The position numbers and the translations under genes were made by a program. This document shows positions 1 through 64,000 of a DNA stretch of 64,000 bases, piece after piece. The stretch is from Acrocarpospora macrocephala (lineage in GTDB: Bacteria; Actinomycetota; Actinomycetes; Streptosporangiales; Streptosporangiaceae). The notes under the pieces are model-generated. The model saw only the letters and a program-made list of their open reading frames with translations. It ran no database searches and was not told where the DNA came from. The stretch covers positions 1-64,000 of the forward strand of contig NZ_BLAE01000051.1 in NCBI RefSeq assembly GCF_009687865.1, written 5' to 3'. Numbering within the stretch: position 1 is the stretch's first letter; every line of letters starts with the position of its first letter.

Positions 1-217
1 GCCACCACAGCAACAAGTCGTTGCCGTAGGCTCTCAGCGTCGAAACCGACTTTTCCTCCGCCTGGAGCCCGGCGAAGAAAACAGCCACCGGCTCCACCAG
101 TACACCGTCAGCATCCAGCAGCTGGAACGGCTCCCATGCATTCCCGGTCTCGGCCAGCCGTCCCAAATCGAGTACGACCACCCTCGCCAGATCCAGCTGA
201 TCATTCCCACCGACCAT
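1..217 (-). CDS. Tyrosine recombinase (integrase), N-terminal part, runs off left edge
   Basis: About 72 N-terminal residues are visible. The stretch VSTLRAYGNDLLLWW, preceded by an acidic LLDADGVLVEPVAVFF segment, is typical of the SAM-like core-binding domain that opens actinomycete phage-type integrases. The catalytic domain (R..HxxR..Y) lies beyond the window, so activity cannot be judged. ATG 217-215 (MVGGNDQ) was chosen; an in-frame ATG at 250-248 is the alternative. The frame is open upstream and is the same frame as the broken lanC, with no stop between them. It probably belongs to an integrative element or recombinase-trio element that entered the lanthipeptide locus. Confidence 0.68.
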   Translation of the reverse strand, partial: MVGGNDQLDLARVVVLDLGRLAETGNAWEPFQLLDADGVLVEPVAVFFAGLQAEEKSVSTLRAYGNDLLLWW

Positions 218-254
218 GAGGCGGGACGCTAACAGAGACACCGCCAACATGCCC

Positions 255-285
255 CTGAACTGCGAAAACTCATGATTTAGTTCAG
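255..285. repeat. Inverted repeat at the lanC/integrase junction
   Basis: CTGAACT (255-261) and AGTTCAG (279-285) form a perfect 7-bp inverted repeat with a 17-nt spacer. The palindrome GTTAAC follows at 285-290, two bases before the last recognisable lanC codon (293-295). The position fits an attachment-site arm or element end, but the repeat is short and no second junction is in the window. Confidence 0.4.
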
Positions 286-292
286 TTAACTC

Positions 293-1102
293 GTAACACC
301 AGGAGGGTCGTAGCGGCCCGGGTTGGGTGGTTCGCCCTTGCTGAACTTCGGTGAAGGAGACCATTTCTGGCCACCAAGGGGCGCCCCGGTGATCCTGCCG
401 CCAGTCGTCCAGCCAAGCACAGATCCGGCCGATAGCCTCGACCTGACCTCGCACGACCAGGCCGCCACGGGCGGTGAGAGCCAGCAGAGCCAGCGGCCCG
501 CAGATGCCGTGGGCCATCCCATTGTTGCCGTGCCCGCCAGGCGGGTCTTCAGCGGTACGGCTGGCCGACGACATCGTCCACCAGCCCGGGAGTCCGCCCA
601 CCGGTTCGGTGAGAGCGACGAGGTAGGCCAGCACCTCTTTGACCAGATCGCCGCCGGGGTCACGTCTCCACAGGTGAGCGCCGAGACCGGTGAGGCCGCT
701 GATCAAGTCGAACTCGGCGAGGGCGGGCCGTTCGCCTTGCACGAGACGCCGGTGGGCGGAATTGAGCCGGTCCCGGGTGATGGCTGCGACGCCCTCATCC
801 AGGACCGCCTGCGCGGGTTCGTACCCGGGCCGGCCAGCCAGGTGGAGCGCGAACGCGAGCGCGGGCGCCCCGTGGTAAAGGCAGGCGTCCGCACCGACAG
901 TGAGTTCGTCGCGTGCCGCCGCGGCCAGCCAGGCATGCGCGTCCTGCCAGTCGGCGATGCCGGTGGCGGCCCGCTCGATATGCAGGAGCGCGATCCCGAC
1001 GGCGCCACCGCTGAGTGACTGGACTGCTGACCCGACTGGGTGAGGTGTCCTGAGCTGCTGGGCTATACCGTCGGCCCGGCGGCGAGCCCGGTCGCGAAGG
1101 TC
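293..1102 (-). pseudogene. lanC: LanC-type lanthionine cyclase, truncated at the first zinc motif
   Basis: The frame reads as a LanC cyclase: SLSGGAVGIALLHIERA, LAEFDLISGLTGLGAHL, then GHGNNGMAHGICGPLALL and RPSWCY. LanC enzymes form (methyl)lanthionine rings using a zinc held by the Cys of WCYG and the Cys-His of a later CHG motif. Here homology ends directly after WCY (codons 301-293), so the Gly of WCYG and the whole CHG region are gone, and the frame continues into the integrase region. There is also no ATG, GTG or TTG in frame. The N-terminal homology overlaps the end of lanB, and a strong GAGGAGGAGGGAG lies at 1121-1109 just before an ATC codon at 1102-1100. The start is therefore either very rare or mutated. 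I call it a broken gene. Confidence 0.75.
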
Positions 1103-3963
1103 GATATGCCGCTCCCTCCTCCTCGTGCGATCAGGCCCTGGGCGACAGAACGGGCCATCCGCATGCAGATCCGCTCAGACTCCGCGTCGATTCCGATCAT
1201 GCGGGCATGGTGCAGATGCAGCAGGTCGGCCATGACGACGTCGATGTGGTTGACGTCGAGCAGCTTCCGGTAGGTGGTGAGGGCCGTCCGCCGCCGCTCC
1301 AGCAAATTTGACGGAACGTTCACTGGCCGCCGGGCCTGCCGCAGCACGTGCCGATCGAGCGCCGGGTCCCCGCCGTGGGTGACGTGCTCCACGAGCCAAC
1401 GCGGCCCGTCGGCGCCGAGGAAACCCGTCGCGAGGTCGACCAGGCTCGCCGCAGTCGCGGCTTGGGCATTCGCCGCAGTGCGCAACTGCGCGACCGCGAC
1501 CGCGGAGTCCCTTGCGAACACGCCCTCCGCAGCGGCCAGGGCCGGGCCGGTGCCGAACCGGCCAGTCTCGGGCCGGTAGGTGTCCAGGACGACATCGCGG
1601 AGCAACCCGGCATGATGAACGGTGCGCGCCCATTGCCCCAACGAGCGCGCGGCGGCCCCATAGAGGTCCTGTTCGTACAGGTGCAGCCGGATCCGCAGGT
1701 GCGGTGCCGGGGTGTCATAGCGGATGAACCACCAGTCGTCGGGAACACCGTGGACCCAGTCGGCGAGCAGGTCTGGTAGGAAGACCGTGAGCAGCTCGGC
1801 CTGGCGTCCCGGGTGCCCGAACAGTTTCGCGTACAGCCACGATGAGGCTCCCGGCAGATGGCCCGGGTCGCGGTGAGTCCGTTCGGGCCGTAGAGGTCGG
1901 GTCAGCGGGCGAGGTGTCGCGGTGGAGGCGAGTGGAACGACGATTTCGTGGGGACGGCCATCGATCCAGCCGTAGTCGGTTCCGTACTCGGTTAGCGTCG
2001 CTTTGCCTGCCAGGTTCAGGTGGCGGCGCAGGAGCGCCAGGTGCGCATGCTCGGTCAGGTCCAGGCGGATCAGGACGTCATCCTCGCCGAGCCGTACAAC
2101 GTCCGGAATGCGGTGTGAGTGCCGTTGCTCATGGAACTCCCGCACCCATTCCGCTGCGGTGGCGGTCGAGGCGGGCAAGGCTGCGGCGGTGAGGCTCCAC
2201 CGGGCTGGGCTGAGTATCGTACGGCCGTAACGGACGCGCGGAAGGAACGCGAACCGGTTGGCGACTCGACCCCAGAAGAACGGAGTGCAGGGCGCGGTCG
2301 TCCCGGTGCTGACCTCGCACAGGAACCGGGCGAGGGGGTGGGTGCCGTGGCGCAAGTCGATCGCGTTCAACATCAACGGTTCGACCGCTCGCCCGCGTGA
2401 GATCGACATCAAGATCAGGCGATGGGCGTCGGCGGTGACCGCTAGGTCGTCGAGATCGACCGCCGAGTCCAGCGGCGGGCGATGCTCCCCGAGCGACAGC
2501 ACTGGCAGGACGGCCGGGGTTCGGGCGAGGGCGTCGGTACGGGCCGACAGCGGAGGGCTGGACAGCTGCACGGCCATCGCACCGGCCGTGCTTGTCGGCA
2601 GGCCGCGGTAAGCCTCGGCGATGCGGTCCTGTTCGTCGGCGGTGAAAAGGTGCAGGAACCTGCCCACTGAGGTTCCGGCGTGCCGCGACGCGCAGGCCAC
2701 CGTGAGGGTGAAGTCCCCGCCGTTCAACGCGGCCGGGGTGGAGGCGTTCAGGGTGACCCGTAACTCCGTGTGCGGGATCACCCCGGCGGTGCAGGCGGTC
2801 TCCAGCTCGGCCACCGTCTCCTCGTTGAGGACCAGTTCGGCGCAACCGTTCAGGGCGGCCGCCTGGGCGAGGGCCGCCAACATGATGTCCCTGCGCGCCA
2901 GCGGCGGTTCGTCGTCGAAGAGCGAGCCCCGGAACCCGGCGGGGTAGCCGAGTCCCCGGTCGGGATCCACGAGCTCCTTGACGCCGACCTGAGCGCCGGG
3001 ACCATAACGGTCAACGAACGCGGCGTGGTAGGACCGCCAGGCGGGCCGTCCCGGTGCCAGCCGGACCAGGATCGCGGCAGCCGCCTCGACTTCATCGATC
3101 ACAGCGGCGGGAAGGCCAATCGCGCAGTCCAGCCGCAGGTCCACCGACAGCCGCTGACCCGGGTCGAGGGTGGCCGGGGCACCCTCCAGCCCGTCGAGCT
3201 GGGCGGTGACATGGGCGAGCGGATCGGTGACGGTCATCGGCGGCCGCGCACTCGTGAGCAGGATCCGCTGGCGCACCAACTCAGTGAGCATCTCCTCGAT
3301 GACCGCGACCGGTGACCGGGGAGACTCGGCGGCCAGTTTCGCGAGGAGATCATCGAAGACGATCGGGGTTCTGGCCTCGCGGAGGACCAGGCGGACCGCC
3401 CTGGTGTAGCGCACGGAGACGTCCGACAACGGTCCCCCCACGCAAGGCTGACAGGGCAGCACCCAATCTCCTCCGCGCGCGAACCCCACGTTGTTCGCCA
3501 TGACCGGCAGTTGCCGGAGCAGCTCCGGCTGCTTCTCCAGAGCGTCGACCATCTCCGTGAGCCAACTGGAGTCAGGGCGACGCAGGGCGGTATGCCGTTC
3601 ACCGAACACGACCGAAGCGGTGGGGGCTAAGTCGACGGGAGCGACTCCTGCGAAGAGGCCGAACGGTGTCGCCCGGCTGGTCCACCGCAGTAGATAGCGC
3701 ATCAGCGCCTCGGCCGCGCGGCGGATCTGGCGGGGCCGGAACCGGTCCGGGTTCTCGCACAACGCCGTGAGCACGCGCGCCAGGTCGGGACTCGCCACAC
3801 CGACGGCTTCGGCCACGCCCGCCAATGCCCAAACCTGACAGACCCAGTCCACCCATCCGGAAACATGGGCGTCCGGCCAGGGCGGGAGAACCAGGTCGTC
3901 AGGGTAGGCGGCGACGCGAATGACGACGGCGTCCATGGCTCGAAAACCTGGTCGATGCGCCAT
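1063..3963 (-). CDS. lanB: Lantibiotic dehydratase, full-length LanB
   Basis: 966 residues. The N-terminal two thirds match the glutamylation domain of class I dehydratases (RWTSRATPFGLFAGV near residue 95), which activates Ser/Thr of the precursor with glutamyl-tRNA. The C-terminal part from about residue 680 is the SpaB_C/thiopeptide-type elimination domain (WWFIRYDTPAPHLRIRLHLY). Both domains in one chain is the LanB arrangement. ATG 3963 was chosen because GGAGG lies 8 nt upstream (AACGGAGGATCAGCA); a longer frame to 4023 would run into the hairpin. It follows the precursor gene and overlaps the 5' part of the lanC remnant. Cytoplasmic. Confidence 0.9.
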   Translation of the reverse strand: MAHRPGFRAMDAVVIRVAAYPDDLVLPPWPDAHVSGWVDWVCQVWALAGVAEAVGVASPDLARVLTALCENPDRFRPRQIRRAAEALMRYLLRWTSRATPFGLFAGVAPVDLAPTASVVFGERHTALRRPDSSWLTEMVDALEKQPELLRQLPVMANNVGFARGGDWVLPCQPCVGGPLSDVSVRYTRAVRLVLREARTPIVFDDLLAKLAAESPRSPVAVIEEMLTELVRQRILLTSARPPMTVTDPLAHVTAQLDGLEGAPATLDPGQRLSVDLRLDCAIGLPAAVIDEVEAAAAILVRLAPGRPAWRSYHAAFVDRYGPGAQVGVKELVDPDRGLGYPAGFRGSLFDDEPPLARRDIMLAALAQAAALNGCAELVLNEETVAELETACTAGVIPHTELRVTLNASTPAALNGGDFTLTVACASRHAGTSVGRFLHLFTADEQDRIAEAYRGLPTSTAGAMAVQLSSPPLSARTDALARTPAVLPVLSLGEHRPPLDSAVDLDDLAVTADAHRLILMSISRGRAVEPLMLNAIDLRHGTHPLARFLCEVSTGTTAPCTPFFWGRVANRFAFLPRVRYGRTILSPARWSLTAAALPASTATAAEWVREFHEQRHSHRIPDVVRLGEDDVLIRLDLTEHAHLALLRRHLNLAGKATLTEYGTDYGWIDGRPHEIVVPLASTATPRPLTRPLRPERTHRDPGHLPGASSWLYAKLFGHPGRQAELLTVFLPDLLADWVHGVPDDWWFIRYDTPAPHLRIRLHLYEQDLYGAAARSLGQWARTVHHAGLLRDVVLDTYRPETGRFGTGPALAAAEGVFARDSAVAVAQLRTAANAQAATAASLVDLATGFLGADGPRWLVEHVTHGGDPALDRHVLRQARRPVNVPSNLLERRRTALTTYRKLLDVNHIDVVMADLLHLHHARMIGIDAESERICMRMARSVAQGLIARGGGSGISTFATGLAAGPTV

Positions 3964-3985
3964 TGCTGATCCTCCGTTCAGGCGG

Positions 3986-4025
3986 GGGTGTTCCCGGCCC
4001 CGGCACTGCGGAGCCGGGAACACCC
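3986..4025 (-). terminator. Hairpin between precursor and lanB (attenuator or terminator)
   Basis: A perfect 13-bp inverted repeat, gggtgttcccggc (3986-3998) and gccgggaacaccc (4013-4025), with a 14-nt loop. It sits 10 nt after the precursor stop and 22 nt before lanB. There is no U-tract. A hairpin here is common in lanthipeptide operons, where it lets precursor mRNA exceed enzyme mRNA by partial termination or 3'-end protection. That role is inferred from position. Confidence 0.7.
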
Positions 4026-4035
4026 GGACGGGGGG

Positions 4036-4170
4036 CTAACAGTTGGCGATGCCGGCGCTGCCCGGGGTGTCACCGCAGTTGTCGCTGGTGCATTCCTCGG
4101 TGGCGACTCCAGAAACCGCCGGTCCGGTAGCCACGAGACGGACATCGAGGGTGAATTCGTTCGGCTCCAT
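4036..4170 (-). CDS. lanA: FxLD-family lanthipeptide precursor, 44 residues
   Basis: The leader begins MEPNEFTLDVRLV and contains the defining F-x-L-D box (residues 6-9). The C-terminal core is rich in Cys (27, 32, 44) and Ser/Thr and has the SDNCG element (29-33) common in this family; the peptide ends in Cys. LanB would dehydrate Ser/Thr and a cyclase would add Cys to form lanthionine rings. An AAAGGGA stretch lies about 8 nt before the ATG. The gene is 31 nt after the methyltransferase and is followed by a hairpin, then lanB. The local cyclase gene is broken, so maturation needs a cyclase from elsewhere or does not happen. Confidence 0.87.
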   Translation of the reverse strand: MEPNEFTLDVRLVATGPAVSGVATEECTSDNCGDTPGSAGIANC

Positions 4171-4201
4171 CACAAGATCCCTTTCGATGCGGAAGGGGGT
4201 A

Positions 4202-5428
4202 CTACCTGGCCGTCGGCCAGGAGATCACGAGACGGGAATGCTTCTTCTCCAGCACGGCTCCGTCGGGCAGGTCGGCGTCCGGAGTGCCAGCCGGATGGAC
4301 CGACAGGCGAGGGGCCGGTCGTCCGGCCCGGTCCCACGCGGCGATCTGCTCGGCCAGCAGCCGCGCGGAGCGCTTCGCGTGCGGGCCGTGCGCGAAAGCG
4401 CCGAACTCGAAGAGCTCACCGTCGGCGTCGACCGGACGGGGCTTCGTGCGGTAGGCGAGGTTCGGACCGTCCATGAACGCCGGCGTGCCGTACTGCCACG
4501 GCAGAGCCACGATGCCGTCGTCGATCGCCTCCTGCGACGCGGTGATCAAACAGAAACCGGGCAGGGTCGTGGCGAGCCACAGATCCTGATCGCTGAACCG
4601 CACTCCCGCGCCCACGGTGACACCGGTCCACACCTCGGCACGGGGCTGGTCCAGAACGCCGGACAGTGCCGCCGCCTCGGTGACCTCCCCTTCGTCCAGC
4701 CACAGGCCGACCGCGTCACCGTCCAGCAGCGGTATCCCGGTTCCCCGATGGGCTCCCGCCCCCTGCATCGGCACGAACCCGCACATCTGGTGACCCCGGC
4801 TCACCAAGACGTCGCCCTGGCGCTCCAGGACCCAGGAGCGGGTCATGCCCTTGGTGCGGAGCGGGACGACGAGCCGCCCGCCCTCGGCGAGCTGAGATGA
4901 CCAGGCTGGCGGGATGTCCCACGACCCGACCGTGACGATGATCGCGTCGAACGTCCGGCCGGGGACAAGCTCGAACTCGGCGTCCGCACAGATCACCTCC
5001 ACATCGGTGTAGCCCGCGTGAGCCAGGTACCGCTCGGCGCGGTCGGTGATCTCTGCGTCGATGTCGATTGTGGTCACCGAGCCGGAGGGCCCGACGACCT
5101 CGCGGATCAGTGCCGCGTTGTAGCCGCCGCTGCCGACCTCCAGAACTCGGTCGCCGGGCTTGAGTCCGGCCTGGCCCAGCATCATCGCCTGGAGCCAGGG
5201 AGCCGACACGGAGCTGGTAGATACGCCTCGCTCGTCGCGCTTGGTGACGACGGCGGTGTCCTCGTAGGCAGCCTCCAGGTTGACATCGCCCGTGAACAGG
5301 TGACGGGGGACCGTCCGCAGCGCGCTCTCGATCTCATCTGACAACACCAAGCCGAGCGCCCGATGCCGGGAAACGATCCGTTCGACCAGCGCCCCCCGAA
5401 GCTCATCGGCGCTCATCGTGTCCACCAT
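4202..5428 (-). CDS. FxLD-system protein methyltransferase (PIMT-like)
   Basis: 408 residues. The N-terminal half resembles protein-L-isoaspartate O-methyltransferase, with SAM motif VLEVGSGGYNAALI near residue 98, acidic motif TIDID, and DAIIVTVGSWDIP. The C-terminal extension of about 180 residues is typical of the methyltransferase class found with FxLD lanthipeptides. It probably methylates a precursor Asp or isoAsp carboxylate. It is the first gene of the operon; the precursor follows after 31 nt. Two starts are possible: ATG 5428 after AGAGGG, or ATG 5416 (MSADEL). The 251-nt gap 5429-5679 to the divergent regulator must hold both promoters. Confidence 0.88.
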   Translation of the reverse strand: MVDTMSADELRGALVERIVSRHRALGLVLSDEIESALRTVPRHLFTGDVNLEAAYEDTAVVTKRDERGVSTSSVSAPWLQAMMLGQAGLKPGDRVLEVGSGGYNAALIREVVGPSGSVTTIDIDAEITDRAERYLAHAGYTDVEVICADAEFELVPGRTFDAIIVTVGSWDIPPAWSSQLAEGGRLVVPLRTKGMTRSWVLERQGDVLVSRGHQMCGFVPMQGAGAHRGTGIPLLDGDAVGLWLDEGEVTEAAALSGVLDQPRAEVWTGVTVGAGVRFSDQDLWLATTLPGFCLITASQEAIDDGIVALPWQYGTPAFMDGPNLAYRTKPRPVDADGELFEFGAFAHGPHAKRSARLLAEQIAAWDRAGRPAPRLSVHPAGTPDADLPDGAVLEKKHSRLVISWPTAR

Positions 5429-5679
5429 GGTGCCCTCTCTCTAATAAGCCGCCGCGGTGCCGGAAACTCCGCCGCTCTGCCGTCACTGGCAGCCGGCGTT
5501 CACACGCGTCCGTTCCGGAATGCCTACAGGCTTCGCCACGCAGGCAGGGCAGGGAAGGCGCTGACTGTACCCAGCCGTACCCATCGCGGGTGAACCACCC
5601 TTGGCGCCTTGCCCCTGCCACGTGTGACCCTGCCATGATGGACCGACCAGGGCCTGTTGCTGGCACCCGGAGGTGTGTC

Positions 5680-7062
5680 GTGCACGACGTCGATACCCAT
5701 CCGCTGCAATACCTGCTGCGTGCCGCCGGGTGGAGCGCTCTGGACTTCCTGGCGCGGCTGGACACGGTCCATCGGGACCTCGGGTATGGCCCGATCGCCC
5801 ACGATCGAAAACGGGTCTCGCGCTGGATCCGCAGCGGTGTCGTCCCCGAGTCCAGCGCCCAGCAGGCCATGGCCGTCATGCACGGCATCCCCGCCGACTT
5901 GATCAACGCTCGGCCTTGGCCGCATTGGCTGACCCTGGCCTGTACCCGGCATCGTCTGCTGGACGACCCGTGGACGCCCGCGCTTGCTTTGGAGCATCTC
6001 GACCGTACCGCTGCCCAAGGAGACCCGATGGACCGCCGAGGCTTCTTGATCATTATGGGGGTCTCCCCTGTCCTCGCCCAAGCCGCCGACGCCGTCCCCG
6101 CCTACGCCAGCAGCGCCGGTCGGCGCGTTGGGGCTGGGACTCCAGGCCTGTTCGAGCAGTCACTCGCCGTGTTACGCCGCCAGGACGACCAGTTCGGGTC
6201 CAACCACGTGCACCACGCGGCCCGGGCACAGCTGCGCCTGATCGTGAGCACCTTGCAGGAAAGCTCCTACACCCTGGAGACCGGCCGCCGCCTGTACGCG
6301 GCGGGAGCCGAGGCAGCGCGCCAATGCGGATGGACCGCCTACGACTCCGGACGGCCCGCGCTGGCTGAGGAGTACTACCTGGCCGCGCTCCGCGCCGCTC
6401 GCACCGCCGACGACCCGGCCATCACCGCCAACGTCCTGTCATTCTGGGCGATCGCGCGCTACAGCACAGGCGACCCGAATGGTGCCGTCGACCTGGTCAC
6501 CAAGGCCCTCGGCTACAGCGGCAGGATCGGGTCGCCGCGCATGGACGCCATGCTCCAAGCTCGCCTTGCGCGTGCGTACGCCCGCGCTGGTGACAGCCAC
6601 GCCTCCGCGCACGCACAGAACGCGGCCACCGACGCCTACGATCGGGCACGCGACACCGACCCCTCGGCTGACCCGGACTACGTGTACTGGGTGAACTGGG
6701 GCGAGCTACTGATGTTGCACGGCAGCAGTGACCTGAACCTGGGCCAGCCGAAGGACGCGTTGCGTCGCTTCGAGACCGCCGAAGCCGACGCTCGTCCAAT
6801 CGACACGTACCAGGAGGGCCAGTTTCCGCGAGGTGCCGCGATCTATCTGGCCCGGCAAGCCGAAGCTCAGATCGCACTCGGCGACCTGGACGGCGCGGTG
6901 GCAACCGCCGACCGAGCAGTGGGCCGAATGGGCGGTGTGGACTCGGTACGCGGCACCGGAGCCCTCACCGACCTGCGCAATCACTTCCTAGCGCAGCGCG
7001 ACGTACCCCTTGTCGCGAGCTTCCTGGATCGAACCGCTTCGGCCACGGCATCACCTCTCTGA
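5680..7062 (+). CDS. TPR-type transcriptional regulator, probable regulator of the FxLD operon
   Basis: 460 residues. The first 100 or so residues (HPLQYLLRAAGWSALDFLARLD ... KRVSRWIRSGVVP) look like the DNA-binding head of actinomycete XRE/TPR regulators. A DRRGFLIIMG segment near residue 115 is often found in this family. The rest is helical TPR-like repeats (ALAEEYYLAALRAARTADD, ALRRFETAEADA). GTG 5680 was chosen because GGAGGTG lies 5 nt upstream; upstream ATGs at 5590 and 5638 lack a ribosome site. Divergent from the lanthipeptide operon, so control of that operon is plausible but inferred. Confidence 0.72.
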   Translation: MHDVDTHPLQYLLRAAGWSALDFLARLDTVHRDLGYGPIAHDRKRVSRWIRSGVVPESSAQQAMAVMHGIPADLINARPWPHWLTLACTRHRLLDDPWTPALALEHLDRTAAQGDPMDRRGFLIIMGVSPVLAQAADAVPAYASSAGRRVGAGTPGLFEQSLAVLRRQDDQFGSNHVHHAARAQLRLIVSTLQESSYTLETGRRLYAAGAEAARQCGWTAYDSGRPALAEEYYLAALRAARTADDPAITANVLSFWAIARYSTGDPNGAVDLVTKALGYSGRIGSPRMDAMLQARLARAYARAGDSHASAHAQNAATDAYDRARDTDPSADPDYVYWVNWGELLMLHGSSDLNLGQPKDALRRFETAEADARPIDTYQEGQFPRGAAIYLARQAEAQIALGDLDGAVATADRAVGRMGGVDSVRGTGALTDLRNHFLAQRDVPLVASFLDRTASATASPL

Positions 7063-7467
7063 TCACCCCCTGTTTTCGATCGGGTCAAGGCGGAAGGCCG
7101 GGTGGTCGGTTGAGTTGGGCATTTGGTCGAAGAAGCGTTGGACCTGCCATTGGGCCCGGTAGGCGGTGATTATGGGTGATTGCTGCTCCTCGGACAGTTC
7201 CACCGCCAGGTACGGCTGGCGCCTGCCCCGTCTTTGGATGGTGCAGTGGCCGGCGGCGCGGAGGTTGCGTACCCAATGGGTTTGGCCTCGCATGGAGACC
7301 AGATAGCGAACTCCGGCGAGTTCGAGCACGTTGACCGGGACGCGTTGGAGGGTGCCGGTCTGGCGTCGGGGGACCTCGAGGGTGCTGGCCATTCCGAGGC
7401 GTCGGATCAGAGGGTTGACCACGTTTGTGGTGAGCCAGCCTGGGCGGCAGTAGCTTGTCGTGGTCAC
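7063..7467 (-). CDS. Deazaflavin (F420)-dependent nitroreductase-family oxidoreductase
   Basis: 134 residues, matching the small F420-dependent DUF385/DDN-type fold: TLEVPRRQTGTLQRVPVNVLE, RYLVSMRGQTHWVRNLRAAG, then a C-terminal FFDQMPNSTDHPAFRLDPI. Members transfer hydride from F420H2 to varied substrates; the substrate cannot be told. GTG 7467-7465 overlaps the SDR stop (GTGA), so the two are translationally coupled. A much longer frame exists upstream but lies antisense to the SDR and LysR genes. It abuts the TPR regulator gene tail to tail (stops at 7062 and 7063). Confidence 0.82.
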   Translation of the reverse strand: MTTTSYCRPGWLTTNVVNPLIRRLGMASTLEVPRRQTGTLQRVPVNVLELAGVRYLVSMRGQTHWVRNLRAAGHCTIQRRGRRQPYLAVELSEEQQSPIITAYRAQWQVQRFFDQMPNSTDHPAFRLDPIENRG

Positions 7468-8207
7468 CAGGGGACCTGGCCGGCGTCGTTGAAGAAGCCG
7501 CCGGTGGGGCCGTCGGGGCCGAGGGTCGCGAGGTGTACGGCGATGGCGGCGCCCTGGGCGGCGGTGCGGTGGACGGGGATGCCGGTTGGTCTGGTGAGGT
7601 CGGTGTCGCAGCCGCCGGGGTCGGCGGCGTTGACGAGGATGCCGGCCTTGCGGAGGTCTTTGGCGTATTGCATGGTCAGGGCGTTGAGTGCGGTTTTGGA
7701 GGGGGCGTACCCGGCTAATCCTGGGAGCCAGGCCATGGGGCCGCCGGGGGCGTGGGCGGTCAGCGAGCCGACGCTGCTGGAGATGTTGACGATCCGGGGG
7801 GCGGGGGAGCGGGTCAGGAGGGGGAGCATGGCGTTGGTCACCGTGATCACGCCGAAGACGTTGGTGTCGAATACCTCGCGTACCGCGTCGAGGCTGGCGG
7901 TGCTGGGTGACTGCTGGGTGAGGCTTCCGGAGATCCCGGCGTTGTTGATCAATATGTCGAGGTGGCCGAAGCGCTGTTCGATCTGTGTGGCGGCGGTTGT
8001 GGCCGTGGCGGGGCGGGTGACGTCGAGCGTGATCGGGTGGGCGTCGGCGCCGGTGGATCGCAGTGCCTCGGCCGCCTTGCCGCCGCGGTCCGGATCTCTG
8101 GCCGCGAGCAGGACTGTCATGCCCAGCGCGGCGAGTTGAGCGGCGATCTCGTACCCGATGCCCTTGTTCGCGCCGGTCACGAGGGCGACCTTGGTGTCGG
8201 CTGTCAT
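7464..8207 (-). CDS. Classical short-chain dehydrogenase/reductase
   Basis: 247 residues with TGANKGIG (nucleotide loop), NNAG, a catalytic Ser in ISSSVGS and YAPSK (Tyr-Lys pair). NADP preference is suggested by AARDPDR after beta-2. It overlaps the F420 oxidoreductase and is divergent from the LysR gene, the usual layout for a LysR-controlled detoxification pair. No clear ribosome site precedes either ATG 8207 (MTADTK) or GTG 8213; ATG 8207 was chosen by family length. Confidence 0.86.
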   Translation of the reverse strand: MTADTKVALVTGANKGIGYEIAAQLAALGMTVLLAARDPDRGGKAAEALRSTGADAHPITLDVTRPATATTAATQIEQRFGHLDILINNAGISGSLTQQSPSTASLDAVREVFDTNVFGVITVTNAMLPLLTRSPAPRIVNISSSVGSLTAHAPGGPMAWLPGLAGYAPSKTALNALTMQYAKDLRKAGILVNAADPGGCDTDLTRPTGIPVHRTAAQGAAIAVHLATLGPDGPTGGFFNDAGQVPW

Positions 8208-8277
8208 GATCACACGACACCATGGAGTAGGCGCGGAGGGCCAAGACCGGCTCGGTCACGAGCGATACCCTGGGGGT

Positions 8278-9132
8278 ATGGATGCTCGCGAGCTTGCCTA
8301 TTTTGTCGCGGTTGCCGAGGAGCTGAACTTCAGCCGGGCGGCGGAGCGCCTCGGTATCGCGCAGCCGCCTCTCTCCAGGGCCATCAAGCAGCTCGAACGT
8401 CGTTTGGGTGTCGTGTTGCTGGAGCGGACCAGCCGGAGGGTCGTGCTCACGGCGGCGGGGCAGGTGCTGCTCGATGAGGGGAGGAGGGCCCTGGACGGGC
8501 TGGCGGCGGCAGCGCGTCGTGCTCAGCGGGCGGGGCGGCAGGATCCCCGGCTGGTTCTGGTGACGAAAGCCGTCGGCGATGGTGGCATGATGCCGGACAT
8601 CCTGGCCGCCTACGAGCGCGAGCCAGACGCGATCCCGGTCGAGGTGCTGTTCTGCGGGTTCGGCGAGCACGTGGCCCTGCTGCGCGGCGGGTTCGCCGAC
8701 GTCGGGCTGGTGCATGGTCAGCCTGACCTGACCGGGCTCGACTCGGAGGACTTGCTGGTCGAGGGCCAGGTTGTCGTCCTGCCGGTCCGGCATCGGCTGG
8801 CCGGCCATGAGGCGGTGACCTTGGCGGACCTGGAAGGTGAGGTCTTGCCGCGCTGGGTGGGCCTGTCCCAGGACGGCGGCCCCGAAGTGCGTGACGCCGG
8901 GCAGCTGATGCAGCTCATCGTGATGGGGCGGACCATCGCTGTCCTGCCGGAGTCCGCTCGTGCCTACCTGGGCGGCGACGTGGTGTGCGTGCCCGTCCTC
9001 GACGCGCCGCCGATCACCATGATGATCGCCTGGCCGGAGCAGAGCCGGTCGCCGGCCCTGGCCGCTTTCGTCCGCGCGGCGACCGACGTGGCCGCCCACC
9101 GGAAGCCGTCCTTTCAGCAGGTGGGCCGGTAG
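8278..9132 (+). CDS. LysR-family transcriptional regulator
   Basis: 284 residues. Residues 1-60 are the winged helix (ELAYFVAVAEELNFSRAAERLGIAQPPLSRAIKQLE), followed by a LysR co-inducer domain (VLVTKAVGDGGMM, GFGEHVALLRGGFADVGLV). ATG 8278 follows GGGGGT. The divergent SDR begins about 70 nt away, so it likely controls the SDR-F420 pair and itself from this gap. Its last 19 nt overlap the end of the large SARP gene, tail to tail. Confidence 0.92.
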   Translation: MDARELAYFVAVAEELNFSRAAERLGIAQPPLSRAIKQLERRLGVVLLERTSRRVVLTAAGQVLLDEGRRALDGLAAAARRAQRAGRQDPRLVLVTKAVGDGGMMPDILAAYEREPDAIPVEVLFCGFGEHVALLRGGFADVGLVHGQPDLTGLDSEDLLVEGQVVVLPVRHRLAGHEAVTLADLEGEVLPRWVGLSQDGGPEVRDAGQLMQLIVMGRTIAVLPESARAYLGGDVVCVPVLDAPPITMMIAWPEQSRSPALAAFVRAATDVAAHRKPSFQQVGR

Positions 9133-12100
9133 TCCTCGGTCGGGAGGTAGGTGGCCCACTCGTTCTGGGTGAGGTCGCGGCCGATCTCCCGGCAGAGCTT
9201 CCCGATCATCGAATCGGGCTGCAGCGACCAGTGGATGATCTTGCCGTCGTCCCCTCCGGAGATCAGGTCGTCGTCGCCGCTGAAGGCCAGGCCCTTGATC
9301 GCGCCCGTGTGGCCGGTGAGGGTGGCCGTCAGCGTGCTGGACGGGACGTCCCAGATGGTGATCGTGCGATCGTCGCCCGCGGCCGCGAGCGTGTGGCCGC
9401 CGGGGCTGAAGGCGAGGGCCTGGATCGGGGCGGTGTGCCCGGTGAGCGTGGCGTGCAGGCTTCCGGTCCGCGTGTCCCACAGTCTGACGGTCCGATCGGC
9501 CCCCGCCGTGGCGATCAGCTTGCCGTCCGGGCTGAAGGCGACGTCGAGCACCGACCCCTGCCTGGTCCTGAAGTCGTGGACCGCCCGATTCCGGGCCAGG
9601 TCCCAGACGATGAGATTTCCGGCGGGGTCGGTGCTGGCGAGCAGCGGTTCGCGCGGGCTGAACGCCAGCGCGGAAGCGATGTACGCGGGACCAGGAAACG
9701 GCACCTCGCGAACATCATGGGCATCGTGAACGTCCCACCGGATCCGCCCGAGCGCGGCCGCCGCGAGAAAGCGCCCCTGCGGATCGAAGTCGATGTCGGT
9801 GGAGGCGCCGAGCCCGTTGTACGACATCGAGGCGAGCTTCCGCCTCCCATCGATGTCCCAGACGATGACCGTGTGGCTGCGGGTGATGGCCGCGAGCCGG
9901 TGACCGTCCGGGCTGAACGCGACAGCCCGGACGTGATCGGGATGCTCGCCGAGCGTGGCGATCGGGTTCCCGTACAAGTCCCACAACCGGACGGTCCCGT
10001 CGCTGCTCGCCGATGCGACGATCCGGCCATCCGGGCTGACCCGGACGTCGTTCACGGCCCCGCTGTGCCCGCTGAACGGCGGCCGGGCCCGCTCGCGGAC
10101 CACGATGGTCCGCCCGAAGCCGGCCGAGGCGAGCATCGAGCCGTCGGCGCTGAAGGCGAGGGACAACGTTTCGGTGATGCTTCTGTCCTGGTAGGTCTCG
10201 ACGGTCTGGCGTCGCGCGATGTCCCAGACGGTGATCAGGCCGTTCTCGTCGGCGACGGCGATCCGGCCGGCGACTGGAGCGGACATGTCCCAGGCGTATG
10301 GCGACCGTTTGGGCAGCTCGGACAGCAGAGTCGCACCGTCGTGATCGATCTTCCAGAACCCTATCCCGTGAAAGGGCGAGGCCGTGGCGAGGGTGCCGGT
10401 CGTGGCATCGAAGGCCACCCGGTGGACATGCTCGGGGCCGAAAGCGGCGATCTTCGCCCTGGAGGCGAGATCCCACACGACGGCTTTCTCCAATCCGCCG
10501 GTGGCCGACACCAGAAATGCCTGGTCGGGACTGAACGCCAGCGCCGCGATCTCTTCCCGGTGCCCCTTCAGCGTGTACCGGTTCCCGCTGGGCAGGTCCC
10601 ACACCTCGAACGCGCCCTCGCCCACGCCGAAGGCGATCTTCTTGCCGTCCGGGCTCAGCGTCAGCGCGTCGGTGAGCTTGTCTGCTGTCCGCCGGAACAC
10701 CGGCCGGCCGGTGCCCAGATCCCACACGAACACCGAGCCCTTGGTCGCCTCGACACCCGGTTCCCTGGCGATGGAGGCCAGCAGCTTGCCGTCGCTGCTG
10801 AAGGCCACCTTCCTCGCGTACACGCCTGCCGTCCCGGCGAGTTCCGCGTGCTCGACGAAGCTCGCGACGCGCGTGCCGCGGCGTGGATCCCAGAGGGTGA
10901 TCACCCCGTCGGTGCCCGCCGAGGCCAGCCGCGAGCCGTCCGGGCTGAACCCCACCCCGAAGATCACCGGCCCGTCGGCGTTGAGCTCGATCCGGCGGGG
11001 CGCCGCGGCCGACTGGCTCAGCAGGCCGCCTCGCGTCTCGGTCCCCGGATTGAGCCGGAACGCGGTGATCGCCAGCAGCCCGGCCAGATCGGGATCGGTG
11101 CCGAGGAGCGATTGGGCCTTCAACGCCAGCTGCCCGGACAGGGCGACCAGCTGCTGGTGCCTGGCCTCCTGCCCTTGCCGTACGGCTACCGCCCCGCCGA
11201 GCAGGGCCAGCAGGAAGAGCGCGGCCATCCCGGCCAGCAGGCGCTGCAAGAGCCGGGTACGGCGCCTGGTCGCGGTGCGCTCGCTCTCCTCCAGCGCGCC
11301 GCTGTCCCGCAGGAAGGCGCTCTCGACGTTGTTCAGCTCCTGCGGGTGATCCTCCGCCCAGGTCCTGGCGGCCAGCAGCTGGACGCCTCGATACAGCGCT
11401 CCGGAATCGCGCCCCAGCTCCTGCCACGTCTGCGCGGCGTCGGTGAGCCGCCGGTGCACGAACAGGTTCTCGCGGTCGTCGGTCAGCCAGCGGTGCAGCC
11501 GGGGCCAGGCTCGGATCAGCGCTTCGTGCGCCACATCCACCGTGCCCTCGCTGAGGACTATCAGCCGCGCGGCCGCGAGCCGGTCCAGCACGCCGGAGGT
11601 GAGCTCGTGGTCGGCCAGGCCGACGAGCTCGGTCCGGGAGATGGGCCGCCTGGTGTCCTCGGTGCCGTCCCCGAGCGCGGTCAGCCGCACGAAGATCCGG
11701 CGCGCGGCCTGCTGCTCCGGAGAGGCGAGCTCGTCGTAGACGCGTTCCGCGCTCTGCGCGATGGCTCCGCGTACTCCGCCCGCCGCCTGGTAGGCCGACA
11801 GCGTGAGACTCGGTCCTGTGCGGTTCCGCCAGGTCTCCAGTAGCGCGTGCGAGACCAGCGGCAGGCAGCCAGGTTCCTCGGCGGCGTCGGCCAGGACCGT
11901 GGCCAGCAGGCTGGGTTCCACGGTGAGGCCCGCCTGCGCGGCAGGCCGTACCACGATCTCCTGCAGGTCAGCGGGCGACATCGGTCCGACGAGCAGCTGG
12001 GCTTCGCCGCCCAGCGCCTCGACCAGGGCGGGATGCTGGGTCAGGTGGGCAAGGAAGTCGGCCCGTACGCCGAGGACGAGAACGGTGCCCGACAGGCTCA

Positions 12101-13268
12101 GCAGGGACTCGACGAACTGGCGCCGCTCCCCGTCGTCGGCGCACAGCGTGAAGATCTCCTCGAACTGGTCCACCACCAGCAGCGGGCGGCCGTTCAGGGC
12201 GGCGCTCAAGGCGGCGGGGTCGTCGCGGAGCTCTTTGGGATCGTCGCTGGACACCTTCGCCACCACGTCGGCCAGCGTGTCCATCGGGTGCTCGCCCGGC
12301 GTCATGATCAGCCCTTGGCCGTACGTGCCCAGCAGCCCGGCGCGCAGCAGCGAGGACTTTCCGCTGCCCGACGCCCCGAACACGCCGACCACCGGCAGGC
12401 GGCCGACCAGGTCGTGGAGCCGGTCGATCAGGTGGGAGCGGCCGAAGAACCACGCTTCGTCCTCCGGCTGGAACGCCATCAGACCCCGGTACGGGCAGTC
12501 GTCCGCCTCCTGTGGCGGCTGACCTAAGGCGGGAAGGAGTTCCGCGTCACCGCGGAGCATCGCCTCGTGCAGGCGCTGGAGCACCGGGCCGGGTTCGATG
12601 CCGAGCTGAGCGTGCAGCAGATCGCGGGTCTCCCGGAAGACCTCCAGCGCCTCGACCTGGCGGCCGGACCGGTACAGCGCGAGCATGAGGTGCCCGCGTA
12701 GGCTCTCCCGGTAGGGGTGCTCCCGGGTGAGATCGGCCAGCTCGGCGGCCACCTCGACGTGCCCGCCCAGACCGAGATCGGCCTCCGCCAGCCGCTCGTG
12801 CACGGTGAGCCGCGCCTCTTCCAGCCGCCGGGCCTCCTCCGTGATGAGCGCGCAGTCGCCGAACTCCGCGAACGCCGGCCCCCGCCACAGGTTCAGCGCC
12901 GCGCGCAGCCGGTCCCGGGCCGATTCGAGATCGCCGCGGTCCAGCGCCGCGTTCCCCTGCGCCGCCAGGCTGCGGAAACGCGTCGCGTCGAGCGCGTCGG
13001 TGATGATCGCGTACCCGCCCGGCCGACCGGCCAGGACGTCGGCGCCGAACGTCCGTCGCAGCTGGTGGGCGTAAAGGTGGATGTTGCGGCGCGCGGACGC
13101 GGGCGGCTGGTCACCCCAGACGGCGGTGATCAGCCAGTCGATCGACACCGGCTGGCCGGCCTTGGACAGCAGAGCGGCCAGGGTGAGCTGCAGTTTTGGT
13201 GCTCCACCGACCGGAGTCAGCTGACCGTCCCGGGAGACGCTCAGCGGTCCGAGAACGTGAAATTCCAC
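9114..13268 (-). CDS. AfsR/SARP-type regulator fused to STAND NTPase, membrane helix and WD40 propellers
   Basis: 1384 residues. Order: OmpR-type winged helix (1-95), BTAD (about 100-245), novel-STAND NTPase with Walker A GASGSGKSS (near 298) and Walker B VVDQFEEIF (near 366), a helix-rich arm, one hydrophobic segment LLAGMAALFLLALLGGAVAV (near 680), then 14 WD40-like repeats (about 755-1370; SPDGK...VWDL type), enough for two seven-bladed propellers. Such proteins control secondary metabolism or development. The predicted membrane helix implies that the DNA-binding head acts from the membrane inner face. GTG 13268 follows GGAG. Confidence 0.88.
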   Translation of the reverse strand: MEFHVLGPLSVSRDGQLTPVGGAPKLQLTLAALLSKAGQPVSIDWLITAVWGDQPPASARRNIHLYAHQLRRTFGADVLAGRPGGYAIITDALDATRFRSLAAQGNAALDRGDLESARDRLRAALNLWRGPAFAEFGDCALITEEARRLEEARLTVHERLAEADLGLGGHVEVAAELADLTREHPYRESLRGHLMLALYRSGRQVEALEVFRETRDLLHAQLGIEPGPVLQRLHEAMLRGDAELLPALGQPPQEADDCPYRGLMAFQPEDEAWFFGRSHLIDRLHDLVGRLPVVGVFGASGSGKSSLLRAGLLGTYGQGLIMTPGEHPMDTLADVVAKVSSDDPKELRDDPAALSAALNGRPLLVVDQFEEIFTLCADDGERRQFVESLLSLSGTVLVLGVRADFLAHLTQHPALVEALGGEAQLLVGPMSPADLQEIVVRPAAQAGLTVEPSLLATVLADAAEEPGCLPLVSHALLETWRNRTGPSLTLSAYQAAGGVRGAIAQSAERVYDELASPEQQAARRIFVRLTALGDGTEDTRRPISRTELVGLADHELTSGVLDRLAAARLIVLSEGTVDVAHEALIRAWPRLHRWLTDDRENLFVHRRLTDAAQTWQELGRDSGALYRGVQLLAARTWAEDHPQELNNVESAFLRDSGALEESERTATRRRTRLLQRLLAGMAALFLLALLGGAVAVRQGQEARHQQLVALSGQLALKAQSLLGTDPDLAGLLAITAFRLNPGTETRGGLLSQSAAAPRRIELNADGPVIFGVGFSPDGSRLASAGTDGVITLWDPRRGTRVASFVEHAELAGTAGVYARKVAFSSDGKLLASIAREPGVEATKGSVFVWDLGTGRPVFRRTADKLTDALTLSPDGKKIAFGVGEGAFEVWDLPSGNRYTLKGHREEIAALAFSPDQAFLVSATGGLEKAVVWDLASRAKIAAFGPEHVHRVAFDATTGTLATASPFHGIGFWKIDHDGATLLSELPKRSPYAWDMSAPVAGRIAVADENGLITVWDIARRQTVETYQDRSITETLSLAFSADGSMLASAGFGRTIVVRERARPPFSGHSGAVNDVRVSPDGRIVASASSDGTVRLWDLYGNPIATLGEHPDHVRAVAFSPDGHRLAAITRSHTVIVWDIDGRRKLASMSYNGLGASTDIDFDPQGRFLAAAALGRIRWDVHDAHDVREVPFPGPAYIASALAFSPREPLLASTDPAGNLIVWDLARNRAVHDFRTRQGSVLDVAFSPDGKLIATAGADRTVRLWDTRTGSLHATLTGHTAPIQALAFSPGGHTLAAAGDDRTITIWDVPSSTLTATLTGHTGAIKGLAFSGDDDLISGGDDGKIIHWSLQPDSMIGKLCREIGRDLTQNEWATYLPTEDYRPTC

Positions 13269-13499
13269 TCAACTCCGCCCCCATCGGATACCGCATGAAG
13301 AATCCTGGACGCTGACCGGGTCTGTCAATCGGTTCGATCATGCGACGAGGGCTACTGGCGGAAGAAAGATCTGATCCGATACCGTCCAGCACGGTAGGCC
13401 GCTTCCGGTCGCCATGATGTTCCCGAGATAGCCGAACTCCTGGCGCGAGATGTGCCACCGTAACGCCGTACCAACGCTTCCACCAGAGGTCAAGGATTA

Positions 13500-15095
13500 A
13501 TGCTGCCCACCACCAGACGTGGATTTCTCGCGGGCACCGGAGGCCTGGTCGCGGCCGGGCTCACCTCCGCGAGCGCGGCCGAGACAGCGGCGGCGAAAGG
13601 CCGCACCCCGCGCAACTTCGTCATCATCCTCGCTGACGACATGGGCTGGGGTGAGATCGGACCCTACGGGCAGCAGAAGATCGTGACTCCCCACCTCGAC
13701 CGGCTGGCGGCCGAGGGCGTCCGGTTCACCAGCGCGTACGCCGGGTCTTCGCTGTGCGCGCCGTCCCGCTGCGCGCTGCTGACCGGCCTGCACGCCGGCC
13801 ACGGAACCGTACGCGAGAATCCGGAGGGCGGGCCGCAGCGTTCCCTCGTCGCCGCCGACCTCACGTTCGCGGAGCTGGCCAGGATGGCCGGGTATCGGAC
13901 GGCCTGCATAGGCAAGTGGGGGTTCGGCCCCGAGGCGCCGGGCCAGGTCTCTCATCCCAATGTCCGGGGATTCGACGAGTTCTTCGGCTATATCACCCAC
14001 GCCCACGCCCATCAGTATTTTCCGTCCTACCTCTGGCACAACCGGGAGAAGGTCGCGCTCGACGGCAAGACGTACGCGCCGGATCTGTTACGCGACAAGG
14101 CCGTCGCCTTCATCAAGGAGGCCGACGACCGCCCTTTTCTGCTGCACTTCGCCACCATCCTTCCGCACTCGCCGAGCCAGGTGCCCGGCGACAGCGGCCG
14201 GTACGCGAATGAGCCGTGGACCCGTCCCAACCGCCGCCACGCCGCCCAGGTGACCTGGCTGGACTCGCACGTCGGCGACATCGTGCGCGCGCTCCACGAG
14301 GCCGGAGTGGCGGACGAGACGCTGGTGCTGTTCACTGCCGACAACGGGCCGCACCACGAGAAGGGCGTCGACCCGGCGATCTTCAACTCCAACGGGCCGT
14401 TCCGCGGGGTCAAGCGCCAGCTCTACGACGGCGGCATCCGGGTGCCCATGATCGCCTGGTCGCCGTCCCTCACCGCGAAGGTCGTCCACGAGCCCGTGGC
14501 GTTGTGGGACATCCTGCCGACGCTGGCCGATTTCGCGGGTGTCCCCGCTCCGGCCAACCTGGACGGGAAGTCGTTCCGCGGCTTGCTGACCGGCGGGCGA
14601 TATTCCGGACATGCGTTCCTGGTGTGGAACCGGCCGCGCAAGATGCAGGCGATCAGGCGCGGTCACTGGAAGCTGATCCGCTTCGCGCCGAACATCGCCG
14701 GGGCCGGGCCGGAAGGCCGCATCGAGCTCTACGACCTGCGCGGTGACCGCGGTGAGCGGCACGACGTCTCCGCGCGCAATCCGCAGCTGGTCGCCGAGCT
14801 CGTCGATCTCCTGGATGGGTCGATCGGGGACGATCCGCGGGTGCCGTACGGGCTGGAGGTGCGGGAGGAGGGGAGCGAGGTGATGGTGACCCTGCACAAC
14901 GGTTCGGCGTCGCCGTGGCGGAACGTGCGGCTGAGCCTGGACACCTTCGAGAGTGAGCGTACGGATGCGCTGGAACCCGGGGCGGCGCTTACGGTGACGT
15001 TCACCTTCGCCGGGGACGCCGGGAGAGGTCCCCGTCTCGCCCGCGCGAGATTCACCGCGAACGGCCGGAAGGTGACGTTCCAGGCGAAGGCATAG
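13500..15095 (+). CDS. Secreted arylsulfatase-type sulfatase (Tat substrate)
   Basis: 531 residues. Begins MLPTTRRGFLAGTGG, a twin-arginine signal ending near ASAA. Metal residues are D46-D47 (LADDMG) and a later TADNGPHHE. The formylglycine site is Cys86 in CAPSRCALLTG, the C-x-P-S-R signature of type I sulfatases, so an FGly-generating enzyme is needed. The C-terminal region past about residue 440 looks like an added beta domain (EVREEGSEVMVTLHNG). It probably removes sulfate esters from polysaccharides outside the cell. The 231-nt gap from the divergent SARP gene holds its promoter; nothing else was recognised there. Confidence 0.9.
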   Translation: MLPTTRRGFLAGTGGLVAAGLTSASAAETAAAKGRTPRNFVIILADDMGWGEIGPYGQQKIVTPHLDRLAAEGVRFTSAYAGSSLCAPSRCALLTGLHAGHGTVRENPEGGPQRSLVAADLTFAELARMAGYRTACIGKWGFGPEAPGQVSHPNVRGFDEFFGYITHAHAHQYFPSYLWHNREKVALDGKTYAPDLLRDKAVAFIKEADDRPFLLHFATILPHSPSQVPGDSGRYANEPWTRPNRRHAAQVTWLDSHVGDIVRALHEAGVADETLVLFTADNGPHHEKGVDPAIFNSNGPFRGVKRQLYDGGIRVPMIAWSPSLTAKVVHEPVALWDILPTLADFAGVPAPANLDGKSFRGLLTGGRYSGHAFLVWNRPRKMQAIRRGHWKLIRFAPNIAGAGPEGRIELYDLRGDRGERHDVSARNPQLVAELVDLLDGSIGDDPRVPYGLEVREEGSEVMVTLHNGSASPWRNVRLSLDTFESERTDALEPGAALTVTFTFAGDAGRGPRLARARFTANGRKVTFQAKA

Positions 15096-15101
15096 CCCTA
15101 G

Positions 15102-15173
15102 CGAAAGTTTCGGGGCACCGGGCTGCGCAGCGGGAACGTCCTTTGCATTCAGCTAGTTTCCGAAATGTTTCGG
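15102..15173. promoter_or_regulatory. Two CGAAA/TTTCG palindromes upstream of the glucuronoyl esterase
   Basis: CGAAAGTTTCG (15102-15112) and CCGAAATGTTTCGG (15160-15173) are near-perfect palindromes, with a third weaker copy, GAAACATTTCG, at 15216-15226. The CGAAA-N-TTTCG type is known upstream of Streptomyces xylanase genes as a regulatory inverted repeat. Placed 70-190 nt before a hemicellulose-active esterase, they are probably binding sites of a xylan-responsive regulator not present in this window. Confidence 0.62.
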
Positions 15174-15297
15174 CTTTGCCATGGGCATATTTCCAGCTCA
15201 GGAGCGCGGCATGAAGAAACATTTCGACGCCTGCGTTGACGTGTTTCGAACGGATTCCCAGACTGATCGCGAACACCCACCCGGAAGGGAGAGCCTA

Positions 15298-17484
15298 GTG
15301 ATCACCAGCTTAGGTCGCTCTAGGATCCGCTCGAAGGTCGTCGCGCTGACGGTGGCGGCGACGCTCTCGATCGCTGGAGCGGTAGCCCTGGTCTCCACCG
15401 AGGCCGCCGCGGCTGTTGGAGTGGAAAACGAAGGTGCCGACTGCACCGTGCCCGCCCTGCCCAGCGAAGGATCTTTGCCCACCAACTCCAGGCTCCCCGA
15501 TCCCTTCAGGAAGCTGGACAATACCCGCATCTCCACTAAGTCCGACTGGCGCTGCCGACGCGAAGAGATCAAGAGGCTGGCGGAGCGCTTCGTTTACGGC
15601 GAGAAGCCCGGAAAGCCGACAAGCGTCACGGGAACGGTCTCGAACACCAGCATCACCGTGAACGTGAACCACAACGGCAGGAGTTCCAGCTTCTCGGCGA
15701 GCGTCTCACTGCCGAGCGGTACCGGACCTTTCCCGGCCGTCGTTGTCTATGGCGGATTTGGCGCGGACACGGCCGCCATCCGAGCGGCCGGCGCCGCCGT
15801 CATCAGCTACGACCCCTACGTGGTCGGACGCGAGGGCACCCCACGGAACAACAAGCAAGGCGCGTTCTACAGCATCTACGGCAACACCAGCAGCACCGGG
15901 CTGCTCGTCGCCTGGGGCTGGGGGGTGAGCCGGATCATCGACGTCATCGAGCAGTCGGGTGGCAACATTCTCAAAGCGGACGCGACCGGCGTCACGGGAT
16001 GCTCGCGGTTCGGCAAGGGTGCTTTCGTGGCCGGTGCGTTCGATCAGCGCATCGCGTTGACCATGCCGATCGAGTCGGGTAGCGCCGGTGTTCCCATCTT
16101 CCGTGGGATCCCCGGGGAAGGTGCCCAGAGCCTGAGCAGCGCCTACGGCGAGCAGCCGTGGTTTGGCGACGCGTTCGGCTCCTTCACGGGCAGCCCGAAC
16201 AGGCTTCCCGTGGACACGCATGAAACGGTGGCCATGATCGCGCCGCGAGGGTTGTTCATCATGGACAACCCGCACATCGCCAACCTGGGCCCCCGGTCCG
16301 CGAGTGTGGCGGCCCTGGGCGGCGCCGAGGTCTACAAGGCGCTCGGCGCGGGCGAGAACATCACCTACTGGTCCGACGTCGCGGACGGCACCCACTGCGC
16401 CAACAGGGCTGAATGGCGGACCCCGCTGCAGCAGAACATCCAGAAGTTCCTGCTGAAGACGGGCAACGCTCCTGGCGCGATCAGGATCTCGTCCAGGGCG
16501 CAGGGCAACCTGGCCGACTGGCGGGACTGGACGACGCCGACCCTCAGCGACTCCACCCCGAACCCGACCGACACCACCCCGCCGAGCACCCCGGGCACCC
16601 CGACCGCGTCCGGTGTGACCGCCACCAGCGCCACCCTGACCTGGGGCGCCTCCACCGACCAGGGCGGTTCCGGCCTGGCGGGTTACAACCTCTACCGCGA
16701 GCAGGGCACGACCGACCCGCAGATCGGCCAGTCCACCACCAACTCCACCATCCTGACCGGGCTGACCGCGAACACCCAGTATCAGGTGTACGTCCGGGCC
16801 CGGGACGGCGCGGGCAACCTGTCGGGCAACTCCGCCCTGGTCACCTTCACCACGGCCGCCACCGGAGGCGACACCTCGCCGCCGACGGCCCCGGCCGGGC
16901 TCGCGGCCTCGGGGACCACGTCCACCAGCACGAACCTCGCCTGGACGGCCTCGACCGACGACACCGGCGTGAGCGGTTACGACATCCTGCGCGCCCCCGG
17001 CGCCACCGGCGGCACGTTCACCCAGGTCGGCACCTCGGCCACGACCTCGTTCGGCGACACCGGCCTGACCGCCAGCACCACCTACCGTTACCAGGTCAGG
17101 GCGCGGGACGCCGCGGGCAACATCTCGCCGGTCTCCAACACCGCCCAGATCACCACCCTGCCCGGCACGTCCACCGGGACCTGTTCGGCTGTCGCGACCG
17201 TACAGACCCAGTGGAGCAACGGGTACGTGATCCAGCCGCTGACCATCACCAACACCAGCACCTCGACGATCACCGGCTGGACGGCCACGTTCACCCTGCC
17301 GGCCGGGCACACCCTGACCGGCTCGTGGAACGGCACCGTCACCGTCAGCGGGCAGACCGTGACCATCAGGAACGTCGGTCACAACGGCACTCTCGCTCCT
17401 GGAGCCAGCACGACCAGCGTCGGCTTCCAGGCGAGCCGCCCGAACGGCAACACCGCTCTCCCGTCCGGCTACACCTGCGCCTGA
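15298..17484 (+). CDS. Secreted glucuronoyl esterase (CE15) with two FN3 domains and CBM2
   Basis: 728 residues. Sec-type signal RSKVVALTVAATLSIAGAVA, cleaved near AAAA. The catalytic domain (about 45-400) has the CE15 nucleophile motif GCSRFGKG (Ser236) and catalytic His366 in GTHCAN; E-S near TMPIES fits the acid. These enzymes cut ester links between lignin alcohols and 4-O-methylglucuronate side chains of xylan. Ser/Thr/Pro-rich linkers join two fibronectin type III modules (about 425-610), then a C-terminal family-2 cellulose-binding module ending in Cys. GTG 15298 follows GGAAGGGA; an earlier ATG at 15181 overlaps the operator region. Confidence 0.9.
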   Translation: MITSLGRSRIRSKVVALTVAATLSIAGAVALVSTEAAAAVGVENEGADCTVPALPSEGSLPTNSRLPDPFRKLDNTRISTKSDWRCRREEIKRLAERFVYGEKPGKPTSVTGTVSNTSITVNVNHNGRSSSFSASVSLPSGTGPFPAVVVYGGFGADTAAIRAAGAAVISYDPYVVGREGTPRNNKQGAFYSIYGNTSSTGLLVAWGWGVSRIIDVIEQSGGNILKADATGVTGCSRFGKGAFVAGAFDQRIALTMPIESGSAGVPIFRGIPGEGAQSLSSAYGEQPWFGDAFGSFTGSPNRLPVDTHETVAMIAPRGLFIMDNPHIANLGPRSASVAALGGAEVYKALGAGENITYWSDVADGTHCANRAEWRTPLQQNIQKFLLKTGNAPGAIRISSRAQGNLADWRDWTTPTLSDSTPNPTDTTPPSTPGTPTASGVTATSATLTWGASTDQGGSGLAGYNLYREQGTTDPQIGQSTTNSTILTGLTANTQYQVYVRARDGAGNLSGNSALVTFTTAATGGDTSPPTAPAGLAASGTTSTSTNLAWTASTDDTGVSGYDILRAPGATGGTFTQVGTSATTSFGDTGLTASTTYRYQVRARDAAGNISPVSNTAQITTLPGTSTGTCSAVATVQTQWSNGYVIQPLTITNTSTSTITGWTATFTLPAGHTLTGSWNGTVTVSGQTVTIRNVGHNGTLAPGASTTSVGFQASRPNGNTALPSGYTCA

Positions 17485-17489
17485 TTCTC

Positions 17490-17523
17490 CTGACCCACCC
17501 ACACCCCGGTGTGGGTGGGTCAG
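17490..17523. terminator. Strong bidirectional terminator hairpin
   Basis: A 16-bp perfect inverted repeat, arms 17490-17505 and 17508-17523 with a 2-nt spacer (stem CTGACCCACCCACACC). It begins 6 nt after the esterase stop and contains the stop codon of the convergent CitE-like gene, so it can serve both transcripts. Confidence 0.85.
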
Positions 17524-18401
17524 CTCATCGACAGGGTACGGCGGGCCTGGCGGATGACGGCTTCGTCGACCATGCGGCCATCGTCGTCCACCAGGACGCC
17601 ATCAGGGGTGTTCTCGAAACGGGTGATCAGCGCTTGGGCGCGCGAGAGCTCGCCGGGGGTCGGCGTGAAAACCTCGTGCACGATGGGGATCTGCGCGGGA
17701 TGGATACACGCGCGGCCGTGGAAGCCCAGGCGCCGGAGGGCGTGCGTGGAGCGGCGGAGCGCGTCCGGGTCGGTGATGGCGGTGCTGACCGGGGCCAGCG
17801 GCGGGGCGAGACCGGCGGCGGCCGAGGCGAGGACGACGTGCGAGCGCGCCCAGAGGAGCTCGCGTTCGTCGTCGCCGGGGTCGACGCCCAGGTCGGCGCG
17901 GAGGTCGGCCTCGCCCAGCTGGAGGCGGGCGACCCGGGGGGCCTTGGCCAGCCGGGGTGCGCTCAGGACGGCCGCGGCGCTCTCCAGGATCGGGCAGAGC
18001 ACGAGGTGCGGGTAGTCGGCCAGCTTGCGATCCAGCTCGGCCAGCCAGTCCACGCTCTCGGTCTTGGCGACGCAGATGCCGGTCACGGCCGGGTGGGCGA
18101 CCTCGGCGAGGTCGGCTAGGCCCGCCTCGCCGGGGTTGATCCTGATCCAGAGCTGCGTCTCCCGAGCCACGGCGGGGCCATCGGAGGCGAGCCAGCGGGC
18201 GACCGTCGCGCGGGCCTGCGGTTTCGCGGCGGCGGGGACCGCGTCCTCCAGGTCCACGATCAGCGAGTCGGCGCCGCGAGTGGCGGCGCCGGCCAGCTTG
18301 CCCGGCTGGTCCCCGGGGACATAAAGGGCAGACCTGACCAGGCCTGGCGTGGTCCGGGCAGACGTGGTCCGGCCGGGCGCGGTCCGCTCAGGCGTGGTCA
18401 T
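17520..18401 (-). CDS. CitE/HpcH-HpaI-family lyase
   Basis: 293 residues. SALYVPGDQPGKL, DSLIVDLEDAV, LWIRINP, PILESAAAVL, LGEADLRADLG and GRACIHPAQIP are the typical signatures of the CitE beta subunit/malyl-CoA lyase family; the Glu and Asp that bind Mg are present. It probably cleaves or forms a C-C bond of a CoA thioester, consistent with the CoA-transferase in the same operon. Last gene of the minus-strand operon; 14 nt overlap with the hydantoinase gene, and its stop lies inside the terminator. Confidence 0.87.
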   Translation of the reverse strand: MTTPERTAPGRTTSARTTPGLVRSALYVPGDQPGKLAGAATRGADSLIVDLEDAVPAAAKPQARATVARWLASDGPAVARETQLWIRINPGEAGLADLAEVAHPAVTGICVAKTESVDWLAELDRKLADYPHLVLCPILESAAAVLSAPRLAKAPRVARLQLGEADLRADLGVDPGDDERELLWARSHVVLASAAAGLAPPLAPVSTAITDPDALRRSTHALRRLGFHGRACIHPAQIPIVHEVFTPTPGELSRAQALITRFENTPDGVLVDDDGRMVDEAVIRQARRTLSMS

Positions 18402-19857
18402 AAGGACGTGCCAGGTAGCGGCCGGACGGGCTGCCGACGACCTTGCCCGCCTCCAGGATGCGGGTGCCGCGCAGGAAGGTGTCGGTGACCTCGGCGGTGA
18501 GCTCGAAGCCCTCGAAGGGCGTGTACTCCTGGGTGGACTCGGAATCCTCGGCGCGGACGGTCCAGGTGCGGGCGGGATCGACCAGGGCGATGTCGGCGTC
18601 CTTGCCCAGCGCGAGGGAGCCCTTGCCGCGCAAGCCGTACCGGACGGCGGGGTTGCGGGAGGTGAGAGCGGCGATGCGGCCGTAGGAGAGGCCGCGGCGG
18701 CGACCCTCGGTGATCATGCCGGGGAGCAGGTACTCGGCGCCGCCGAAGCCGGATTTGGCCAGGAAGATGTCGTCGCGCGGGTCGCCGAACTTCAGCTCGT
18801 CGCGGCAGCAGGCGTGGTCGCTGACCACCCAGTCGACGGTGCCGTCGGCGACGTACTCCCAGAGCGCCTCCACGTCTTCGCGGGGCCGCAGCGGCGGGTT
18901 GACCTTGCCGCCCAGGCCGTGCGCGGTGGTGATGTCGGCGAGCAGGTGGCCCACGGTGACCTCGCGGCGGAAGTCGATGTGCGGGAAGGCGCTGGCCATC
19001 CGCACCGCCGCGTCGACCGCCTTGCGGGAGGACAGGTGGAGCAGGTTGATCGTGGGCAGGCCGGTCTCGTGCGCCAGGTAGGCGGCGATGGAGACCGCCA
19101 GGCCCTCGGAGTGCGGGGGCCTGGAGGCGCTGTAGGCGGCCAGGCCGGTCAGCTCGCCGGCCTCCTCGACCATCCGGGTGTAGGCGGTCATGATCTCGGC
19201 GGTCTCGCAGTGCAGGGACAGCGAGATCTCCTCGGCCAGGTGCGGGAACCGTTCCCTGGCCGCGCGGACGCCGCGCATCACGAACTCGAAGTGCGCGTAG
19301 TCGTACCGCTCGCCCGGCGGGGTCATCAGGAACGCGCTCTGGTCGGCCGAGCGCCCGTGCAGCCCGTGGCCGCCGTAGAACATGAAGACCTTGAACGAGG
19401 TGACGCCGAACCGCTCCACCAGGTCGGGGATCTCCTCGATGTGCCGGCGGGACATCGGCGCGAGGTGGAAGGCGTAGTCCACGTGCGCGCCGCCCCGCGC
19501 CAGGTCCAGCACCTCGGGGAAGAAGTCGGCGTAGTCGCCGCCCTTGTTCAGGTAGTACTGGCCGGTCCGCATGTAGGTGAGGGCGGAGGTGACCCCGCCC
19601 TGGGCGCAGGCCCGGCTCTCGCTGGCGGTGTCCTCGGCCAGCGGGTTGTAGATGCCCCAGTGCTGGTGGGCGTCGACCACGCCGGGAAAGGCGAGCTTCC
19701 CGCCGCCGTCCACCACCTGGGGGACGCCGGTCACGTCGAGACCGGGGGCCACCGCGGCGATCTTCCCGTCCCGTACGGCGATGTCGCCCGCCACCGGCTC
19801 GTCCCGGTCGGGGTCCACGACCAGGACGTTCTTGATCACCAGGTCGAATTCACTCAT
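18388..19857 (-). CDS. Dihydropyrimidinase/hydantoinase-type amidohydrolase
   Basis: 489 residues. Binuclear-metal amidohydrolase residues are all visible: DAHQH, carboxylysine candidate in SFKVFMFYGG, LHCE, LLHLSS and VVSDHAC. The family opens cyclic amides (dihydropyrimidines, hydantoins, allantoin). Its substrate here should be a ring intermediate of the operon's pathway. It overlaps the MmgE/PrpD gene by 8 nt and the CitE-like gene by 14 nt, indicating one transcript. Confidence 0.88.
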   Translation of the reverse strand: MSEFDLVIKNVLVVDPDRDEPVAGDIAVRDGKIAAVAPGLDVTGVPQVVDGGGKLAFPGVVDAHQHWGIYNPLAEDTASESRACAQGGVTSALTYMRTGQYYLNKGGDYADFFPEVLDLARGGAHVDYAFHLAPMSRRHIEEIPDLVERFGVTSFKVFMFYGGHGLHGRSADQSAFLMTPPGERYDYAHFEFVMRGVRAARERFPHLAEEISLSLHCETAEIMTAYTRMVEEAGELTGLAAYSASRPPHSEGLAVSIAAYLAHETGLPTINLLHLSSRKAVDAAVRMASAFPHIDFRREVTVGHLLADITTAHGLGGKVNPPLRPREDVEALWEYVADGTVDWVVSDHACCRDELKFGDPRDDIFLAKSGFGGAEYLLPGMITEGRRRGLSYGRIAALTSRNPAVRYGLRGKGSLALGKDADIALVDPARTWTVRAEDSESTQEYTPFEGFELTAEVTDTFLRGTRILEAGKVVGSPSGRYLARPYDHA

Positions 19858-21292
19858 CGCCGTCCCCCGTCTCGGGTTCCAGCTCCGCCAGCGGGCGGAG
19901 CAGCTCGCTCACGTGCGCCAGGCCGGTCAGCCCGCGCACCCGTTCTGCCACCTCGGCGGCCCGGCCGGCCAGCAGCCGCCCCTTGGTGTTGTCCAGGAAC
20001 TTGCCGGTCAGCTCGGCCTCCGACAGCGGCCGGTCCGGGCCGCCCCGGTTGGTCAGCACCTCCTGCCGCCACTCCCGGCCGTCGGAGTCGACGGCGGTCA
20101 GGATGGCGGGGAACTGGGCCGGGAAGATCGCGGTGGCCCGGTCGTCGGCCACCACCTCGACCTTGGCCATCAGCGCCCGGCGGCGCGGATCGCGGGCCAG
20201 CTCGTCGGTGTAGTCGTCCAGGCTCGCGCCCAGACCTCCCCCGCCGAGCAGGCCGGTGACCACCGCGTACGGCCCGCTGAACTGGGCCTGATAGCCGGTC
20301 TCCGGCGCGCGCTTGACCTCGATCGGCTGCCCGATGGTGCGGACGACGGGCGCGGGCACCCCGAGCACCAGCCGGTCCACCCGGTCCGGGTCGAGGCCCT
20401 GCTCGCGCAGCGCGCGGGCGGCGTCCACGGCGGTGTGGGTGAAGTGGTTGGCCGGATACGGCTTGAAGAAGATCCCGGGAACCGCCCACTCGACCCCGAG
20501 GCCACCCGTGATCTGCGCGGCGTCGTAATTCCCGCCGAGGAACGCCTGGAAGAAGCCGAACCGGCCCTCCAGCACGGTCGGCGGCCCGGTGAAGCCGCGC
20601 CGGACCAGGTCGGCGGCGGTGACCGCGGCATGCGCGGCCCACCCGCAGTGCAGCCGCTTGACGGTGCCGCCGGTCCGGTTGGACTCGATCAGGCCGGACG
20701 CCATGGAGGCGGCCACGCCCAGGCAGTCGAGCAGCCCTTCGGCGTCCAGGCCGAGCAGCAACCCGGCGGCGACGGAGCCGCCGAGCGTGCCGCAGATGGA
20801 GGTGGCGTGCTGCCCGCGCTCGAAGAACGTGGAGTTGCCGGCCTGCGGGTCGTACCCGGCCATGCCGAGCCTGGCGCAGACCTCCAGGCCGACCGCGATG
20901 GCCCGGACCACCTCCTCGCCGCTCGCGCCGGACAGTTCGGCGGCGGCCAGCGCGGTCGGCACCACGGACGCGCTCGGGTGGAGCACCGACGGCAGGTGGG
21001 TGTCGTCGTAGTCGAGCGAGTGAGCCAGCACGCCGTTGGCCAGCGCGGCCAGCGGCGCGGGCGACCCGCCGGGGCCACCGCCGACGACGTGCGCCTGCGC
21101 CGCCCCACCCTGATCGCGTACGTACGACACGATGGCCGCACTGGTGGGCAGCCGGTGCGCCGCCACGCACAGGCCGAGCACGTCCAGGACGCGCTGCTGC
21201 ACGCTGACCACGACATCGGCGGGGAGCGAGCGGAAGGAGGTGTCGGTGGCGAACCCGGCGAGGATCCGGCCCAGGGTCGGCTCGGCCATCAC
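19850..21292 (-). CDS. MmgE/PrpD-family protein
   Basis: 480 residues with family signatures VLDVLGLCVAA, NGVLAHSLDYDDTH, HPSASVVPTALA and NRTGGTVKRLHCGWAAHAAV. Relatives are 2-methylcitrate dehydratase, cis-aconitate decarboxylase and several uncharacterised hydro-lyases. It may dehydrate or isomerise a carboxylic intermediate. The start overlaps the stop of the cyclase gene (ATGA). Confidence 0.87.
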   Translation of the reverse strand: MMAEPTLGRILAGFATDTSFRSLPADVVVSVQQRVLDVLGLCVAAHRLPTSAAIVSYVRDQGGAAQAHVVGGGPGGSPAPLAALANGVLAHSLDYDDTHLPSVLHPSASVVPTALAAAELSGASGEEVVRAIAVGLEVCARLGMAGYDPQAGNSTFFERGQHATSICGTLGGSVAAGLLLGLDAEGLLDCLGVAASMASGLIESNRTGGTVKRLHCGWAAHAAVTAADLVRRGFTGPPTVLEGRFGFFQAFLGGNYDAAQITGGLGVEWAVPGIFFKPYPANHFTHTAVDAARALREQGLDPDRVDRLVLGVPAPVVRTIGQPIEVKRAPETGYQAQFSGPYAVVTGLLGGGGLGASLDDYTDELARDPRRRALMAKVEVVADDRATAIFPAQFPAILTAVDSDGREWRQEVLTNRGGPDRPLSEAELTGKFLDNTKGRLLAGRAAEVAERVRGLTGLAHVSELLRPLAELEPETGDGDE

Positions 21293-22116
21293 GCCCGCCC
21301 GACGACGGCGAGCGGGCGCACGGGGGAGCCGGTCGCGCCGTGCAGGGGCAGCGGGGCCAGCACGAAGGTGAACTCGTGCACGCCGGCGGCGGCAAGTTCC
21401 TCCAGCGCCATCGTCTCGATCAGGTAGATGCCGGCCTCGACCAGCAGCACCCGGTGCGCGGGCAGCGAGCTGTGCCCCCGGCCGGGGCTCAGCCGCTCGA
21501 ACGCGATGGTGTCCGCGCCCGCGGCGTGCACACCCCGTTCGGCCAGCCAGTACGCCCCCGCCTCGCCGATGCCCGGCACGCCGGTGTCGTGCCCCAGATA
21601 GCGGGTGCGATCAGGGTCGTCGAAGTGACGCCCCCAGCCGCTGCGGATCAGCACCACGTCCCCCTGCCCGACCGGGGTGCTCTGGGCGCTTTCCGCCAGC
21701 TCCAGGTCGGCGGGAGTGATCTCGTACCCGCCTGCGCAGGGCCGCCCGAGGCGCGGAATGTCCAGCAGGACCCCACGCCGGAATATCGGCTCGATGGTGT
21801 GCACCCCATGGTCGGGGTAGCCGCCCTCGCGGCAGGCCAGGTGGGCGTCGGCGCCGCCATGCAGCAGCCCGTCGTGCGAGACGTGGGCCAGCGCGTCGAT
21901 GTGGGTGCCGACATGGGTGCCCATGACCAGCATGTCGTTGGCGGCCGAGCCGCCGTCGCCGCGAACCCGGTCGCCGTGCCGCCGGGGCAGGGTACGCCAG
22001 TAGGCGGGATGGTTGGGCGACTGCGGCATGCCGACGAACAGCGGGCGGGCCAGGTCGTAGACGGTCAGCCCGCCGCGTACCGCCGCGAGCAGCGGGTCGA
22101 TTCCGGTGATGGTCAT
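21289..22116 (-). CDS. Cyclase/kynurenine-formamidase-like metal hydrolase
   Basis: 275 residues. The metal motif HVGTHIDALAH (HxGTHxD...H) defines the cyclase family that includes bacterial kynurenine formamidase and isatin hydrolase. These hydrolyse a C-N bond in ring or formamide compounds. ATG 22116 was chosen (MTITGIDPLL); AGAAGAAACGAGA upstream is a weak ribosome site. The gap to the CoA-transferase is 47 nt; it overlaps the MmgE/PrpD start downstream. Confidence 0.85.
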   Translation of the reverse strand: MTITGIDPLLAAVRGGLTVYDLARPLFVGMPQSPNHPAYWRTLPRRHGDRVRGDGGSAANDMLVMGTHVGTHIDALAHVSHDGLLHGGADAHLACREGGYPDHGVHTIEPIFRRGVLLDIPRLGRPCAGGYEITPADLELAESAQSTPVGQGDVVLIRSGWGRHFDDPDRTRYLGHDTGVPGIGEAGAYWLAERGVHAAGADTIAFERLSPGRGHSSLPAHRVLLVEAGIYLIETMALEELAAAGVHEFTFVLAPLPLHGATGSPVRPLAVVGRA

Positions 22117-22163
22117 GTCTTCTCGTTTCTTCTGCTGGGCGGCCTTCTTTCGCGGGAGTACGG

Positions 22164-23366
22164 CTATGCCACGATCTGCTCCTCCCGCAGCGCGGCCAGC
22201 TCCGCCGCGTCCAGGCCCAGCTCCCCGGACAGCACGTGGTCGGTGTCGGCGCCGAGCTCCCGGCCGGTGAACCTGATCCGCCCCGGGGTGGCCGACATCC
22301 GCCACATCACGTTGTGCATGAGCAGCGGGCCGAGGTCGGCGTCCTCGACCCGGGTGAGCATGCCGGTCTCCCGCACGTGCGGATCCCCGGCCAGGTCGCG
22401 GGAGTCGTAGACGGGGGCGACGGCGGCGCCCGCCTCGGCGAACGCGGCCAGCACCTGGTCGCGGGGCCGGGCCGCGATCCAGTCGCCGACCACCTTGTCC
22501 AGCAGTTCCACGTGCTCGGCCCGGCCGCGGCCGGTGGCGAACCACGGTTCGTCGATCAGCTCGGGGTCGCCGACCAGGCGCATCAGCCGTTCGGCGATCT
22601 GCTGGGCGCTGGTGGAGACGGCCACCCAGTAGCCGTCGCCGGTCCGGTAGGTGTTGCGCGGCGCGTTGTTGGTGGAGCGGTTGCCGTGCCGGGTCTCGAC
22701 CACGCCGAGCTGGTCGTAGACGGTGGGGGAAGGGCCGACCGCGGTCATCAGCGGCTCCAGCAGGCTCATGTCGATGACCTGGCCGGGGTGTCCTGGGGTG
22801 CGTTCCCGGTGGAGGAGGGCCATCGTGGTGGCGGCGGCCGCGGCGATGCCGCACACGCTGTCGGCCAGGCCGAAGGCCGGGAGGGTGGGCGGTCCGTCCG
22901 GGTCGCCGGTGAGGTGGGCGAAGCCGCTCATCGCCTCGGCCAGGGTGCCGAAGCCGGCCCGGCCCGCGTACGGACCTTGCTGGCCGAAGCCGGTGATCCG
23001 GACGATGACCAGCCCGGGGTTGACCTCGTGCAGCAGGTCGGGGCCGAGACCCCAGCGTTCCAGGGTGCCGGGACGGAAGTTCTCCACCAGCACGTCCGAG
23101 CGCTCCGCCAGGCGCAGCAGCAGGGCGGCGCCCTTCGGGTCGCTGAGTTTCAGGCCGAGTGTCCGCTTGTTGCGGGAGATCTCCTTCCACCACAGCGCAT
23201 GGCCGTCCTTGGACGCGCCGTGCCCGCGCATGCCGTCCCCGGCCACCGGGTGCTCGATCTTCAGCACCTCGGCGCCGAAGTCGCCGAGCAGCTGGGCGCA
23301 GAGCGGCCCGGCCAGAATGGTCGAGACGTCCAGGACCCGCAGCCCGTGCAGCGGTCCGTCCGGCAT
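22164..23366 (-). CDS. CaiB/BaiF family (class III) CoA-transferase
   Basis: 400 residues. LRVLDVSTILAGPLCAQLLGDFGAEVLKIEHP, NKRTLGLKLSDPKG and ENFRPG are hallmarks; the catalytic Asp is expected in FGLADSVCG. It moves CoA between acids, so the pathway uses CoA thioesters. ATG 23366 follows GGGGGT by a few nt and fits family length; the 12-kDa upstream extension of the open frame is not supported. Confidence 0.9.
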   Translation of the reverse strand: MPDGPLHGLRVLDVSTILAGPLCAQLLGDFGAEVLKIEHPVAGDGMRGHGASKDGHALWWKEISRNKRTLGLKLSDPKGAALLLRLAERSDVLVENFRPGTLERWGLGPDLLHEVNPGLVIVRITGFGQQGPYAGRAGFGTLAEAMSGFAHLTGDPDGPPTLPAFGLADSVCGIAAAAATTMALLHRERTPGHPGQVIDMSLLEPLMTAVGPSPTVYDQLGVVETRHGNRSTNNAPRNTYRTGDGYWVAVSTSAQQIAERLMRLVGDPELIDEPWFATGRGRAEHVELLDKVVGDWIAARPRDQVLAAFAEAGAAVAPVYDSRDLAGDPHVRETGMLTRVEDADLGPLLMHNVMWRMSATPGRIRFTGRELGADTDHVLSGELGLDAAELAALREEQIVA

Positions 23367-23397
23367 TGCTACCCCCAAGTCGTGAAAAATCGTGAAT

Positions 23398-24240
23398 TTA
23401 GGCCACGTCGCCCGGCGCGCCTGCGGCGGGGCGGTACCCGAGCTCGCTGGATATGACGGCCGCCGCCGCCACAATCTGCGCGGCCAGCGCGTCCCGGCGG
23501 CTGCGGGTGAACATGTCCTGGTGGCCGCAGAGCGAGACCGAGCCGACCACCTGGCCGGTCGCCCCGTACACCGCGGCGGCGACGCTGGCCGCCCCCGACT
23601 GGCGCTCGCCGGAGCTGGCCGCGTAGCCGAGGCGGCGGATCCGGTCGATCTCCTCGCGGAGCGTGTCGGCCGAGGTGATGGTCGCGTCGGTGACGCTGTC
23701 CAGCCGGTGGTGGGCGACGTAGTCGGCCACCTCGCCGTCCGGCAGCGCCGCCAGGATGGCCTTGGAGGACGACCCGGCGTGCAGCGGGTGGCTGGTGCCG
23801 AGCGCCACCGACATGCGGATCTCGTGGGTGGACAGCACCTGGTCCACGTACACCCGGGACCAGCCCTGCCGCAGCGACAGCGTGGAGGTCTCGCCGGTGC
23901 GCTCGGTCAGCGCCACCAGGTGCCGGTGCGCGACCGCCGCCACGTCGAACTCGCGCATCGCCGCCAGGCCGATCTTCAGCGCCAGCGGCCCCAGCTGGTA
24001 GACCTTCGTGTCCTCGTCGAACCGCAGGAACCCGCCGACCACCAGCTCGCGCAGGATGCGGTGGGCCACCGCCTTGGACAGGCCGGTCTCCCTGGCGAGC
24101 ATGGAGACGCCGGGCGGCCGGGGTGACCGGGCCACGGCGTCCATCACCGACAGGGCGCGGGCGATGCCCGAACGGGACGGTCCCTGCTCTTCTGCCAGGT
24201 CGTTGGGGTCCATCGGAGCCTTTTCTGTGGAAATGGTCAT
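23398..24240 (-). CDS. IclR-family regulator inside the catabolic operon
   Basis: 280 residues. Winged helix (about 20-85: RALSVMDAVARSPRPPGVSMLARETGLSKAVAHRILREL), then the IclR effector domain ending in SGAASVAAAVYG and SVSLCGHQ. It lies between the alpha/beta hydrolase-Ohr gene (26 nt away) and the CoA-transferase gene (31 nt), on the same strand, so it is probably co-transcribed and autoregulates the operon. Its operator is not known; a 7-bp inverted repeat upstream of the first operon gene is a candidate. Confidence 0.9.
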   Translation of the reverse strand: MTISTEKAPMDPNDLAEEQGPSRSGIARALSVMDAVARSPRPPGVSMLARETGLSKAVAHRILRELVVGGFLRFDEDTKVYQLGPLALKIGLAAMREFDVAAVAHRHLVALTERTGETSTLSLRQGWSRVYVDQVLSTHEIRMSVALGTSHPLHAGSSSKAILAALPDGEVADYVAHHRLDSVTDATITSADTLREEIDRIRRLGYAASSGERQSGAASVAAAVYGATGQVVGSVSLCGHQDMFTRSRRDALAAQIVAAAAVISSELGYRPAAGAPGDVA

Positions 24241-24266
24241 GGGGGAAGTCCAGTGGCAGGCGCCGC

Positions 24267-25517
24267 TCAGCCGCCACCGATCACTTCGATCGTGACCTTG
24301 GTGTTGCCGCGGATCGCGTTGGAGTACGGGCAGACCAGGTCGGCCTGCCGTACCAGGCGTTCCAGGTCATGCTGCGGGCAGTCGGGGGCCTGGATGCGGA
24401 GCGCGGCCTCGATCCGGTAGGTCCCGCCGGGGGCGGTGCCGAGCGTGACGGCGGCGGTCACCTCGACCGGTCCGGTGGAGACCCGCTCGCGCCGGGCGAC
24501 GACCGCCAGCGCGCTGTCGAAGCAGGCCGCGTACCCGGCGGCGAACAGCTCCTCGGGGTCGGTGCCGGAGGCCGTCCGGTCGCTCGGCCGGATGAGGGTT
24601 GCGGTGAAGTCGCCGGTGAGCGACTTGGCGGTACCGCCACGTCCGCCGGTGACCGCCACCCGGGCGGTGTAGACAGGGGTGAAAGATGCCTGGCTGCGCG
24701 AGGCGTGTGCGAGTACGTGCGCGGCGGCCTCCTTGGCGAAGGCCTGCGGCTGCTCCTCGGCCACGAAGTCGGTGCCGCCGGGGATGGTGACCAGCGGCGC
24801 GTCCGGGAAGGCGGCGGTGACCACGTCGTTCATCCGGTTGAGCACGTCCTGGTCGCCGTGCAGGAGCAGCGTGGGGATCCCGGCCAGCGCCGGCACGTCC
24901 AGCTCGTGGTCGAACACGGCGCGGTAGGCGACCGCGTAGTCGGGGCCGACGCTCAGGTACTCGGCGACCTGGCGGCTGGCCGACTCGCCGGAGATGGTCG
25001 GGTAGAGCCAGCGGATGCGGTCCCAGATGACGGTCAGGTGGGCGCCGTCCCCGGTGACCGTGTAGCCGGGGGCGTACCCGGCCTTCTTCTCCGCGCGTTC
25101 GGCGGGGCTGTACAGGGGGATGCCCTGGAAGATCAGGCCGGTCACCCTGTCCCGCTGCTGGAGGGCGGCTTCGGCGGCGACGATCGCGCCGGTGTGCTGG
25201 CCGAGCAGGTGGACGCGGCCGAGGCCGAGGGCGTCGATGATCTGCCAAATCGCTCGCGCGTACTCGGGGATGGTCCATTGCGCGGGGGCGGCGTCCGACA
25301 GGCCGAAGCCAGGGGTGTCGACGGCGATGGCGTGCACGCCGTGCCCGGCCAGTTCGGCCAGCGCGGGCTCGTAGGTGGCCGAGGAGAGCGGGGACTGGTG
25401 GAGCAGCACCAGCGGCGGCGCGGCGGGGTCGCCTGCCTCCCGGTAGTGCACCTGCCCCCAGGGGAGGGTCAGGTACGCGCGCGGCGAGCCGCCCCGCAGA
25501 TGCGTCACGAAGCTCAC
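24267..25517 (-). CDS. Alpha/beta hydrolase fused to an OsmC/Ohr peroxidase domain
   Basis: 416 residues in two clear parts. Residues 15-270 are an alpha/beta hydrolase (VLLHQSPLSS, AVDTPGFGLSD, GDQD), but the nucleophile elbow reads GQHTG (His108) instead of GxSxG. Residues 280-416 are a complete Ohr-type domain with both redox cysteines, Cys332 in GYAACFDSAL and Cys396 in VCPYSN. GTG 25517 overlaps the stop of the M20 gene (GTGA). Ohr domains reduce organic hydroperoxides; the fusion may handle a peroxide or thioester formed in this pathway. Confidence 0.87.
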   Translation of the reverse strand: MSFVTHLRGGSPRAYLTLPWGQVHYREAGDPAAPPLVLLHQSPLSSATYEPALAELAGHGVHAIAVDTPGFGLSDAAPAQWTIPEYARAIWQIIDALGLGRVHLLGQHTGAIVAAEAALQQRDRVTGLIFQGIPLYSPAERAEKKAGYAPGYTVTGDGAHLTVIWDRIRWLYPTISGESASRQVAEYLSVGPDYAVAYRAVFDHELDVPALAGIPTLLLHGDQDVLNRMNDVVTAAFPDAPLVTIPGGTDFVAEEQPQAFAKEAAAHVLAHASRSQASFTPVYTARVAVTGGRGGTAKSLTGDFTATLIRPSDRTASGTDPEELFAAGYAACFDSALAVVARRERVSTGPVEVTAAVTLGTAPGGTYRIEAALRIQAPDCPQHDLERLVRQADLVCPYSNAIRGNTKVTIEVIGGG

Positions 25518-26875
25518 GCCGTCACCGCCATCGCGCCCATGACCTCGATCACGTGCTTGATCCCGTTGCGGTAGTCGTCCAGCCGGATGTTCTCGTTGGG
25601 ACCGTCCACGCCGGAGTCGAACCTGGACACCCCTACCCCGACGATCGGCAGCCCGGCCAGCACGCCCTGATTGCCCACCCACTGGGTGTAGGGCTCCACC
25701 ACCGGCTCGGCCCCGTACGCCCGGCGGGCCGCGTCGGCGACCAGGGTGACGAATGGGTCGCGGTGGTCGGTGAGGTTCGGGCGGCTGGTCGCCATGGTCT
25801 CCACTGCCAGGTCGCCGAAGCCCTGGTCGGCCAGGTGCTTGACGACGGCCTCCCGGACCCTGGCCGGGTCCTGCCCGGCGATCAGGCGGATCTCCAGCTT
25901 GGCGGAGGCGGTGGACGGGATGCCCAGGGTGACATCGTCCCGGTTGTCGCCGCCGGTGAAGCCGGTGACGGTCAGCGTCGGGCGGGTCCTGATCTCGACG
26001 GCGGCCTGCTCGTCGGTGAGGTCCCCGAGGAAACGGTCCACTCCGGCCCGGTTGCGCAGTAACTCCCCGTCGAAGTGGAGCGCCCGCAGCAGGTCCAGCT
26101 CGGTGCCGGTGGGCACCCGGGCGCCGTCGGCGAAGCCAGGCACCAGCACCGTGCCGTCCGGCCGCTGCAGGGTGGCCAGCGCCGCCGCGAGCCGGGCCGT
26201 CGCGGCCGGGAGCAGAGCGGTGTTCTGGCTGGTCAGCTCGCGGCTCAGGGTGGTCGCGGTGAGCCGCAGGTAGAGGATGCCCTTCTCGGACAGCTTCAGC
26301 AGCGGCCGGTCGGCCGCGTCCACCCAGGAGTTCTCCCAGAGCGCCGCGTCGGAGGCCAGCCGGTCGGCGTGCGCCGCGACGAAGGAGGCCAGGCCGGGGC
26401 TGTGCAGCTGCCGCTTGCCCTCGATCAGGAACCGGCTGGTGACCGGCGCGTCCAGTCCCGCCAGTCGGAACGCGGCCGCCGCGTGCACCCGCGACATCAG
26501 GGCGCCCTTGTCGTCGGCGACGCCGCGCGCGTACAGACGGTCGTCCCTGACCTCGGCCGCGTACGGCGGGCTGGTCCACGCGTCGTCGTCCCCGGTCGGC
26601 TCCACCTCGACGTCATAGTGATTGAAGTGCAACAACGCGGGAGAACCCCCGCCGAACTCACCGATCACGTACGGATAGGAGTGCTCCCACGGCACGATTT
26701 CGGCGCTCCCGCCCCACCGGCGCAGCGACCCGGCCACGAAATCGGCGGTGACCGCCATCTGATCCGGCTCCTGGCGGCGGCTGCGGATCCGGCACAACTC
26801 CTGAAGCTCGGCGACGAAGGTGTCGAAATGCTCGTCGACCGCGGCCAGCGCGGCCGAGACGTCGTACTGAGGCAT
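25514..26875 (-). CDS. M20-family metallopeptidase-like protein with altered catalytic residues
   Basis: 453 residues, full length for M20. First metal pair is present: His86-x-Asp88 (NHYDV) and Asp121-Asp122 (ADDKG). The next motif, normally EGxEE, is E152-G-K-R-Q156, so the general-base Glu and the following ligand Glu are replaced by Arg and Gln. The last ligand His before PNEN is Asp (VDGPNENIRLDDY). Dimerisation domain is normal (IPSTASAKLEIRLI). It may be a non-hydrolytic or re-tuned member. Operon context would suggest hydrolysis of an N-carbamoyl or N-acyl product of the hydantoinase. Confidence 0.82.
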   Translation of the reverse strand: MPQYDVSAALAAVDEHFDTFVAELQELCRIRSRRQEPDQMAVTADFVAGSLRRWGGSAEIVPWEHSYPYVIGEFGGGSPALLHFNHYDVEVEPTGDDDAWTSPPYAAEVRDDRLYARGVADDKGALMSRVHAAAAFRLAGLDAPVTSRFLIEGKRQLHSPGLASFVAAHADRLASDAALWENSWVDAADRPLLKLSEKGILYLRLTATTLSRELTSQNTALLPAATARLAAALATLQRPDGTVLVPGFADGARVPTGTELDLLRALHFDGELLRNRAGVDRFLGDLTDEQAAVEIRTRPTLTVTGFTGGDNRDDVTLGIPSTASAKLEIRLIAGQDPARVREAVVKHLADQGFGDLAVETMATSRPNLTDHRDPFVTLVADAARRAYGAEPVVEPYTQWVGNQGVLAGLPIVGVGVSRFDSGVDGPNENIRLDDYRNGIKHVIEVMGAMAVTA

Positions 26876-26887
26876 GGGGGGTTCCTT

Positions 26888-27637
26888 TCAGTGAATGGTG
26901 ACGCCGCCGTCAACGAAGATCGTCTGGCCGGTGGTCATCGCGGCGGCCGGGCTGAGCAGGAAGGCCACCGCGTTCGCCACATCGACGGGCCCGGCCATCC
27001 GGCCGAGCGGGATGCTCGCCAGCTTGTCCCGCAGGTACGCCGCGTCGGCTCGCACGTCGGCGGTCATCGCGGTGGGCACGATGGTCGGCCCGACCGCGTT
27101 GACCCGGATGCCGTCCCCGGCCCACTCCAGCGCGAGCACCCGGGCCATGTGCATGACGCCCGCCTTGCTGACGCAGTAGCCGAGCGAGTCGCGGACCGCG
27201 ACCTGCCCGTTGGTGGAGCCCAGGTTGACCACGCTGGCGTGACCGGACCCGCGCAGGGCCGGGTGGGCGGCCTGCGACATCCGGAACGTACCGGTCAGGT
27301 TGACGTCCAGCACGTCGGTGAAGTCACGCTCGGACATGGTGGCCGCCGGGCCGCGCCGCACGATCCCGGCGTTGTTCACCAGATGGTCCAGCCGCCCGTG
27401 CGCGTCGAGCACGGCGGCCACCAGCGCCCGGCAGGACTCGCCCGACCGCACGTCCACCTGGTGCCGGGTGTGCCCGGCACCGGGCAGCTCCGGCAGCTCC
27501 CAGTCCGCCTCCGGCAGGTCGGCCAGCGCCAGCGTGGCCCCGCGCTCGGCGAGCACCACCGCGACGGCCGCCCCGATACCACGCGCCGCGCCGGTGACCA
27601 GGGCCACCCGCCCGTCGAACCGGTTCACCGCGCTCAT
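26888..27637 (-). CDS. Short-chain dehydrogenase/reductase
   Basis: 249 residues. TGAARGIG, NNAGIV, Ser in NLGSTNG and YCVSK; C-terminal TGQTIFVDGG. NAD preference is suggested by the acidic ADLPEADW after beta-2. ATG overlaps the permease stop (ATGA at 27637-27634). Probably oxidises or reduces a hydroxyl or keto intermediate of the operon's pathway. The longer frame to 28348 is antisense-free but lies inside the permease gene and is rejected. Confidence 0.88.
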   Translation of the reverse strand: MSAVNRFDGRVALVTGAARGIGAAVAVVLAERGATLALADLPEADWELPELPGAGHTRHQVDVRSGESCRALVAAVLDAHGRLDHLVNNAGIVRRGPAATMSERDFTDVLDVNLTGTFRMSQAAHPALRGSGHASVVNLGSTNGQVAVRDSLGYCVSKAGVMHMARVLALEWAGDGIRVNAVGPTIVPTAMTADVRADAAYLRDKLASIPLGRMAGPVDVANAVAFLLSPAAAMTTGQTIFVDGGVTIH

Positions 27638-28458
27638 GCGCCGATCACCCGGCTGTCCTCGGCCCAGAAGGCGATCCGCCGCTGCAGGAAGCGGATCAGG
27701 AAGTGCGCGACCAGCCCGAGCACCGAGAGCACCACCAGCACCGCGAACATGCCGGAGATGTCGAAGTTGTAGTTGGTCTGCAGGAGCAGGTACCCCAACC
27801 CCTCCTTGGCCCCGATGAACTCGCCGACCACCGCGCCGAGGATGGCGAACACGATGCCGATGTCCAGCCCGGCGAAGATGAACGGCAGCGCCGTCGGCAG
27901 CCGGACCAGCCGGAACACCTGCGCCTTGCTCGCGCCGAACACGGTCAGCATCTGGATCCGGTCGGCGTCCGCCGCGCGCAACCCCTCGACCACGTTCACC
28001 AGCATCGGGAAGAACGAGATCACCGCGGCCATCACGATCTTGCTGGTCATGCCGAACCCGAACCAGACCACGAACAGCGGCGCGAGCGCCACCTTCGGCA
28101 CGGTCTGGAACGCCACGATGTACGGCATCAGCGTCCGCTCCACCAGCCGGATCTGCGAGATCAGGGTGCCGAGCACGAGCGCCGCCGCGACACCGATCAG
28201 GTAACCGGCCAGCGACTCCTGCAGGGTCACCCACAGGTGCCTCCAGAACAGCTCGTCGCCGAGCTGGCCGCCGAGCGAGGCCGCGATCTGCGACGGCCGG
28301 GGCAGCACGTACGCCTCCACCCCGAGCGGTTCGAGCAGGAACTCCCAACCGGCCACCACGACCACGAAGACGGCGGGGACGAGCACGATCTCCGGACGTT
28401 CCCTGAGGTCGATCCGCGGCTTGCGGGAGGTCGCGGGTGGTTTCACGGTCATGGTCAT
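27634..28458 (-). CDS. ABC transporter permease, TauC/SsuC type
   Basis: 274 residues with about six hydrophobic segments (VLVPAVFVVVVAGWEFLL, LAGYLIGVAAALVLGTLI and others) and the EAA loop EGLRAADADRIQMLTVFGAS. The family imports nitrate, taurine, sulfonates or aromatic and pyrimidine precursors together with an NMT1-like binding protein. The start is 13 nt after the ATPase stop. Confidence 0.9.
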   Translation of the reverse strand: MTMTVKPPATSRKPRIDLRERPEIVLVPAVFVVVVAGWEFLLEPLGVEAYVLPRPSQIAASLGGQLGDELFWRHLWVTLQESLAGYLIGVAAALVLGTLISQIRLVERTLMPYIVAFQTVPKVALAPLFVVWFGFGMTSKIVMAAVISFFPMLVNVVEGLRAADADRIQMLTVFGASKAQVFRLVRLPTALPFIFAGLDIGIVFAILGAVVGEFIGAKEGLGYLLLQTNYNFDISGMFAVLVVLSVLGLVAHFLIRFLQRRIAFWAEDSRVIGA

Positions 28459-28471
28459 GGATCGTCCCTCG

Positions 28472-29296
28472 TCAGTCGATGGCGCCGGCGCCGTTGAAGT
28501 GCTCGCGGATCCGCTTCACGTACACGCCCGCCGCGTCGGAGGACACCAGCGAGATGTCGCGCGGCCGGCCGAGGTCGATCGGCACGATCTCGGCGATCCG
28601 CCCGGGACGGGGGCTGAGCACCACCACCCGGTCGGACAGGAACACCGCCTCGGAGATGGAGTGCGTGACGAACACGATGGTCTGGCCGCTCTCCCGCCAG
28701 ATCCGCAGCAGCTCCACGTTCATGTGCTCGCGGGTCATCGCGTCCAGCGCGCCGAACGGCTCGTCCATCAGCAGCACCGCGGGGTCGTGCACCAGCGCCC
28801 GGCAGATCCCGGCGCGCTGCTGCATGCCGCCGCTCAGCTCATGCGGGTACTTGTCCTCGAACCCGTCCAGACCGACCATGCTCAGCAGCTCGCGGGCCCG
28901 CTTGCGGTGGGTCGCGATATTCAGGCCCTGCACCTCGGCCGGGATCATGACGTTCTGCAGGATGGTCCGCCACGGCAGCAGCGTCGCCGACTGGAACACC
29001 ATGCCGACCTCGGGAATGGGCTTGCGCACATCCCGCCCGGAGATCCGCACGACGCCCTCGCTCTTCGGGATCAGCCCGGCGAGGATCTTCAGCAGCGTGG
29101 TCTTGCCGCAGCCGGAGGGCCCGACGACCGAGACGAACTCGCCCCGCCGGACCGTGAAGCCGATGTCGGACAGCGCGTGCGTCGGTTCCGACCGGCGCGG
29201 CCGGTAGAACTTCTGCAACCCGCCGACCTCGATCCAGGACTCCTCGGCCGTGCCGGTCGCGGCGGTCGCGGACGCCCGGTGCGTTCTGATGGCCAT
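28472..29296 (-). CDS. ABC transporter ATPase, TauB/SsuB type
   Basis: 274 residues. Walker A GPSGCGKTT, Q-loop VFQSATLLPW, signature LSGGMQQRAGI, Walker B VLLMDEPFGALD, H-loop FVTHSISEA. Energises the adjacent permease. The first 20 residues are an unconserved tail. 43 nt separate it from the binding-protein gene. Confidence 0.93.
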   Translation of the reverse strand: MAIRTHRASATAATGTAEESWIEVGGLQKFYRPRRSEPTHALSDIGFTVRRGEFVSVVGPSGCGKTTLLKILAGLIPKSEGVVRISGRDVRKPIPEVGMVFQSATLLPWRTILQNVMIPAEVQGLNIATHRKRARELLSMVGLDGFEDKYPHELSGGMQQRAGICRALVHDPAVLLMDEPFGALDAMTREHMNVELLRIWRESGQTIVFVTHSISEAVFLSDRVVVLSPRPGRIAEIVPIDLGRPRDISLVSSDAAGVYVKRIREHFNGAGAID

Positions 29297-29339
29297 CGGG
29301 CCCTCCTCTCGTGATGCTCTTGTCGCTAACGCTCGCCGT

Positions 29340-30461
29340 TTATCCGGCCGTGTACGCCTTCGCCTTGGTCACCACGGCGGCCGAGTCGAAGTCATTGGCG
29401 CCGGTCAGCAGGCTCGCGTCCCACACCTCGGCCAGCGGTACTTCCTTGGTGATCTGGCCGGCGCCCAGCGTGTACGCCTGGGTCTTGGCCCACTCGGCGT
29501 CGCTGATCGCGCCCCAGTTCGCGAACGTCTCCGGCGCGCCGGTGAGCGGGGTGGCGGTCTTGATCCAGGCGTTCAGCACCGTGGTGTCGCCCGCCAGCTG
29601 CGCCTTGGCGTCCTTGCCGGCCAGGATCGCGGGGAAGACCTTGTAGCCCACGCTCATCGCGGCCTCCGGATTGACCGCGGAGAAGAGCATGCCCTTGTAC
29701 GCGGCCCGCAGGTAGCGGGTGATCGCGTCCTTCTGCTCGGTCAGCGCCTCCTCGCGGACGGCAAAGGTGATCGACCGGATGCCCTGGAACATGTCCGGGT
29801 TGGGGAGGTAGTCGAAGGTGGTGCCGGAGTTGGCGATCACCTGGTAGGCCTGGTCGTAGAGGGCCAGCGCGTCCACCTCGCCGCCGTTGATCGCGGCCGC
29901 CGCCTGGGCGCCGACGCCGACCGGGACCAGTTCGACGTCCTTCTCCGGGTCCAGGCCCGCCTGCCGTACGAAACCGCGGGCGAACGGGGCCGAGCCGGAG
30001 GCGAGGCTGATCACGCCGATCCGCTTGCCCTTGAAGTCGGCGCCCGCGGCGATCCCGGAGCCCGGCTTGACGGCGATCTTCCAGGGCCAGTTCTGGACCA
30101 GACCGCCGATGGCCTTGATCTTCAGGCCCTTCTCCCTGGCGGCCAGGATCGACCCGGCGTCGGCGGCGGTGATGTCGGCGCTGCCGGAGGCGACCGCCTG
30201 GAGCGCGGCGACCGAGCCGTCGGTGTTGATCGTGCTCACCTCCAGCTTCTCCTCCGCCAGGAAGCCCTGGTCCTTGGCGACGCCGAAGGTGGCCACCTCC
30301 TCCTTGGGCCCGATCACCGCGGAGGCGATGGCGAACACCAGCGGGGTGACGGCGTCTCCCGTGGATTGCGCGGCCGGTTCGGGGTCGGAGCCGCAGGAGG
30401 ACAGGGCGAGTGCGGTGGTGAGGGTGAGCGCGAGAGCAGTGATGCGGTGGGGGATTTTCAT
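29340..30461 (-). CDS. ABC substrate-binding lipoprotein, NMT1/TauA-like
   Basis: 373 residues. Signal MKIPHRITALALTLTTALALSSC with lipobox LSSC. Mature fold fits NMT1/SsuA-like binding proteins: GVAKDQGFLAEEKLEV, GSADITAADAGSIL, GKRIGVISLASG. Delivers the substrate of the operon to the permease. Ligand not deducible; members bind sulfonates, pyrimidines, riboflavin and phthalate. Confidence 0.9.
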   Translation of the reverse strand: MKIPHRITALALTLTTALALSSCGSDPEPAAQSTGDAVTPLVFAIASAVIGPKEEVATFGVAKDQGFLAEEKLEVSTINTDGSVAALQAVASGSADITAADAGSILAAREKGLKIKAIGGLVQNWPWKIAVKPGSGIAAGADFKGKRIGVISLASGSAPFARGFVRQAGLDPEKDVELVPVGVGAQAAAAINGGEVDALALYDQAYQVIANSGTTFDYLPNPDMFQGIRSITFAVREEALTEQKDAITRYLRAAYKGMLFSAVNPEAAMSVGYKVFPAILAGKDAKAQLAGDTTVLNAWIKTATPLTGAPETFANWGAISDAEWAKTQAYTLGAGQITKEVPLAEVWDASLLTGANDFDSAAVVTKAKAYTAG

Positions 30462-30486
30462 GGTTTCGGCACCTCGTTCGAGCCGG

Positions 30487-30885
30487 CTATCGGGGGGTGG
30501 GGACGGGGACGATCCCGGCCTCGGGGAGATCGTTGAAAACGTTCTGCTCGACGATCAGTCCGTCGCGCAGCACGAACACGTCGGCGTAGCGCACGCCGGA
30601 GAACGGCTCGCCCGCGAGATCCTCGCCGTAGAGCGTGCCGAGCGAGATGACGACCTGGTCGGCGCCGTCACCCGCCGCCTCGAAGTAGCGGTCGCGCCGC
30701 TTGCGCACCCACCGGTAGGCGCCGCTCGCCGCCGCGGCCATCGCGGCCAGCGACGGGTGGGTGCGCCCGCCGGGGAAGTTCAGCCGCGCGCCCGGCGCCA
30801 GGAAGGCGGACGCGGCGGCCAGATCGCGGTCCTCGCAGAGCTGGAGGTAACGATCGACCAGGGCGGCGGGGGACGGGCTCGTCAT
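30487..30885 (-). CDS. SnoaL/NTF2-fold small protein
   Basis: 132 residues. LVDRYLQLCEDRDLAAASAFLAPGARLNFPGG and the conserved VRYADVFVLRDGLIVEQNVFNDL are typical of the SnoaL-like NTF2 fold (small dehydratases, isomerases, cyclases or binding proteins). The start overlaps the previous stop (ATGA at 30885-30882). It could act on a pathway intermediate; no catalytic residue can be named with confidence. Confidence 0.78.
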   Translation of the reverse strand: MTSPSPAALVDRYLQLCEDRDLAAASAFLAPGARLNFPGGRTHPSLAAMAAAASGAYRWVRKRRDRYFEAAGDGADQVVISLGTLYGEDLAGEPFSGVRYADVFVLRDGLIVEQNVFNDLPEAGIVPVPTPR

Positions 30886-31196
30886 CAGCCGGCCTTCGCG
30901 GCGAGCGCCGCTTCCCACTGGTCGCGCAGCGGGTGCTCGGCGGGGCCGCTCTCGGTGATGATCCGCATCAGCCGGCCGATCAGGGCGTCCCGCTGGGCGT
31001 CCAGGATCTGGCGCTCTTCGGGGGTGGGCACCAGCGCGTCCAGCTCGCCGGCGGCCAGCACGCCCTTGCGGACCAGCAGCGCCTCCAGCGCGTGCAGCCG
31101 GTTGTTGGTCACGTGCAGGTCGGTGCCGAGCTGCAGGATGAGATCGAACAGCTTGCCCACGGCGCGGTCGTGGAAGTAGTCGAATTCGTCGGCCAT
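30885..31196 (-). CDS. Small helical protein of unknown function (103 residues)
   Basis: Not recognised with certainty. All-helical, no signal peptide. The part ALEALLVRKGVLAAGELDAL resembles the helical N-terminus of nitrile hydratase/thiocyanate hydrolase subunits (ALExLLxEKGVxxxxxxD), but there is no metal-binding Cys motif. ATG 31196 is preceded by a GTAAAG stretch and is 7 nt after the methyltransferase stop; the end overlaps the SnoaL-like start. Tight coupling on both sides supports a real gene, perhaps a subunit or chaperone for a neighbour. Confidence 0.7.
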   Translation of the reverse strand: MADEFDYFHDRAVGKLFDLILQLGTDLHVTNNRLHALEALLVRKGVLAAGELDALVPTPEERQILDAQRDALIGRLMRIITESGPAEHPLRDQWEAALAAKAG

Positions 31197-31203
31197 CTTT
31201 ACG

Positions 31204-32274
31204 TCACTCCGGCTTGGTCGCGGACAGGACGGCCCACGGGAAGTGCCACTCGCGGCGCTCCCCCCAGCCGTCGGGGCTGATACCGTCCCGGCGCTCGTCG
31301 AACGGGGTCCAGCGGGGATCGACGAGCCCGGCGTCCCGGCACATCTGGAGCAGGTCGGAGCCGAACAGGTCGTGGAAGAACGGCTCGTTGTTCCGCTCTG
31401 CGTGCTCGAAGATGGTGGCGTCCCGGAACGGGTCGCCAGTCGGCTGGAACTCCAGGAAGCGGAGCGCGCCGCCCGGCTTGAGCAGGCGGGCCGCCTCCCG
31501 CAGGGTCTCGCCGACCGCCGCGGCGGGCATCTCGTGCAGCACCATCGTGCCGGTGACCACGTCGCAGGAGCCGCCCTCAAGGCCGGTGGCCCGGCCGTCG
31601 CCCTGCCGGTAGGAGATCCGCGCCCCCGCCGCCTCGGCCTCGGCGTGCGCCAGACGCAGCCCGGGCGCGGCCAGGTCGATGCCGATGATCTCGGCGTCCG
31701 GGTAGCGGAGCGCCAGCGGGCGGGTGCTCTTGCCGAACCCGCAGCCGATGTCCACCACCCGGGAGACGCCGTCCTCCGCGGGCAGCGCCGTCTCGGTGAA
31801 CAGGCGGTGGAACTTGTAGCCGTCGTTGTCGCGGAGCATGACGATCCGGGCGCCGAACTCGTAGACATAGGCGGACATGTCATCGGAGTAGAAGCTGCCC
31901 GGCTGGATGTGGATGTCGTAGTCGGTGTACCAGGACGGGAGTTCCAGGTCTGGGTCCAGGGTCAGGCTGCCGAGCGGGGCGGACCCCTGGTCGTACTGGG
32001 CGAGCAGGTCGGCCCGGCGGCGCAGCACCGCGTCCCCGGCGATCTTCCACAGCATCTTCTGCTGCACCCGCTCCAGGTGGCTGTACCACGGGTAGAGGTC
32101 CAGCTCCCGGAGCCGCCGTCCGGCCTCCGCGACGTCTCCCGAGGGCGGCCCGCTCTGGCTGTACTGCTCCGCCATCGTCGGGTAGACGGTGTCCGACCAG
32201 CGTTTCCGCATGGCCAGCACGAAGTCGACGGCGGAACGCTCGTCGAGCTCCAGACGGTCCTCGATGTCGATCAC
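31204..32274 (-). CDS. Class I SAM-dependent methyltransferase
   Basis: 356 residues. SAM motifs: VVDIGCGFGKSTRPLALRYP, IIGIDLA, GDGRATGLEGGSCDVVTGTMVLHEMP, LLKPGGALRFLEF. A helical N-terminal domain of about 170 residues precedes it, which is unusual for a small-molecule methyltransferase and may bind substrate. GTG 32274 is best (GAGGAG 9 nt before); ATG 32289 is 2 nt from the previous stop and lacks a site. Next to an oxidoreductase of the demethylase type, it may move a methyl group in or out of the pathway. Confidence 0.82.
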   Translation of the reverse strand: MIDIEDRLELDERSAVDFVLAMRKRWSDTVYPTMAEQYSQSGPPSGDVAEAGRRLRELDLYPWYSHLERVQQKMLWKIAGDAVLRRRADLLAQYDQGSAPLGSLTLDPDLELPSWYTDYDIHIQPGSFYSDDMSAYVYEFGARIVMLRDNDGYKFHRLFTETALPAEDGVSRVVDIGCGFGKSTRPLALRYPDAEIIGIDLAAPGLRLAHAEAEAAGARISYRQGDGRATGLEGGSCDVVTGTMVLHEMPAAAVGETLREAARLLKPGGALRFLEFQPTGDPFRDATIFEHAERNNEPFFHDLFGSDLLQMCRDAGLVDPRWTPFDERRDGISPDGWGERREWHFPWAVLSATKPE

Positions 32275-32291
32275 GTGACTTCTCCTCATGG

Positions 32292-34304
32292 TCAGCCCGC
32301 CTGCGCGAGCGCCGTGGCGCCGCTGGCGGGGTCGGTAAGGAAGACACCGGCGAGCCGGCCCTCGTACACCGCTTCGAGCGCGGTACGCGGAGCGTTGGCA
32401 TCGCCGACGACGTGCACCCTCGGCGCGCCGTCCTGCCCGTCCAGCGCGCGATAGATTTCATCGGCGGCCTCCGGGCGACCGGCGTCCACGACGGCGGAGA
32501 CGCCGGTCAGCTCTTCGGTCTCCCCGGTCAGGGAGTCCTGGAGGGTGACCCGGTCGCCGTCGGCGCCGGTCACGCTTCTGAGCAGGTGGGCCTTGACGCC
32601 GAGGTCGCCAAGGCGGCGGGTGAGGGCGAGCTTGGAGTAGGTGGTGACCCGGGCCGCCAGCGACGCGGTGGGGACGACCAGGTGCACCTTCGTGCCCAGC
32701 CGGGCCAGGTGCTCGGCGACCGAGGCCGCCGCCCAGGTCCCCTCGTCGTCGCGTACGACCACGGTGCCGCGCAGGTCGGCGAGTGCCCGCACTGCCTGCC
32801 ACAGATCGAAGACCGGCGGTCCGCCGGGCAGTTCGCGACGCGAGGGCCGGGACCCGGTCGCCACGATCACGTCGTCGAACCCGGCCAGCCGCCCGCCTGG
32901 CAACAGGTCATCGGCCGTCACGCGCAGGCCGAGCCGTACTGATACGCCGGTCGCGGCCAACTGGGCGGCGGGCTCGGCGGCGAGCAACCCGAGCCGTTCC
33001 CGTCCCGCCACCTGAGCGGCCAGCACGATCTGGCCGCCCAGCCGGTCAGCAGCCTCGGCGAGCGTCACCTCGTGGCCCGCCCGGTGCGCGGCCAGCGCCG
33101 CCTCCGTCCCCGCCGGTCCACCGCCGACCACCAGCACCCGCCGGGTCTCTTTATGCGGTCCGGACCACACGGCCGCCCAGGCCCGCTCGGCCCCCACCTC
33201 CGGGTTGACCACGCAGGAGATCGGCAGACTCGCCTCCAGCCTGCCCACACACCCCTGGTTGCAGGCCAGGCAGGAGCGGGCGGGCTCGCCCGCCATCGCG
33301 TGGCGGACCAGGTGCGGGTCGGCGATGTGCGGCCGGGCCAGGCCGACCAGGTCGGCGTCACCGGACCGCACCAGATCGGCGGCCTCGGCCAGCGTGTCCA
33401 GGCGGCAGACGGCCAGCACCGGCAAATCGGGGAACTCGCGCTTGAAGAGCGCGGCGTGGTGCCGGAACGGGGCGTGACCGAAGCTCATATCGGCCATCTG
33501 GGTGGCCAGCGAGTAACTGCCGTGGTAGGCGGAGTGGCTGACGTGCACGTACGCCAAGGGAAACTCGCCCCGCAGAGTCGCGACGATCTCCACCACATCG
33601 GCCGGGGTGAGACCGCCGGGCAGGAACTCGTCGGCGCTGACCCGGATGCCGACCGGCAGCCCCGGCGCCTGGGCCAGCACCTCGGTCAGCACCTCCCGGG
33701 TGAGGCGGAGCCTGCGGTCGGCGTCGCCCCCGTAGGCGTCGTCGCGCGTGTTGGAGAACGGCGAGAGAAACTGCTGGAGCAGATGGCCGTGGCCCAGGTG
33801 CACCTCGACGCCGTCGTATCCGGCCGCCCGCATCCGCCTGGCCGCCGCACCGAAGGCCGCGACCACGGTGGCGATGTCACCCCGCCCCATGGCGTGCGGA
33901 ATATGCGCCCCCGCTGCCCACGGCACCCCGGTTGGGGCCCAGGCGGCGGTGCGGGTGGCGTCACCACTGGCCTGCCGCCCGGCATGCATGATCTGCGCGA
34001 AGATCGCCGCCCCACCCGCTCGCACGGCCTCAGCCACCGCCGCGTACGCCGGGATCGAGCCGTCATCGAAGCTGCCAAGGCTGATATGCCGCCCCGCGCT
34101 GGTGGGGTGCACCCGAATCGCCTCGGTGATGATCATCCCGACACCACCGTTGGCACGTTCCGCGTGATAGTCCACATGGCGGACGGTGGGCCGGTTGTCA
34201 TGCCCGAAGTTGGTGGTGTGACCGGGAACGAACACACGATTACGCAGGTAAACGCCACCCAAGAGGAAGGGGTCCAGCAGCGGCCGGATTTCGCTTGATG
34301 TCAT
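32292..34304 (-). CDS. FMN/Fe-S/FAD oxidoreductase of the dienoyl-CoA reductase/trimethylamine dehydrogenase class
   Basis: 670 residues. OYE-type TIM barrel (1-330; GYDGVEVHLGHGHLLQQFLSP), 4Fe-4S ligands C345-x2-C348-x3-C352-x11-C364, then FAD/NAD(P) domains (VLVVGGGPAGTEAALAAHRAGHEV). Relatives include 2,4-dienoyl-CoA reductase, trimethylamine dehydrogenase and N-methylproline demethylase. GHTTNF near residue 30 is seen in several N-demethylating members, so oxidative N-demethylation is a reasonable guess. First gene of the operon. Confidence 0.87.
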   Translation of the reverse strand: MTSSEIRPLLDPFLLGGVYLRNRVFVPGHTTNFGHDNRPTVRHVDYHAERANGGVGMIITEAIRVHPTSAGRHISLGSFDDGSIPAYAAVAEAVRAGGAAIFAQIMHAGRQASGDATRTAAWAPTGVPWAAGAHIPHAMGRGDIATVVAAFGAAARRMRAAGYDGVEVHLGHGHLLQQFLSPFSNTRDDAYGGDADRRLRLTREVLTEVLAQAPGLPVGIRVSADEFLPGGLTPADVVEIVATLRGEFPLAYVHVSHSAYHGSYSLATQMADMSFGHAPFRHHAALFKREFPDLPVLAVCRLDTLAEAADLVRSGDADLVGLARPHIADPHLVRHAMAGEPARSCLACNQGCVGRLEASLPISCVVNPEVGAERAWAAVWSGPHKETRRVLVVGGGPAGTEAALAAHRAGHEVTLAEAADRLGGQIVLAAQVAGRERLGLLAAEPAAQLAATGVSVRLGLRVTADDLLPGGRLAGFDDVIVATGSRPSRRELPGGPPVFDLWQAVRALADLRGTVVVRDDEGTWAAASVAEHLARLGTKVHLVVPTASLAARVTTYSKLALTRRLGDLGVKAHLLRSVTGADGDRVTLQDSLTGETEELTGVSAVVDAGRPEAADEIYRALDGQDGAPRVHVVGDANAPRTALEAVYEGRLAGVFLTDPASGATALAQAG

Positions 34305-34333
34305 GCTCTGGTACCCATCCCTTCACCTGTGTT

Positions 34334-34364
34334 CCGGTCATTGGTACATCGTTCGCTTGACCGG
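34334..34364. promoter_or_regulatory. Inverted repeat upstream of the 17-kb catabolic operon
   Basis: CCGGTCA (34334-34340) and TGACCGG (34358-34364), perfect 7-bp arms with 17 nt between, 30 nt before the ATG of the first operon gene. The position fits an operator or activator site, perhaps for the IclR encoded at 23398-24240. Confidence 0.45.
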
Positions 34365-34666
34365 GACGATATGGGTCGGGGTTCCAGGCAGTCAATGGTC
34401 TGCCTAAAAAGAAACATTCCGGACATACAACGCCATCGGGGTTCGGTCGTCGCCGTGGCATGGCGGGCGAGGTCGCCGGATCAGTGATGTCTTTCCCGGG
34501 CGGGCTTCGGCCTTCGCTCGGAGTGGCTCAGGCCGGACGTGTTCCGCGCGCAAAGGTGTGAGCGCGCGGCTCACATCACGCGGAGACTCATGTGGCTATG
34601 CCGTTCGGCCGCAGGCCGCCGGGCTTCCGCGCCATCGTCGGCACGCTCGAATCAGCGTTGCGGCAG

Positions 34667-34692
34667 TCGGAGATCGGTGTCCGACTATCGGA
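34667..34692 (-). promoter_or_regulatory. Copy of the cluster operator (three half-sites)
   Basis: Plus strand TCCGACTATCGGA at 34680-34692; read on the minus strand it is followed after exactly 8 nt by TCCGA (34671-34667). It sits 14 nt beyond the IclR stop codon. Which transcript it governs is unclear: the operon at 34304 downward is the nearest candidate on the minus strand. Confidence 0.6.
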
Positions 34693-34706
34693 GTCCAGTG
34701 GGGTGC

Positions 34707-35444
34707 CTACTCCTCCGCGGCACCGCTGAGGTTGGACATCCGCTGGCTGATCTGATTGGCCGCCGCCAACAGCGCCGCGGTTCCCGACGTGATCGCTTCC
34801 GAGCGGACGAGGGGGGTGACGATCGCCAGACTGGCGACGACGCCGCCGTCGGCATGGACCGGAACCGCCAGTCCAGCCAGGCCGTTGTGGTACTCGTTGC
34901 TGCTCAACGCGAAGCCCTGGTGTCGCACCTGGGTGAGCTGTTCCACGAGCAGCGCCCGGTCCTCCGGGCTGGTCGTCGAGCTCCTGATGACCTGCTCACG
35001 CTCGTCGTCGGGCAGGAACGCGAGGATCGCCCGCCCCGACGCGGTCCTGGTCAGCGGATACCGGTACCCAGGCGGGAAGTTGACTTGCAGCAGATGCCGG
35101 CGCCCAGGGATGACGTCCGCCGACAGCGCGTCCGATCCATCGCGAACGACGAGCACGATGGTTTCGTTGATGGACTCGGCCAATGCGCTCATGGGCACGC
35201 GCGCCACATTGCGCAGCTCTTCCTCCATCTGCCGAGCCAGCGCGAACAGGCGGGGCCCGATGCTGTAGATGAGCTGTGCACGCCGGACGAATCCGTGGAC
35301 CTCCAGGGTAGTCAGGAGCCGGTAGACAACCGTTCGCGAAAGCTGGTGATGGCGGCTCAGGTCATTGATCGACATGGGCCCGTTGTTCGAGAGCGTTTCC
35401 ACCAACTTCAGAGCCTGGTCGACGGTCTTGGAGATCTCGGGCAC
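34707..35444 (-). CDS. IclR-family regulator of the second catabolic cluster
   Basis: 245 residues from GTG 35444 (GGAGG 5 nt upstream); GTG 35468 is an alternative. Winged helix KTVDQALKLVETLSNNGPMSINDLSRHHQLSRTVVYRLLTTLEVHGF, then effector domain (PPGYRYPLTRTASGRAILAF, NGLAGLAVPVHADGGVVASLAIV). A copy of the shared palindrome lies about 20-40 nt upstream, and others flank the targets from 39.8 to 49.5 kb, so it is the obvious candidate for binding them and for autoregulation. Confidence 0.9.
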   Translation of the reverse strand: MPEISKTVDQALKLVETLSNNGPMSINDLSRHHQLSRTVVYRLLTTLEVHGFVRRAQLIYSIGPRLFALARQMEEELRNVARVPMSALAESINETIVLVVRDGSDALSADVIPGRRHLLQVNFPPGYRYPLTRTASGRAILAFLPDDEREQVIRSSTTSPEDRALLVEQLTQVRHQGFALSSNEYHNGLAGLAVPVHADGGVVASLAIVTPLVRSEAITSGTAALLAAANQISQRMSNLSGAAEE

Positions 35445-35486
35445 TCCCACCTCCGCTCGGACGCCCACTCATCCGAGCTGATGATA

Positions 35487-35499
35487 TCCGAATAACGGA
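35487..35499. promoter_or_regulatory. Cluster operator upstream of the IclR gene
   Basis: TCCGAATAACGGA, a TCCG/CGGA palindrome in the 63-nt gap between the MDR oxidoreductase stop and the IclR start. It differs at one arm base from the consensus TCCGAWWATCGGA. An extra TCCGA lies at 35472-35476. Suggests autoregulation. Confidence 0.6.
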
Positions 35500-35531
35500 C
35501 TCCTCGGCGCGGCGGATGTCCGCCTACGACG

Positions 35532-36584
35532 CTAGGCGGACGCCGCACCACGGTCGGGCGGGGGCGTCGGGTCTTCGGAGAGGCGGACCAGCATTTTTCC
35601 GATATTGCGGCCGGCCAGCAGGTCTCGGAACGCGTCGACCGCCGACTCCAGACCCGAGACGACCGTGTCGGTGCTCCTCAGCTGACCGTCCAGGAGCCAG
35701 GTGGTCGCCCGCGCGACGAAGGCCGGGTACTCGGCCATGTGCTCGCGGATGGTGAAGCCTTCCATGCGCAGCCGCTTGGTGAGCACATAGATGAGGTTGC
35801 TCGGACCCGGCTGCCCCCGGAGTGCGTTGTACTCACCGATGGCCCCACAGACCACGATGCGCCCGTGCTGGTTCATCGAGTCGAGGGCGGCCTGGAGATG
35901 ACCGCCGCCGACGTTGTCGAAGTAGACGTCGATCCCGTCCGGGATGTTCGTGGCCACGCATTCGCTCAAGGACTCGACGTGGTAGTCGAAGGCGCCATCG
36001 AAGCCGAGACCGTCCACCAGGTACGCCACCTTGGCCGGCGTTCCGGCGCTGCCGACGACGCGGCCGGCACCGAGGATTCGGGCGATCTGCCCGACGGCGC
36101 TGCCGACCGCGCCGGCCGCGCCCGAGACGTACAGCGACTCGCCCGGCGTGAGGGCTCCGATCTGGGTGAGCCCGACGTACGCCGTGAATCCGGCCATGCC
36201 GAGCACGCCCAGGTGGGCGGTCAGCGGGATCCCGTCGATGTGCCGCACGGTGCTCGCGTGGCCGGCGTCGAGGACCGCGTGCTCTCGCCAGCCGAGGCGG
36301 TGGCTGACCACGGTGCCCACCGGCAGGTCCGGGTGCTCGGACCGCTCCACCACGCCGATCGCGCTGCCGTCCATGACCTGGTCGAGCTCCCAGTGGGGGT
36401 ATGAGGGGAGCTTGGCCATGCGCACCCTCATGTACGGATCGACGGACATCAGGACGTTGCGCACGAGAACCTGGCCAGGACCGGGCGGTTCGAGCGACGT
36501 GGTGATCATGCGGAAGTCGTCGGTGACCGGCATCCCGTCGGGGCGGCGCGCCAGGTGGACCTCTCTGGTTTCGTACCGGGTCAT
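35532..36584 (-). CDS. Zinc-independent medium-chain reductase (CurA/leukotriene-B4-dehydrogenase type)
   Basis: 350 residues. NVLMSVDPYMRVRM, GMAGFTAYVGL, VSGAAGAVGSAVGQIAR and DVYFDNVGGGHLQAALDSM are typical of NADPH-dependent double-bond reductases such as CurA and PTGR. It probably reduces an alpha,beta-unsaturated ketone or CoA ester. The ATG overlaps the stop of the ligase (ATGA). Confidence 0.9.
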   Translation of the reverse strand: MTRYETREVHLARRPDGMPVTDDFRMITTSLEPPGPGQVLVRNVLMSVDPYMRVRMAKLPSYPHWELDQVMDGSAIGVVERSEHPDLPVGTVVSHRLGWREHAVLDAGHASTVRHIDGIPLTAHLGVLGMAGFTAYVGLTQIGALTPGESLYVSGAAGAVGSAVGQIARILGAGRVVGSAGTPAKVAYLVDGLGFDGAFDYHVESLSECVATNIPDGIDVYFDNVGGGHLQAALDSMNQHGRIVVCGAIGEYNALRGQPGPSNLIYVLTKRLRMEGFTIREHMAEYPAFVARATTWLLDGQLRSTDTVVSGLESAVDAFRDLLAGRNIGKMLVRLSEDPTPPPDRGAASA

Positions 36585-38110
36585 GACACGTGCTCGGAGA
36601 GTTCAGCCCGGACCTCCGCCTTGGCCACCTTGCCGGACATCGTCCGGGGGAGCGGCTCGGGTCGTACGTACACGTACTTGGGCACCTTGTAGTCGGCCAG
36701 TTCGAGTCGGCAGACGTCGAGCACCATCGCGGCCGTCAGGTCGGCCGAGTCGCTCACTACGACGGCGGCCGGCACCTCGCCCCACCGCTCATCGGGCACG
36801 GCGACGACGGCGGCCTCGGACACCCGCGGATCGAGCATGATGATCCGTTCGATCTCGCCGGGGTAGACGTTCAGGCCGCCGGACAGGACCATGTCCTTCT
36901 CCCGACCCATGATGGTGAGGTATCCCTCGTGGTCGAGCCGGCCGAGGTCACCCGTGCGAAGCCAGCCATCGCGGAGGGTCTCGGCCGTGGCTTCGGGGTT
37001 GCGCCAGTAGCCCAGCATGACGGCGGCTCCCCGCAGGCAGATCTCACCGACCTCGTCGTCCGGCAGCGGCGTTCCCTCCGCGTCCATGATGGCGAGCTCG
37101 ATGCCGTAGTTCGTGACGCCGGTGGATCCGGCCTTACGCTCGAAGTCTTCCTGTGGCAGCGAGGCGCCCACACCGGTGCTCTCGGTCATCCCGTAACCCT
37201 GGCCGATCGGCATGCCGCGCCGCAGATAGCGAGCGAGCGTGGCGGCCGAGGGTGGAGCCCCACCGGCCTTCGCGACCCGCAGGGTGCTCAGGTCGGCGGT
37301 GTCGAACCGTGGCAGGGCGGCCAGCTGATCGAAGACCACCGGGACGGCCGGAAAGACGGTGATGTTCCCGTGCTCCAGCTCGGTCAGGGTGCGGGCCGCG
37401 TCGAATCGGGGGTGCATGACGAATCTCGCGCCGGTGTAGTACGTCGGCGCCCAGGTGGCCATGAGACTGCCGGTGAAGGCCAACGGCAGCACCAGCAGGC
37501 AACTGTCGTGTCTGGTCATGGACTCCGTGGTGGCGAACGAGATCGCCGCGGCCAGGAAGTTGCCGTGCGTCAGGATCGCACCCTTGGGGCGGCCGGTCGT
37601 GCCTGAGGTGTAGGAGATGAACGCCGGAAGGTCCGGGTCCCCGACGGCCCGCTTCAAACGGCCCGTCGGCGCTCCGGCCGGCGTGGCGACCAGCGGGCGG
37701 GCCCACGGCGGGCAGCCGGGTCCTTCCCAGTACAGCCGGAGCTCGCGGCCCTCGCGCAGCTCGAGGGCCTGGCGGGTGTACGTCTCGTCCACCAGCAGGG
37801 CGTCCAGCCCGGCGTCCTCCACGATCCAGCTCAGCTCGGGGATGGTGAGGCGGATGTTGAGCGGGACGACGATGGCGTCGAGCGCCACCGCGGCCAGGAT
37901 GGTCTGGATGACCCCGACGCTGTTCTGGCACAGGTATCCGATCCGGTCGCCGGCGCGCAGGCCGTCCGCCGCGAGGTGTTCCGCGAGGGACTCGACGCTG
38001 TCGGCCAGCTCGCGCCAGGTCAGCGTCGCCCCGTCGCACTCGACCGCCACGGCGTTCGGGGTGCGGGTGCTCCAGTACGTGAGACTGGCCGTGATGCGGG
38101 GACTCGGCAT
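36581..38110 (-). CDS. AMP-forming acyl-CoA synthetase
   Basis: 509 residues. P-loop YTSGTTGRPKGAIL, GYGMTESTG, GWLRTGDLG, GREKDMVLSGGLNVYPGEIE and C-terminal catalytic Lys in RTMSGKVAK. Activates an acid to its CoA thioester, the entry step for the beta-oxidation-like genes on the opposite strand. ATG 38110 is 2 nt after the SnoaL-like stop; the long upstream extension of the frame is not supported. Confidence 0.92.
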   Translation of the reverse strand: MPSPRITASLTYWSTRTPNAVAVECDGATLTWRELADSVESLAEHLAADGLRAGDRIGYLCQNSVGVIQTILAAVALDAIVVPLNIRLTIPELSWIVEDAGLDALLVDETYTRQALELREGRELRLYWEGPGCPPWARPLVATPAGAPTGRLKRAVGDPDLPAFISYTSGTTGRPKGAILTHGNFLAAAISFATTESMTRHDSCLLVLPLAFTGSLMATWAPTYYTGARFVMHPRFDAARTLTELEHGNITVFPAVPVVFDQLAALPRFDTADLSTLRVAKAGGAPPSAATLARYLRRGMPIGQGYGMTESTGVGASLPQEDFERKAGSTGVTNYGIELAIMDAEGTPLPDDEVGEICLRGAAVMLGYWRNPEATAETLRDGWLRTGDLGRLDHEGYLTIMGREKDMVLSGGLNVYPGEIERIIMLDPRVSEAAVVAVPDERWGEVPAAVVVSDSADLTAAMVLDVCRLELADYKVPKYVYVRPEPLPRTMSGKVAKAEVRAELSEHVS

Positions 38111-38112
38111 GG

Positions 38113-38712
38113 TCACTCCGGGGTCGAGGTCTGGTGCTGGGCGGCGCGGTACCGGAGGATGACGGGCGTGGACTGATCGGAGTCGTCGTACGCGCCGCGT
38201 GCTTCTGGCGGGTATGTGGACAGGATGCCGTCCGCCGCCGGCTGCTGATGGCGCCACTCGGAGTGGACCCGGCGCCGGGCCAGCTTCCAATCACCGTCGC
38301 GCAGTTCCCAGCGGTCGAGATAGCGGCCGCCGGCGAGCAGGTCGTAGGCGCAGCCGGTGCCACCGAACATGCCGCCGAGCGGGGCATCCGCCCGGACCCG
38401 GTGGTAGGCGGTGCAGAGCGTCTCGCTCACCGCCACCTCCCCGTCCAGGCTGATCAGAACGTTGCCCACCTGGTGGTGGGTGGCGTCGAGGGCCGCCGCG
38501 AACAGCGTGCGGCTGCTCTCCATCGCCTCCCGCCAACCCTTTTCCGAACCGATCGAGGAGACCCACCAGGTGGCGTCGTCGTGGAAGACCTGGTCCAGCA
38601 GCTCCCAGCGCCGCCGATCCACACAGTGGGCGTAGAGGTGGATGCGGTCGGTGATCTCGGCCCGCGCGGCGAGCGCTTCCGGGCTGTAGTTCGCGGCTGC
38701 GGTGGGCGACAT
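38113..38712 (-). CDS. SnoaL-like NTF2-fold protein (first of three in the cluster)
   Basis: 199 residues from ATG 38712 (MSPTAAANY; weak AAGGGACA upstream). ALAARAEITDRIHLYAHCVDRRRWELLDQVFHDDATWW matches the SnoaL_4 type with the Tyr/Asp...Asp pattern; GDWKLARRRVHSEW closes the fold. Relatives include scytalone-dehydratase-like and steroid-isomerase-like proteins. Lies in one operon with the hydrolase, ligase and MDR. Confidence 0.82.
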   Translation of the reverse strand: MSPTAAANYSPEALAARAEITDRIHLYAHCVDRRRWELLDQVFHDDATWWVSSIGSEKGWREAMESSRTLFAAALDATHHQVGNVLISLDGEVAVSETLCTAYHRVRADAPLGGMFGGTGCAYDLLAGGRYLDRWELRDGDWKLARRRVHSEWRHQQPAADGILSTYPPEARGAYDDSDQSTPVILRYRAAQHQTSTPE

Positions 38713-38727
38713 GAGCTGTCCCTTCAA

Positions 38728-39870
38728 TCAACCCCGATGGGCGTCTATCCATGTGGACACGGCATCGATCATGGTTGCCAGCTGCTCGGGTTGCCCGTGC
38801 AGGTAGTGGCGCCCCCCGCCGATAGCGGTGAGGGCGCGGTCATCGTGCGGGATGCTGTCGTAGAGCTCGCGGGCGTGCGAGGGAAAGCAGCTCTGGTCGG
38901 CCGTGCCGTAGACGACGTGGACCGGCGTGGTGACCGAGGGCAGCAGATCGGGGGCGTGGCCCCTGCTCCGGCTGCGCGACCACTGTGACAACCAGGCTCT
39001 GACGGTCGTGAAATGGCCGAGGGTCGCCGGCTGGAAGTTGGCGTTCCAGGGGTCACCCCACAGCGTCCCCGGTTCCCGGTCGTTCGGGTCGAGGGACAGG
39101 TCGACGTAGCGCGGGTCCGCGCCCACGCCGTGGACGACGAACGGAAGGTCGGCGATTCCGCGCTCGGCCAGCTGGCCGAGCATCCCCTCCGCCCACGCCG
39201 TGATGGCGTCGTTGCGGGCCCGCTGGGCGATTCGATAGGCCCGCAGCCAGCTGGCGTCGTAGGGAATGCCGTTCGAGGCGTCGTACATGTCCAGCCCGGG
39301 GTCGCGTGCGAACGGCGCCGCCTCGTCGGCGATCGAGGGGTCCAGCGTCTCGGTGAGCAACTGCGAGCGGCCCGGATGGGCCATGGCGAGGATGAGGAGG
39401 TCGGCCGGCGGGAGGTCGGCTCTGGTCAGATCGGGCCCGCCGCCGCCGGGGGAGGAGGTGATGCTCGGCCGTTCCGCCTGGTTCTGGTAGAGCGCGGCGA
39501 GCGCCCCGCCGCCGGAGTTGCCGAACAGGACGACCTGTTCGTATCCCTCCGTCCGCAGGTACCGGATGACGCTGCCCACGTCGACCACGCAGTTCTCCAG
39601 CAGGAGCGCGGAGTCGTTGCCGAGGTAGCGCGTGGTCATGCCGATGGCGTCGTACCCCGCGCCGGCGATCGCGGTCAACGCGTAGTGGCCCATGAAGTTC
39701 GAGGAGGGGTGCACGGCGACGACGGCCGTCTCCGCCCGCCGGTCCGGGTGGGCCCGGTGCCGGGTGCACCACAGGGTGCCACTGATGCGGGCGACTCCCG
39801 AGTAGATCTCGTTCGCCGAAGGCACGTCCGCCATCGGCACGGCCAGCAGGTCCGTGCGGGTGGGGCTCAC
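38728..39870 (-). CDS. Alpha/beta hydrolase
   Basis: 380 residues. Nucleophile elbow GNSGGG (Ser119), acid candidate in VVYGTADQSCFP, His in GGGRHYLHG. A long insert (about 135-245) forms a cap. Could be an esterase or a C-C bond hydrolase acting after ring cleavage. First gene of the minus-strand operon (hydrolase, SnoaL-like, ligase, MDR), with the cluster operator 13 nt before its start. Confidence 0.85.
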   Translation of the reverse strand: MSPTRTDLLAVPMADVPSANEIYSGVARISGTLWCTRHRAHPDRRAETAVVAVHPSSNFMGHYALTAIAGAGYDAIGMTTRYLGNDSALLLENCVVDVGSVIRYLRTEGYEQVVLFGNSGGGALAALYQNQAERPSITSSPGGGGPDLTRADLPPADLLILAMAHPGRSQLLTETLDPSIADEAAPFARDPGLDMYDASNGIPYDASWLRAYRIAQRARNDAITAWAEGMLGQLAERGIADLPFVVHGVGADPRYVDLSLDPNDREPGTLWGDPWNANFQPATLGHFTTVRAWLSQWSRSRSRGHAPDLLPSVTTPVHVVYGTADQSCFPSHARELYDSIPHDDRALTAIGGGRHYLHGQPEQLATMIDAVSTWIDAHRG

Positions 39871-39882
39871 GACCTATCTCCG

Positions 39883-39908
39883 TTCGCTTATCGGACGTAT
39901 ATCTCCGA
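39883..39908. promoter_or_regulatory. Cluster operator upstream of the hydrolase operon
   Basis: TTCGCTTATCGGA (39883-39895), then 8 nt, then TCCGA (39904-39908). The 18-mer from 39891 to 39908 recurs with two mismatches at 40036-40053. It controls the minus-strand operon starting at 39870 if functional. Confidence 0.62.
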
Positions 39909-40027
39909 TTCTGTCGCCACTCTGTCATCGGGGGTCGAGGCCTGTCAATGCGGTGTCCACCGGTCAGGTGCTCGGGAAATGGGGCAGGTTCTTGACAGTC
40001 TGCGGGTCTGACCAGGAAGGTGTAATC

Positions 40028-40064
40028 ACCGATAATCGGACTCATATCTCCGACTCTTGTCGGA
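40028..40064. promoter_or_regulatory. Cluster operator upstream of the mycofactocin SDR operon
   Basis: ACCGATAATCGGA (40028-40040; core CCGAT-A-ATCGG perfect), 8 nt, then TCCGA (40049-40053), which also forms TCCGAC-tctt-GTCGGA (40049-40064). It lies 32-68 nt before the SDR start. Confidence 0.68.
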
Positions 40065-40095
40065 TCTGGCGCTTAAGTGGAGGTGGCACCACACC

Positions 40096-40953
40096 GTGAC
40101 GCGAGAGACCGTCCTCATCACCGGCGGGGCACGCGGCCAGGGCCGTAGTCACGCGCTCGGCTTCGCGGCACGCGGTGCCGACGTGGCCGTGCTCGACATC
40201 GGCGTACCGATCGACGGCCTCCCCTACGAACTGGCCACCTCGGACGACCTGCGGGAGACCGCCGACCTGATCGCCAAGACGGGCGCCCGTGGCCTGGCGG
40301 TCGCCTGCGACGTCCGCGACTCGGCTCAAGTCCAGGCGGCGGCCGACACCGTGCTGGCGGAGTTCGGCCATATCGACACGCTCGTCCTCAACCACGGCAT
40401 CTGGAGCACGGGGCGGTTCTGGGAGGTGTCGGAGGAAGCCTGGACGTCCACGTTCGACGTCAACGTCAACGGAAGCTGGCGGATGGCCAAGGCGGTCGCG
40501 CCCTCCATGATCCAACGACGCGAAGGCAACATCATCATCATCGGGTCGACGTCGGCCACCATACCGACGCAGAACTACGCGCACTACGCGGCCTCCAAGG
40601 CGGCGCTCGTGCAGCTCACCAAGATCTTCGCCGCCGAACTCGGGGAGTTCGGCGTGCGGGTCAACTCGGTCAGTCCCGGGCTGGTCGACACGCCGATGGT
40701 CAACTTCCAGGCGGTCTACGACCGCGTCCGCCCAGGCGCCTCCCGCGAGGAGTTCCTCGCGGGAGGGTATGCCATGACGCTGCTCGCCGGACGCCGCCAA
40801 CTCGATCCCAGCTCGGTCACGGCGGCCGTGCTCTGGCTGGCCTCGGCGCAGGCGGCCGACATCACCGGTCTCGACCTCGTCATCGACGCGGGTAACCGCC
40901 TGCTGCCGCGCCACAACCCACGGCCGTGGACCCCCGAAGGGAATGCGTCATGA
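40096..40953 (+). CDS. Mycofactocin-dependent-type SDR
   Basis: 285 residues. Opens ITGGARGQGRSHALGFA and carries the family's insert PYELATSDDLRETADLI after beta-2, the region linked to a non-exchangeable nicotinamide cofactor in mycofactocin-coupled SDRs. Catalytic YAASK is present. Such enzymes need mycofactocin as electron acceptor and often oxidise alcohols. GTG 40096 follows GGAGGTGG; a TTG at 40057 would overlap the operator. The stop overlaps the dioxygenase start. Confidence 0.87.
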   Translation: MTRETVLITGGARGQGRSHALGFAARGADVAVLDIGVPIDGLPYELATSDDLRETADLIAKTGARGLAVACDVRDSAQVQAAADTVLAEFGHIDTLVLNHGIWSTGRFWEVSEEAWTSTFDVNVNGSWRMAKAVAPSMIQRREGNIIIIGSTSATIPTQNYAHYAASKAALVQLTKIFAAELGEFGVRVNSVSPGLVDTPMVNFQAVYDRVRPGASREEFLAGGYAMTLLAGRRQLDPSSVTAAVLWLASAQAADITGLDLVIDAGNRLLPRHNPRPWTPEGNAS

Positions 40954-42155
40954 CGTACTACCGGGCCGTCGGCTCGATCTCCCGCAAGCGCCACACGGCC
41001 CATCGTCCGGACGGGTCGACGCTGGTCTACGAGGAGATGATCGGCGAAGAGGGGTTCTCGTCGACGTCGTCCCTGCTCTACCACCGCAACCTGCCGTCCG
41101 CGATCGCCCGCGCCTCGACGTGGCAGCCGGGCGACATGGGTCTGCACGAGAACGAGCCGATGAATCCGCGGCATTTCACGCTGCACCGGCTCTTCCCGGC
41201 GGGCGGCGGCGGCAAGGACCTGGTCCGGGACCGGCGGCTCATCCTGGGCAACGACGACGTCCGCATCGCCTACGTGGTGGCCGGGGAACGCTCGCCCTTC
41301 TACCGCAACGCGGTGGGCGACGAGTGCGTCTTCATCGAGCGGGGCAGCGCTCGCCTGGAGTCGGTCTTCGGCACGCTCGAGGTGACCAGCGGCGACTACG
41401 TCGTCGTACCCCGGGGGACCACGCACCGATGGGTCCCCGACACCGGTTCCGGTCCGCTGGGGGCGTACTGCGTGGAGGCGAACTCACACATCCAGGCTCC
41501 GAGCCGGTATCTGTCCCGGCAGGGTCAGTTCCTGGAACAGTCGCCGTACTGCGAGCGTGATCTGCGCGGGCCCACGGAACCTCTGCTGGCCGAGGACCTG
41601 GGCGAGGACCCGCGCGACGAGACCGATGTGTACATCAAACACCGGGTCCGCGGCGGCATCGGGGGCACGATCCACACGATCCCGTTTCACCCGTTCGACG
41701 CGGTCGGCTGGGACGGGTGCCTGTATCCGTACGCTTTCAGCGTGCACGACTTCGAACCGCTCACGGGCCGCGTCTTGCAACCCCCACCCGTTCACCAGGT
41801 GTTCGAGGGCCGCAACTTCGTGATGTGCAACTTCGTGCCACGCATGGTCGACTACCACCCCGACGCCGTGACGGCGCCCTACTACCACGCGAACGTCGAC
41901 AGCGACGAGGTCATGTTCTACGTCGCCGGCAACTACGAGGCCCGTTCCGGATCGGGTGTCGCACCCGGTTCGGTGACCCTGCACACCGGCGGCCATTCGC
42001 ATGGCCCGCAACCGGGCGCCTACGCGGCGTCCATCGGCGCGAAGGCGGTGGACGAGCTCGCCGTGATGGTGGACACGTTCCAGCCACTGCTGCTGGGCGA
42101 GGGCGCTCTCGCCAGCGACGACGGTGTCTATCTGCGTTCCTGGCTAGAGGGCTGA
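40950..42155 (+). CDS. Homogentisate 1,2-dioxygenase-family ring-cleavage enzyme
   Basis: 401 residues. Iron-site signatures YYHANVDSDEVMFYV and HTGGHSHGPQPGA correspond to the His-x6/7-Glu and later His of homogentisate dioxygenases; bicupin fold. Asp rather than Glu is at the canonical +6 position after the first His, with Glu at +7, as I recall for bacterial HmgA-like proteins. The true substrate may be a gentisate- or hydroquinone-like ring made upstream. ATG overlaps the SDR stop (ATGA). Confidence 0.85.
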   Translation: MTYYRAVGSISRKRHTAHRPDGSTLVYEEMIGEEGFSSTSSLLYHRNLPSAIARASTWQPGDMGLHENEPMNPRHFTLHRLFPAGGGGKDLVRDRRLILGNDDVRIAYVVAGERSPFYRNAVGDECVFIERGSARLESVFGTLEVTSGDYVVVPRGTTHRWVPDTGSGPLGAYCVEANSHIQAPSRYLSRQGQFLEQSPYCERDLRGPTEPLLAEDLGEDPRDETDVYIKHRVRGGIGGTIHTIPFHPFDAVGWDGCLYPYAFSVHDFEPLTGRVLQPPPVHQVFEGRNFVMCNFVPRMVDYHPDAVTAPYYHANVDSDEVMFYVAGNYEARSGSGVAPGSVTLHTGGHSHGPQPGAYAASIGAKAVDELAVMVDTFQPLLLGEGALASDDGVYLRSWLEG

Positions 42156-42189
42156 GTCCAGCCGGCGGATTTCGCGAGTGAGGAAAGAG

Positions 42190-43098
42190 ATGAGCAGACT
42201 GCGGGACAGAGTGGCGATCGTCACCGGGGCGGGCCGGGGGCTTGGCCGCTCGTACGCCCTCCACCTCGCCAGGGAAGGGGCCAAGGTCGTTGTCAACGAT
42301 CTCGGCGGCGGCCTGCACGGCGAACCCGGTCAGGACACTCCGGCTGAGGACGTGGCCCGCGAGATCCGCGAAGCGGGCGGCGAGGCCATCGCCAATGGTG
42401 ACGACATCGCCGACTGGGAGGGCGCCCACCGGCTCGTCCAGGCCGCCCTCGACGCCTTCGGAGACGTCGACGTGCTCGTCAACAACGCCGGGATCCTGCG
42501 CGACCGGATGCTGGTGAACATGACCGCGCGGGAGTGGGACGATGTGATCCGGGTCCATCTGCGCGGTCATTTCTGCCCGACCAGGGCAGTGGCCGCCCAC
42601 TGGCGAGGCCGGGCCAAGGAGCACCCCGACCGCCCTCCCCGCGACGCGGCGCTGATCCACACCACGAGCATCTCCGGTCTGTTCGGCAGCCCTGGCCAGG
42701 CCAACTACGCGACCGCCAAGTCGGGAATCGCCACGTTCGCCTACGAGTGCCACCTCGAGCTCAACGAGCGGCTCGGCGTGCGCTCCTACGCGATCGCGCC
42801 GAGCGCCAGGACCCGGCTGACCGAGAGCTCGCCGGCGGCGGTCGACGCCGTGGCGAAGCCGGACGCCGGGTTCGACTTCTTCGACCCGGACAACGTCAGC
42901 CCGTTCGTGGTGTGGCTCGCGTCGGCCGGGTGCGGCGCCCCCTCCGGGACGGTCTACACCGTGGAAGGCGACGAGGTGACCGTCGTCCAGCCCTGGACCC
43001 GGGGCCGCCGGATCAAGGCCGGTGACCATCGGTGGACGCTCGACCAGCTCGACAAGGCGTGGCCGGAGCTGTTCGCGGAGGCGGACGGGCATGCCTGA
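42190..43098 (+). CDS. SDR of the (3R)-hydroxyacyl-CoA dehydrogenase type
   Basis: 302 residues. TGAGRGLGRSYALHLAREGAKVVVNDLGGGLHG is typical of the multifunctional-enzyme-2/FabG-like branch; NNAGILRDRML and YATAK follow. A C-terminal extension of about 30 residues is present. It probably oxidises a 3-hydroxyacyl-CoA in the beta-oxidation-like block. Start ATG 42190 after GAGGAAAG. It overlaps the hydratase gene by 8 nt. Confidence 0.87.
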   Translation: MSRLRDRVAIVTGAGRGLGRSYALHLAREGAKVVVNDLGGGLHGEPGQDTPAEDVAREIREAGGEAIANGDDIADWEGAHRLVQAALDAFGDVDVLVNNAGILRDRMLVNMTAREWDDVIRVHLRGHFCPTRAVAAHWRGRAKEHPDRPPRDAALIHTTSISGLFGSPGQANYATAKSGIATFAYECHLELNERLGVRSYAIAPSARTRLTESSPAAVDAVAKPDAGFDFFDPDNVSPFVVWLASAGCGAPSGTVYTVEGDEVTVVQPWTRGRRIKAGDHRWTLDQLDKAWPELFAEADGHA

Positions 43099-44143
43099 CC
43101 GGCTTGGCAGCGTCCAGCTCACCGATGTCGTCCGCTACGCCGGAGCCAGCGGCGACCTGAATCCCCTCCACTACGATCCGTCGTTCGCCCGGGCGGCCGG
43201 ACACGAGGGGCTCTTCGCCATGGGCGCGCTCCACGGCGGGTGGCTGGTCTCCCACGTGGTGTCCCAGGGGGCGTCGCCGCCGGAGGGCGCACCGTGGTTC
43301 CTCCGGCTCAGATACCACGGGATCGTGCCACTCGGGCTCGACCTGGAGGCCGAGTCGTCGATCGGGCCCGACCGGACCACCGCCGACCTGACCGGCGGTG
43401 GCGAGCGCAAGGTCAGCCTCGAACTGGCCGGCCTCGACGCGCCGCCCGCGGCCGGCGGGGGCCGCGACGAGCAACGGTGCACGTTCCCCGTCGAGCTGGG
43501 CACGTCGAAGCGGTTCGGGGAAGCGGTGCGCTGGCCAGAACCGCTGGCTCCGGGCCGCCCGGTCCCGCCGACCTACCTGTCCGTCCTGAGCTTCTGGCTG
43601 CCCAACCCCGATCCCATCGACCGAGTCGGATTCGACCGCTCCCGGACGCTGCTCGGTGAGACCTCGATCGAGCTGGCCCGAGGTCCGGTGCGCGTCGGCG
43701 AGGTCTTCGAGGTCCGGGAGTACATCGGCGCGGAGCGCACGCGTGCGGGTCGGGCCGGTGAGATGCGCCTGGTGGATCTGGTCGCGGAACTCTCCGACGC
43801 CACCGGACTCCGCGTGGTCTACCGGAACACGTTCATCCTGATGCCGGCGCGGGCCGAGGCCGCGCCGCTGAACGGAAGCAGGGATCCCGAGACAGGGCAG
43901 GTCTTCTACCCGGCGAGGGCCCTGAGCGTCGACGGCCGGATGCGCCCACTGGTCGAGTCCGCCCTCGCGACCGAGGGGGTGCTCTACTCGTGGACCACGT
44001 ATGAGGGCACGGCGTACGGGCAGATCGATCTCGACGACGGGGTCCGGCTGCAGGTACGGCTGGCGCCGGGTGAGCATCAGATCGGAGCGCGGTACCGGAT
44101 GGCCGGCTCACCCGATGGGGACAGGTGGTTCGCGCATGCGTGA
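43091..44143 (+). CDS. Double hot-dog MaoC-like hydratase with swapped domain order
   Basis: 350 residues. The N-terminal half has the catalytic hydratase-2 motif YAGASGDLNPLHYDPSFARAAG with HGG following. The second half (TSKRFGEAVRW ... RVGEVFEVREYIGAERTRAG) resembles the non-catalytic MaoC_N/FAS1-type repeat. In most relatives the degenerate hot-dog comes first. Probably hydrates an enoyl-CoA. Overlaps both neighbours by 8 nt. Confidence 0.83.
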   Translation: MPDRLGSVQLTDVVRYAGASGDLNPLHYDPSFARAAGHEGLFAMGALHGGWLVSHVVSQGASPPEGAPWFLRLRYHGIVPLGLDLEAESSIGPDRTTADLTGGGERKVSLELAGLDAPPAAGGGRDEQRCTFPVELGTSKRFGEAVRWPEPLAPGRPVPPTYLSVLSFWLPNPDPIDRVGFDRSRTLLGETSIELARGPVRVGEVFEVREYIGAERTRAGRAGEMRLVDLVAELSDATGLRVVYRNTFILMPARAEAAPLNGSRDPETGQVFYPARALSVDGRMRPLVESALATEGVLYSWTTYEGTAYGQIDLDDGVRLQVRLAPGEHQIGARYRMAGSPDGDRWFAHA

Positions 44144-45266
44144 CGTGATGGTCCTCGGCACCGGCATGGTGCCGTTCGGACGGTATGCGCCGGGCTCGGC
44201 GCGCCGACTGGCCGCGGAAGCGTCGGTGGCGGCGCTGTCGGACGCTGGCTGCGCCTTCGCCGATCTCGACGCCTTCGTCTGTGGTTCCGCGCATCCGCTG
44301 ACCCCGCGCGGGGTCTACCTCGCCAAGGAGCTGGGGGTCACCGGCCTGGCGGTGCTGCACGCCGAGCATGCCTCCGCCTCGGGCCTGGCCGCCATGCACC
44401 TGGCCTGGCTGGGGGTGGGCTCCGGCGCCTACGACGCCGTGCTGGTCCTGGGCGTCGACTGCCCGGAGAGCGAACAGTCCGCTCTGGAGATCATCGAGAG
44501 CGAGGGCAATCTGCCCGCTCCCGCGCTGTTCGCCATGTGGGCCCACCGCCGGATGCACGACCGTGGCACCACCCCACGCCACTTGGCGGCGGTGGCCGCG
44601 AAGAACTGGAACTACGCGCGCGACAACCCCTACGCGGCCCGGCGGGCGGCCGAGCCGATCACCGTCGAGAAGGTCCTCGCCAGCCGCATGATCGCGCCGC
44701 CGCTGACGAGCATGATGTGCACCCCCTGGGGCGAGGGCGCGGCCGCCGCCGTCGTCTGCTCGGCGGAGTTCGCCGGGCGGTACGGCGCCGACCGCGCGGT
44801 CCGGATGCTGCATTCACACGTCGAGAGCGAGACGTACAGCCCGGGGCACGTCTTCCAGGGGGCGATCGTCGGGCCGCCCGCCATGTCCAGGCGGGCGGCC
44901 GGCGCGCTCTACGAGGCCACCGGGCGGGGCCCGGCCGACGTCGACGTCGTGCAGGTGCACGACGCCTTCGCGATCGAGGAGCTGTACTACTACGAGCTTC
45001 TCGGGTTCGCCGCCGACGGCGATGCCGAGCGCCTGGTCGAGAAGGGCGCCTTCGGCCCGGGCTCGCGGGAGCGCTTCGGCCTGCCGGAGTTCTCCACGCA
45101 CGGCGGCCTCGTCGCCGGCGGCCACCCCGGCGGCCCGACCGGGCTCGCTCAGGTCCACGAGACCGTCCGCCAGCTGCGCGGGGGCCGATCGGTCGGCCTG
45201 TGCCACATGCTGGGAGCCGGCTCGGTCGCCATCACGCAGATGTACGAGCGAGCGCGACCCTCATGA
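44136..45266 (+). CDS. SCP2-thiolase-like protein lacking the nucleophilic Cys
   Basis: 376 residues. Thiolase-fold signatures: VVQVHDAFAIEELYYYELLGF (His), GGHPGGPTG (His), CHMLGAGSVAITQM. The nucleophile motif, normally NxCxSG, reads EHASASG (78-83), with Ser80 where Cys should be. It may therefore be a retro-aldolase-like member, such as Ltp2-type steroid side-chain lyases, rather than a thiolase. No DUF35 partner is seen nearby. Overlaps the hydratase by 8 nt and the dehydrogenase start (ATGA). Confidence 0.83.
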   Translation: MRDVMVLGTGMVPFGRYAPGSARRLAAEASVAALSDAGCAFADLDAFVCGSAHPLTPRGVYLAKELGVTGLAVLHAEHASASGLAAMHLAWLGVGSGAYDAVLVLGVDCPESEQSALEIIESEGNLPAPALFAMWAHRRMHDRGTTPRHLAAVAAKNWNYARDNPYAARRAAEPITVEKVLASRMIAPPLTSMMCTPWGEGAAAAVVCSAEFAGRYGADRAVRMLHSHVESETYSPGHVFQGAIVGPPAMSRRAAGALYEATGRGPADVDVVQVHDAFAIEELYYYELLGFAADGDAERLVEKGAFGPGSRERFGLPEFSTHGGLVAGGHPGGPTGLAQVHETVRQLRGGRSVGLCHMLGAGSVAITQMYERARPS

Positions 45267-46402
45267 CCGGGGAGCCTGCGGCGCTCCGGGCGGAGGCAGC
45301 CGCCTGGCTACGTGAGCACGCGCCGCGGTTCGCCGCCGACGGTCCCGCACCGCTCTCCCCGTTCGAGGTCGTCGACGAGGCCCGGGAGCGGGAGCTCGTC
45401 GAGCTTGCCCGCCGATGGCAGCGGCACAAGTTCGAGGCCGGATGGGGCGCCCTCTCGCTGCCGACCACGCTCGGTGGACGCGGGTTGTCCCGGGCCGACG
45501 ACGTCATGTTCACCGACGAGGAGTCGCGCTACCACGTTCCGACCCACGTCCTGGAAGTCACGACACGGATGGTCCTGCCGACGCTGGTGCACTGGTCGCC
45601 CGAGAAACGAACCTCGATCGAGGGGATCATCAGCGGTCGTGAGGTGTGGTGCCAGCTGTTCTCCGAGCCGGACGCGGGTTCGGACCTCGCCGCGCTGCGC
45701 ACCCGCGCCACCCGCCAGCGGGACGGCACGTGGACGGTCACCGGTCAGAAGGTGTGGACGTCATGGGCGCACCTGGCCCAGCGTGGTTACCTGCTGGCCC
45801 GTACCGGTGCCGACGGCCACGGCGGCCTGACCGCGTTCGAACTAGACATGGCGGCACCTGGTGTGTCGATCCGCCGGATCCGGCAGATGACCGGGGCGTC
45901 GACGTTCAACGAAGTCTTTCTCGACCAGGTCTCGTTACCGGTCGATGCGCCCATCGGCCCCGTGGGCCAGGGCTGGGCCGTGGCCATGACCACGCTCATG
46001 AACGAGCGCCTTGCCGTGGGCGCCGACCAGATCCCGTACGACGAGCTGCGAGCCGAGGCGGCGCGGCGCGGCCGGCTGCATCAGCCCGACGTGGCCGCGG
46101 GCCTGGGCGCCATCCGGGCCCGGCGGATCGTGCTCGAACAACTGCGGCAGCAGATGGTCCAGTCGGTACGGCGCGGCGGCGATCCAGGTCCCGAGGGCTC
46201 GGCGGCCAAGCTCTTCCTGGCCGAGAGCGTGTTGGAGGCGGCCAGGTTCGCCCGGTGGCTCATCGGCCCCGACATCGTCGTGGATGACCGGTGGAGCCAG
46301 TTCGCGCTCGCGTGGCCCGGCATCAAGAACGCCGGCGGGACCGACGAGGTCCAGAAGACCATCATCGCCAACCGGATCCTCGGCCTGCCGAAGGAAGGGT
46401 GA
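45263..46402 (+). CDS. Acyl-CoA dehydrogenase, large-subunit type
   Basis: 379 residues. CQLFSEPDAGSDLAALRTRATR, TGQKVWTSWAHLAQRGYLLARTG and FNEVFLDQVSLP are FAD/acyl-CoA signatures. C-terminal NAGGTDEVQKTIIANRILGLPKE lacks the Y-E-G-T catalytic Glu of MCAD-like enzymes, as found in two-subunit dehydrogenases where the partner complements it. The second ACAD gene starts 3 nt downstream, suggesting an alpha2beta2 enzyme as in steroid catabolism. Confidence 0.88.
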   Translation: MTGEPAALRAEAAAWLREHAPRFAADGPAPLSPFEVVDEARERELVELARRWQRHKFEAGWGALSLPTTLGGRGLSRADDVMFTDEESRYHVPTHVLEVTTRMVLPTLVHWSPEKRTSIEGIISGREVWCQLFSEPDAGSDLAALRTRATRQRDGTWTVTGQKVWTSWAHLAQRGYLLARTGADGHGGLTAFELDMAAPGVSIRRIRQMTGASTFNEVFLDQVSLPVDAPIGPVGQGWAVAMTTLMNERLAVGADQIPYDELRAEAARRGRLHQPDVAAGLGAIRARRIVLEQLRQQMVQSVRRGGDPGPEGSAAKLFLAESVLEAARFARWLIGPDIVVDDRWSQFALAWPGIKNAGGTDEVQKTIIANRILGLPKEG

Positions 46403-46405
46403 ACC

Positions 46406-47446
46406 ATGCACGCCGACGACGACGTCGAGCACCAGATCAGGGCAGAGCTGTCCCGGGTCGTGGAGTCAGCGCGGAGCCGGCGGAGTCTCCGTGAGCGCAC
46501 CGAGGGCGGCGACGACGACGCGACCCGGCGTCAGCTGAGCGAGCTCGGGATCCTCGACGCGATGCTGCCGGACGGGCCCGGACTCGCCGGTGGCGGGCTC
46601 CGGCACGTTCTCGCGGCCGTTGAGGAGGCGGCCGTGGGCCTGGTCGCCCCGGATCTGCTGGTGTCGACACTCGCGTTGTGGACAGGTCTCGCGGCCCAGC
46701 CGCGGCCCGGGGAGCTCCGGCAGATCCTGCTCGGTCCGACGGCGGTGGCGTGGCCCGGAGTCCTGGCCGGCGCGGAGTCGGTTCGCCAGGCGGACCGGTC
46801 GGTCACGGGCCGCCTGGGCTACGTACCGGCCGGGTTGTCGGCCCAGCACCTGGTTCTGGTGCTGCCGGACGCCTCCGGGGCCGTGGTCTGCCTGGTCACG
46901 CTCGACAACGCCCGTCGTGAGGCGTTACCCGTGCTCGACCTGAGCCGTCCCGCCGCAGTGCTGGAGCTCCGTTCGGCGCATACCCGGGAGCTGGGATGTC
47001 TCTCCCCCGCAGAGCTCACCCGGTTGCGGGCGGCCTGGCTGGTGGCCATCGCGGCCGACTGTCTCGGCGGCATGCGGGCCGCGCACGACGCGGCGGTCGG
47101 CTACGCCCGGCAGCGGATCGCCTTCGGCCGGAGCATCGGCAGCTTCCAGGCGGTACGGCACCGGTGCGCGGACATGTTCGTCGATGTCGAGACCACCCGC
47201 GCGGTCGTCCGGGGGGCCATTGACGCCGTGGACGAGGGCGGCGAGGACGTGGACGCGCTGGCGCTGGCCGCCGCCAGCCATGCCATGGAGGTGTTCAGCC
47301 GCGTCGCCGAGTCCTCGATCCTGGTGCACGGCGCGCTGGGGTTCACCTACGAATGCGACGCCCACTTCTATCTGCGACGGTCCTACAGCAACGCCGCCGC
47401 GACGGGCGGGGTGGACCGCCTGCGCGCCGAACTCGCCATCGGCTGA
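46406..47446 (+). CDS. Acyl-CoA dehydrogenase, partner subunit
   Basis: 346 residues, shorter than usual because the N-terminal helical and middle domains are reduced. The C-terminal domain keeps YARQRIAFGRSIGSFQAVRHRCADM and VHGALGFTYECDAHFYLRRSY. Immediate coupling to the preceding dehydrogenase argues for a heteromer. Last gene of the plus-strand operon that starts at 40096. It ends 19 nt before the convergent SnoaL-like stop. Confidence 0.86.
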   Translation: MHADDDVEHQIRAELSRVVESARSRRSLRERTEGGDDDATRRQLSELGILDAMLPDGPGLAGGGLRHVLAAVEEAAVGLVAPDLLVSTLALWTGLAAQPRPGELRQILLGPTAVAWPGVLAGAESVRQADRSVTGRLGYVPAGLSAQHLVLVLPDASGAVVCLVTLDNARREALPVLDLSRPAAVLELRSAHTRELGCLSPAELTRLRAAWLVAIAADCLGGMRAAHDAAVGYARQRIAFGRSIGSFQAVRHRCADMFVDVETTRAVVRGAIDAVDEGGEDVDALALAAASHAMEVFSRVAESSILVHGALGFTYECDAHFYLRRSYSNAAATGGVDRLRAELAIG

Positions 47447-47465
47447 GTTCGGCGCGGCCCGACGC

Positions 47466-48014
47466 TCAGGTGCCCTGGAAATGGGCGTACGAGGGATCCG
47501 TGCCGGGTCCGCCCGGTCGAAGCCCTTGTTTGATGGTCGTCCAGACCGGGTTGCCCGGCAGGTCGTCTCGCGACCAGTCGATGAGCATGACGCGGCGGGC
47601 GATGCGCCACTCCCCATCGCGCCGCTCGAAGCGGTCGAGGGCACGACCGCCCATGATGCGCAGGTGTGTCCCGCTGTCCTCGGGCCGGAGCACGAGGCTG
47701 GTCTGCGGGCCGACGGGATGCATCACCAGGTTGTAGGTCTCGACGTTCGCGACACCCGCCTCGAGGTCGAGGTCGATGATCACGTTCGTGATGTGGTGCT
47801 GGCTGAACTCCGGCAGGTCGCCGAACCCGTCGACGAGCCGCTGCGCGAACTCCGCCGGTGTCGCGTCCGGCGCGTCGTAGGCCCGGATGTCGACCGCGTC
47901 CGGGAAGTAGACCGACTTCAGCAGTTCCGGGTCACGCCGATCGCAGCCGCGACAGTACCGCTGGAGTACGTCGCGTATCTCCAGATGAGCGCTGATCTCT
48001 TCAAGGGTGTACAG
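47466..48014 (-). CDS. SnoaL-like NTF2-fold protein with probable CTG start
   Basis: 182 residues. ISAHLEIRDVLQRYCRGCDRRDPELLKSVYFPDAVD and HITNVIIDLD ... GEWRIARRVMLIDW are a SnoaL_4 signature, and homology starts about 5 residues into the frame. No ATG, GTG or TTG lies in frame before GTG 47783, which would remove the first third of the fold. CTG 48014 (reading LYTLEEISAHL), 6-7 nt after GGAAGGTGG, is the best start. Second of three such proteins in the cluster. Confidence 0.75.
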   Translation of the reverse strand: MYTLEEISAHLEIRDVLQRYCRGCDRRDPELLKSVYFPDAVDIRAYDAPDATPAEFAQRLVDGFGDLPEFSQHHITNVIIDLDLEAGVANVETYNLVMHPVGPQTSLVLRPEDSGTHLRIMGGRALDRFERRDGEWRIARRVMLIDWSRDDLPGNPVWTTIKQGLRPGGPGTDPSYAHFQGT

Positions 48015-48033
48015 GGTCGTCCACCTTCCGCTA

Positions 48034-48059
48034 GCCGTTATTCGGAGACTATCGTCCGG
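48034..48059. promoter_or_regulatory. Cluster operator between two SnoaL-like genes
   Basis: GCCGTTATTCGGA (48034-48046), 8 nt, TCCGG (48055-48059). It sits in the 92-nt divergent gap between the genes starting at 48014 (minus) and 48107 (plus), so one site may serve both. Confidence 0.6.
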
Positions 48060-48106
48060 ATAGTGGATGGGGAATAGGTCCGCATCCGAGGTTGAGAGGA
48101 GGCCTC

Positions 48107-48562
48107 ATGGCCGAGAACCACGCCCGGGGTCGGCAGGCGCTGGCTCGCTTCTACGCGGAGGAAGAGGCTTACCTTGCTCGGGCAGGGGCTGATCAGGCCC
48201 GACTGCTGGCCTGCTTCGCCGAGGATGTGGTGATCCGGGAGGCGCCGAGCCTGCCCTACGGCGGCGACTGGTACGGCCACGCCGGCGTGCTGGCCCTGAT
48301 GAACCGGCTTTCGGAGGTGTATGAGCGCGCCACGTTCGAGGATCGGACGATATTCGCCGACGGTGACGACGTTTTCGTCCTCCTTCGCAGCACTGTCCGG
48401 TTCCGCGCGTCCGGGCGGGAGCTCCAGAACACCGTGCTCCAGCACATCGTCTTCCGGGACGGACTGATCGCCGCGATGAGCCCGTTCCACTGGGACACGC
48501 AGGCGGTCGTCGCCTTGGCGGCGCGGACGTCACAGGACGCCCGTGGCGCGGGCGATCTGTAG
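48107..48562 (+). CDS. SnoaL-like NTF2-fold protein (third copy)
   Basis: 151 residues. LLACFAEDVVIREAPSLPYGGDWYGHAGVLALMNRLSEVY resembles SnoaL-like/ketosteroid-isomerase-like proteins. A strong GAGAGGAGG precedes ATG 48107. Its 3' end overlaps the convergent SDR gene by 33 nt. Function unknown; with two relatives in the same cluster it may isomerise or dehydrate pathway intermediates. Confidence 0.8.
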   Translation: MAENHARGRQALARFYAEEEAYLARAGADQARLLACFAEDVVIREAPSLPYGGDWYGHAGVLALMNRLSEVYERATFEDRTIFADGDDVFVLLRSTVRFRASGRELQNTVLQHIVFRDGLIAAMSPFHWDTQAVVALAARTSQDARGAGDL

Positions 48563-49315
48563 CGCGGTGCCCCCGGAGCTGTAGCCTCCGTCGACCGGGA
48601 TGTCGGCTCCGGTCAGGTAGGCGGCCCCGTCACTCAACAGGAAGATCACCACCTGCGCGATGTCGGCCGCCACCGCCGGCCGTCCGGCCGGTGTCACGGC
48701 GGTGACCGCGTCCCGCTGCCGCGGATTGGCCGCCACCATCGGGGTGTCGACGATGCCCGGATGCACCGCGTTGACCCGGATGCCCGCGGCGGCGAACTCG
48801 AGCGCGGCCGCCTTGGTCAGTCCCCGCACCGCCCACTTGCTCACGCCGTACGCGACGGCGTGATAGCCGGCGAGCGCCACCGCGCTGCCGATGTTCACGA
48901 TGGCCCCGCCGCCCTGCTCGATCATGACCGGTGCCACCGCCCGGATGCCGAGAAAGCTGCCTCGGGCGTTGACGTCCATGACCTCGTCCCACAGGGACGG
49001 TGCCGTCTCCAGGATCGTCCCCGGCCGAGCGATTCCGGCGTTGTTGACCAGACCGTCGAGTCGCCCGTACCGGGCCAGCGTGTCGGCGACGATGCTCCGC
49101 CATGACTCCTCGGAGCCGACGTCAAGGCCGACGAAGTGGGCGGAGCCGGCGCCGTGGCGGGCGTTGAGCGCATCGGCGAGGTCGATTCCTTCCGCCTCGA
49201 GCAGGTCTCCGATCACGACCCGAGCCCCCATGGCCGCGGCCAGTTCCGCCTCGGCAGCCCCCTGGCCGCGGGCCCCGCCTGTGATCAACACGACCTTCCC
49301 CTCGAGCGCGACCAT
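48530..49315 (-). CDS. Short-chain dehydrogenase (20beta-hydroxysteroid dehydrogenase-like)
   Basis: 261 residues. LITGGARGQGAAEAELAAAMG, NNAGIARPG, NIGSAVAL and YGVSK; acidic GDLLEAEG after beta-2 favours NAD. Typical of actinomycete SDRs named after 3alpha/20beta-hydroxysteroid dehydrogenase. ATG 49315 follows GGAGGG by 8 nt. The cluster palindrome TCCGATTATCGGA is 18 nt upstream. Confidence 0.88.
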   Translation of the reverse strand: MVALEGKVVLITGGARGQGAAEAELAAAMGARVVIGDLLEAEGIDLADALNARHGAGSAHFVGLDVGSEESWRSIVADTLARYGRLDGLVNNAGIARPGTILETAPSLWDEVMDVNARGSFLGIRAVAPVMIEQGGGAIVNIGSAVALAGYHAVAYGVSKWAVRGLTKAAALEFAAAGIRVNAVHPGIVDTPMVAANPRQRDAVTAVTPAGRPAVAADIAQVVIFLLSDGAAYLTGADIPVDGGYSSGGTALQIARATGVL

Positions 49316-49639
49316 GACTGACCCTCCGGTTGCTCCGATTATCGGATGTAATACACCACTTCCAGTTCGTGCGGGGGAGCCTAGCAGCGGACACGAGTGC
49401 GGTGGAATGGTGCTGATCCAGGCAGTTCGCTCAATTTCTGTGCTTGACGTCACATGACGGGCATGTTTCAATGAGCAACATTCGGATGGCTAACTCCGAA
49501 AATCGGATACCTACAAACCCACGCCATAGGCGACCACACCGCGCGGCGGGTAGGACGCGACCGGCGTGCCGCTCCGGGCCCCGGCTCGGGGGAGGGCATT
49601 CAACCTGGCTCCGACGGAGCCACTGGCGCAAGGCAGGCC
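49316..49639. promoter_or_regulatory. Divergent promoter region with two cluster operators
   Basis: 324 bases without a gene between the SDR (minus) and the importer operon (plus). It carries the perfect palindrome TCCGATTATCGGA (49334-49346) near the SDR and TCCGAAAATCGGA (49495-49507) in the middle. On the minus strand the second is followed after 8 nt by TCCGA (49486-49482). No other coding signal was seen. One site per transcript is the simplest reading. Confidence 0.65.
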
Positions 49640-50854
49640 ATGAGAAGGAACAGCATCGCGACGTCAGGGCTACTCGCCCTCACTCTTTTAGCGCTGGTCT
49701 CGTGCAGCGTCGACGAAGGTACGGGGACCACCGCCACCGAGACGGTCACGGTCGGCATCATCGGGTCGTACACGGGGCCCATCTCGAACTTCGGGCCCGC
49801 GTGGGAGGACGGCTTCCGAGCCGGACTCGACGTGGCCACCAAGGGCACCAACCAGGTAGGCGACGTCAAGGTCGAGATCCAGGTGCGCAACGACAACAGC
49901 GACCCGACAACCGGTCTGAGCGTCGCCAAGGAGCTGCTGGGCGCCGGAGTCCGGATTCTCGCCGGGCCGGCGAGCTCCGCCGTCGTCGTGCCCGTCGCGC
50001 AGCTGGCCATCGACAACGACGCCATCCTCATCGCCGGCCCCACCGGGAGCTCCGACATCGACGGCATGGGGGCGGGCATCTACCGCACGTCGCCGACCAC
50101 GCCTCAGCTCAACACGGCCGTCATGCAGGCGGCCGCCGCCCGCGGCGCCAAGACCCTCATGTACATCGGCCAGGACTACGCGTACGGCAAAGCCGCCGTG
50201 GCGTCGCTCGAGCAGATCGGCCCGGACAAGGGGATCAAGGTCGACAACGTCCTCCTGCCCGTCGGTACGAAGGACTTCACCGCCGGAATCGCGACCGCGC
50301 TCGCGGCCAACCCGGATGCGATCTTCGTCGGCTGGGCCGGTGAGGGACTGCCGCAGCTCTTCAAGGCCCTCGCCGACCAGGGCGGGTTTGACAAGTCCCA
50401 CATCATCACGATCGGCCCCGGCCGGCCCCAGTTCGAGTCGTACGCCGCCGCCCTCGGCGACAGCCTCGACAAAGCCGAGCTGATCACCTACTACGCCCAG
50501 GACACCATGGGCAATGAGGGCGAGAAGGCGATGAACGAGGCGCTGAAGCGTCTCGGCCTCAAGGCTCCCATCGACCACCAGCAGGTCGAGGGTTACCTTG
50601 GCGCGCTCATGGTGGTGAAGGCCATCGAACAGGCCGGGCCGAGCCTGAAGGTCGACGCCGTGCACAAGGCATTGGCGGGCGCGAAGTTCGAGACCCCGGT
50701 CGGGTCGGTGACGATCCGGCCCGAGGACCACATCTGCGTCCAGCCCATCTTCGGCTACGCGATGGAGAAGGTCGACGGGGAGCATCGACTGAAGGTCATC
50801 AAGACCTACGCCGCCGCGGATGTCCTGTCGCCGGTGGCCCGGACCATCCCATGA
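49640..50854 (+). CDS. Branched-chain-amino-acid-type ABC binding lipoprotein (LivJ-like)
   Basis: 404 residues. Lipoprotein signal ending ALVSC (lipobox), then Peripla_BP_6 fold: VTVGIIGSYTGPISNFGPAWEDGFRAGLD, AKELLGAGVRILAGPASS, FVGWAGEGLPQLFKALADQ. The Liv type carries amino acids but also aromatic acids and steroid-like compounds in catabolic clusters, which fits here. First of a five-gene importer operon; its stop overlaps the next ATG. Confidence 0.92.
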   Translation: MRRNSIATSGLLALTLLALVSCSVDEGTGTTATETVTVGIIGSYTGPISNFGPAWEDGFRAGLDVATKGTNQVGDVKVEIQVRNDNSDPTTGLSVAKELLGAGVRILAGPASSAVVVPVAQLAIDNDAILIAGPTGSSDIDGMGAGIYRTSPTTPQLNTAVMQAAAARGAKTLMYIGQDYAYGKAAVASLEQIGPDKGIKVDNVLLPVGTKDFTAGIATALAANPDAIFVGWAGEGLPQLFKALADQGGFDKSHIITIGPGRPQFESYAAALGDSLDKAELITYYAQDTMGNEGEKAMNEALKRLGLKAPIDHQQVEGYLGALMVVKAIEQAGPSLKVDAVHKALAGAKFETPVGSVTIRPEDHICVQPIFGYAMEKVDGEHRLKVIKTYAAADVLSPVARTIP

Positions 50855-51636
50855 CGGCAGCTCCGGCCAATGAGGTCCTGCCCGGGAGCGTCGCGCTCTC
50901 GGGCAGGGCCGTCAACCTGGTGATCGACGGTCACCACATCCTCGTCGACGTCTCCGTCGACGTCGCCGCGGGCGAGTTCCTCGCCATCATCGGGCCGAAC
51001 GGGGCCGGCAAGACCAGCCTCATCAACGTGCTGAGCGTGGCCACCCCGCCGACATCGGGCAAAGTGCACCTGCATGGCCGGGACGTGACCGGCCTGCCGC
51101 CACACCGAGTCGCCCGCAGCGGGCTGGGGCGCACGTTCCAGACGTCCAACCTCTTCCTCGGCCGGAGCCTGCTGGAGAACGCCCGGCTGGCCGCCAACGG
51201 CCGGGACTCGCGGCTGCGCACCGGGTTCCGCCGGGTGCTGAAGGACGACCCCGTCACCGAACGGGCCCGGGAGGCCCTCGATCTCGTGGGTCTCGGGCGG
51301 CGGCCGGACCGGTTGGCGTCGGAGCTCTCCCACGGGGAACGGCGCAAGTTGGAGCTGGCCATGGTGCTGGCCCAGGGCGCCAACGTCATCCTGCTCGACG
51401 AGCCGATGGCCGGCGTCAGCGTCGACGACGTGCCGGAGCTCGTGGAGCTGATCCGCCGGGTCCACCGCGAGCAGGGCAAGACCACCGTCATGGTCGAACA
51501 CCACATGCATGTCGTCCTCGACCTGGCCGAGCGCATCGGCGTGATGCACCACGGCGCCATGATCGCGATCGGGCCACCGGACGAGATCATCGCGAACGAC
51601 GTGGTCCAGACCGCGTACATGGGTGAACCGCTGTGA
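50851..51636 (+). CDS. ABC ATPase, LivG type
   Basis: 261 residues. GPNGAGKTS, signature LSHGERRKLELA, Walker B VILLDEPMAGV, TVMVEHHMHVV. Part of the Liv-type importer. The start overlaps the binding protein stop (ATGA) and its end overlaps the LivF-like gene by 4 nt. Confidence 0.92.
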   Translation: MTAAPANEVLPGSVALSGRAVNLVIDGHHILVDVSVDVAAGEFLAIIGPNGAGKTSLINVLSVATPPTSGKVHLHGRDVTGLPPHRVARSGLGRTFQTSNLFLGRSLLENARLAANGRDSRLRTGFRRVLKDDPVTERAREALDLVGLGRRPDRLASELSHGERRKLELAMVLAQGANVILLDEPMAGVSVDDVPELVELIRRVHREQGKTTVMVEHHMHVVLDLAERIGVMHHGAMIAIGPPDEIIANDVVQTAYMGEPL

Positions 51637-52388
51637 CGGCCGAACGTGTGTACGGCGACGCCGGGCCAGGGCTGGGCGGGTCCATTCTGTCCGTCCGCGA
51701 CCTTCATGCGTACGTGGGGCAGTCGCACATCCTGCAGGGGGTCTCGTTCGCGACCCGGCCCGCCCAGGTGACCGCCATACTCGGCCGCAACGGGGTCGGC
51801 AAGACATCCACCCTCAGATCCGTCCTCGGGCTCATGAACCACACCGGCGTGATCGAGTTCGACGGCCGCCAGATCAGCAGCCTGGAAACGCACGAGATCA
51901 TCCGGCTTGGTCTCGCCTACGTCCCCGAGGACCGGGACGTCTTCCACGGACTGACCGTGGCCGAGAACCTTCGCCTGGCAGAGCGGCGCGGCCTGGCACC
52001 GGACTATGACCGCGTCTTCGAACTCTTTCCTGAGCTGCGTAATCGCCGCGGTCAACGGGCGGGCACGATGTCGGGCGGCCAGCAGCAGATGTTGTCGCTG
52101 GCGCGGGCGCTCCTGCACGACAACCGCCTGATGCTCGTCGACGAGCCGACGAAAGGTCTCGCACCTCGACTGGTGAGCGAGTTCGTCGCGACGTTGGAGC
52201 AGATCACCGCGCATACCAGCGTGTTGCTGGTGGAGCAGAACCTCGCCGTCGCGCGCCGGCTCGCCGACCACGTCATCGTGCTGTCGGAAGGCCGGGTCGT
52301 GCTCGACGGGGCGGCCGAGGACGTGCTCGCCGACGACTCGTCCATCCGCCGGCTCCTCGGAGTCGCGGCCGACCACGAGGAGGGCTGA
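51633..52388 (+). CDS. ABC ATPase, LivF type
   Basis: 251 residues from GTG 51633. GRNGVGKTS, MSGGQQQMLSLARAL, LMLVDEPTKGLAP. Second ATPase of the importer, 1 nt before the LivH-like gene. The first 20 residues are an extra tail. Confidence 0.92.
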   Translation: MTAERVYGDAGPGLGGSILSVRDLHAYVGQSHILQGVSFATRPAQVTAILGRNGVGKTSTLRSVLGLMNHTGVIEFDGRQISSLETHEIIRLGLAYVPEDRDVFHGLTVAENLRLAERRGLAPDYDRVFELFPELRNRRGQRAGTMSGGQQQMLSLARALLHDNRLMLVDEPTKGLAPRLVSEFVATLEQITAHTSVLLVEQNLAVARRLADHVIVLSEGRVVLDGAAEDVLADDSSIRRLLGVAADHEEG

Positions 52389-52389
52389 C

Positions 52390-53277
52390 GTGTCGACGTT
52401 TCTGTTGATCATCATCTCCGGTCTCGGCTTGGGCTCGCTGTACTTCCTGCTGGCCGCCGGCCTCTCTGTGATCTTCGGGCTCATGCGGGTGCTGAGCTTC
52501 GCCCACGGCGCGTTCCTGTCCGCCAGCGGGTTCGCCTCCTGGATGGTGCTGCGGTCATTCGAGACCCCGTCGACGCCGCAGCTGCTGCTCGCGCTTGTGG
52601 TCTCCGTCCTGACCGGCGGCGCCGTTGCGTACCTCGCCGAGGTGCTGCTCGTCCGTCCCTTGAAGGGCAAAGAACTCGAGCAGTTGTTGGTGACCGTGGG
52701 GCTCGGCATGGTGCTGGTGGCCCTGATGGCCGGCATCTGGGGACCGGACGAGCACCTGATCCCCCGTCCCGTCTGGCTCACCGACACGACCTCGATCGCC
52801 GGGGCGCCCATCTCCAACAGCCGCCTGCTGCTCATCGGCTTGGCCGGCGTGGTGGTGGTCGGCATCCACCTGATCCTGTCCCGGACCCGCTACGGCCTCA
52901 TCATCCGCGCGGGTGTCGAGAACAGCGCCATGGTGTCCGCGCTCGGCATCAACGTGAAGCGCGCGTTCACGCTGGTCTTCGTCGCCGGCGGCATGCTCGC
53001 CGGTCTCGGGGGCGGCCTGGCCGGGACGTACTACGGGGGGATCTCGCCGTTCCTCGGCGACGGCATGCTCATCTTCTCGTTCATCGTGCTGATCATCGGC
53101 GGCTTGGGCTCGATCAACGGTGCCCTCATCGCTTCGGTGGTGCTGGGCGTGAGCCAGTCGGTGGCCAACTACTACGTCCTCAACGGCATCGGCGACGTGC
53201 TCGTGGTCGTGCTCCTGGTCGCCACGCTGCTCGTCCGCCCGCAAGGTCTCCTCGGCCAAAAGGAGCGACTGATATGA
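52390..53277 (+). CDS. ABC permease, LivH type
   Basis: 295 residues, about eight hydrophobic segments; typical VIFGLMRVLSFAHGAFL and GGLGSINGALIASVVLGVSQSVANYY. GTG start directly after the LivF-like stop. Its end overlaps the next permease (ATGA). Confidence 0.92.
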   Translation: MSTFLLIIISGLGLGSLYFLLAAGLSVIFGLMRVLSFAHGAFLSASGFASWMVLRSFETPSTPQLLLALVVSVLTGGAVAYLAEVLLVRPLKGKELEQLLVTVGLGMVLVALMAGIWGPDEHLIPRPVWLTDTTSIAGAPISNSRLLLIGLAGVVVVGIHLILSRTRYGLIIRAGVENSAMVSALGINVKRAFTLVFVAGGMLAGLGGGLAGTYYGGISPFLGDGMLIFSFIVLIIGGLGSINGALIASVVLGVSQSVANYYVLNGIGDVLVVVLLVATLLVRPQGLLGQKERLI

Positions 53278-54377
53278 CCAGGTCAGGTGCGCTCCGCTAC
53301 GGAGCCGCGGGTCTCCTGGTGGTGGTCCTCGCCGTGCTGCCCTTCGTGCACCGCAGCGTGGGCGGGTTGCTGCCCGGCCCGATCAACAGCCCGGGAAGCC
53401 TGCAGGTCCTCGCCCTCATGCTGGTGGCGGCCGCCGCCGCGATCACCCTGGACCTGATGTTCGGCTACACCGGGCTGATGTCATTCGGCCACTCGCTCTA
53501 CGTGGGGTTCGGGTGCTACGCGACGGTCATCCTGAGCAACAATCCGAAGCTGGGCTTCGCGCTGGGGGTTCCGCTGGCGATGGTGCTCAGCGTCGTCGTC
53601 GCCCTCGTCGGCAACGCCGCGGCGCTGCGGCTGACCGGCATCGGCTTCATCATGGCCACCCTGGCCATGGCGCAGGGGTTCGCGATCGCGGTCGAGCGGG
53701 GATTCCTGGGCAGCGGCGGCGAGGTGGGCGTGACCTTCGCGCGAGGCGTCCTGCCCGATCCGCTGCGCGGCGTGCTGAACACCCGCAACGTCTACTGGCT
53801 GGCGCTGGCCCTCGTCGTCGTGGTGTACGTCATCTGCGCCCTGCTCGTACGCACCCACGTCGGTCACGTGTGGCAGGGCATCCGGGAGAATCCACTCCGG
53901 ACGAAGGTCATCGGTTACAACGTCTACGCCTATCAGATGGCGGCCGCGACCATCTCCTGCACGCTGGCGGCGATGTGCGGAGTCGTCTTCGCGATCGTCA
54001 TGGGGGGAGCCAACCCGGGCATCGCGGGCCTCCACTACTCGCTGGCCGTCGTACTGATGGTCGTCCTGGGCGGGCGAGGAGTGCTGTGGGGGGCGGCACT
54101 CGGCGCGGTCCTCTACCAGTTCCTGAACCTGCGCCTACCGTCCCTCTCCAGCTCCGACATCGTCACCGGGCTGCCCGAGATCCTCCAGATCCCGTTGTCG
54201 CAACCGAACTTCCTGCTCGGCGTGGCCTTCATCCTGATCATTCTCTTCATGCCGGGCGGACTCGCGTCGATCTTCACCCGGCTCACCCGCCGCGCGACGT
54301 CGAAGCGCGCCGGGGAACCCAGGGATGACGACGGCGGCGTGCCCGCGACCACCCGTGAACCCAACCTGGTCTCCTGA
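53274..54377 (+). CDS. ABC permease, LivM type
   Basis: 367 residues, hydrophobic; DLMFGYTGLMSFGHSLYVGFGCYA, GIRENPLRTKVIGYNVYAYQ and VLGGRGVLWGAALGAVLY are LivM signatures. Polar C-terminal tail (TSKRAGEPRDDDGG). The VOC gene follows after 12 nt and may share the transcript. Confidence 0.92.
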   Translation: MTRSGALRYGAAGLLVVVLAVLPFVHRSVGGLLPGPINSPGSLQVLALMLVAAAAAITLDLMFGYTGLMSFGHSLYVGFGCYATVILSNNPKLGFALGVPLAMVLSVVVALVGNAAALRLTGIGFIMATLAMAQGFAIAVERGFLGSGGEVGVTFARGVLPDPLRGVLNTRNVYWLALALVVVVYVICALLVRTHVGHVWQGIRENPLRTKVIGYNVYAYQMAAATISCTLAAMCGVVFAIVMGGANPGIAGLHYSLAVVLMVVLGGRGVLWGAALGAVLYQFLNLRLPSLSSSDIVTGLPEILQIPLSQPNFLLGVAFILIILFMPGGLASIFTRLTRRATSKRAGEPRDDDGGVPATTREPNLVS

Positions 54378-54389
54378 GCTGGGAGGTAA

Positions 54390-54986
54390 ATGATGAGTAC
54401 CGAGACAACCACGGGCGAACGGGTCCGCATCGGTGTATCCGAGGTGGTGCTGAGGACGTCCTGGTACGACCGTCTGTGCGGGTGGTACGAGGAGGTGCTG
54501 CGGCAGCCGCCGACGCTCGACCTGACACCGGAGGCGAACCGTGGCACCGACGATCCCGACCTCCCCACCCGCATGGCATTCTTCGACCTGCCCAGCGAGT
54601 TCCCCTATACGCAACGTATCGCTATCTTCGAATGCCTCGATGTCGGGTCGACGGAACGCAGCAGCGTCGGACTCCATCACATCCAGCTGAGATTCCCCCA
54701 GCACGAGTCCCTCTTCGATGCCTACCGGAGACTCAAGCCGCTCGGCATCGTTCCAGCCGAGACGGACAATCACGGCATCGCGACCAGCTTCTATTACCGC
54801 GATCCGGACTACAACCGGGTGGAGCTGTCCGCGCTGAACTTCGCCACGATCGCCGATGTGCGCGGGTACACAACGACCGATCGGTTCCGCCGCAAACCGG
54901 AGGGCGAGCCCATCGACGTCGAAGAACTGATCAGGCGTCACGAGGCGGGGGAACATTACGCGGACATGCTGACGCCCTCGTGGTGA
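54390..54986 (+). CDS. VOC-superfamily protein (glyoxalase/extradiol dioxygenase fold)
   Basis: 198 residues. LHHIQLRFPQHESLFDAYRRLKPLGI and SFYYRDPDYNRVELSAL give one His and one Glu metal ligand typical of vicinal-oxygen-chelate proteins. The N-terminal position that usually holds His reads Glu (VSEVVLRTS). Only one betaalphabeta-pair module set, so closer to one-domain extradiol dioxygenases or lyases. Start after GGAGG. Last gene of the importer operon; may act on the imported compound. Confidence 0.8.
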   Translation: MMSTETTTGERVRIGVSEVVLRTSWYDRLCGWYEEVLRQPPTLDLTPEANRGTDDPDLPTRMAFFDLPSEFPYTQRIAIFECLDVGSTERSSVGLHHIQLRFPQHESLFDAYRRLKPLGIVPAETDNHGIATSFYYRDPDYNRVELSALNFATIADVRGYTTTDRFRRKPEGEPIDVEELIRRHEAGEHYADMLTPSW

Positions 54987-55088
54987 ACGGTGATATGGGT
55001 TCATGCTGCTCGCTGACAGCTCGCACGGCCCGGTCAGGGCCCGAGGCGATACTGCGGAGATTCTTCATCCCTGTGTCACCCGGCGGCG

Positions 55089-56237
55089 TCATGACAGGGA
55101 CTGGGCCAGGGCGATGACAGTCGCCAGCGCTGCGGCCAGGTCGGCGACATCGCTGATCAGCCCGCGTAGCTTCTTGAGAGCCAGCGTCAGCTTGCCCTTG
55201 CTCTGCTGCGTATTCGCCTGCAAAGCCTCGTTCGCCACGGTGAGTTCCGCCTCCGCCGCCGCGTACGTGTCCTCGTCCAGGCGGCCAGTGGCCCGCGCTC
55301 GCTGGAGTTGGGCACGGAATCCGGCGAGCGCCCCGGCCAGGTCCGTCGGCTGATTCGGGTCGAAGCCGAGCCGGATGCCGCCGTGCACGTTGCCGGCCTG
55401 GATTCCCACCCGCGAATTGTCACGTGCGATGTTGTACGTCACCTGTTGTCCCCGCACCGCTGATCCCCTCGTCGTCAGCCAGCCACCGTCCTTGTTCTCG
55501 GCGGCGATCTCTTCAGCCAGTGCCGTGGCGAATGCCGCGGCGTTGGCCACGGCCCGCCGCTGCCATTGAGCGCGGTCGGTGACCTCCTTCGTCCCATCGG
55601 CCCGATCGCTGATGCCCCGTATGACGACCACGGGCATCGCCCCGTTCAGGTGCCCGGCCTGCGCGACACCAGCACCTTCCATCTCGATCGCGCACGCGTC
55701 GTTGTAGTTCTGCCGGATCCACCGGGCGTGCCCGGACACTTTGGAGTTCAGGACCACCTCACCTGCGGCGATCGGGCCGAAATGCACCTCTGGGGCCGGG
55801 CTGGGGAGGCCGCGCGCCCACGCGTCGGTACGGCCGATGTGCCGGGCGAGCTGATCGGCGGCGTGCGAGGTCTCCCAACTGCGGGGGCGGCTCTTGAGCC
55901 CGTCGTCCTCGCTCGTGCCTCCTTGGTACGCGTAGACGCGCGTCGCCACCACGACATCCCCGAGGGCGATGTGGGAGTGCAGGGCGCCCGCCACGCCCAC
56001 GAAGAGCAGCCCTGCCGGGGTGAACTCGGCGATAGCGCGCTCGGTCAGTACGGCCGCTGACTGGTTGCCCGTGCCGACATGGGCCAGAGCCACCCGGCAG
56101 CGGCCCCTCGCGAGGCGGCCGACCTCGAACCGGGTGCCGTGGTGATGACGGTGCAGCTCCAGGTCGACCAGCCTCTTCTGGATCGCCTGATACTCCAGAT
56201 CCAAAGCGGTGAGGATCACGATCGGGTGATTGCTCAC
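55089..56237 (-). CDS. MTAN/purine-nucleoside-phosphorylase-like domain with amyloid-type signalling tail
   Basis: 382 residues from GTG 56237 (GGAGTAGGAGA upstream). Residues 5-245 are a PNP_UDP/MTA-SAH nucleosidase fold with catalytic EMEGAG (Glu185/187) and ISDRAD (Asp211). After a linker comes RVGIQAGNVHGGIRLG (276-291), matching the QxG..GG pattern of actinobacterial BASS/RHIM-like amyloid motifs, then a Leu/Ala-rich coiled segment to the end. Such tails connect effectors to NLR sensors by prion-like templating. No matching NLR is in the window. The NUDIX regulator gene ends 4 nt upstream. Confidence 0.82.
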   Translation of the reverse strand: MSNHPIVILTALDLEYQAIQKRLVDLELHRHHHGTRFEVGRLARGRCRVALAHVGTGNQSAAVLTERAIAEFTPAGLLFVGVAGALHSHIALGDVVVATRVYAYQGGTSEDDGLKSRPRSWETSHAADQLARHIGRTDAWARGLPSPAPEVHFGPIAAGEVVLNSKVSGHARWIRQNYNDACAIEMEGAGVAQAGHLNGAMPVVVIRGISDRADGTKEVTDRAQWQRRAVANAAAFATALAEEIAAENKDGGWLTTRGSAVRGQQVTYNIARDNSRVGIQAGNVHGGIRLGFDPNQPTDLAGALAGFRAQLQRARATGRLDEDTYAAAEAELTVANEALQANTQQSKGKLTLALKKLRGLISDVADLAAALATVIALAQSLS

Positions 56238-56241
56238 TCTC

Positions 56242-56967
56242 CTACTCCTTTGCGCTCGGCCCTTCGGCGGGCCGTACCATCGGCGGATAAAGGGCCGTGC
56301 ATGGACCGGCTCGGAACAGTCGGGCCGGTCGCCCGGTGGCCGCTTTGCGGCTCGTTCCCGCCGGGACGATGAACCCTTCGGTCTTCTGGACCTTGCGATA
56401 GAAGTTCCGGGGGTCGAGCGTGATCCCCCAGACGGCCTCGTAAACGCCCTGCAGATCCGTGATCGTGAACGTCGGTCTGCAGAACGCCGTCCCGAGGGCG
56501 GAGTGCTCAAGCTTGGTGCGGGCGCGTTCCACTCCGTCCGCGATGATGCGCTGGTGGTCGAAGGCGAGATCCAGGTCGCCGGAGAGCACCCGGTCGGTGG
56601 GTTGCCATCCGGCGTCGGCCGCGTCCGTGCCAGCGGTCGGCTCGGGCAGGCGGGGTGCGATGGCCAGGTACGCCACGGATACCACCCGGCCACGCGGGTC
56701 GCGACCCGGGTCGCCGTACACGCCCAGTTGTTCCAGGCGGAGGGTCTCGACGTCGAGGTCGGCTTCCTCCGACAATTCCCGGTGAGCCGCCGCGGTGATG
56801 TCCTCCTCAGCGTGCCGCAGGAATCCACCAGGCAACGCGAGGTTGCCCTTGTAGGGGTCGATGCCACGCTCGATGAGCAGCACGTGCAGGCGCGACTCCC
56901 GCAACGTCAAGATCACCAGATCAACGGCTAGTAGCACGACAGGCGGCACCCATGGGTCGTCGGTCAT
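56242..56967 (-). CDS. NUDIX/winged-helix regulator (NrtR-like)
   Basis: 241 residues. NUDIX fold with box GGFLRHAEEDITAAAHRELSEEADL, which has one extra residue between Gly and Glu compared with active hydrolases, then a winged-helix-like domain (FTITDLQGVYEAVWGITLDPRNFYRKVQKTEG). NrtR members sense ADP-ribose and repress NAD-related genes. A 13-bp palindrome lies about 20 nt upstream. It forms a two-gene operon with the nucleosidase-type effector, so it may control it in response to nucleotide status. Confidence 0.84.
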   Translation of the reverse strand: MTDDPWVPPVVLLAVDLVILTLRESRLHVLLIERGIDPYKGNLALPGGFLRHAEEDITAAAHRELSEEADLDVETLRLEQLGVYGDPGRDPRGRVVSVAYLAIAPRLPEPTAGTDAADAGWQPTDRVLSGDLDLAFDHQRIIADGVERARTKLEHSALGTAFCRPTFTITDLQGVYEAVWGITLDPRNFYRKVQKTEGFIVPAGTSRKAATGRPARLFRAGPCTALYPPMVRPAEGPSAKE

Positions 56968-56986
56968 GCGGCAGAGGCTAGCTTCT

Positions 56987-56999
56987 TGTCAATCTGACA
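56987..56999. promoter_or_regulatory. Palindrome upstream of the NUDIX regulator
   Basis: TGTCA-atc-TGACA, perfect 5-bp arms, 20 nt before the NUDIX ATG. It overlaps a TTGACA on the minus strand. Likely autoregulatory operator; the regulator's binding sequence is not known. Confidence 0.5.
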
Positions 57000-57053
57000 G
57001 AAATAGCTCCGAGGTAAGACGTACCAGTCCCGAGATGGCCCGGAACGACGGTG

Positions 57054-57998
57054 TCATCGCAGCGTCTCCCCGTCACGCAAGGCCAGAGCGGTGAGTTCGG
57101 CTCGGGTGGGTAGCCCTTCCCAGTCCCCGGCGCAGGCCACGCAGGCGGCGCCCAGCAGGGTCGCCCGTTCGAGCCGGCCGTACGCGTCGAGCCCGTCGAG
57201 CCGCCCGGACAGGTATCCGGCGGTGAACGCGTCGCCGGCGCCGACGACGTCCACCACGGGCACCGGGAGAGCGGGGACGTCGAACGAGCCGCGCGCGCCG
57301 TGGTAGCTCGCGCCCGCGGCGCCGCGCTTGACGATGACCTCCTCGACACCGGCGTCGCGGAGGCCGGCCACCCGATCCCGTTCGCCGTCGCCTTCGGCCA
57401 CGATGGCCAGCTCGTCGTCGGAGGCGATCAGGACCGTGACGTACGGCAGCAGCGGGCGCAGGGTCCGTGCGGCCGCGTCCCGGGTCCAGAGCAGGGAGCG
57501 GTGGTTGACATCGAGGCTCACCCAGGCGCCGGTCCGGCGCGCGTGTTCGGCGGCGGCGCCGATGGCTTCCAGCGGCGCGGGTCCCAGCGCCGCCGTGATA
57601 CCCGTCAGATGCAGGCCCGCCTGCCCGGCGTCGACAGCGGGGCGTACCTCCTCCCAGGACAGGGTTGAGGCGGCCGAATCCTTGCGGTAATAGTGCACGC
57701 GGGCCCGGCCCCCGGGGGCCACGTCACGGAGCAGGAGGCCGGTCGACGCGTCCGCGCGCCGCACGATGTGGTCGGTCAGCACGCCCTCGGCCCGCAGCGT
57801 GCGCAGGATCAGCTCACCGGGCTCGTCGTCTCCGACCGCGCCGGCCCAGCGGGTCGCGTGCCCGAGGCGAGACAGGGCGATGGCGACATTGGCCTCCGCG
57901 CCGGACACCGAGACCCGGGAGTCGCCGCCGAGGCGGAGCGGACCGGCGCAGCGGACCGTGGCCATCGCCTCGCCGATCGTCAGGACGTCCGCTCTCAC
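57054..57998 (-). CDS. kdgK: PfkB-family sugar kinase, probable 2-keto-3-deoxygluconate kinase
   Basis: 314 residues. VSGAEANVAIALSRLG and VVGAGDAFTAGYLSGRL (anion hole and base Asp) are PfkB signatures. Placed directly after a KDPG-type aldolase and a sugar-acid dehydratase, so KDG or KDGal phosphorylation is the best call. The start overlaps the aldolase stop by 4 nt. It ends 86 nt before the NUDIX gene, with no clear terminator seen. Confidence 0.87.
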   Translation of the reverse strand: MRADVLTIGEAMATVRCAGPLRLGGDSRVSVSGAEANVAIALSRLGHATRWAGAVGDDEPGELILRTLRAEGVLTDHIVRRADASTGLLLRDVAPGGRARVHYYRKDSAASTLSWEEVRPAVDAGQAGLHLTGITAALGPAPLEAIGAAAEHARRTGAWVSLDVNHRSLLWTRDAAARTLRPLLPYVTVLIASDDELAIVAEGDGERDRVAGLRDAGVEEVIVKRGAAGASYHGARGSFDVPALPVPVVDVVGAGDAFTAGYLSGRLDGLDAYGRLERATLLGAACVACAGDWEGLPTRAELTALALRDGETLR

Positions 57999-58648
57999 CG
58001 CGGGCCCGCCTGGTCCAGCGCCGCTCTGGCCCGGCGGCGCAGTGCGGCCAGGTCGCCGCCGCTGGGGGCGTCGCCGAGCAGCGGCGAGCCGACGCCGACC
58101 GCGATGGCGCCGGCCGCCAGGTAGTCGCGGACGCTGTCGAGTCCCACGCCGCCGACCGGCACGAACGGCACGGCCGGGAACGGATCGCGGAGAGCGCGCA
58201 GATAGGGGACCCCTCCGCTGGAGGCGGGGAAGAGCTTGACGGCGGTGGCGCCCTGCGCGACCGCGGCGATGACCTCGGTGGGGGTCAGCGCCCCGGCGAG
58301 CACGGGCAGCCCGAGGCGGAGCGCCTCGGCCACCCCGTCCCCCAGACCGGGGGTGACGACGAACGTCGCGCCCGCGTCGCGCGCCGCGACGGCGTCCCGT
58401 GCGGTCAGCACGGTCCCGGCGCCGAGGCGCACGTCCGCGCCGAGGGCGGCGGCCGCCTTCCGGATGACCGTCAGCGCGCCGGCGCCGCTGAGCGAGACCT
58501 CCATCAGGGTCACGCCCTCGTCGGCGAGCACGTCGATGCTGCGCAGCGCCGCCGCCGGGTCGTCGCCGCGGACGATGGCCAGCAGCCGCCGGGCCCGCAG
58601 GAGGTCGAGCAGGGAAGTCGCGGGTTGTGGTCGCACGCCGGTCACCAT
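57995..58648 (-). CDS. KDPG/KDPGal aldolase
   Basis: 217 residues. LLAIVRGDDPAAALRSIDVLADEGVTLMEVSLS with the general-base Glu, GAGTV, and Schiff-base Lys in TAVKLFPAS. Cleaves 2-keto-3-deoxy-6-phosphogluconate (or galactonate) to pyruvate and glyceraldehyde-3-phosphate. ATG 58648 overlaps the dehydratase stop by 7 nt. Confidence 0.9.
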   Translation of the reverse strand: MVTGVRPQPATSLLDLLRARRLLAIVRGDDPAAALRSIDVLADEGVTLMEVSLSGAGALTVIRKAAAALGADVRLGAGTVLTARDAVAARDAGATFVVTPGLGDGVAEALRLGLPVLAGALTPTEVIAAVAQGATAVKLFPASSGGVPYLRALRDPFPAVPFVPVGGVGLDSVRDYLAAGAIAVGVGSPLLGDAPSGGDLAALRRRARAALDQAGPR

Positions 58649-59787
58649 TCTGCGAAAGAGCTGTCGGGATAGCGCCAGACCGGGGATCGCCACGCGTGGC
58701 CCCGCCGGTCGGCTTCGCGCACCCTGGCCTCGTCGATCACCACGCCCAGCCCGGGGCCGGTCGGCCGGGGGAGCAGGCCGTCGGTGAAGGCGAAGACGGA
58801 CGGGTCGACCAGGTAGTCCAGCAGTTCGTTGCCGTCGTGGTAGTGGATGCCGATGCTCTGCTCCTGGATGAGGAAGTTGGGGGTGGCGAACGCCACCTGG
58901 AGGCTGGCGGCCAGGGAGAGGGGTCCCAGCGGGCAGTGCGGGGCCAGCAGGGCGCCGTACACCTCGGCCTGGGCGGCGATGCGCCGGACCTCCGAGATGC
59001 CGCCGGCGTGGGACAGGTCCGGCTGGGCCACGGCGATGCCCGCCTGGAAGGCCGGCTGGAAGTCCCAGCGGGAGTAGAGGCGCTCGCCCAGGGCGATGGG
59101 GATGTTGGACGCCTCGACGAGGCTGCGCACCTGGGTCATGGACTCGGGCACGACCGGTTCCTCGACGAACATGGGGGTGAACGGTTCGAGCAGCGGCAGG
59201 AGCCGCCGGGCGTTGGGGTAGGACACCCGGCCGTGGAAGTCGACCGCGACGTCCCGGCCCGGGCCGAGCACCTCGCGCGCCGCGGCGACGCGGTCGATGA
59301 CCTCGTCGATCTCGCCCGGGCCCGCGATGGGGGACATGCGGCCGCTGGCGTTCATCTTCACCGCGGTGAAGCCCGCCTCCACCTGGCGCTGGGCCTCCTC
59401 CTTGAGCCGGCCGGGTTCATCGCCGCCGATCCACGTGTACGCGCGGACGTGTTCCCGTACCGGACCGCCGAGCAGTTCGTGCACGGGGACGCCGCGCGCC
59501 TTGCCCGCGATGTCCCACAGGGCCTGGTCCAGGCCGGCGACGGCGCTGGCGAGCACCGGCCCGCCGCGGTAGAAGCTGCCCTTGGTCATGACCTGCCAGT
59601 GGTCCTCGATGCGCAGCGGGTCGGCGCCGACGAGCAGTTCGGCGATCTCGCCGACCGCCGCCCGGACCGAGTCGGCCCGCCCTTCGACGACCGGCTCGCC
59701 CCAGCCGACGTGTCCCTCATCGGTCTCGACCCGGCAGAACAGCCATCTGGGCGGGATCAGGAACGTCTCGACGCGCGTTATCTTCAC
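58642..59787 (-). CDS. Enolase-superfamily sugar-acid dehydratase, galactonate-dehydratase-like
   Basis: 381 residues from GTG 59787 (AGGGAGA upstream), overlapping the regulator stop (GTGA). Mg ligands in VDFHGR, VEEPVV and GERLY; catalytic His in HCPLGP. YTWIGGDEPGRL and QPDLSHAGGISE match D-galactonate dehydratases (DgoD). Gives 2-keto-3-deoxygalactonate for the kinase and aldolase downstream. Confidence 0.86.
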   Translation of the reverse strand: MKITRVETFLIPPRWLFCRVETDEGHVGWGEPVVEGRADSVRAAVGEIAELLVGADPLRIEDHWQVMTKGSFYRGGPVLASAVAGLDQALWDIAGKARGVPVHELLGGPVREHVRAYTWIGGDEPGRLKEEAQRQVEAGFTAVKMNASGRMSPIAGPGEIDEVIDRVAAAREVLGPGRDVAVDFHGRVSYPNARRLLPLLEPFTPMFVEEPVVPESMTQVRSLVEASNIPIALGERLYSRWDFQPAFQAGIAVAQPDLSHAGGISEVRRIAAQAEVYGALLAPHCPLGPLSLAASLQVAFATPNFLIQEQSIGIHYHDGNELLDYLVDPSVFAFTDGLLPRPTGPGLGVVIDEARVREADRRGHAWRSPVWRYPDSSFAEW

Positions 59788-60488
59788 AAGTCTCCCTGGA
59801 GGCGTGCGGCGCGGTCGACGTCGGCCATGGCCTTGTCGAGCAGCGCGAGCGCACTGGTTCTGGCGGCTTCCTCGTCGCCTGCCCGGATGGCGTCGAGCAG
59901 GGCGCGGTGGCTCGGCACCGGATCGTCGGCGGTGACGACGTCGTGGACGATGCGGTCCCGTTCCGCGAGTACGGACTCCACGACGACCTCCATGCGGACC
60001 AGGAGCTCGTTGCCCGTCGCGGCCAGCACGGCACGGTGGAAACGCAGGTCGGCGGAGGCCGCCTCGGCGGGGGTCCGGGCCGCGGCCATGCCCGCCAGGG
60101 CCGCCTCGAGTTCGGCGAGGTCGGCCTCGGTGCGGCGGGCGGCGGCCAGCCCGGCGGCGGCCGGTTCGAACATCTGCCGCACCTCGGCGAGCTGCCGGAG
60201 CATCTGGGTGCCCCGGTTCTCGAACTCCCAGCTGATCACGTCGGGGTCGAGCAGGTTCCACTCGCTGCGCGGGCGCACCACCGTGCCCCGCTTCTGGCGT
60301 GAGTCGACCAGGCCCTTGCCGGCCAGCACCTTCAGCGCTTCGCGCACGACGGTGCGGGACACCTGCAGCTCGGCCTCCAGCTCGACCAGGTCGATCCGGC
60401 CGTTCTCGGCGATCTGCCCGGTGACGAGGCGGCGGCCGATGATCTCGACGACCTGGCCGTGGATGCCGCGCCCTCTGTAGGTGCTCAT
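59784..60488 (-). CDS. GntR/FadR-type regulator of the sugar-acid operon
   Basis: 234 residues. Winged helix (about 8-75; DLVELEAELQVSRTVVREALKVLAGKGLVDSRQKRGTVV) and FCD effector domain (EVRQMFEPAAAGLAAARR, DLRFHRAVLAATGNELL). Likely represses its own operon and responds to a sugar acid or KDG. A gap of 17 nt separates it from the SDR gene. Confidence 0.9.
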   Translation of the reverse strand: MSTYRGRGIHGQVVEIIGRRLVTGQIAENGRIDLVELEAELQVSRTVVREALKVLAGKGLVDSRQKRGTVVRPRSEWNLLDPDVISWEFENRGTQMLRQLAEVRQMFEPAAAGLAAARRTEADLAELEAALAGMAAARTPAEAASADLRFHRAVLAATGNELLVRMEVVVESVLAERDRIVHDVVTADDPVPSHRALLDAIRAGDEEAARTSALALLDKAMADVDRAARLQGDL

Positions 60489-60505
60489 GCTCTCCGGTAA
60501 TCCCC

Positions 60506-61270
60506 TCAAGAGGAGTTCTTGGTCGCGCTCCAGCCGCCGTCGACGACCAGGGTGGTGGCGGTGATGAAGGACGCGTCGTCCGACAGGAGGAAGCCGATCG
60601 CCGCGGCGACCTCGGCGGGCTCGCCGAACCGCTTGGCGATCGTGGCCTCGGCGCTCAGGCGCCGGTCCGCTTCGGCCACGCGGTCCCACGCGGGGGACAT
60701 GATCGGCCCGGGCAGCACGGTGTTGACGCGCACCTCGGGGCCGTAGTCCACCGCGAGCTGCCGGCCCAGAGCCACCAGCGCCGCCTTGGTCGCGGCGTAC
60801 GCCGGATGGCCGGGCAGGCCGACGAGGGCGTGCACCGACGAGACCAGGACGACCGCTCCTGACGTCGCCCTCAGATCCTCGTGTAGCGTGCGAAAGGCCA
60901 GGTAGGAGGCGGTGAGGTTCACTTCCAGCTGCCGGTTCCAGGAGGCCGCGCCGAGGTCGTGCACGGGTCGGACGTCCACGACGTAGGCGTTGCTGACGAG
61001 GTGCCGGACCGGGCCGAACTCCCGGTGGGCGACGCGACGGAGCTCCCCCCACGCGCTCTCGTCGCTGACGTCCATGCGTACGAATCTTGCCGTGCCGCCC
61101 GCCTCGGCGACAGCCGCGGCGACGTCCTCCCCGGCCGGGGAGAGGTCGCACACGAGGACGGGCATGCCCGTCGCGCCCAGGTGCTTCGCGGTGGCGGCGC
61201 CGATGCCGGACGCGGCGCCGGTCACGACCGCGCAGCAGCCGGCACCCGAGAGGTGTCCGGGGAGGTTCAC
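60506..61270 (-). CDS. SDR of the sugar-acid module, probable leaderless mRNA
   Basis: 254 residues. TGAASGIG, SNAYVV in place of NNAG, VSSVHAL and YAATK. Possibly oxidises the sugar (e.g. galactose or fucose lactone-forming dehydrogenase). The GTG start 61270 lies where transcription from the promoter at 61277-61305 should begin, and no ribosome site precedes it. First gene of the minus-strand operon SDR-FadR-dehydratase-aldolase-kinase. Confidence 0.85.
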   Translation of the reverse strand: MNLPGHLSGAGCCAVVTGAASGIGAATAKHLGATGMPVLVCDLSPAGEDVAAAVAEAGGTARFVRMDVSDESAWGELRRVAHREFGPVRHLVSNAYVVDVRPVHDLGAASWNRQLEVNLTASYLAFRTLHEDLRATSGAVVLVSSVHALVGLPGHPAYAATKAALVALGRQLAVDYGPEVRVNTVLPGPIMSPAWDRVAEADRRLSAEATIAKRFGEPAEVAAAIGFLLSDDASFITATTLVVDGGWSATKNSS

Positions 61271-61276
61271 ACCGTC

Positions 61277-61305
61277 ACTCTACGATAAGTGCTTTTTTAT
61301 GACAA
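61277..61305 (-). promoter_or_regulatory. Sigma-70-type promoter for the sugar-acid operon
   Basis: Minus strand TTGTCA (61305-61300), 17-nt spacer, TAGAGT (61282-61277). Expected start point is around 61270, the G of the SDR's GTG codon. Confidence 0.5.
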
Positions 61306-61309
61306 TTTA

Positions 61310-61339
61310 TTGACAGGCGCGTTACGCCCGCTTCATCAT
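61310..61339 (+). promoter_or_regulatory. Sigma-70-type promoter for the sugar importer
   Basis: TTGACA (61310-61315), 18-nt spacer, CATCAT (61334-61339; weak -10). About 70 nt before the importer gene. It is back to back with the minus-strand promoter, so one regulator site in the AT-rich stretch 61283-61309 could serve both. Confidence 0.42.
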
Positions 61340-61407
61340 CTGGACATGGCGCAGGGCGCCCCACCCGGTGGCATCGCCAACCGGAGACAGATCATGGGAG
61401 GCCATTC

Positions 61408-62421
61408 GTGGCATCAGTTCGACTTACGGTGATGCGCGGCATCGCCTTGCTGGCCGGCGGCGCCGTACTCGCCGCGTGCGGCCAGTCCGCCGGGTCCGGC
61501 GACGCCTCGGGCGAGAAGGCGCAACTGCGCGTTGGGGCGATCTACCTCGACTCGCAGGGCTTCTACGCCGGCGTGAAGAAGGGCATCGAGACCACCGCCG
61601 CCAAGGACGCGAACCTCAAGCTGCTGGGCAACAACGCGCAGGGTGACGCGGCCAAGGAGTCCTCGTTCATGTCGACCCTGGTCGCCTCCAAGGTGGACGC
61701 GATCATCACCTCGGCCGTCTCCGCCACCGCGTCCACCCCGGCGATCGCGGCGGCCAGCAAGGCCGGGATCCCGGTCGTCTGTTACAACACCTGCATCAAC
61801 GACGCGGACGCCAGGAAGTACGTGTGGGGCTACGTCCTGTCCGATCCGTACGTCTTCGGCAAGAAGCTGGGCGAGCAGGCCGGCAAGTACTTCACCTCCC
61901 AGCAAATCGACAAACCGAAGATCGCGGTGCTGAACTGCGACTTCGTGGAGGTCTGCAAGGAGCGCAAGCGCGGCTTCAAGGACGGCCTGGCCGCCGCCGT
62001 ACCGGGTGCCCAGTACGTGGCCGACCAGGAGGGCGCGGTCGTCGACAAGGCCACCCCGGTCGCCGAGAACATCATCACCGCGAACCCGGAGCTGGACGCG
62101 TTCTACGCGGTCGCGGGCGGCGGTACCCTGGCCGGAATCAAGGCCGTCACCACCCGCGCCCGCATCGGCAAGACCGTCGTCTTCGGCAGCGACATGACCG
62201 TGGACATCGCCAAAGCCCTCGTCGACGGCAGCATTCTCAAGGCGGAGATCGACGTCCCCGCCCAGACGGTGGGCAAGCTGGCCTACGAGGCCGCCCGCAA
62301 GGCGACCGGCGGCGCCAAGAACGACACGTTCATCATCCCGGTGGAGCCGATCCTCTACACGGCCGACGACAAGGCCACCAGCGAGAAGTGGCTGACCGAG
62401 CACAGCGACGGGATCCCGTAA
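61408..62421 (+). CDS. Ribose/galactose-type ABC binding lipoprotein
   Basis: 337 residues from GTG 61408 (GGGAGG upstream). Lipobox VLAAC; Peripla_BP_4 fold: AIYLDSQGFYAGVKKGIETTAAKD, VDAIITSAVSATASTPAIAAASKAGIPVV, FGSDMTVDIAKALVDGSIL. Binds a sugar, likely the one used by the adjacent sugar-acid pathway. Followed by its ATPase after 42 nt. Confidence 0.9.
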   Translation: MASVRLTVMRGIALLAGGAVLAACGQSAGSGDASGEKAQLRVGAIYLDSQGFYAGVKKGIETTAAKDANLKLLGNNAQGDAAKESSFMSTLVASKVDAIITSAVSATASTPAIAAASKAGIPVVCYNTCINDADARKYVWGYVLSDPYVFGKKLGEQAGKYFTSQQIDKPKIAVLNCDFVEVCKERKRGFKDGLAAAVPGAQYVADQEGAVVDKATPVAENIITANPELDAFYAVAGGGTLAGIKAVTTRARIGKTVVFGSDMTVDIAKALVDGSILKAEIDVPAQTVGKLAYEAARKATGGAKNDTFIIPVEPILYTADDKATSEKWLTEHSDGIP

Positions 62422-62463
62422 ACCGTCTCCGTCCCTGTCCCGATCGCTCCCAGGAAGGCTCCC

Positions 62464-63957
62464 ATGTCGAACACCGACGTCGTCGCGGAGGTGCGCGCCG
62501 GCACCAAGCGTTACCCCGGTGTCACCGCTCTCAGTGACGTCGACTTCACGGTGCGACGCGGCGAGGTCCGCGCGCTGCTGGGCAAGAACGGCGCCGGCAA
62601 GTCCACCCTGATCAAGGTCCTCTCCGGCGCCGAGCACCTCGACTCCGGCGAGGCGTTCGTCCGGGGGAGGCCGCTGGCGGGCCTCGGGACGCGGGACGTG
62701 GCCGGCCTGGGGGTCGCGACCGTCTACCAGGAACTGAGCCTGGTGCCGGACATGACCGTCGCGGAGAACCTGTTCCTGGGGGCCTGGCCCCGGTCCCGCG
62801 GCGCGATCGACCTGCGCCGGATGCGCGCCGAGGCGAGGGAGGCGATGGCACGCATCGGCGTCCACCTCGACGTCGACAGCCCCGTCGACTCCCTCGGCTC
62901 CGCCGGCCAGCAACTCGTGGAGATCGCCCGCGCCGTCGGCCAGCGGCCCGCCCTGCTCATCCTCGACGAGCCGACCAGCTCCCTCGCCGCCGCCGAGGTC
63001 CGGCAGGTGATCGACGCGGTACGGCACGTCGCGGAGCAGGGGGTCGCGGTCATCTACGTCAGCCACCGGATGGACGAGATCCGGCAGGTGGCCGACACCG
63101 CCACGGTCGTCCGCGACGGCAGGATCGTGGAGACGTTGCCGGTGGGCACCGCCTCCACCCAGGAAATCGTCACGATGATGCTCGGCACGGCGCCCGACGC
63201 CCTGGCGCCAAGGGCCAGACGTCCCAGCGCGGAGCGGCCGGTGCTGTCCGCGCGCGGCCTGGTCAGCGAGAAGCTGCACGGCCTTGACCTCGACGTCCGC
63301 CCCGGGGAGATCCTCGGCATCGCCGGGGTGCTCGGCTCCGGCCGTACCGAGGCGCTGCGCGCGCTGGTGGGCCTGGACCGCCCGGACGCCGGTGAGATCC
63401 GCCTTCGCGGCGAGGCAGTACGGCCGGGCGCGTTCGCCGCCATGCTCCGCAGGGGCCTGGGCATCACGCCGGAGAACCGGCGGCGCCAGGGGATCGTGCC
63501 GCTGCTGGGGGTCGATGAGAACATCGTCATCAGCGACCTGCGGCGGGTGAGCCGCTCCGGCGTGCTGGACCGTCGCGCCGTACGGCGGGCCGCCCAGACG
63601 CTCATCGACCGCCTGGCGATCAAGACGGCCCGGCCCGGCACGCCGATCGGCACGCTCAGCGGCGGCAACCAGCAGAAGGCCGTCCTCGCCCGGTGGCTGC
63701 ACGCGGGCAGCGACGTCCTGCTGCTCGACGAGCCCACCCGCGGCGTTGACGTGGAGGCCAAACGCCAGATCTACCACCAGATGCGCGAGCTGGCGGACGA
63801 CGGGCGCGCGGTCGTCTTCGTCTCCAGCGAGGTGGAGGAACTGGCCGACATCTGTGACCGCATCGTCGTCCTGCGCGGCGGACGCGCCGTGGCCGAGCTC
63901 AGCGGTGACGAGATCGAGCTCAACCGCGTCCTGGCCCTGGCGATCGCTGAGGAATGA
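62464..63957 (+). CDS. Sugar ABC ATPase with two nucleotide-binding domains (RbsA/MglA type)
   Basis: 497 residues. First domain GKNGAGKST, LGSAGQQLVEIARA, LLILDEPTSSL; second domain with degenerate P-loop GVLGSGRTEALRAL but intact LSGGNQQKAVLARWL and VLLLDEPTRGVD. Standard for monosaccharide importers. Confidence 0.93.
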   Translation: MSNTDVVAEVRAGTKRYPGVTALSDVDFTVRRGEVRALLGKNGAGKSTLIKVLSGAEHLDSGEAFVRGRPLAGLGTRDVAGLGVATVYQELSLVPDMTVAENLFLGAWPRSRGAIDLRRMRAEAREAMARIGVHLDVDSPVDSLGSAGQQLVEIARAVGQRPALLILDEPTSSLAAAEVRQVIDAVRHVAEQGVAVIYVSHRMDEIRQVADTATVVRDGRIVETLPVGTASTQEIVTMMLGTAPDALAPRARRPSAERPVLSARGLVSEKLHGLDLDVRPGEILGIAGVLGSGRTEALRALVGLDRPDAGEIRLRGEAVRPGAFAAMLRRGLGITPENRRRQGIVPLLGVDENIVISDLRRVSRSGVLDRRAVRRAAQTLIDRLAIKTARPGTPIGTLSGGNQQKAVLARWLHAGSDVLLLDEPTRGVDVEAKRQIYHQMRELADDGRAVVFVSSEVEELADICDRIVVLRGGRAVAELSGDEIELNRVLALAIAEE

Positions 63958-63965
63958 GAGAGAAC

Positions 63966-64000
63966 ATGAGCACGACCACGCCCACGGGCCCGCCCGTGGC
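63966..64000 (+). CDS. Start of probable RbsC-type permease (runs off right edge)
   Basis: ATG 63966 after GAGAGA, 8 nt beyond the ATPase stop; only 11 codons (MSTTTPTGPPV) are visible. The permease call comes from gene order alone. Confidence 0.5.
   Translation, partial: MSTTTPTGPPV

Follow-up and report, generated by a model that had tools for sequence, protein, structure and literature searches.

Three-box operators are published for the IclR-family regulators PcaU, PobR and HmgR, and Suvorova and Gelfand (2021, PMC8222616) record them for 32 orthologous groups. The same source gives a group 2 consensus, TGRAACA-N1-2-TGTTYCA, describes tandem palindromes 18-22 nt apart for 94 groups, and for PcaU the third box is reported to be needed for binding. 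As operators of this kind are already published, the design described here is of a known type. We found no publication joining IclR with Acrocarpospora, or IclR with 'three half-sites'.

In the window, that is, the whole stretch of 64,000 nucleotides of Acrocarpospora macrocephala DNA analysed here, the data support the proposed local IclR regulon with a three-half-site operator, which we take as the best reading. The shared operator proposed in the earlier note, with predicted IclR binding, is backed by the concentration of the motif, its co-occurrence with the regulator, selection at the level of single bases, and the recognition helix. One IclR-type regulator very probably controls a 20-kb cluster for uptake and breakdown of a substrate which is perhaps an aromatic compound. 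An unnamed catabolic cluster would thereby become a defined regulon with a named regulator and seven predicted operators. The features, compared where indicated with Acrocarpospora pleiomorpha, are as follows.

34667-34692, minus strand: site A, TCCGATAGTCGGA-N8-TCCGA, directly past the iclR stop codon
34707-35468, minus strand: IclR-family regulator that is predicted to read the sites; start codon GTG at 35468 or 35444
35487-35499, minus strand: site B, palindrome without clear third box, in the short gap between leftward operon and iclR
35532-39870, minus strand: leftward operon for an NADP-dependent reductase (ADH_N_2), an acyl-CoA ligase, a SnoaL_4-like protein (38113-38727) and a protein with a partial hydrolase match
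39883-39908, plus strand: site C, TTCGCTTATCGGA-N8-TCCGA, leftward promoter
39943-39948, minus strand: TTGACA, candidate -35 hexamer for the leftward operon, with site C 40 bp further on (38 bp in A. pleiomorpha)
39992-39997, plus strand: TTGACA, candidate -35 hexamer for the rightward operon; in both species site D follows after 36 bp
40028-40053, plus strand: site D, ACCGATAATCGGA-N8-TCCGA, rightward promoter
40096-47446, plus strand: rightward operon for an SDR, a homogentisate-dioxygenase-like cupin (40926-42155), an SDR, a MaoC-type dehydratase, a thiolase-like protein and two acyl-CoA dehydrogenase-type proteins
47466-48014, minus strand: SnoaL_4-like protein, apparent CTG start (the same codon is TTG in A. 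pleiomorpha)
48034-48067, plus strand: site E, GCCGTTATTCGGA-N8-TCCGG, between the divergent SnoaL genes
48092-48562, plus strand: SnoaL_2-like protein, start probably ATG at 48108
48530-49315, minus strand: SDR-family oxidoreductase, from family searches
49334-49346, plus strand: site F, TCCGATTATCGGA without mismatch, 18 bp upstream of the SDR start
49444-49449, plus strand: TTGACG, candidate -35 hexamer for the Liv operon; in both species site G follows after 38 bp
49482-49507, minus strand: site G, TCCGATTTTCGGA-N8-TCCGA, preceding the Liv importer
49640-54377, plus strand: Liv-type ABC importer with binding protein, two ATPases and two permeases (BPD_transp_2), supported by synteny

The earlier note had placed seven intergenic palindromes between 34.6 and 49.5 kb, and our motif scan recovered all seven at the positions it gave, each in intergenic DNA; for site E this holds because the left SnoaL gene is read as starting at CTG 48014. 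Their positions also bear out the proposal that they flank the IclR gene, both divergent promoters, the SnoaL-like pair, the SDR and the Liv importer. Compared with TCCGAWWATCGGA on the better strand, the copies at 49334 and 49495 are perfect, those at 34680, 35487 and 40028 carry one mismatch, and those at 39883 and 48034 carry two, while TCCGA-N3-TCGGA fits all seven with 0-2 mismatches over its ten fixed letters. Every site thus has its two inverted boxes 3 bp apart, within the 3-4 bp that separate them in three-box IclR operators. The further TCCGA or TCCGG claimed for five copies is likewise there, in the same orientation and after exactly 8 bp, at 34680 (minus), 39883, 40028, 48034 (TCCGG) and 49495 (minus). 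These five external boxes, alternating in direction, fall within the 7-8 bp between box 2 and box 3 that we derived from the group 2 consensus of PMC8222616. At N8 of sites B (35487) and F (49334) no third box was found, and at site F the place holds ACCAC rather than TCCGA in both species alike. With five sites that carry a third half-site and two that do not, the cluster offers a natural test of the role of this element. The third box of site E is itself half of a second palindrome, TCCGGATAGTGGA, which yields tandem palindromes 21 bp apart that are clearer in A. pleiomorpha, and a weak second palindrome (34659-34671) accompanies site A.

How far such a pattern could arise by chance depends on the stringency of the search. 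A loose scan of the window alone (up to 3 mismatches) returned 32 matches against 23.6 ± 6.2 expected, a number equalled or exceeded in 10 of 100 shuffles and not significant; across the genome, the palindrome with one mismatch allowed is frequent, at 277 matches per strand against 182 for the reversed control. Of the 7 perfect copies of TCCGANNNTCGGA in the 12.1-Mb genome, 3 fall within these 15 kb. The genome scan for the palindrome followed by N8 and TCCGA, which the earlier note had put forward as a check, likewise places the tight motif in the cluster: with up to 2 mismatches, 4 of 5 genome-wide matches lie within these 15 kb, and with up to 3 mismatches 5 of 12 (reversed control 2), the sites at 35487 and 48034 being too degenerate for this pattern to catch. 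The corresponding Poisson tails, 2e-8 and 9e-14, serve only as an indication, the pattern having been built from these very sites. Two of the other four exact palindromes stand on contig 46 within identical longer hairpins, the copy on contig 16 is more than 400 bp from any called ORF, and that on contig 20 follows the 3' end of a long ORF at a distance of about 30 bp. A three-box match on contig 44 has identical letters in A. pleiomorpha, spacer included, and may therefore be conserved coding DNA. That the palindromes are chance matches or a repeat element, as the loose scan and the repeated hairpin might suggest, is nevertheless hardly credible: they are placed at promoters, their flanks differ from site to site, a very similar operator stands before homogentisate-dioxygenase-like (HGD) genes in other genera and, a strong argument, they are almost perfectly conserved amid diverged flanks.

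The leftward operon, the rightward operon and the Liv importer are syntenic in A. pleiomorpha, where the tight motif is concentrated in the cluster as well. Between the two species, 90 of 91 palindrome positions are identical (13/13 at sites A, B, C, D, F and G, 12/13 at site E), as are 24 of 25 positions in the third boxes (5/5 at A, C, D and G, 4/5 at E), compared with 24/40 in the N8 spacers (3/8 at A, 4/8 at C, 6/8 at D and E, 5/8 at G) and with 84/140 and 74/140 in the 20-bp flanks upstream and downstream of all seven sites. The differences between third box and spacer (p=0.0012) and between core and upstream flank (p=9e-14) show that palindromes and third boxes are under selection at the base level, and this conservation across species is independent proof of the sites. 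The footprint comprises one species pair because only two genomes carry an orthologue of the window IclR. An IclR at E <=1e-40 and the site cluster occur together in the window genome, where the orthologue search of the contigs returned one locus, and in A. pleiomorpha. Three further Acrocarpospora genomes searched (G027, G079 and G106) gave no match within 2 mismatches and no IclR at E <=1e-40, and among 200 family genomes none besides these two exceeds 2 matches at that stringency. No orthologue at E <=1e-35 appeared in the 393 other genomes of the class sample; the searches within genus and class scored the best 7-13 candidates per genome, so weaker IclR relatives may be missed.

Going left, site A is the final conserved element of the block common to both species, and DNA homology stops just beyond it. 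The suggestion that the copy at 34680 might also tie in the 17-kb operon to its left is unsupported, because A. pleiomorpha has the neighbouring OYE-type gene (32292-34304; 96% identical) on a different contig, where its 1.5-kb flanks hold no palindrome within 1 mismatch and two at 2 mismatches. The position of site A at the 3' end of iclR fits no obvious promoter.

The sole regulator found by synteny and family searches within the shared block is the IclR protein, which exceeds the Pfam cut-offs for both family domains (IclR_C, PF01614, 85.5 bits, cut-off 24; HTH_IclR, PF09339, 39 bits, cut-off 22). Its best NCBIfam model is that of PcaR/PcaU/PobR (TIGR02431), although the score of 115.8 bits is below the cut-off of 284.75 and places it outside this subfamily. 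The recognition helix is identical in 10-12 of 13 positions to those of nine HGD-linked IclRs, including the copy on contig 49 of the same genome, compared with 2-9 of 13 for the other 24 IclR paralogues of this genome. Outside the helix, identity to all compared IclRs is 19.5-29.7% (about 24-30% for the HGD-linked nine). In the tree, the nine form one clade (100/99) with the contig-49 protein inside, and the window IclR stands on a separate branch, sister to a wider group of 11 (95/74); it is not an orthologue of these HmgR-like proteins. Another regulator that reads or shares the sites, such as the contig-49 IclR, would have in its favour a helix identical at 10 of 13 positions and a similar presumed operator (TCCTC box, N8, TCCGATATCCGTA). 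This operator, however, has CGTA for CGGA in its second half and TCCTC as third box, recurs in this form in A. pleiomorpha (L191 and L193), and the window IclR is the one that the seven sites surround and with which they co-occur; we regard a foreign reader as quite unlikely.

The contig-49 pair belongs to a wider set. In 40 regions upstream of one type of HGD gene, a palindrome with up to 2 mismatches and an N8 TCCNN third box is present 18 times (25 with a weaker form), and an IclR gene lies within 1.5 kb in 26. The operator goes with the regulator (16/26 versus 2/14 without IclR, p=0.007; 23/26 versus 2/14 including the weaker form, p=6e-6), p-values which overstate independence because the 40 genomes are related. 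A similar operator before HGD genes recurs in other genera. That the HGD gene of the window is a duplicate of these IclR-controlled genes is not supported: its sequence identity (64-69%, 18 sampled) groups it with the other HGD type, whose 18 upstream regions hold neither an IclR within 1.5 kb nor a palindrome within 2 mismatches. We found no published description of the family's IclR-HGD modules; literature on IclR, homogentisate, Streptomyces and hmgA concerned, by title, a Variovorax strain and the wheat rhizosphere only. The HGD-linked operator could help to annotate homogentisate-type pathways in the family.

From co-occurrence, helix and conservation we infer that the IclR binds all seven TCCGA-N3-TCGGA sites. 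Its targets for repression would be iclR itself and six other units, namely the leftward operon with CoA ligase and reductase, the rightward operon with SDR, dioxygenase-like and beta-oxidation enzymes, both divergent SnoaL-like genes, the SDR and the Liv importer. Where a third half-site is present (five sites), two helical turns away from the first, it may take up one more subunit, or a second dimer, next to the dimer on the palindrome. Site B lies in a 63-bp gap behind the leftward operon, with which iclR may therefore be co-transcribed, and a promoter of its own for iclR is an assumption. The distance from TTGAC to the first box at sites C, D and G is 36-40 bp in both species; no TTGAC was found upstream of sites B, E and F. 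With these three operators just downstream of TTGACA or TTGACG, bound IclR would block RNA polymerase. Release would come from the pathway substrate or an early intermediate; an aromatic or cyclic acid, or the CoA ester of one, is the probable effector. We give this repressor model, from binding of the seven sites to release by a pathway compound, a probability of roughly 85%.

PcaU and PobR are activators, and the window IclR might act in the same way, activating the catabolic promoters with inducer and repressing only its own gene. The best NCBIfam model, though below its cut-off, and a core motif similar to the published PobR and PcaU motifs (PMC8222616) point in this direction. Against it, the operators at C, D and G start at or after the expected start point of transcription, a repressor position, and this spacing is held in both species and in 18 of 26 HGD operators. 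Activation is therefore improbable, if somewhat less so than a foreign reader, and we retain repression as the preferred reading.

A tentative extension, to which we give slightly less than even odds, concerns origin: the window IclR, a paralogue related to the HGD-linked (HmgR-like) regulators of the family, may have kept their recognition helix and three-box code while the rest of its sequence changed almost beyond recognition, and the operator may have come to occupy six promoter-side positions of the 20-kb uptake-and-degradation island. Two IclRs with nearly the same code would then coexist in one cell, parted by few letters (CGGA versus CGTA, third box TCCGA versus TCCTC), a natural test of how paralogues with nearly the same recognition helix avoid cross-talk.

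Like the three-box operators of PMC8222616, those of the window combine a palindrome with an external third box oriented as the first; the 8-bp gap between box 2 and box 3 fits the group 2 consensus given there, and the 21 bp between the palindromes of site E fit the published 18-22 nt. They differ in host, gene content and regulator, the flanking TGT/ACA letters are not conserved, and two of the seven sites are plain palindromes. The PobR operator of Acinetobacter baylyi, TTGTCCGATSATCGGACAR (Table 1, PMC8222616), has an almost identical 13-bp core (TCCGATWATCGGA versus TCCGATSATCGGA), although it belongs to a different phylum and pathway. By eye, without alignment, the window helix has Ser-Arg-Thr in common with PobR 55-57 (Table 5, PMC8222616) and Tyr at the position of PobR Arg60. 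The IclR-HGD modules have one operator before one gene instead of seven sites over about 15 kb, a TCCTN or TCCAC third box instead of TCCGA, a different HGD type, and IclRs 24-30% identical outside the helix. They share with the window the palindrome with N8 third box, 10-12 of 13 helix positions across the nine IclRs compared, an HGD-like gene under predicted control, and TTGAC upstream of the operator, 37-42 bp before the first box in 18 of 26 modules.

We found all seven 13-bp palindromes that the earlier note had claimed, and in five of them, as it also held, a TCCGA or TCCGG follows exactly 8 bp beyond the palindrome in the orientation of the first half. The sites and neighbouring genes lie in the window as follows:

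34667-34692: site A, three-box
34707-35468, minus strand: iclR
35487: site B, plain palindrome
35532-39870, minus strand: leftward operon
39883: site C, three-box
40028: site D, three-box
40096-47446, plus strand: rightward operon, including a homogentisate-dioxygenase-like (HGD) gene at 40926-42155
48034: site E, three-box
49334: site F, plain palindrome
49482-49507: site G, three-box
49640-54377, plus strand: Liv importer

The window has 70% G+C, and the loose motif (up to three mismatches) is by itself no proof, because it gave 32 matches in the window against 23.6 ± 6.2 expected. The genome scan proposed in the earlier note showed the tight motif to be gathered in the site cluster. Perfect TCCGANNNTCGGA occurs at seven places in the 12.1-Mb genome, three of them here; the three-box pattern occurs at five places with up to two mismatches (four in the cluster) and at 12 with up to three (five in the cluster; reversed control, 2). 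The Poisson tails for this concentration, 2e-8 and 9e-14, are indicative only, since the pattern was derived from the same sites. Contig 46 carries two identical hairpins with TCCGATGATCGGA inside (L070, 7993 and 12540), 4.5 kb apart and with matching flanks, which are probably a repeat element and not operators.

This IclR was detected at E <=1e-40 in two of 200 family genomes, the window's own included, both of the same genus. The second carrier, Acrocarpospora pleiomorpha NBRC 16267 (Streptosporangiaceae), encodes a 92% identical IclR in a syntenic block that runs from iclR to about 54986 with protein identities of about 82-96%. All seven sites are present there. In this single species pair, the palindromes are identical at 90/91 positions, against 84/140 in the upstream 20-bp flanks (p=9e-14) and 74/140 in the downstream ones, and the third boxes of the five three-box sites at 24/25, against 24/40 in the 8-bp spacers (p=0.0012). 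Both changes, one in the palindrome and one in the third box, fall in site E, and the 8-bp gap is kept while the spacer letters have changed. Because the third box is conserved above the spacer, selection seems to act on the third half-site itself. The SnoaL_4-like gene apparently starts at a CTG (48012-48014, minus strand) preceded by a ribosome-binding-like stretch; in A. pleiomorpha the matching codon is TTG.

On the left, conservation of the block ends with site A, which directly follows the iclR stop codon. We take the block's left edge at window position 34667 to be a rearrangement border, since the DNA of the two species is unrelated past this site's third box and the OYE-type gene to the left sits on a different contig in A. 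pleiomorpha. Site A could be either an auxiliary operator or the operator for whichever gene follows; for the tie to the operon on its left, suggested in the earlier note for the 34680 copy, we found no evidence.

No regulator other than the IclR was found in the shared block, and three other genomes of the genus, which lack it, contain no three-box match at up to two mismatches. Its 13-residue recognition helix, LSRTVVYRLLTTL, is identical at 10-12 positions to those of nine HGD-linked IclRs, each encoded no more than about 5 kb from an HGD gene and the genome's own contig-49 copy among them, and at 10 to that of a more distant IclR (L083), versus 2-9 for the other 24 of its 25 own paralogues. 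Over the rest of the protein, identity to the window's IclR is 19.5-29.7% for HGD-linked IclRs, L083 and paralogues alike. In a tree of 36 IclRs, the window's protein falls outside the HGD-linked group and adjoins it at 95/74, short of strong support. A second IclR-family gene, in the left-hand gene run (23398-24240), matches the helix at 6/13.

Outside the two carriers, the 200 family genomes hold 44 three-box matches in 40 genomes, with at most two per genome (reversed control, 8). Among the matches examined, thirteen, spread over 12 genomes, stand immediately before an HGD gene; the stretches inspected around the matches in G016, G030 and G086 contain no HGD gene. We sampled HGD upstream regions from 40 other family genomes (L151-L190), taken as consecutive HGD-table rows regardless of motif; their HGDs belong to the type that shares about 55-60% identity with the window's. 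Within 240 bp before the gene, the palindrome occurs in 15/40 at up to one mismatch and in 20/40 at up to two, against 0/40 and 4/40 in a control region farther from the gene on that side. The combination of a palindrome (up to two mismatches) with TCCNN as third box after the 8-bp gap is present in 18 of the 40, and a weaker form in seven more, all of one genus (g33), brings the total to 25. Their third box is TCCTA, TCCTC, TCCTT or TCCAC; TCCGA does not occur there. Twenty-six of the 40 have an IclR gene no more than 1.5 kb away, and operators accompany 16/26 of these versus 2/14 of the others (p=0.007), or 23/26 versus 2/14 with the weaker form (p=6e-6), both p values being optimistic because the genomes are related. 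The other HGD type (64-69%), sampled at 18 genes, shows no IclR neighbour and no palindrome at up to two mismatches. Modules of IclR and HGD with a three-box operator recur in the family, one of them on contig 49 of A. macrocephala itself (L193). At L108 (3195-3228), the perfect three-box match of the HGD gene overlaps a near-perfect second one on the other strand, with palindromes 21 bp apart. The window's HGD-like protein scores 51.6 bits against the hmgA model, far under the cut-off of 510.75; aligned with solved homogentisate dioxygenases, it keeps two histidines and a glutamate, which we take to be the iron ligands.

In both species, TTGACA or TTGACG stands 36-40 bp before the first box at sites C, D and G; no such hexamer was found upstream of sites B, E and F. 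Of 26 HGD operators, 18 have TTGAC 37-42 bp ahead of the first box, seven have it at just 11 bp, and one lacks it. Combined with the usual promoter spacing, the distances of 36-42 bp would place these operators at or just after the transcription start, the position expected of a roadblock repressor. Since site B occupies the 63-bp space that separates the leftward operon from iclR, the regulator gene may be read both together with the operon and on its own. We infer that the IclR would repress iclR and six further units, and that an acid of the pathway or its CoA ester would relieve the repression.

Our literature search found neither an HGD-linked three-box version in Streptosporangiaceae nor the helix-operator match in print. 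According to a published account (PMC8222616), 32 IclR orthologous groups have three-box operators whose boxes alternate in direction, and 94 have palindromes in tandem, 18-22 nt apart; the core motif published there for PobR, TCCGATSATCGGA, nearly equals the window's palindrome. We regard the window's case as a well-supported addition to a known type, because its operators fit the three-box IclR operators already described.
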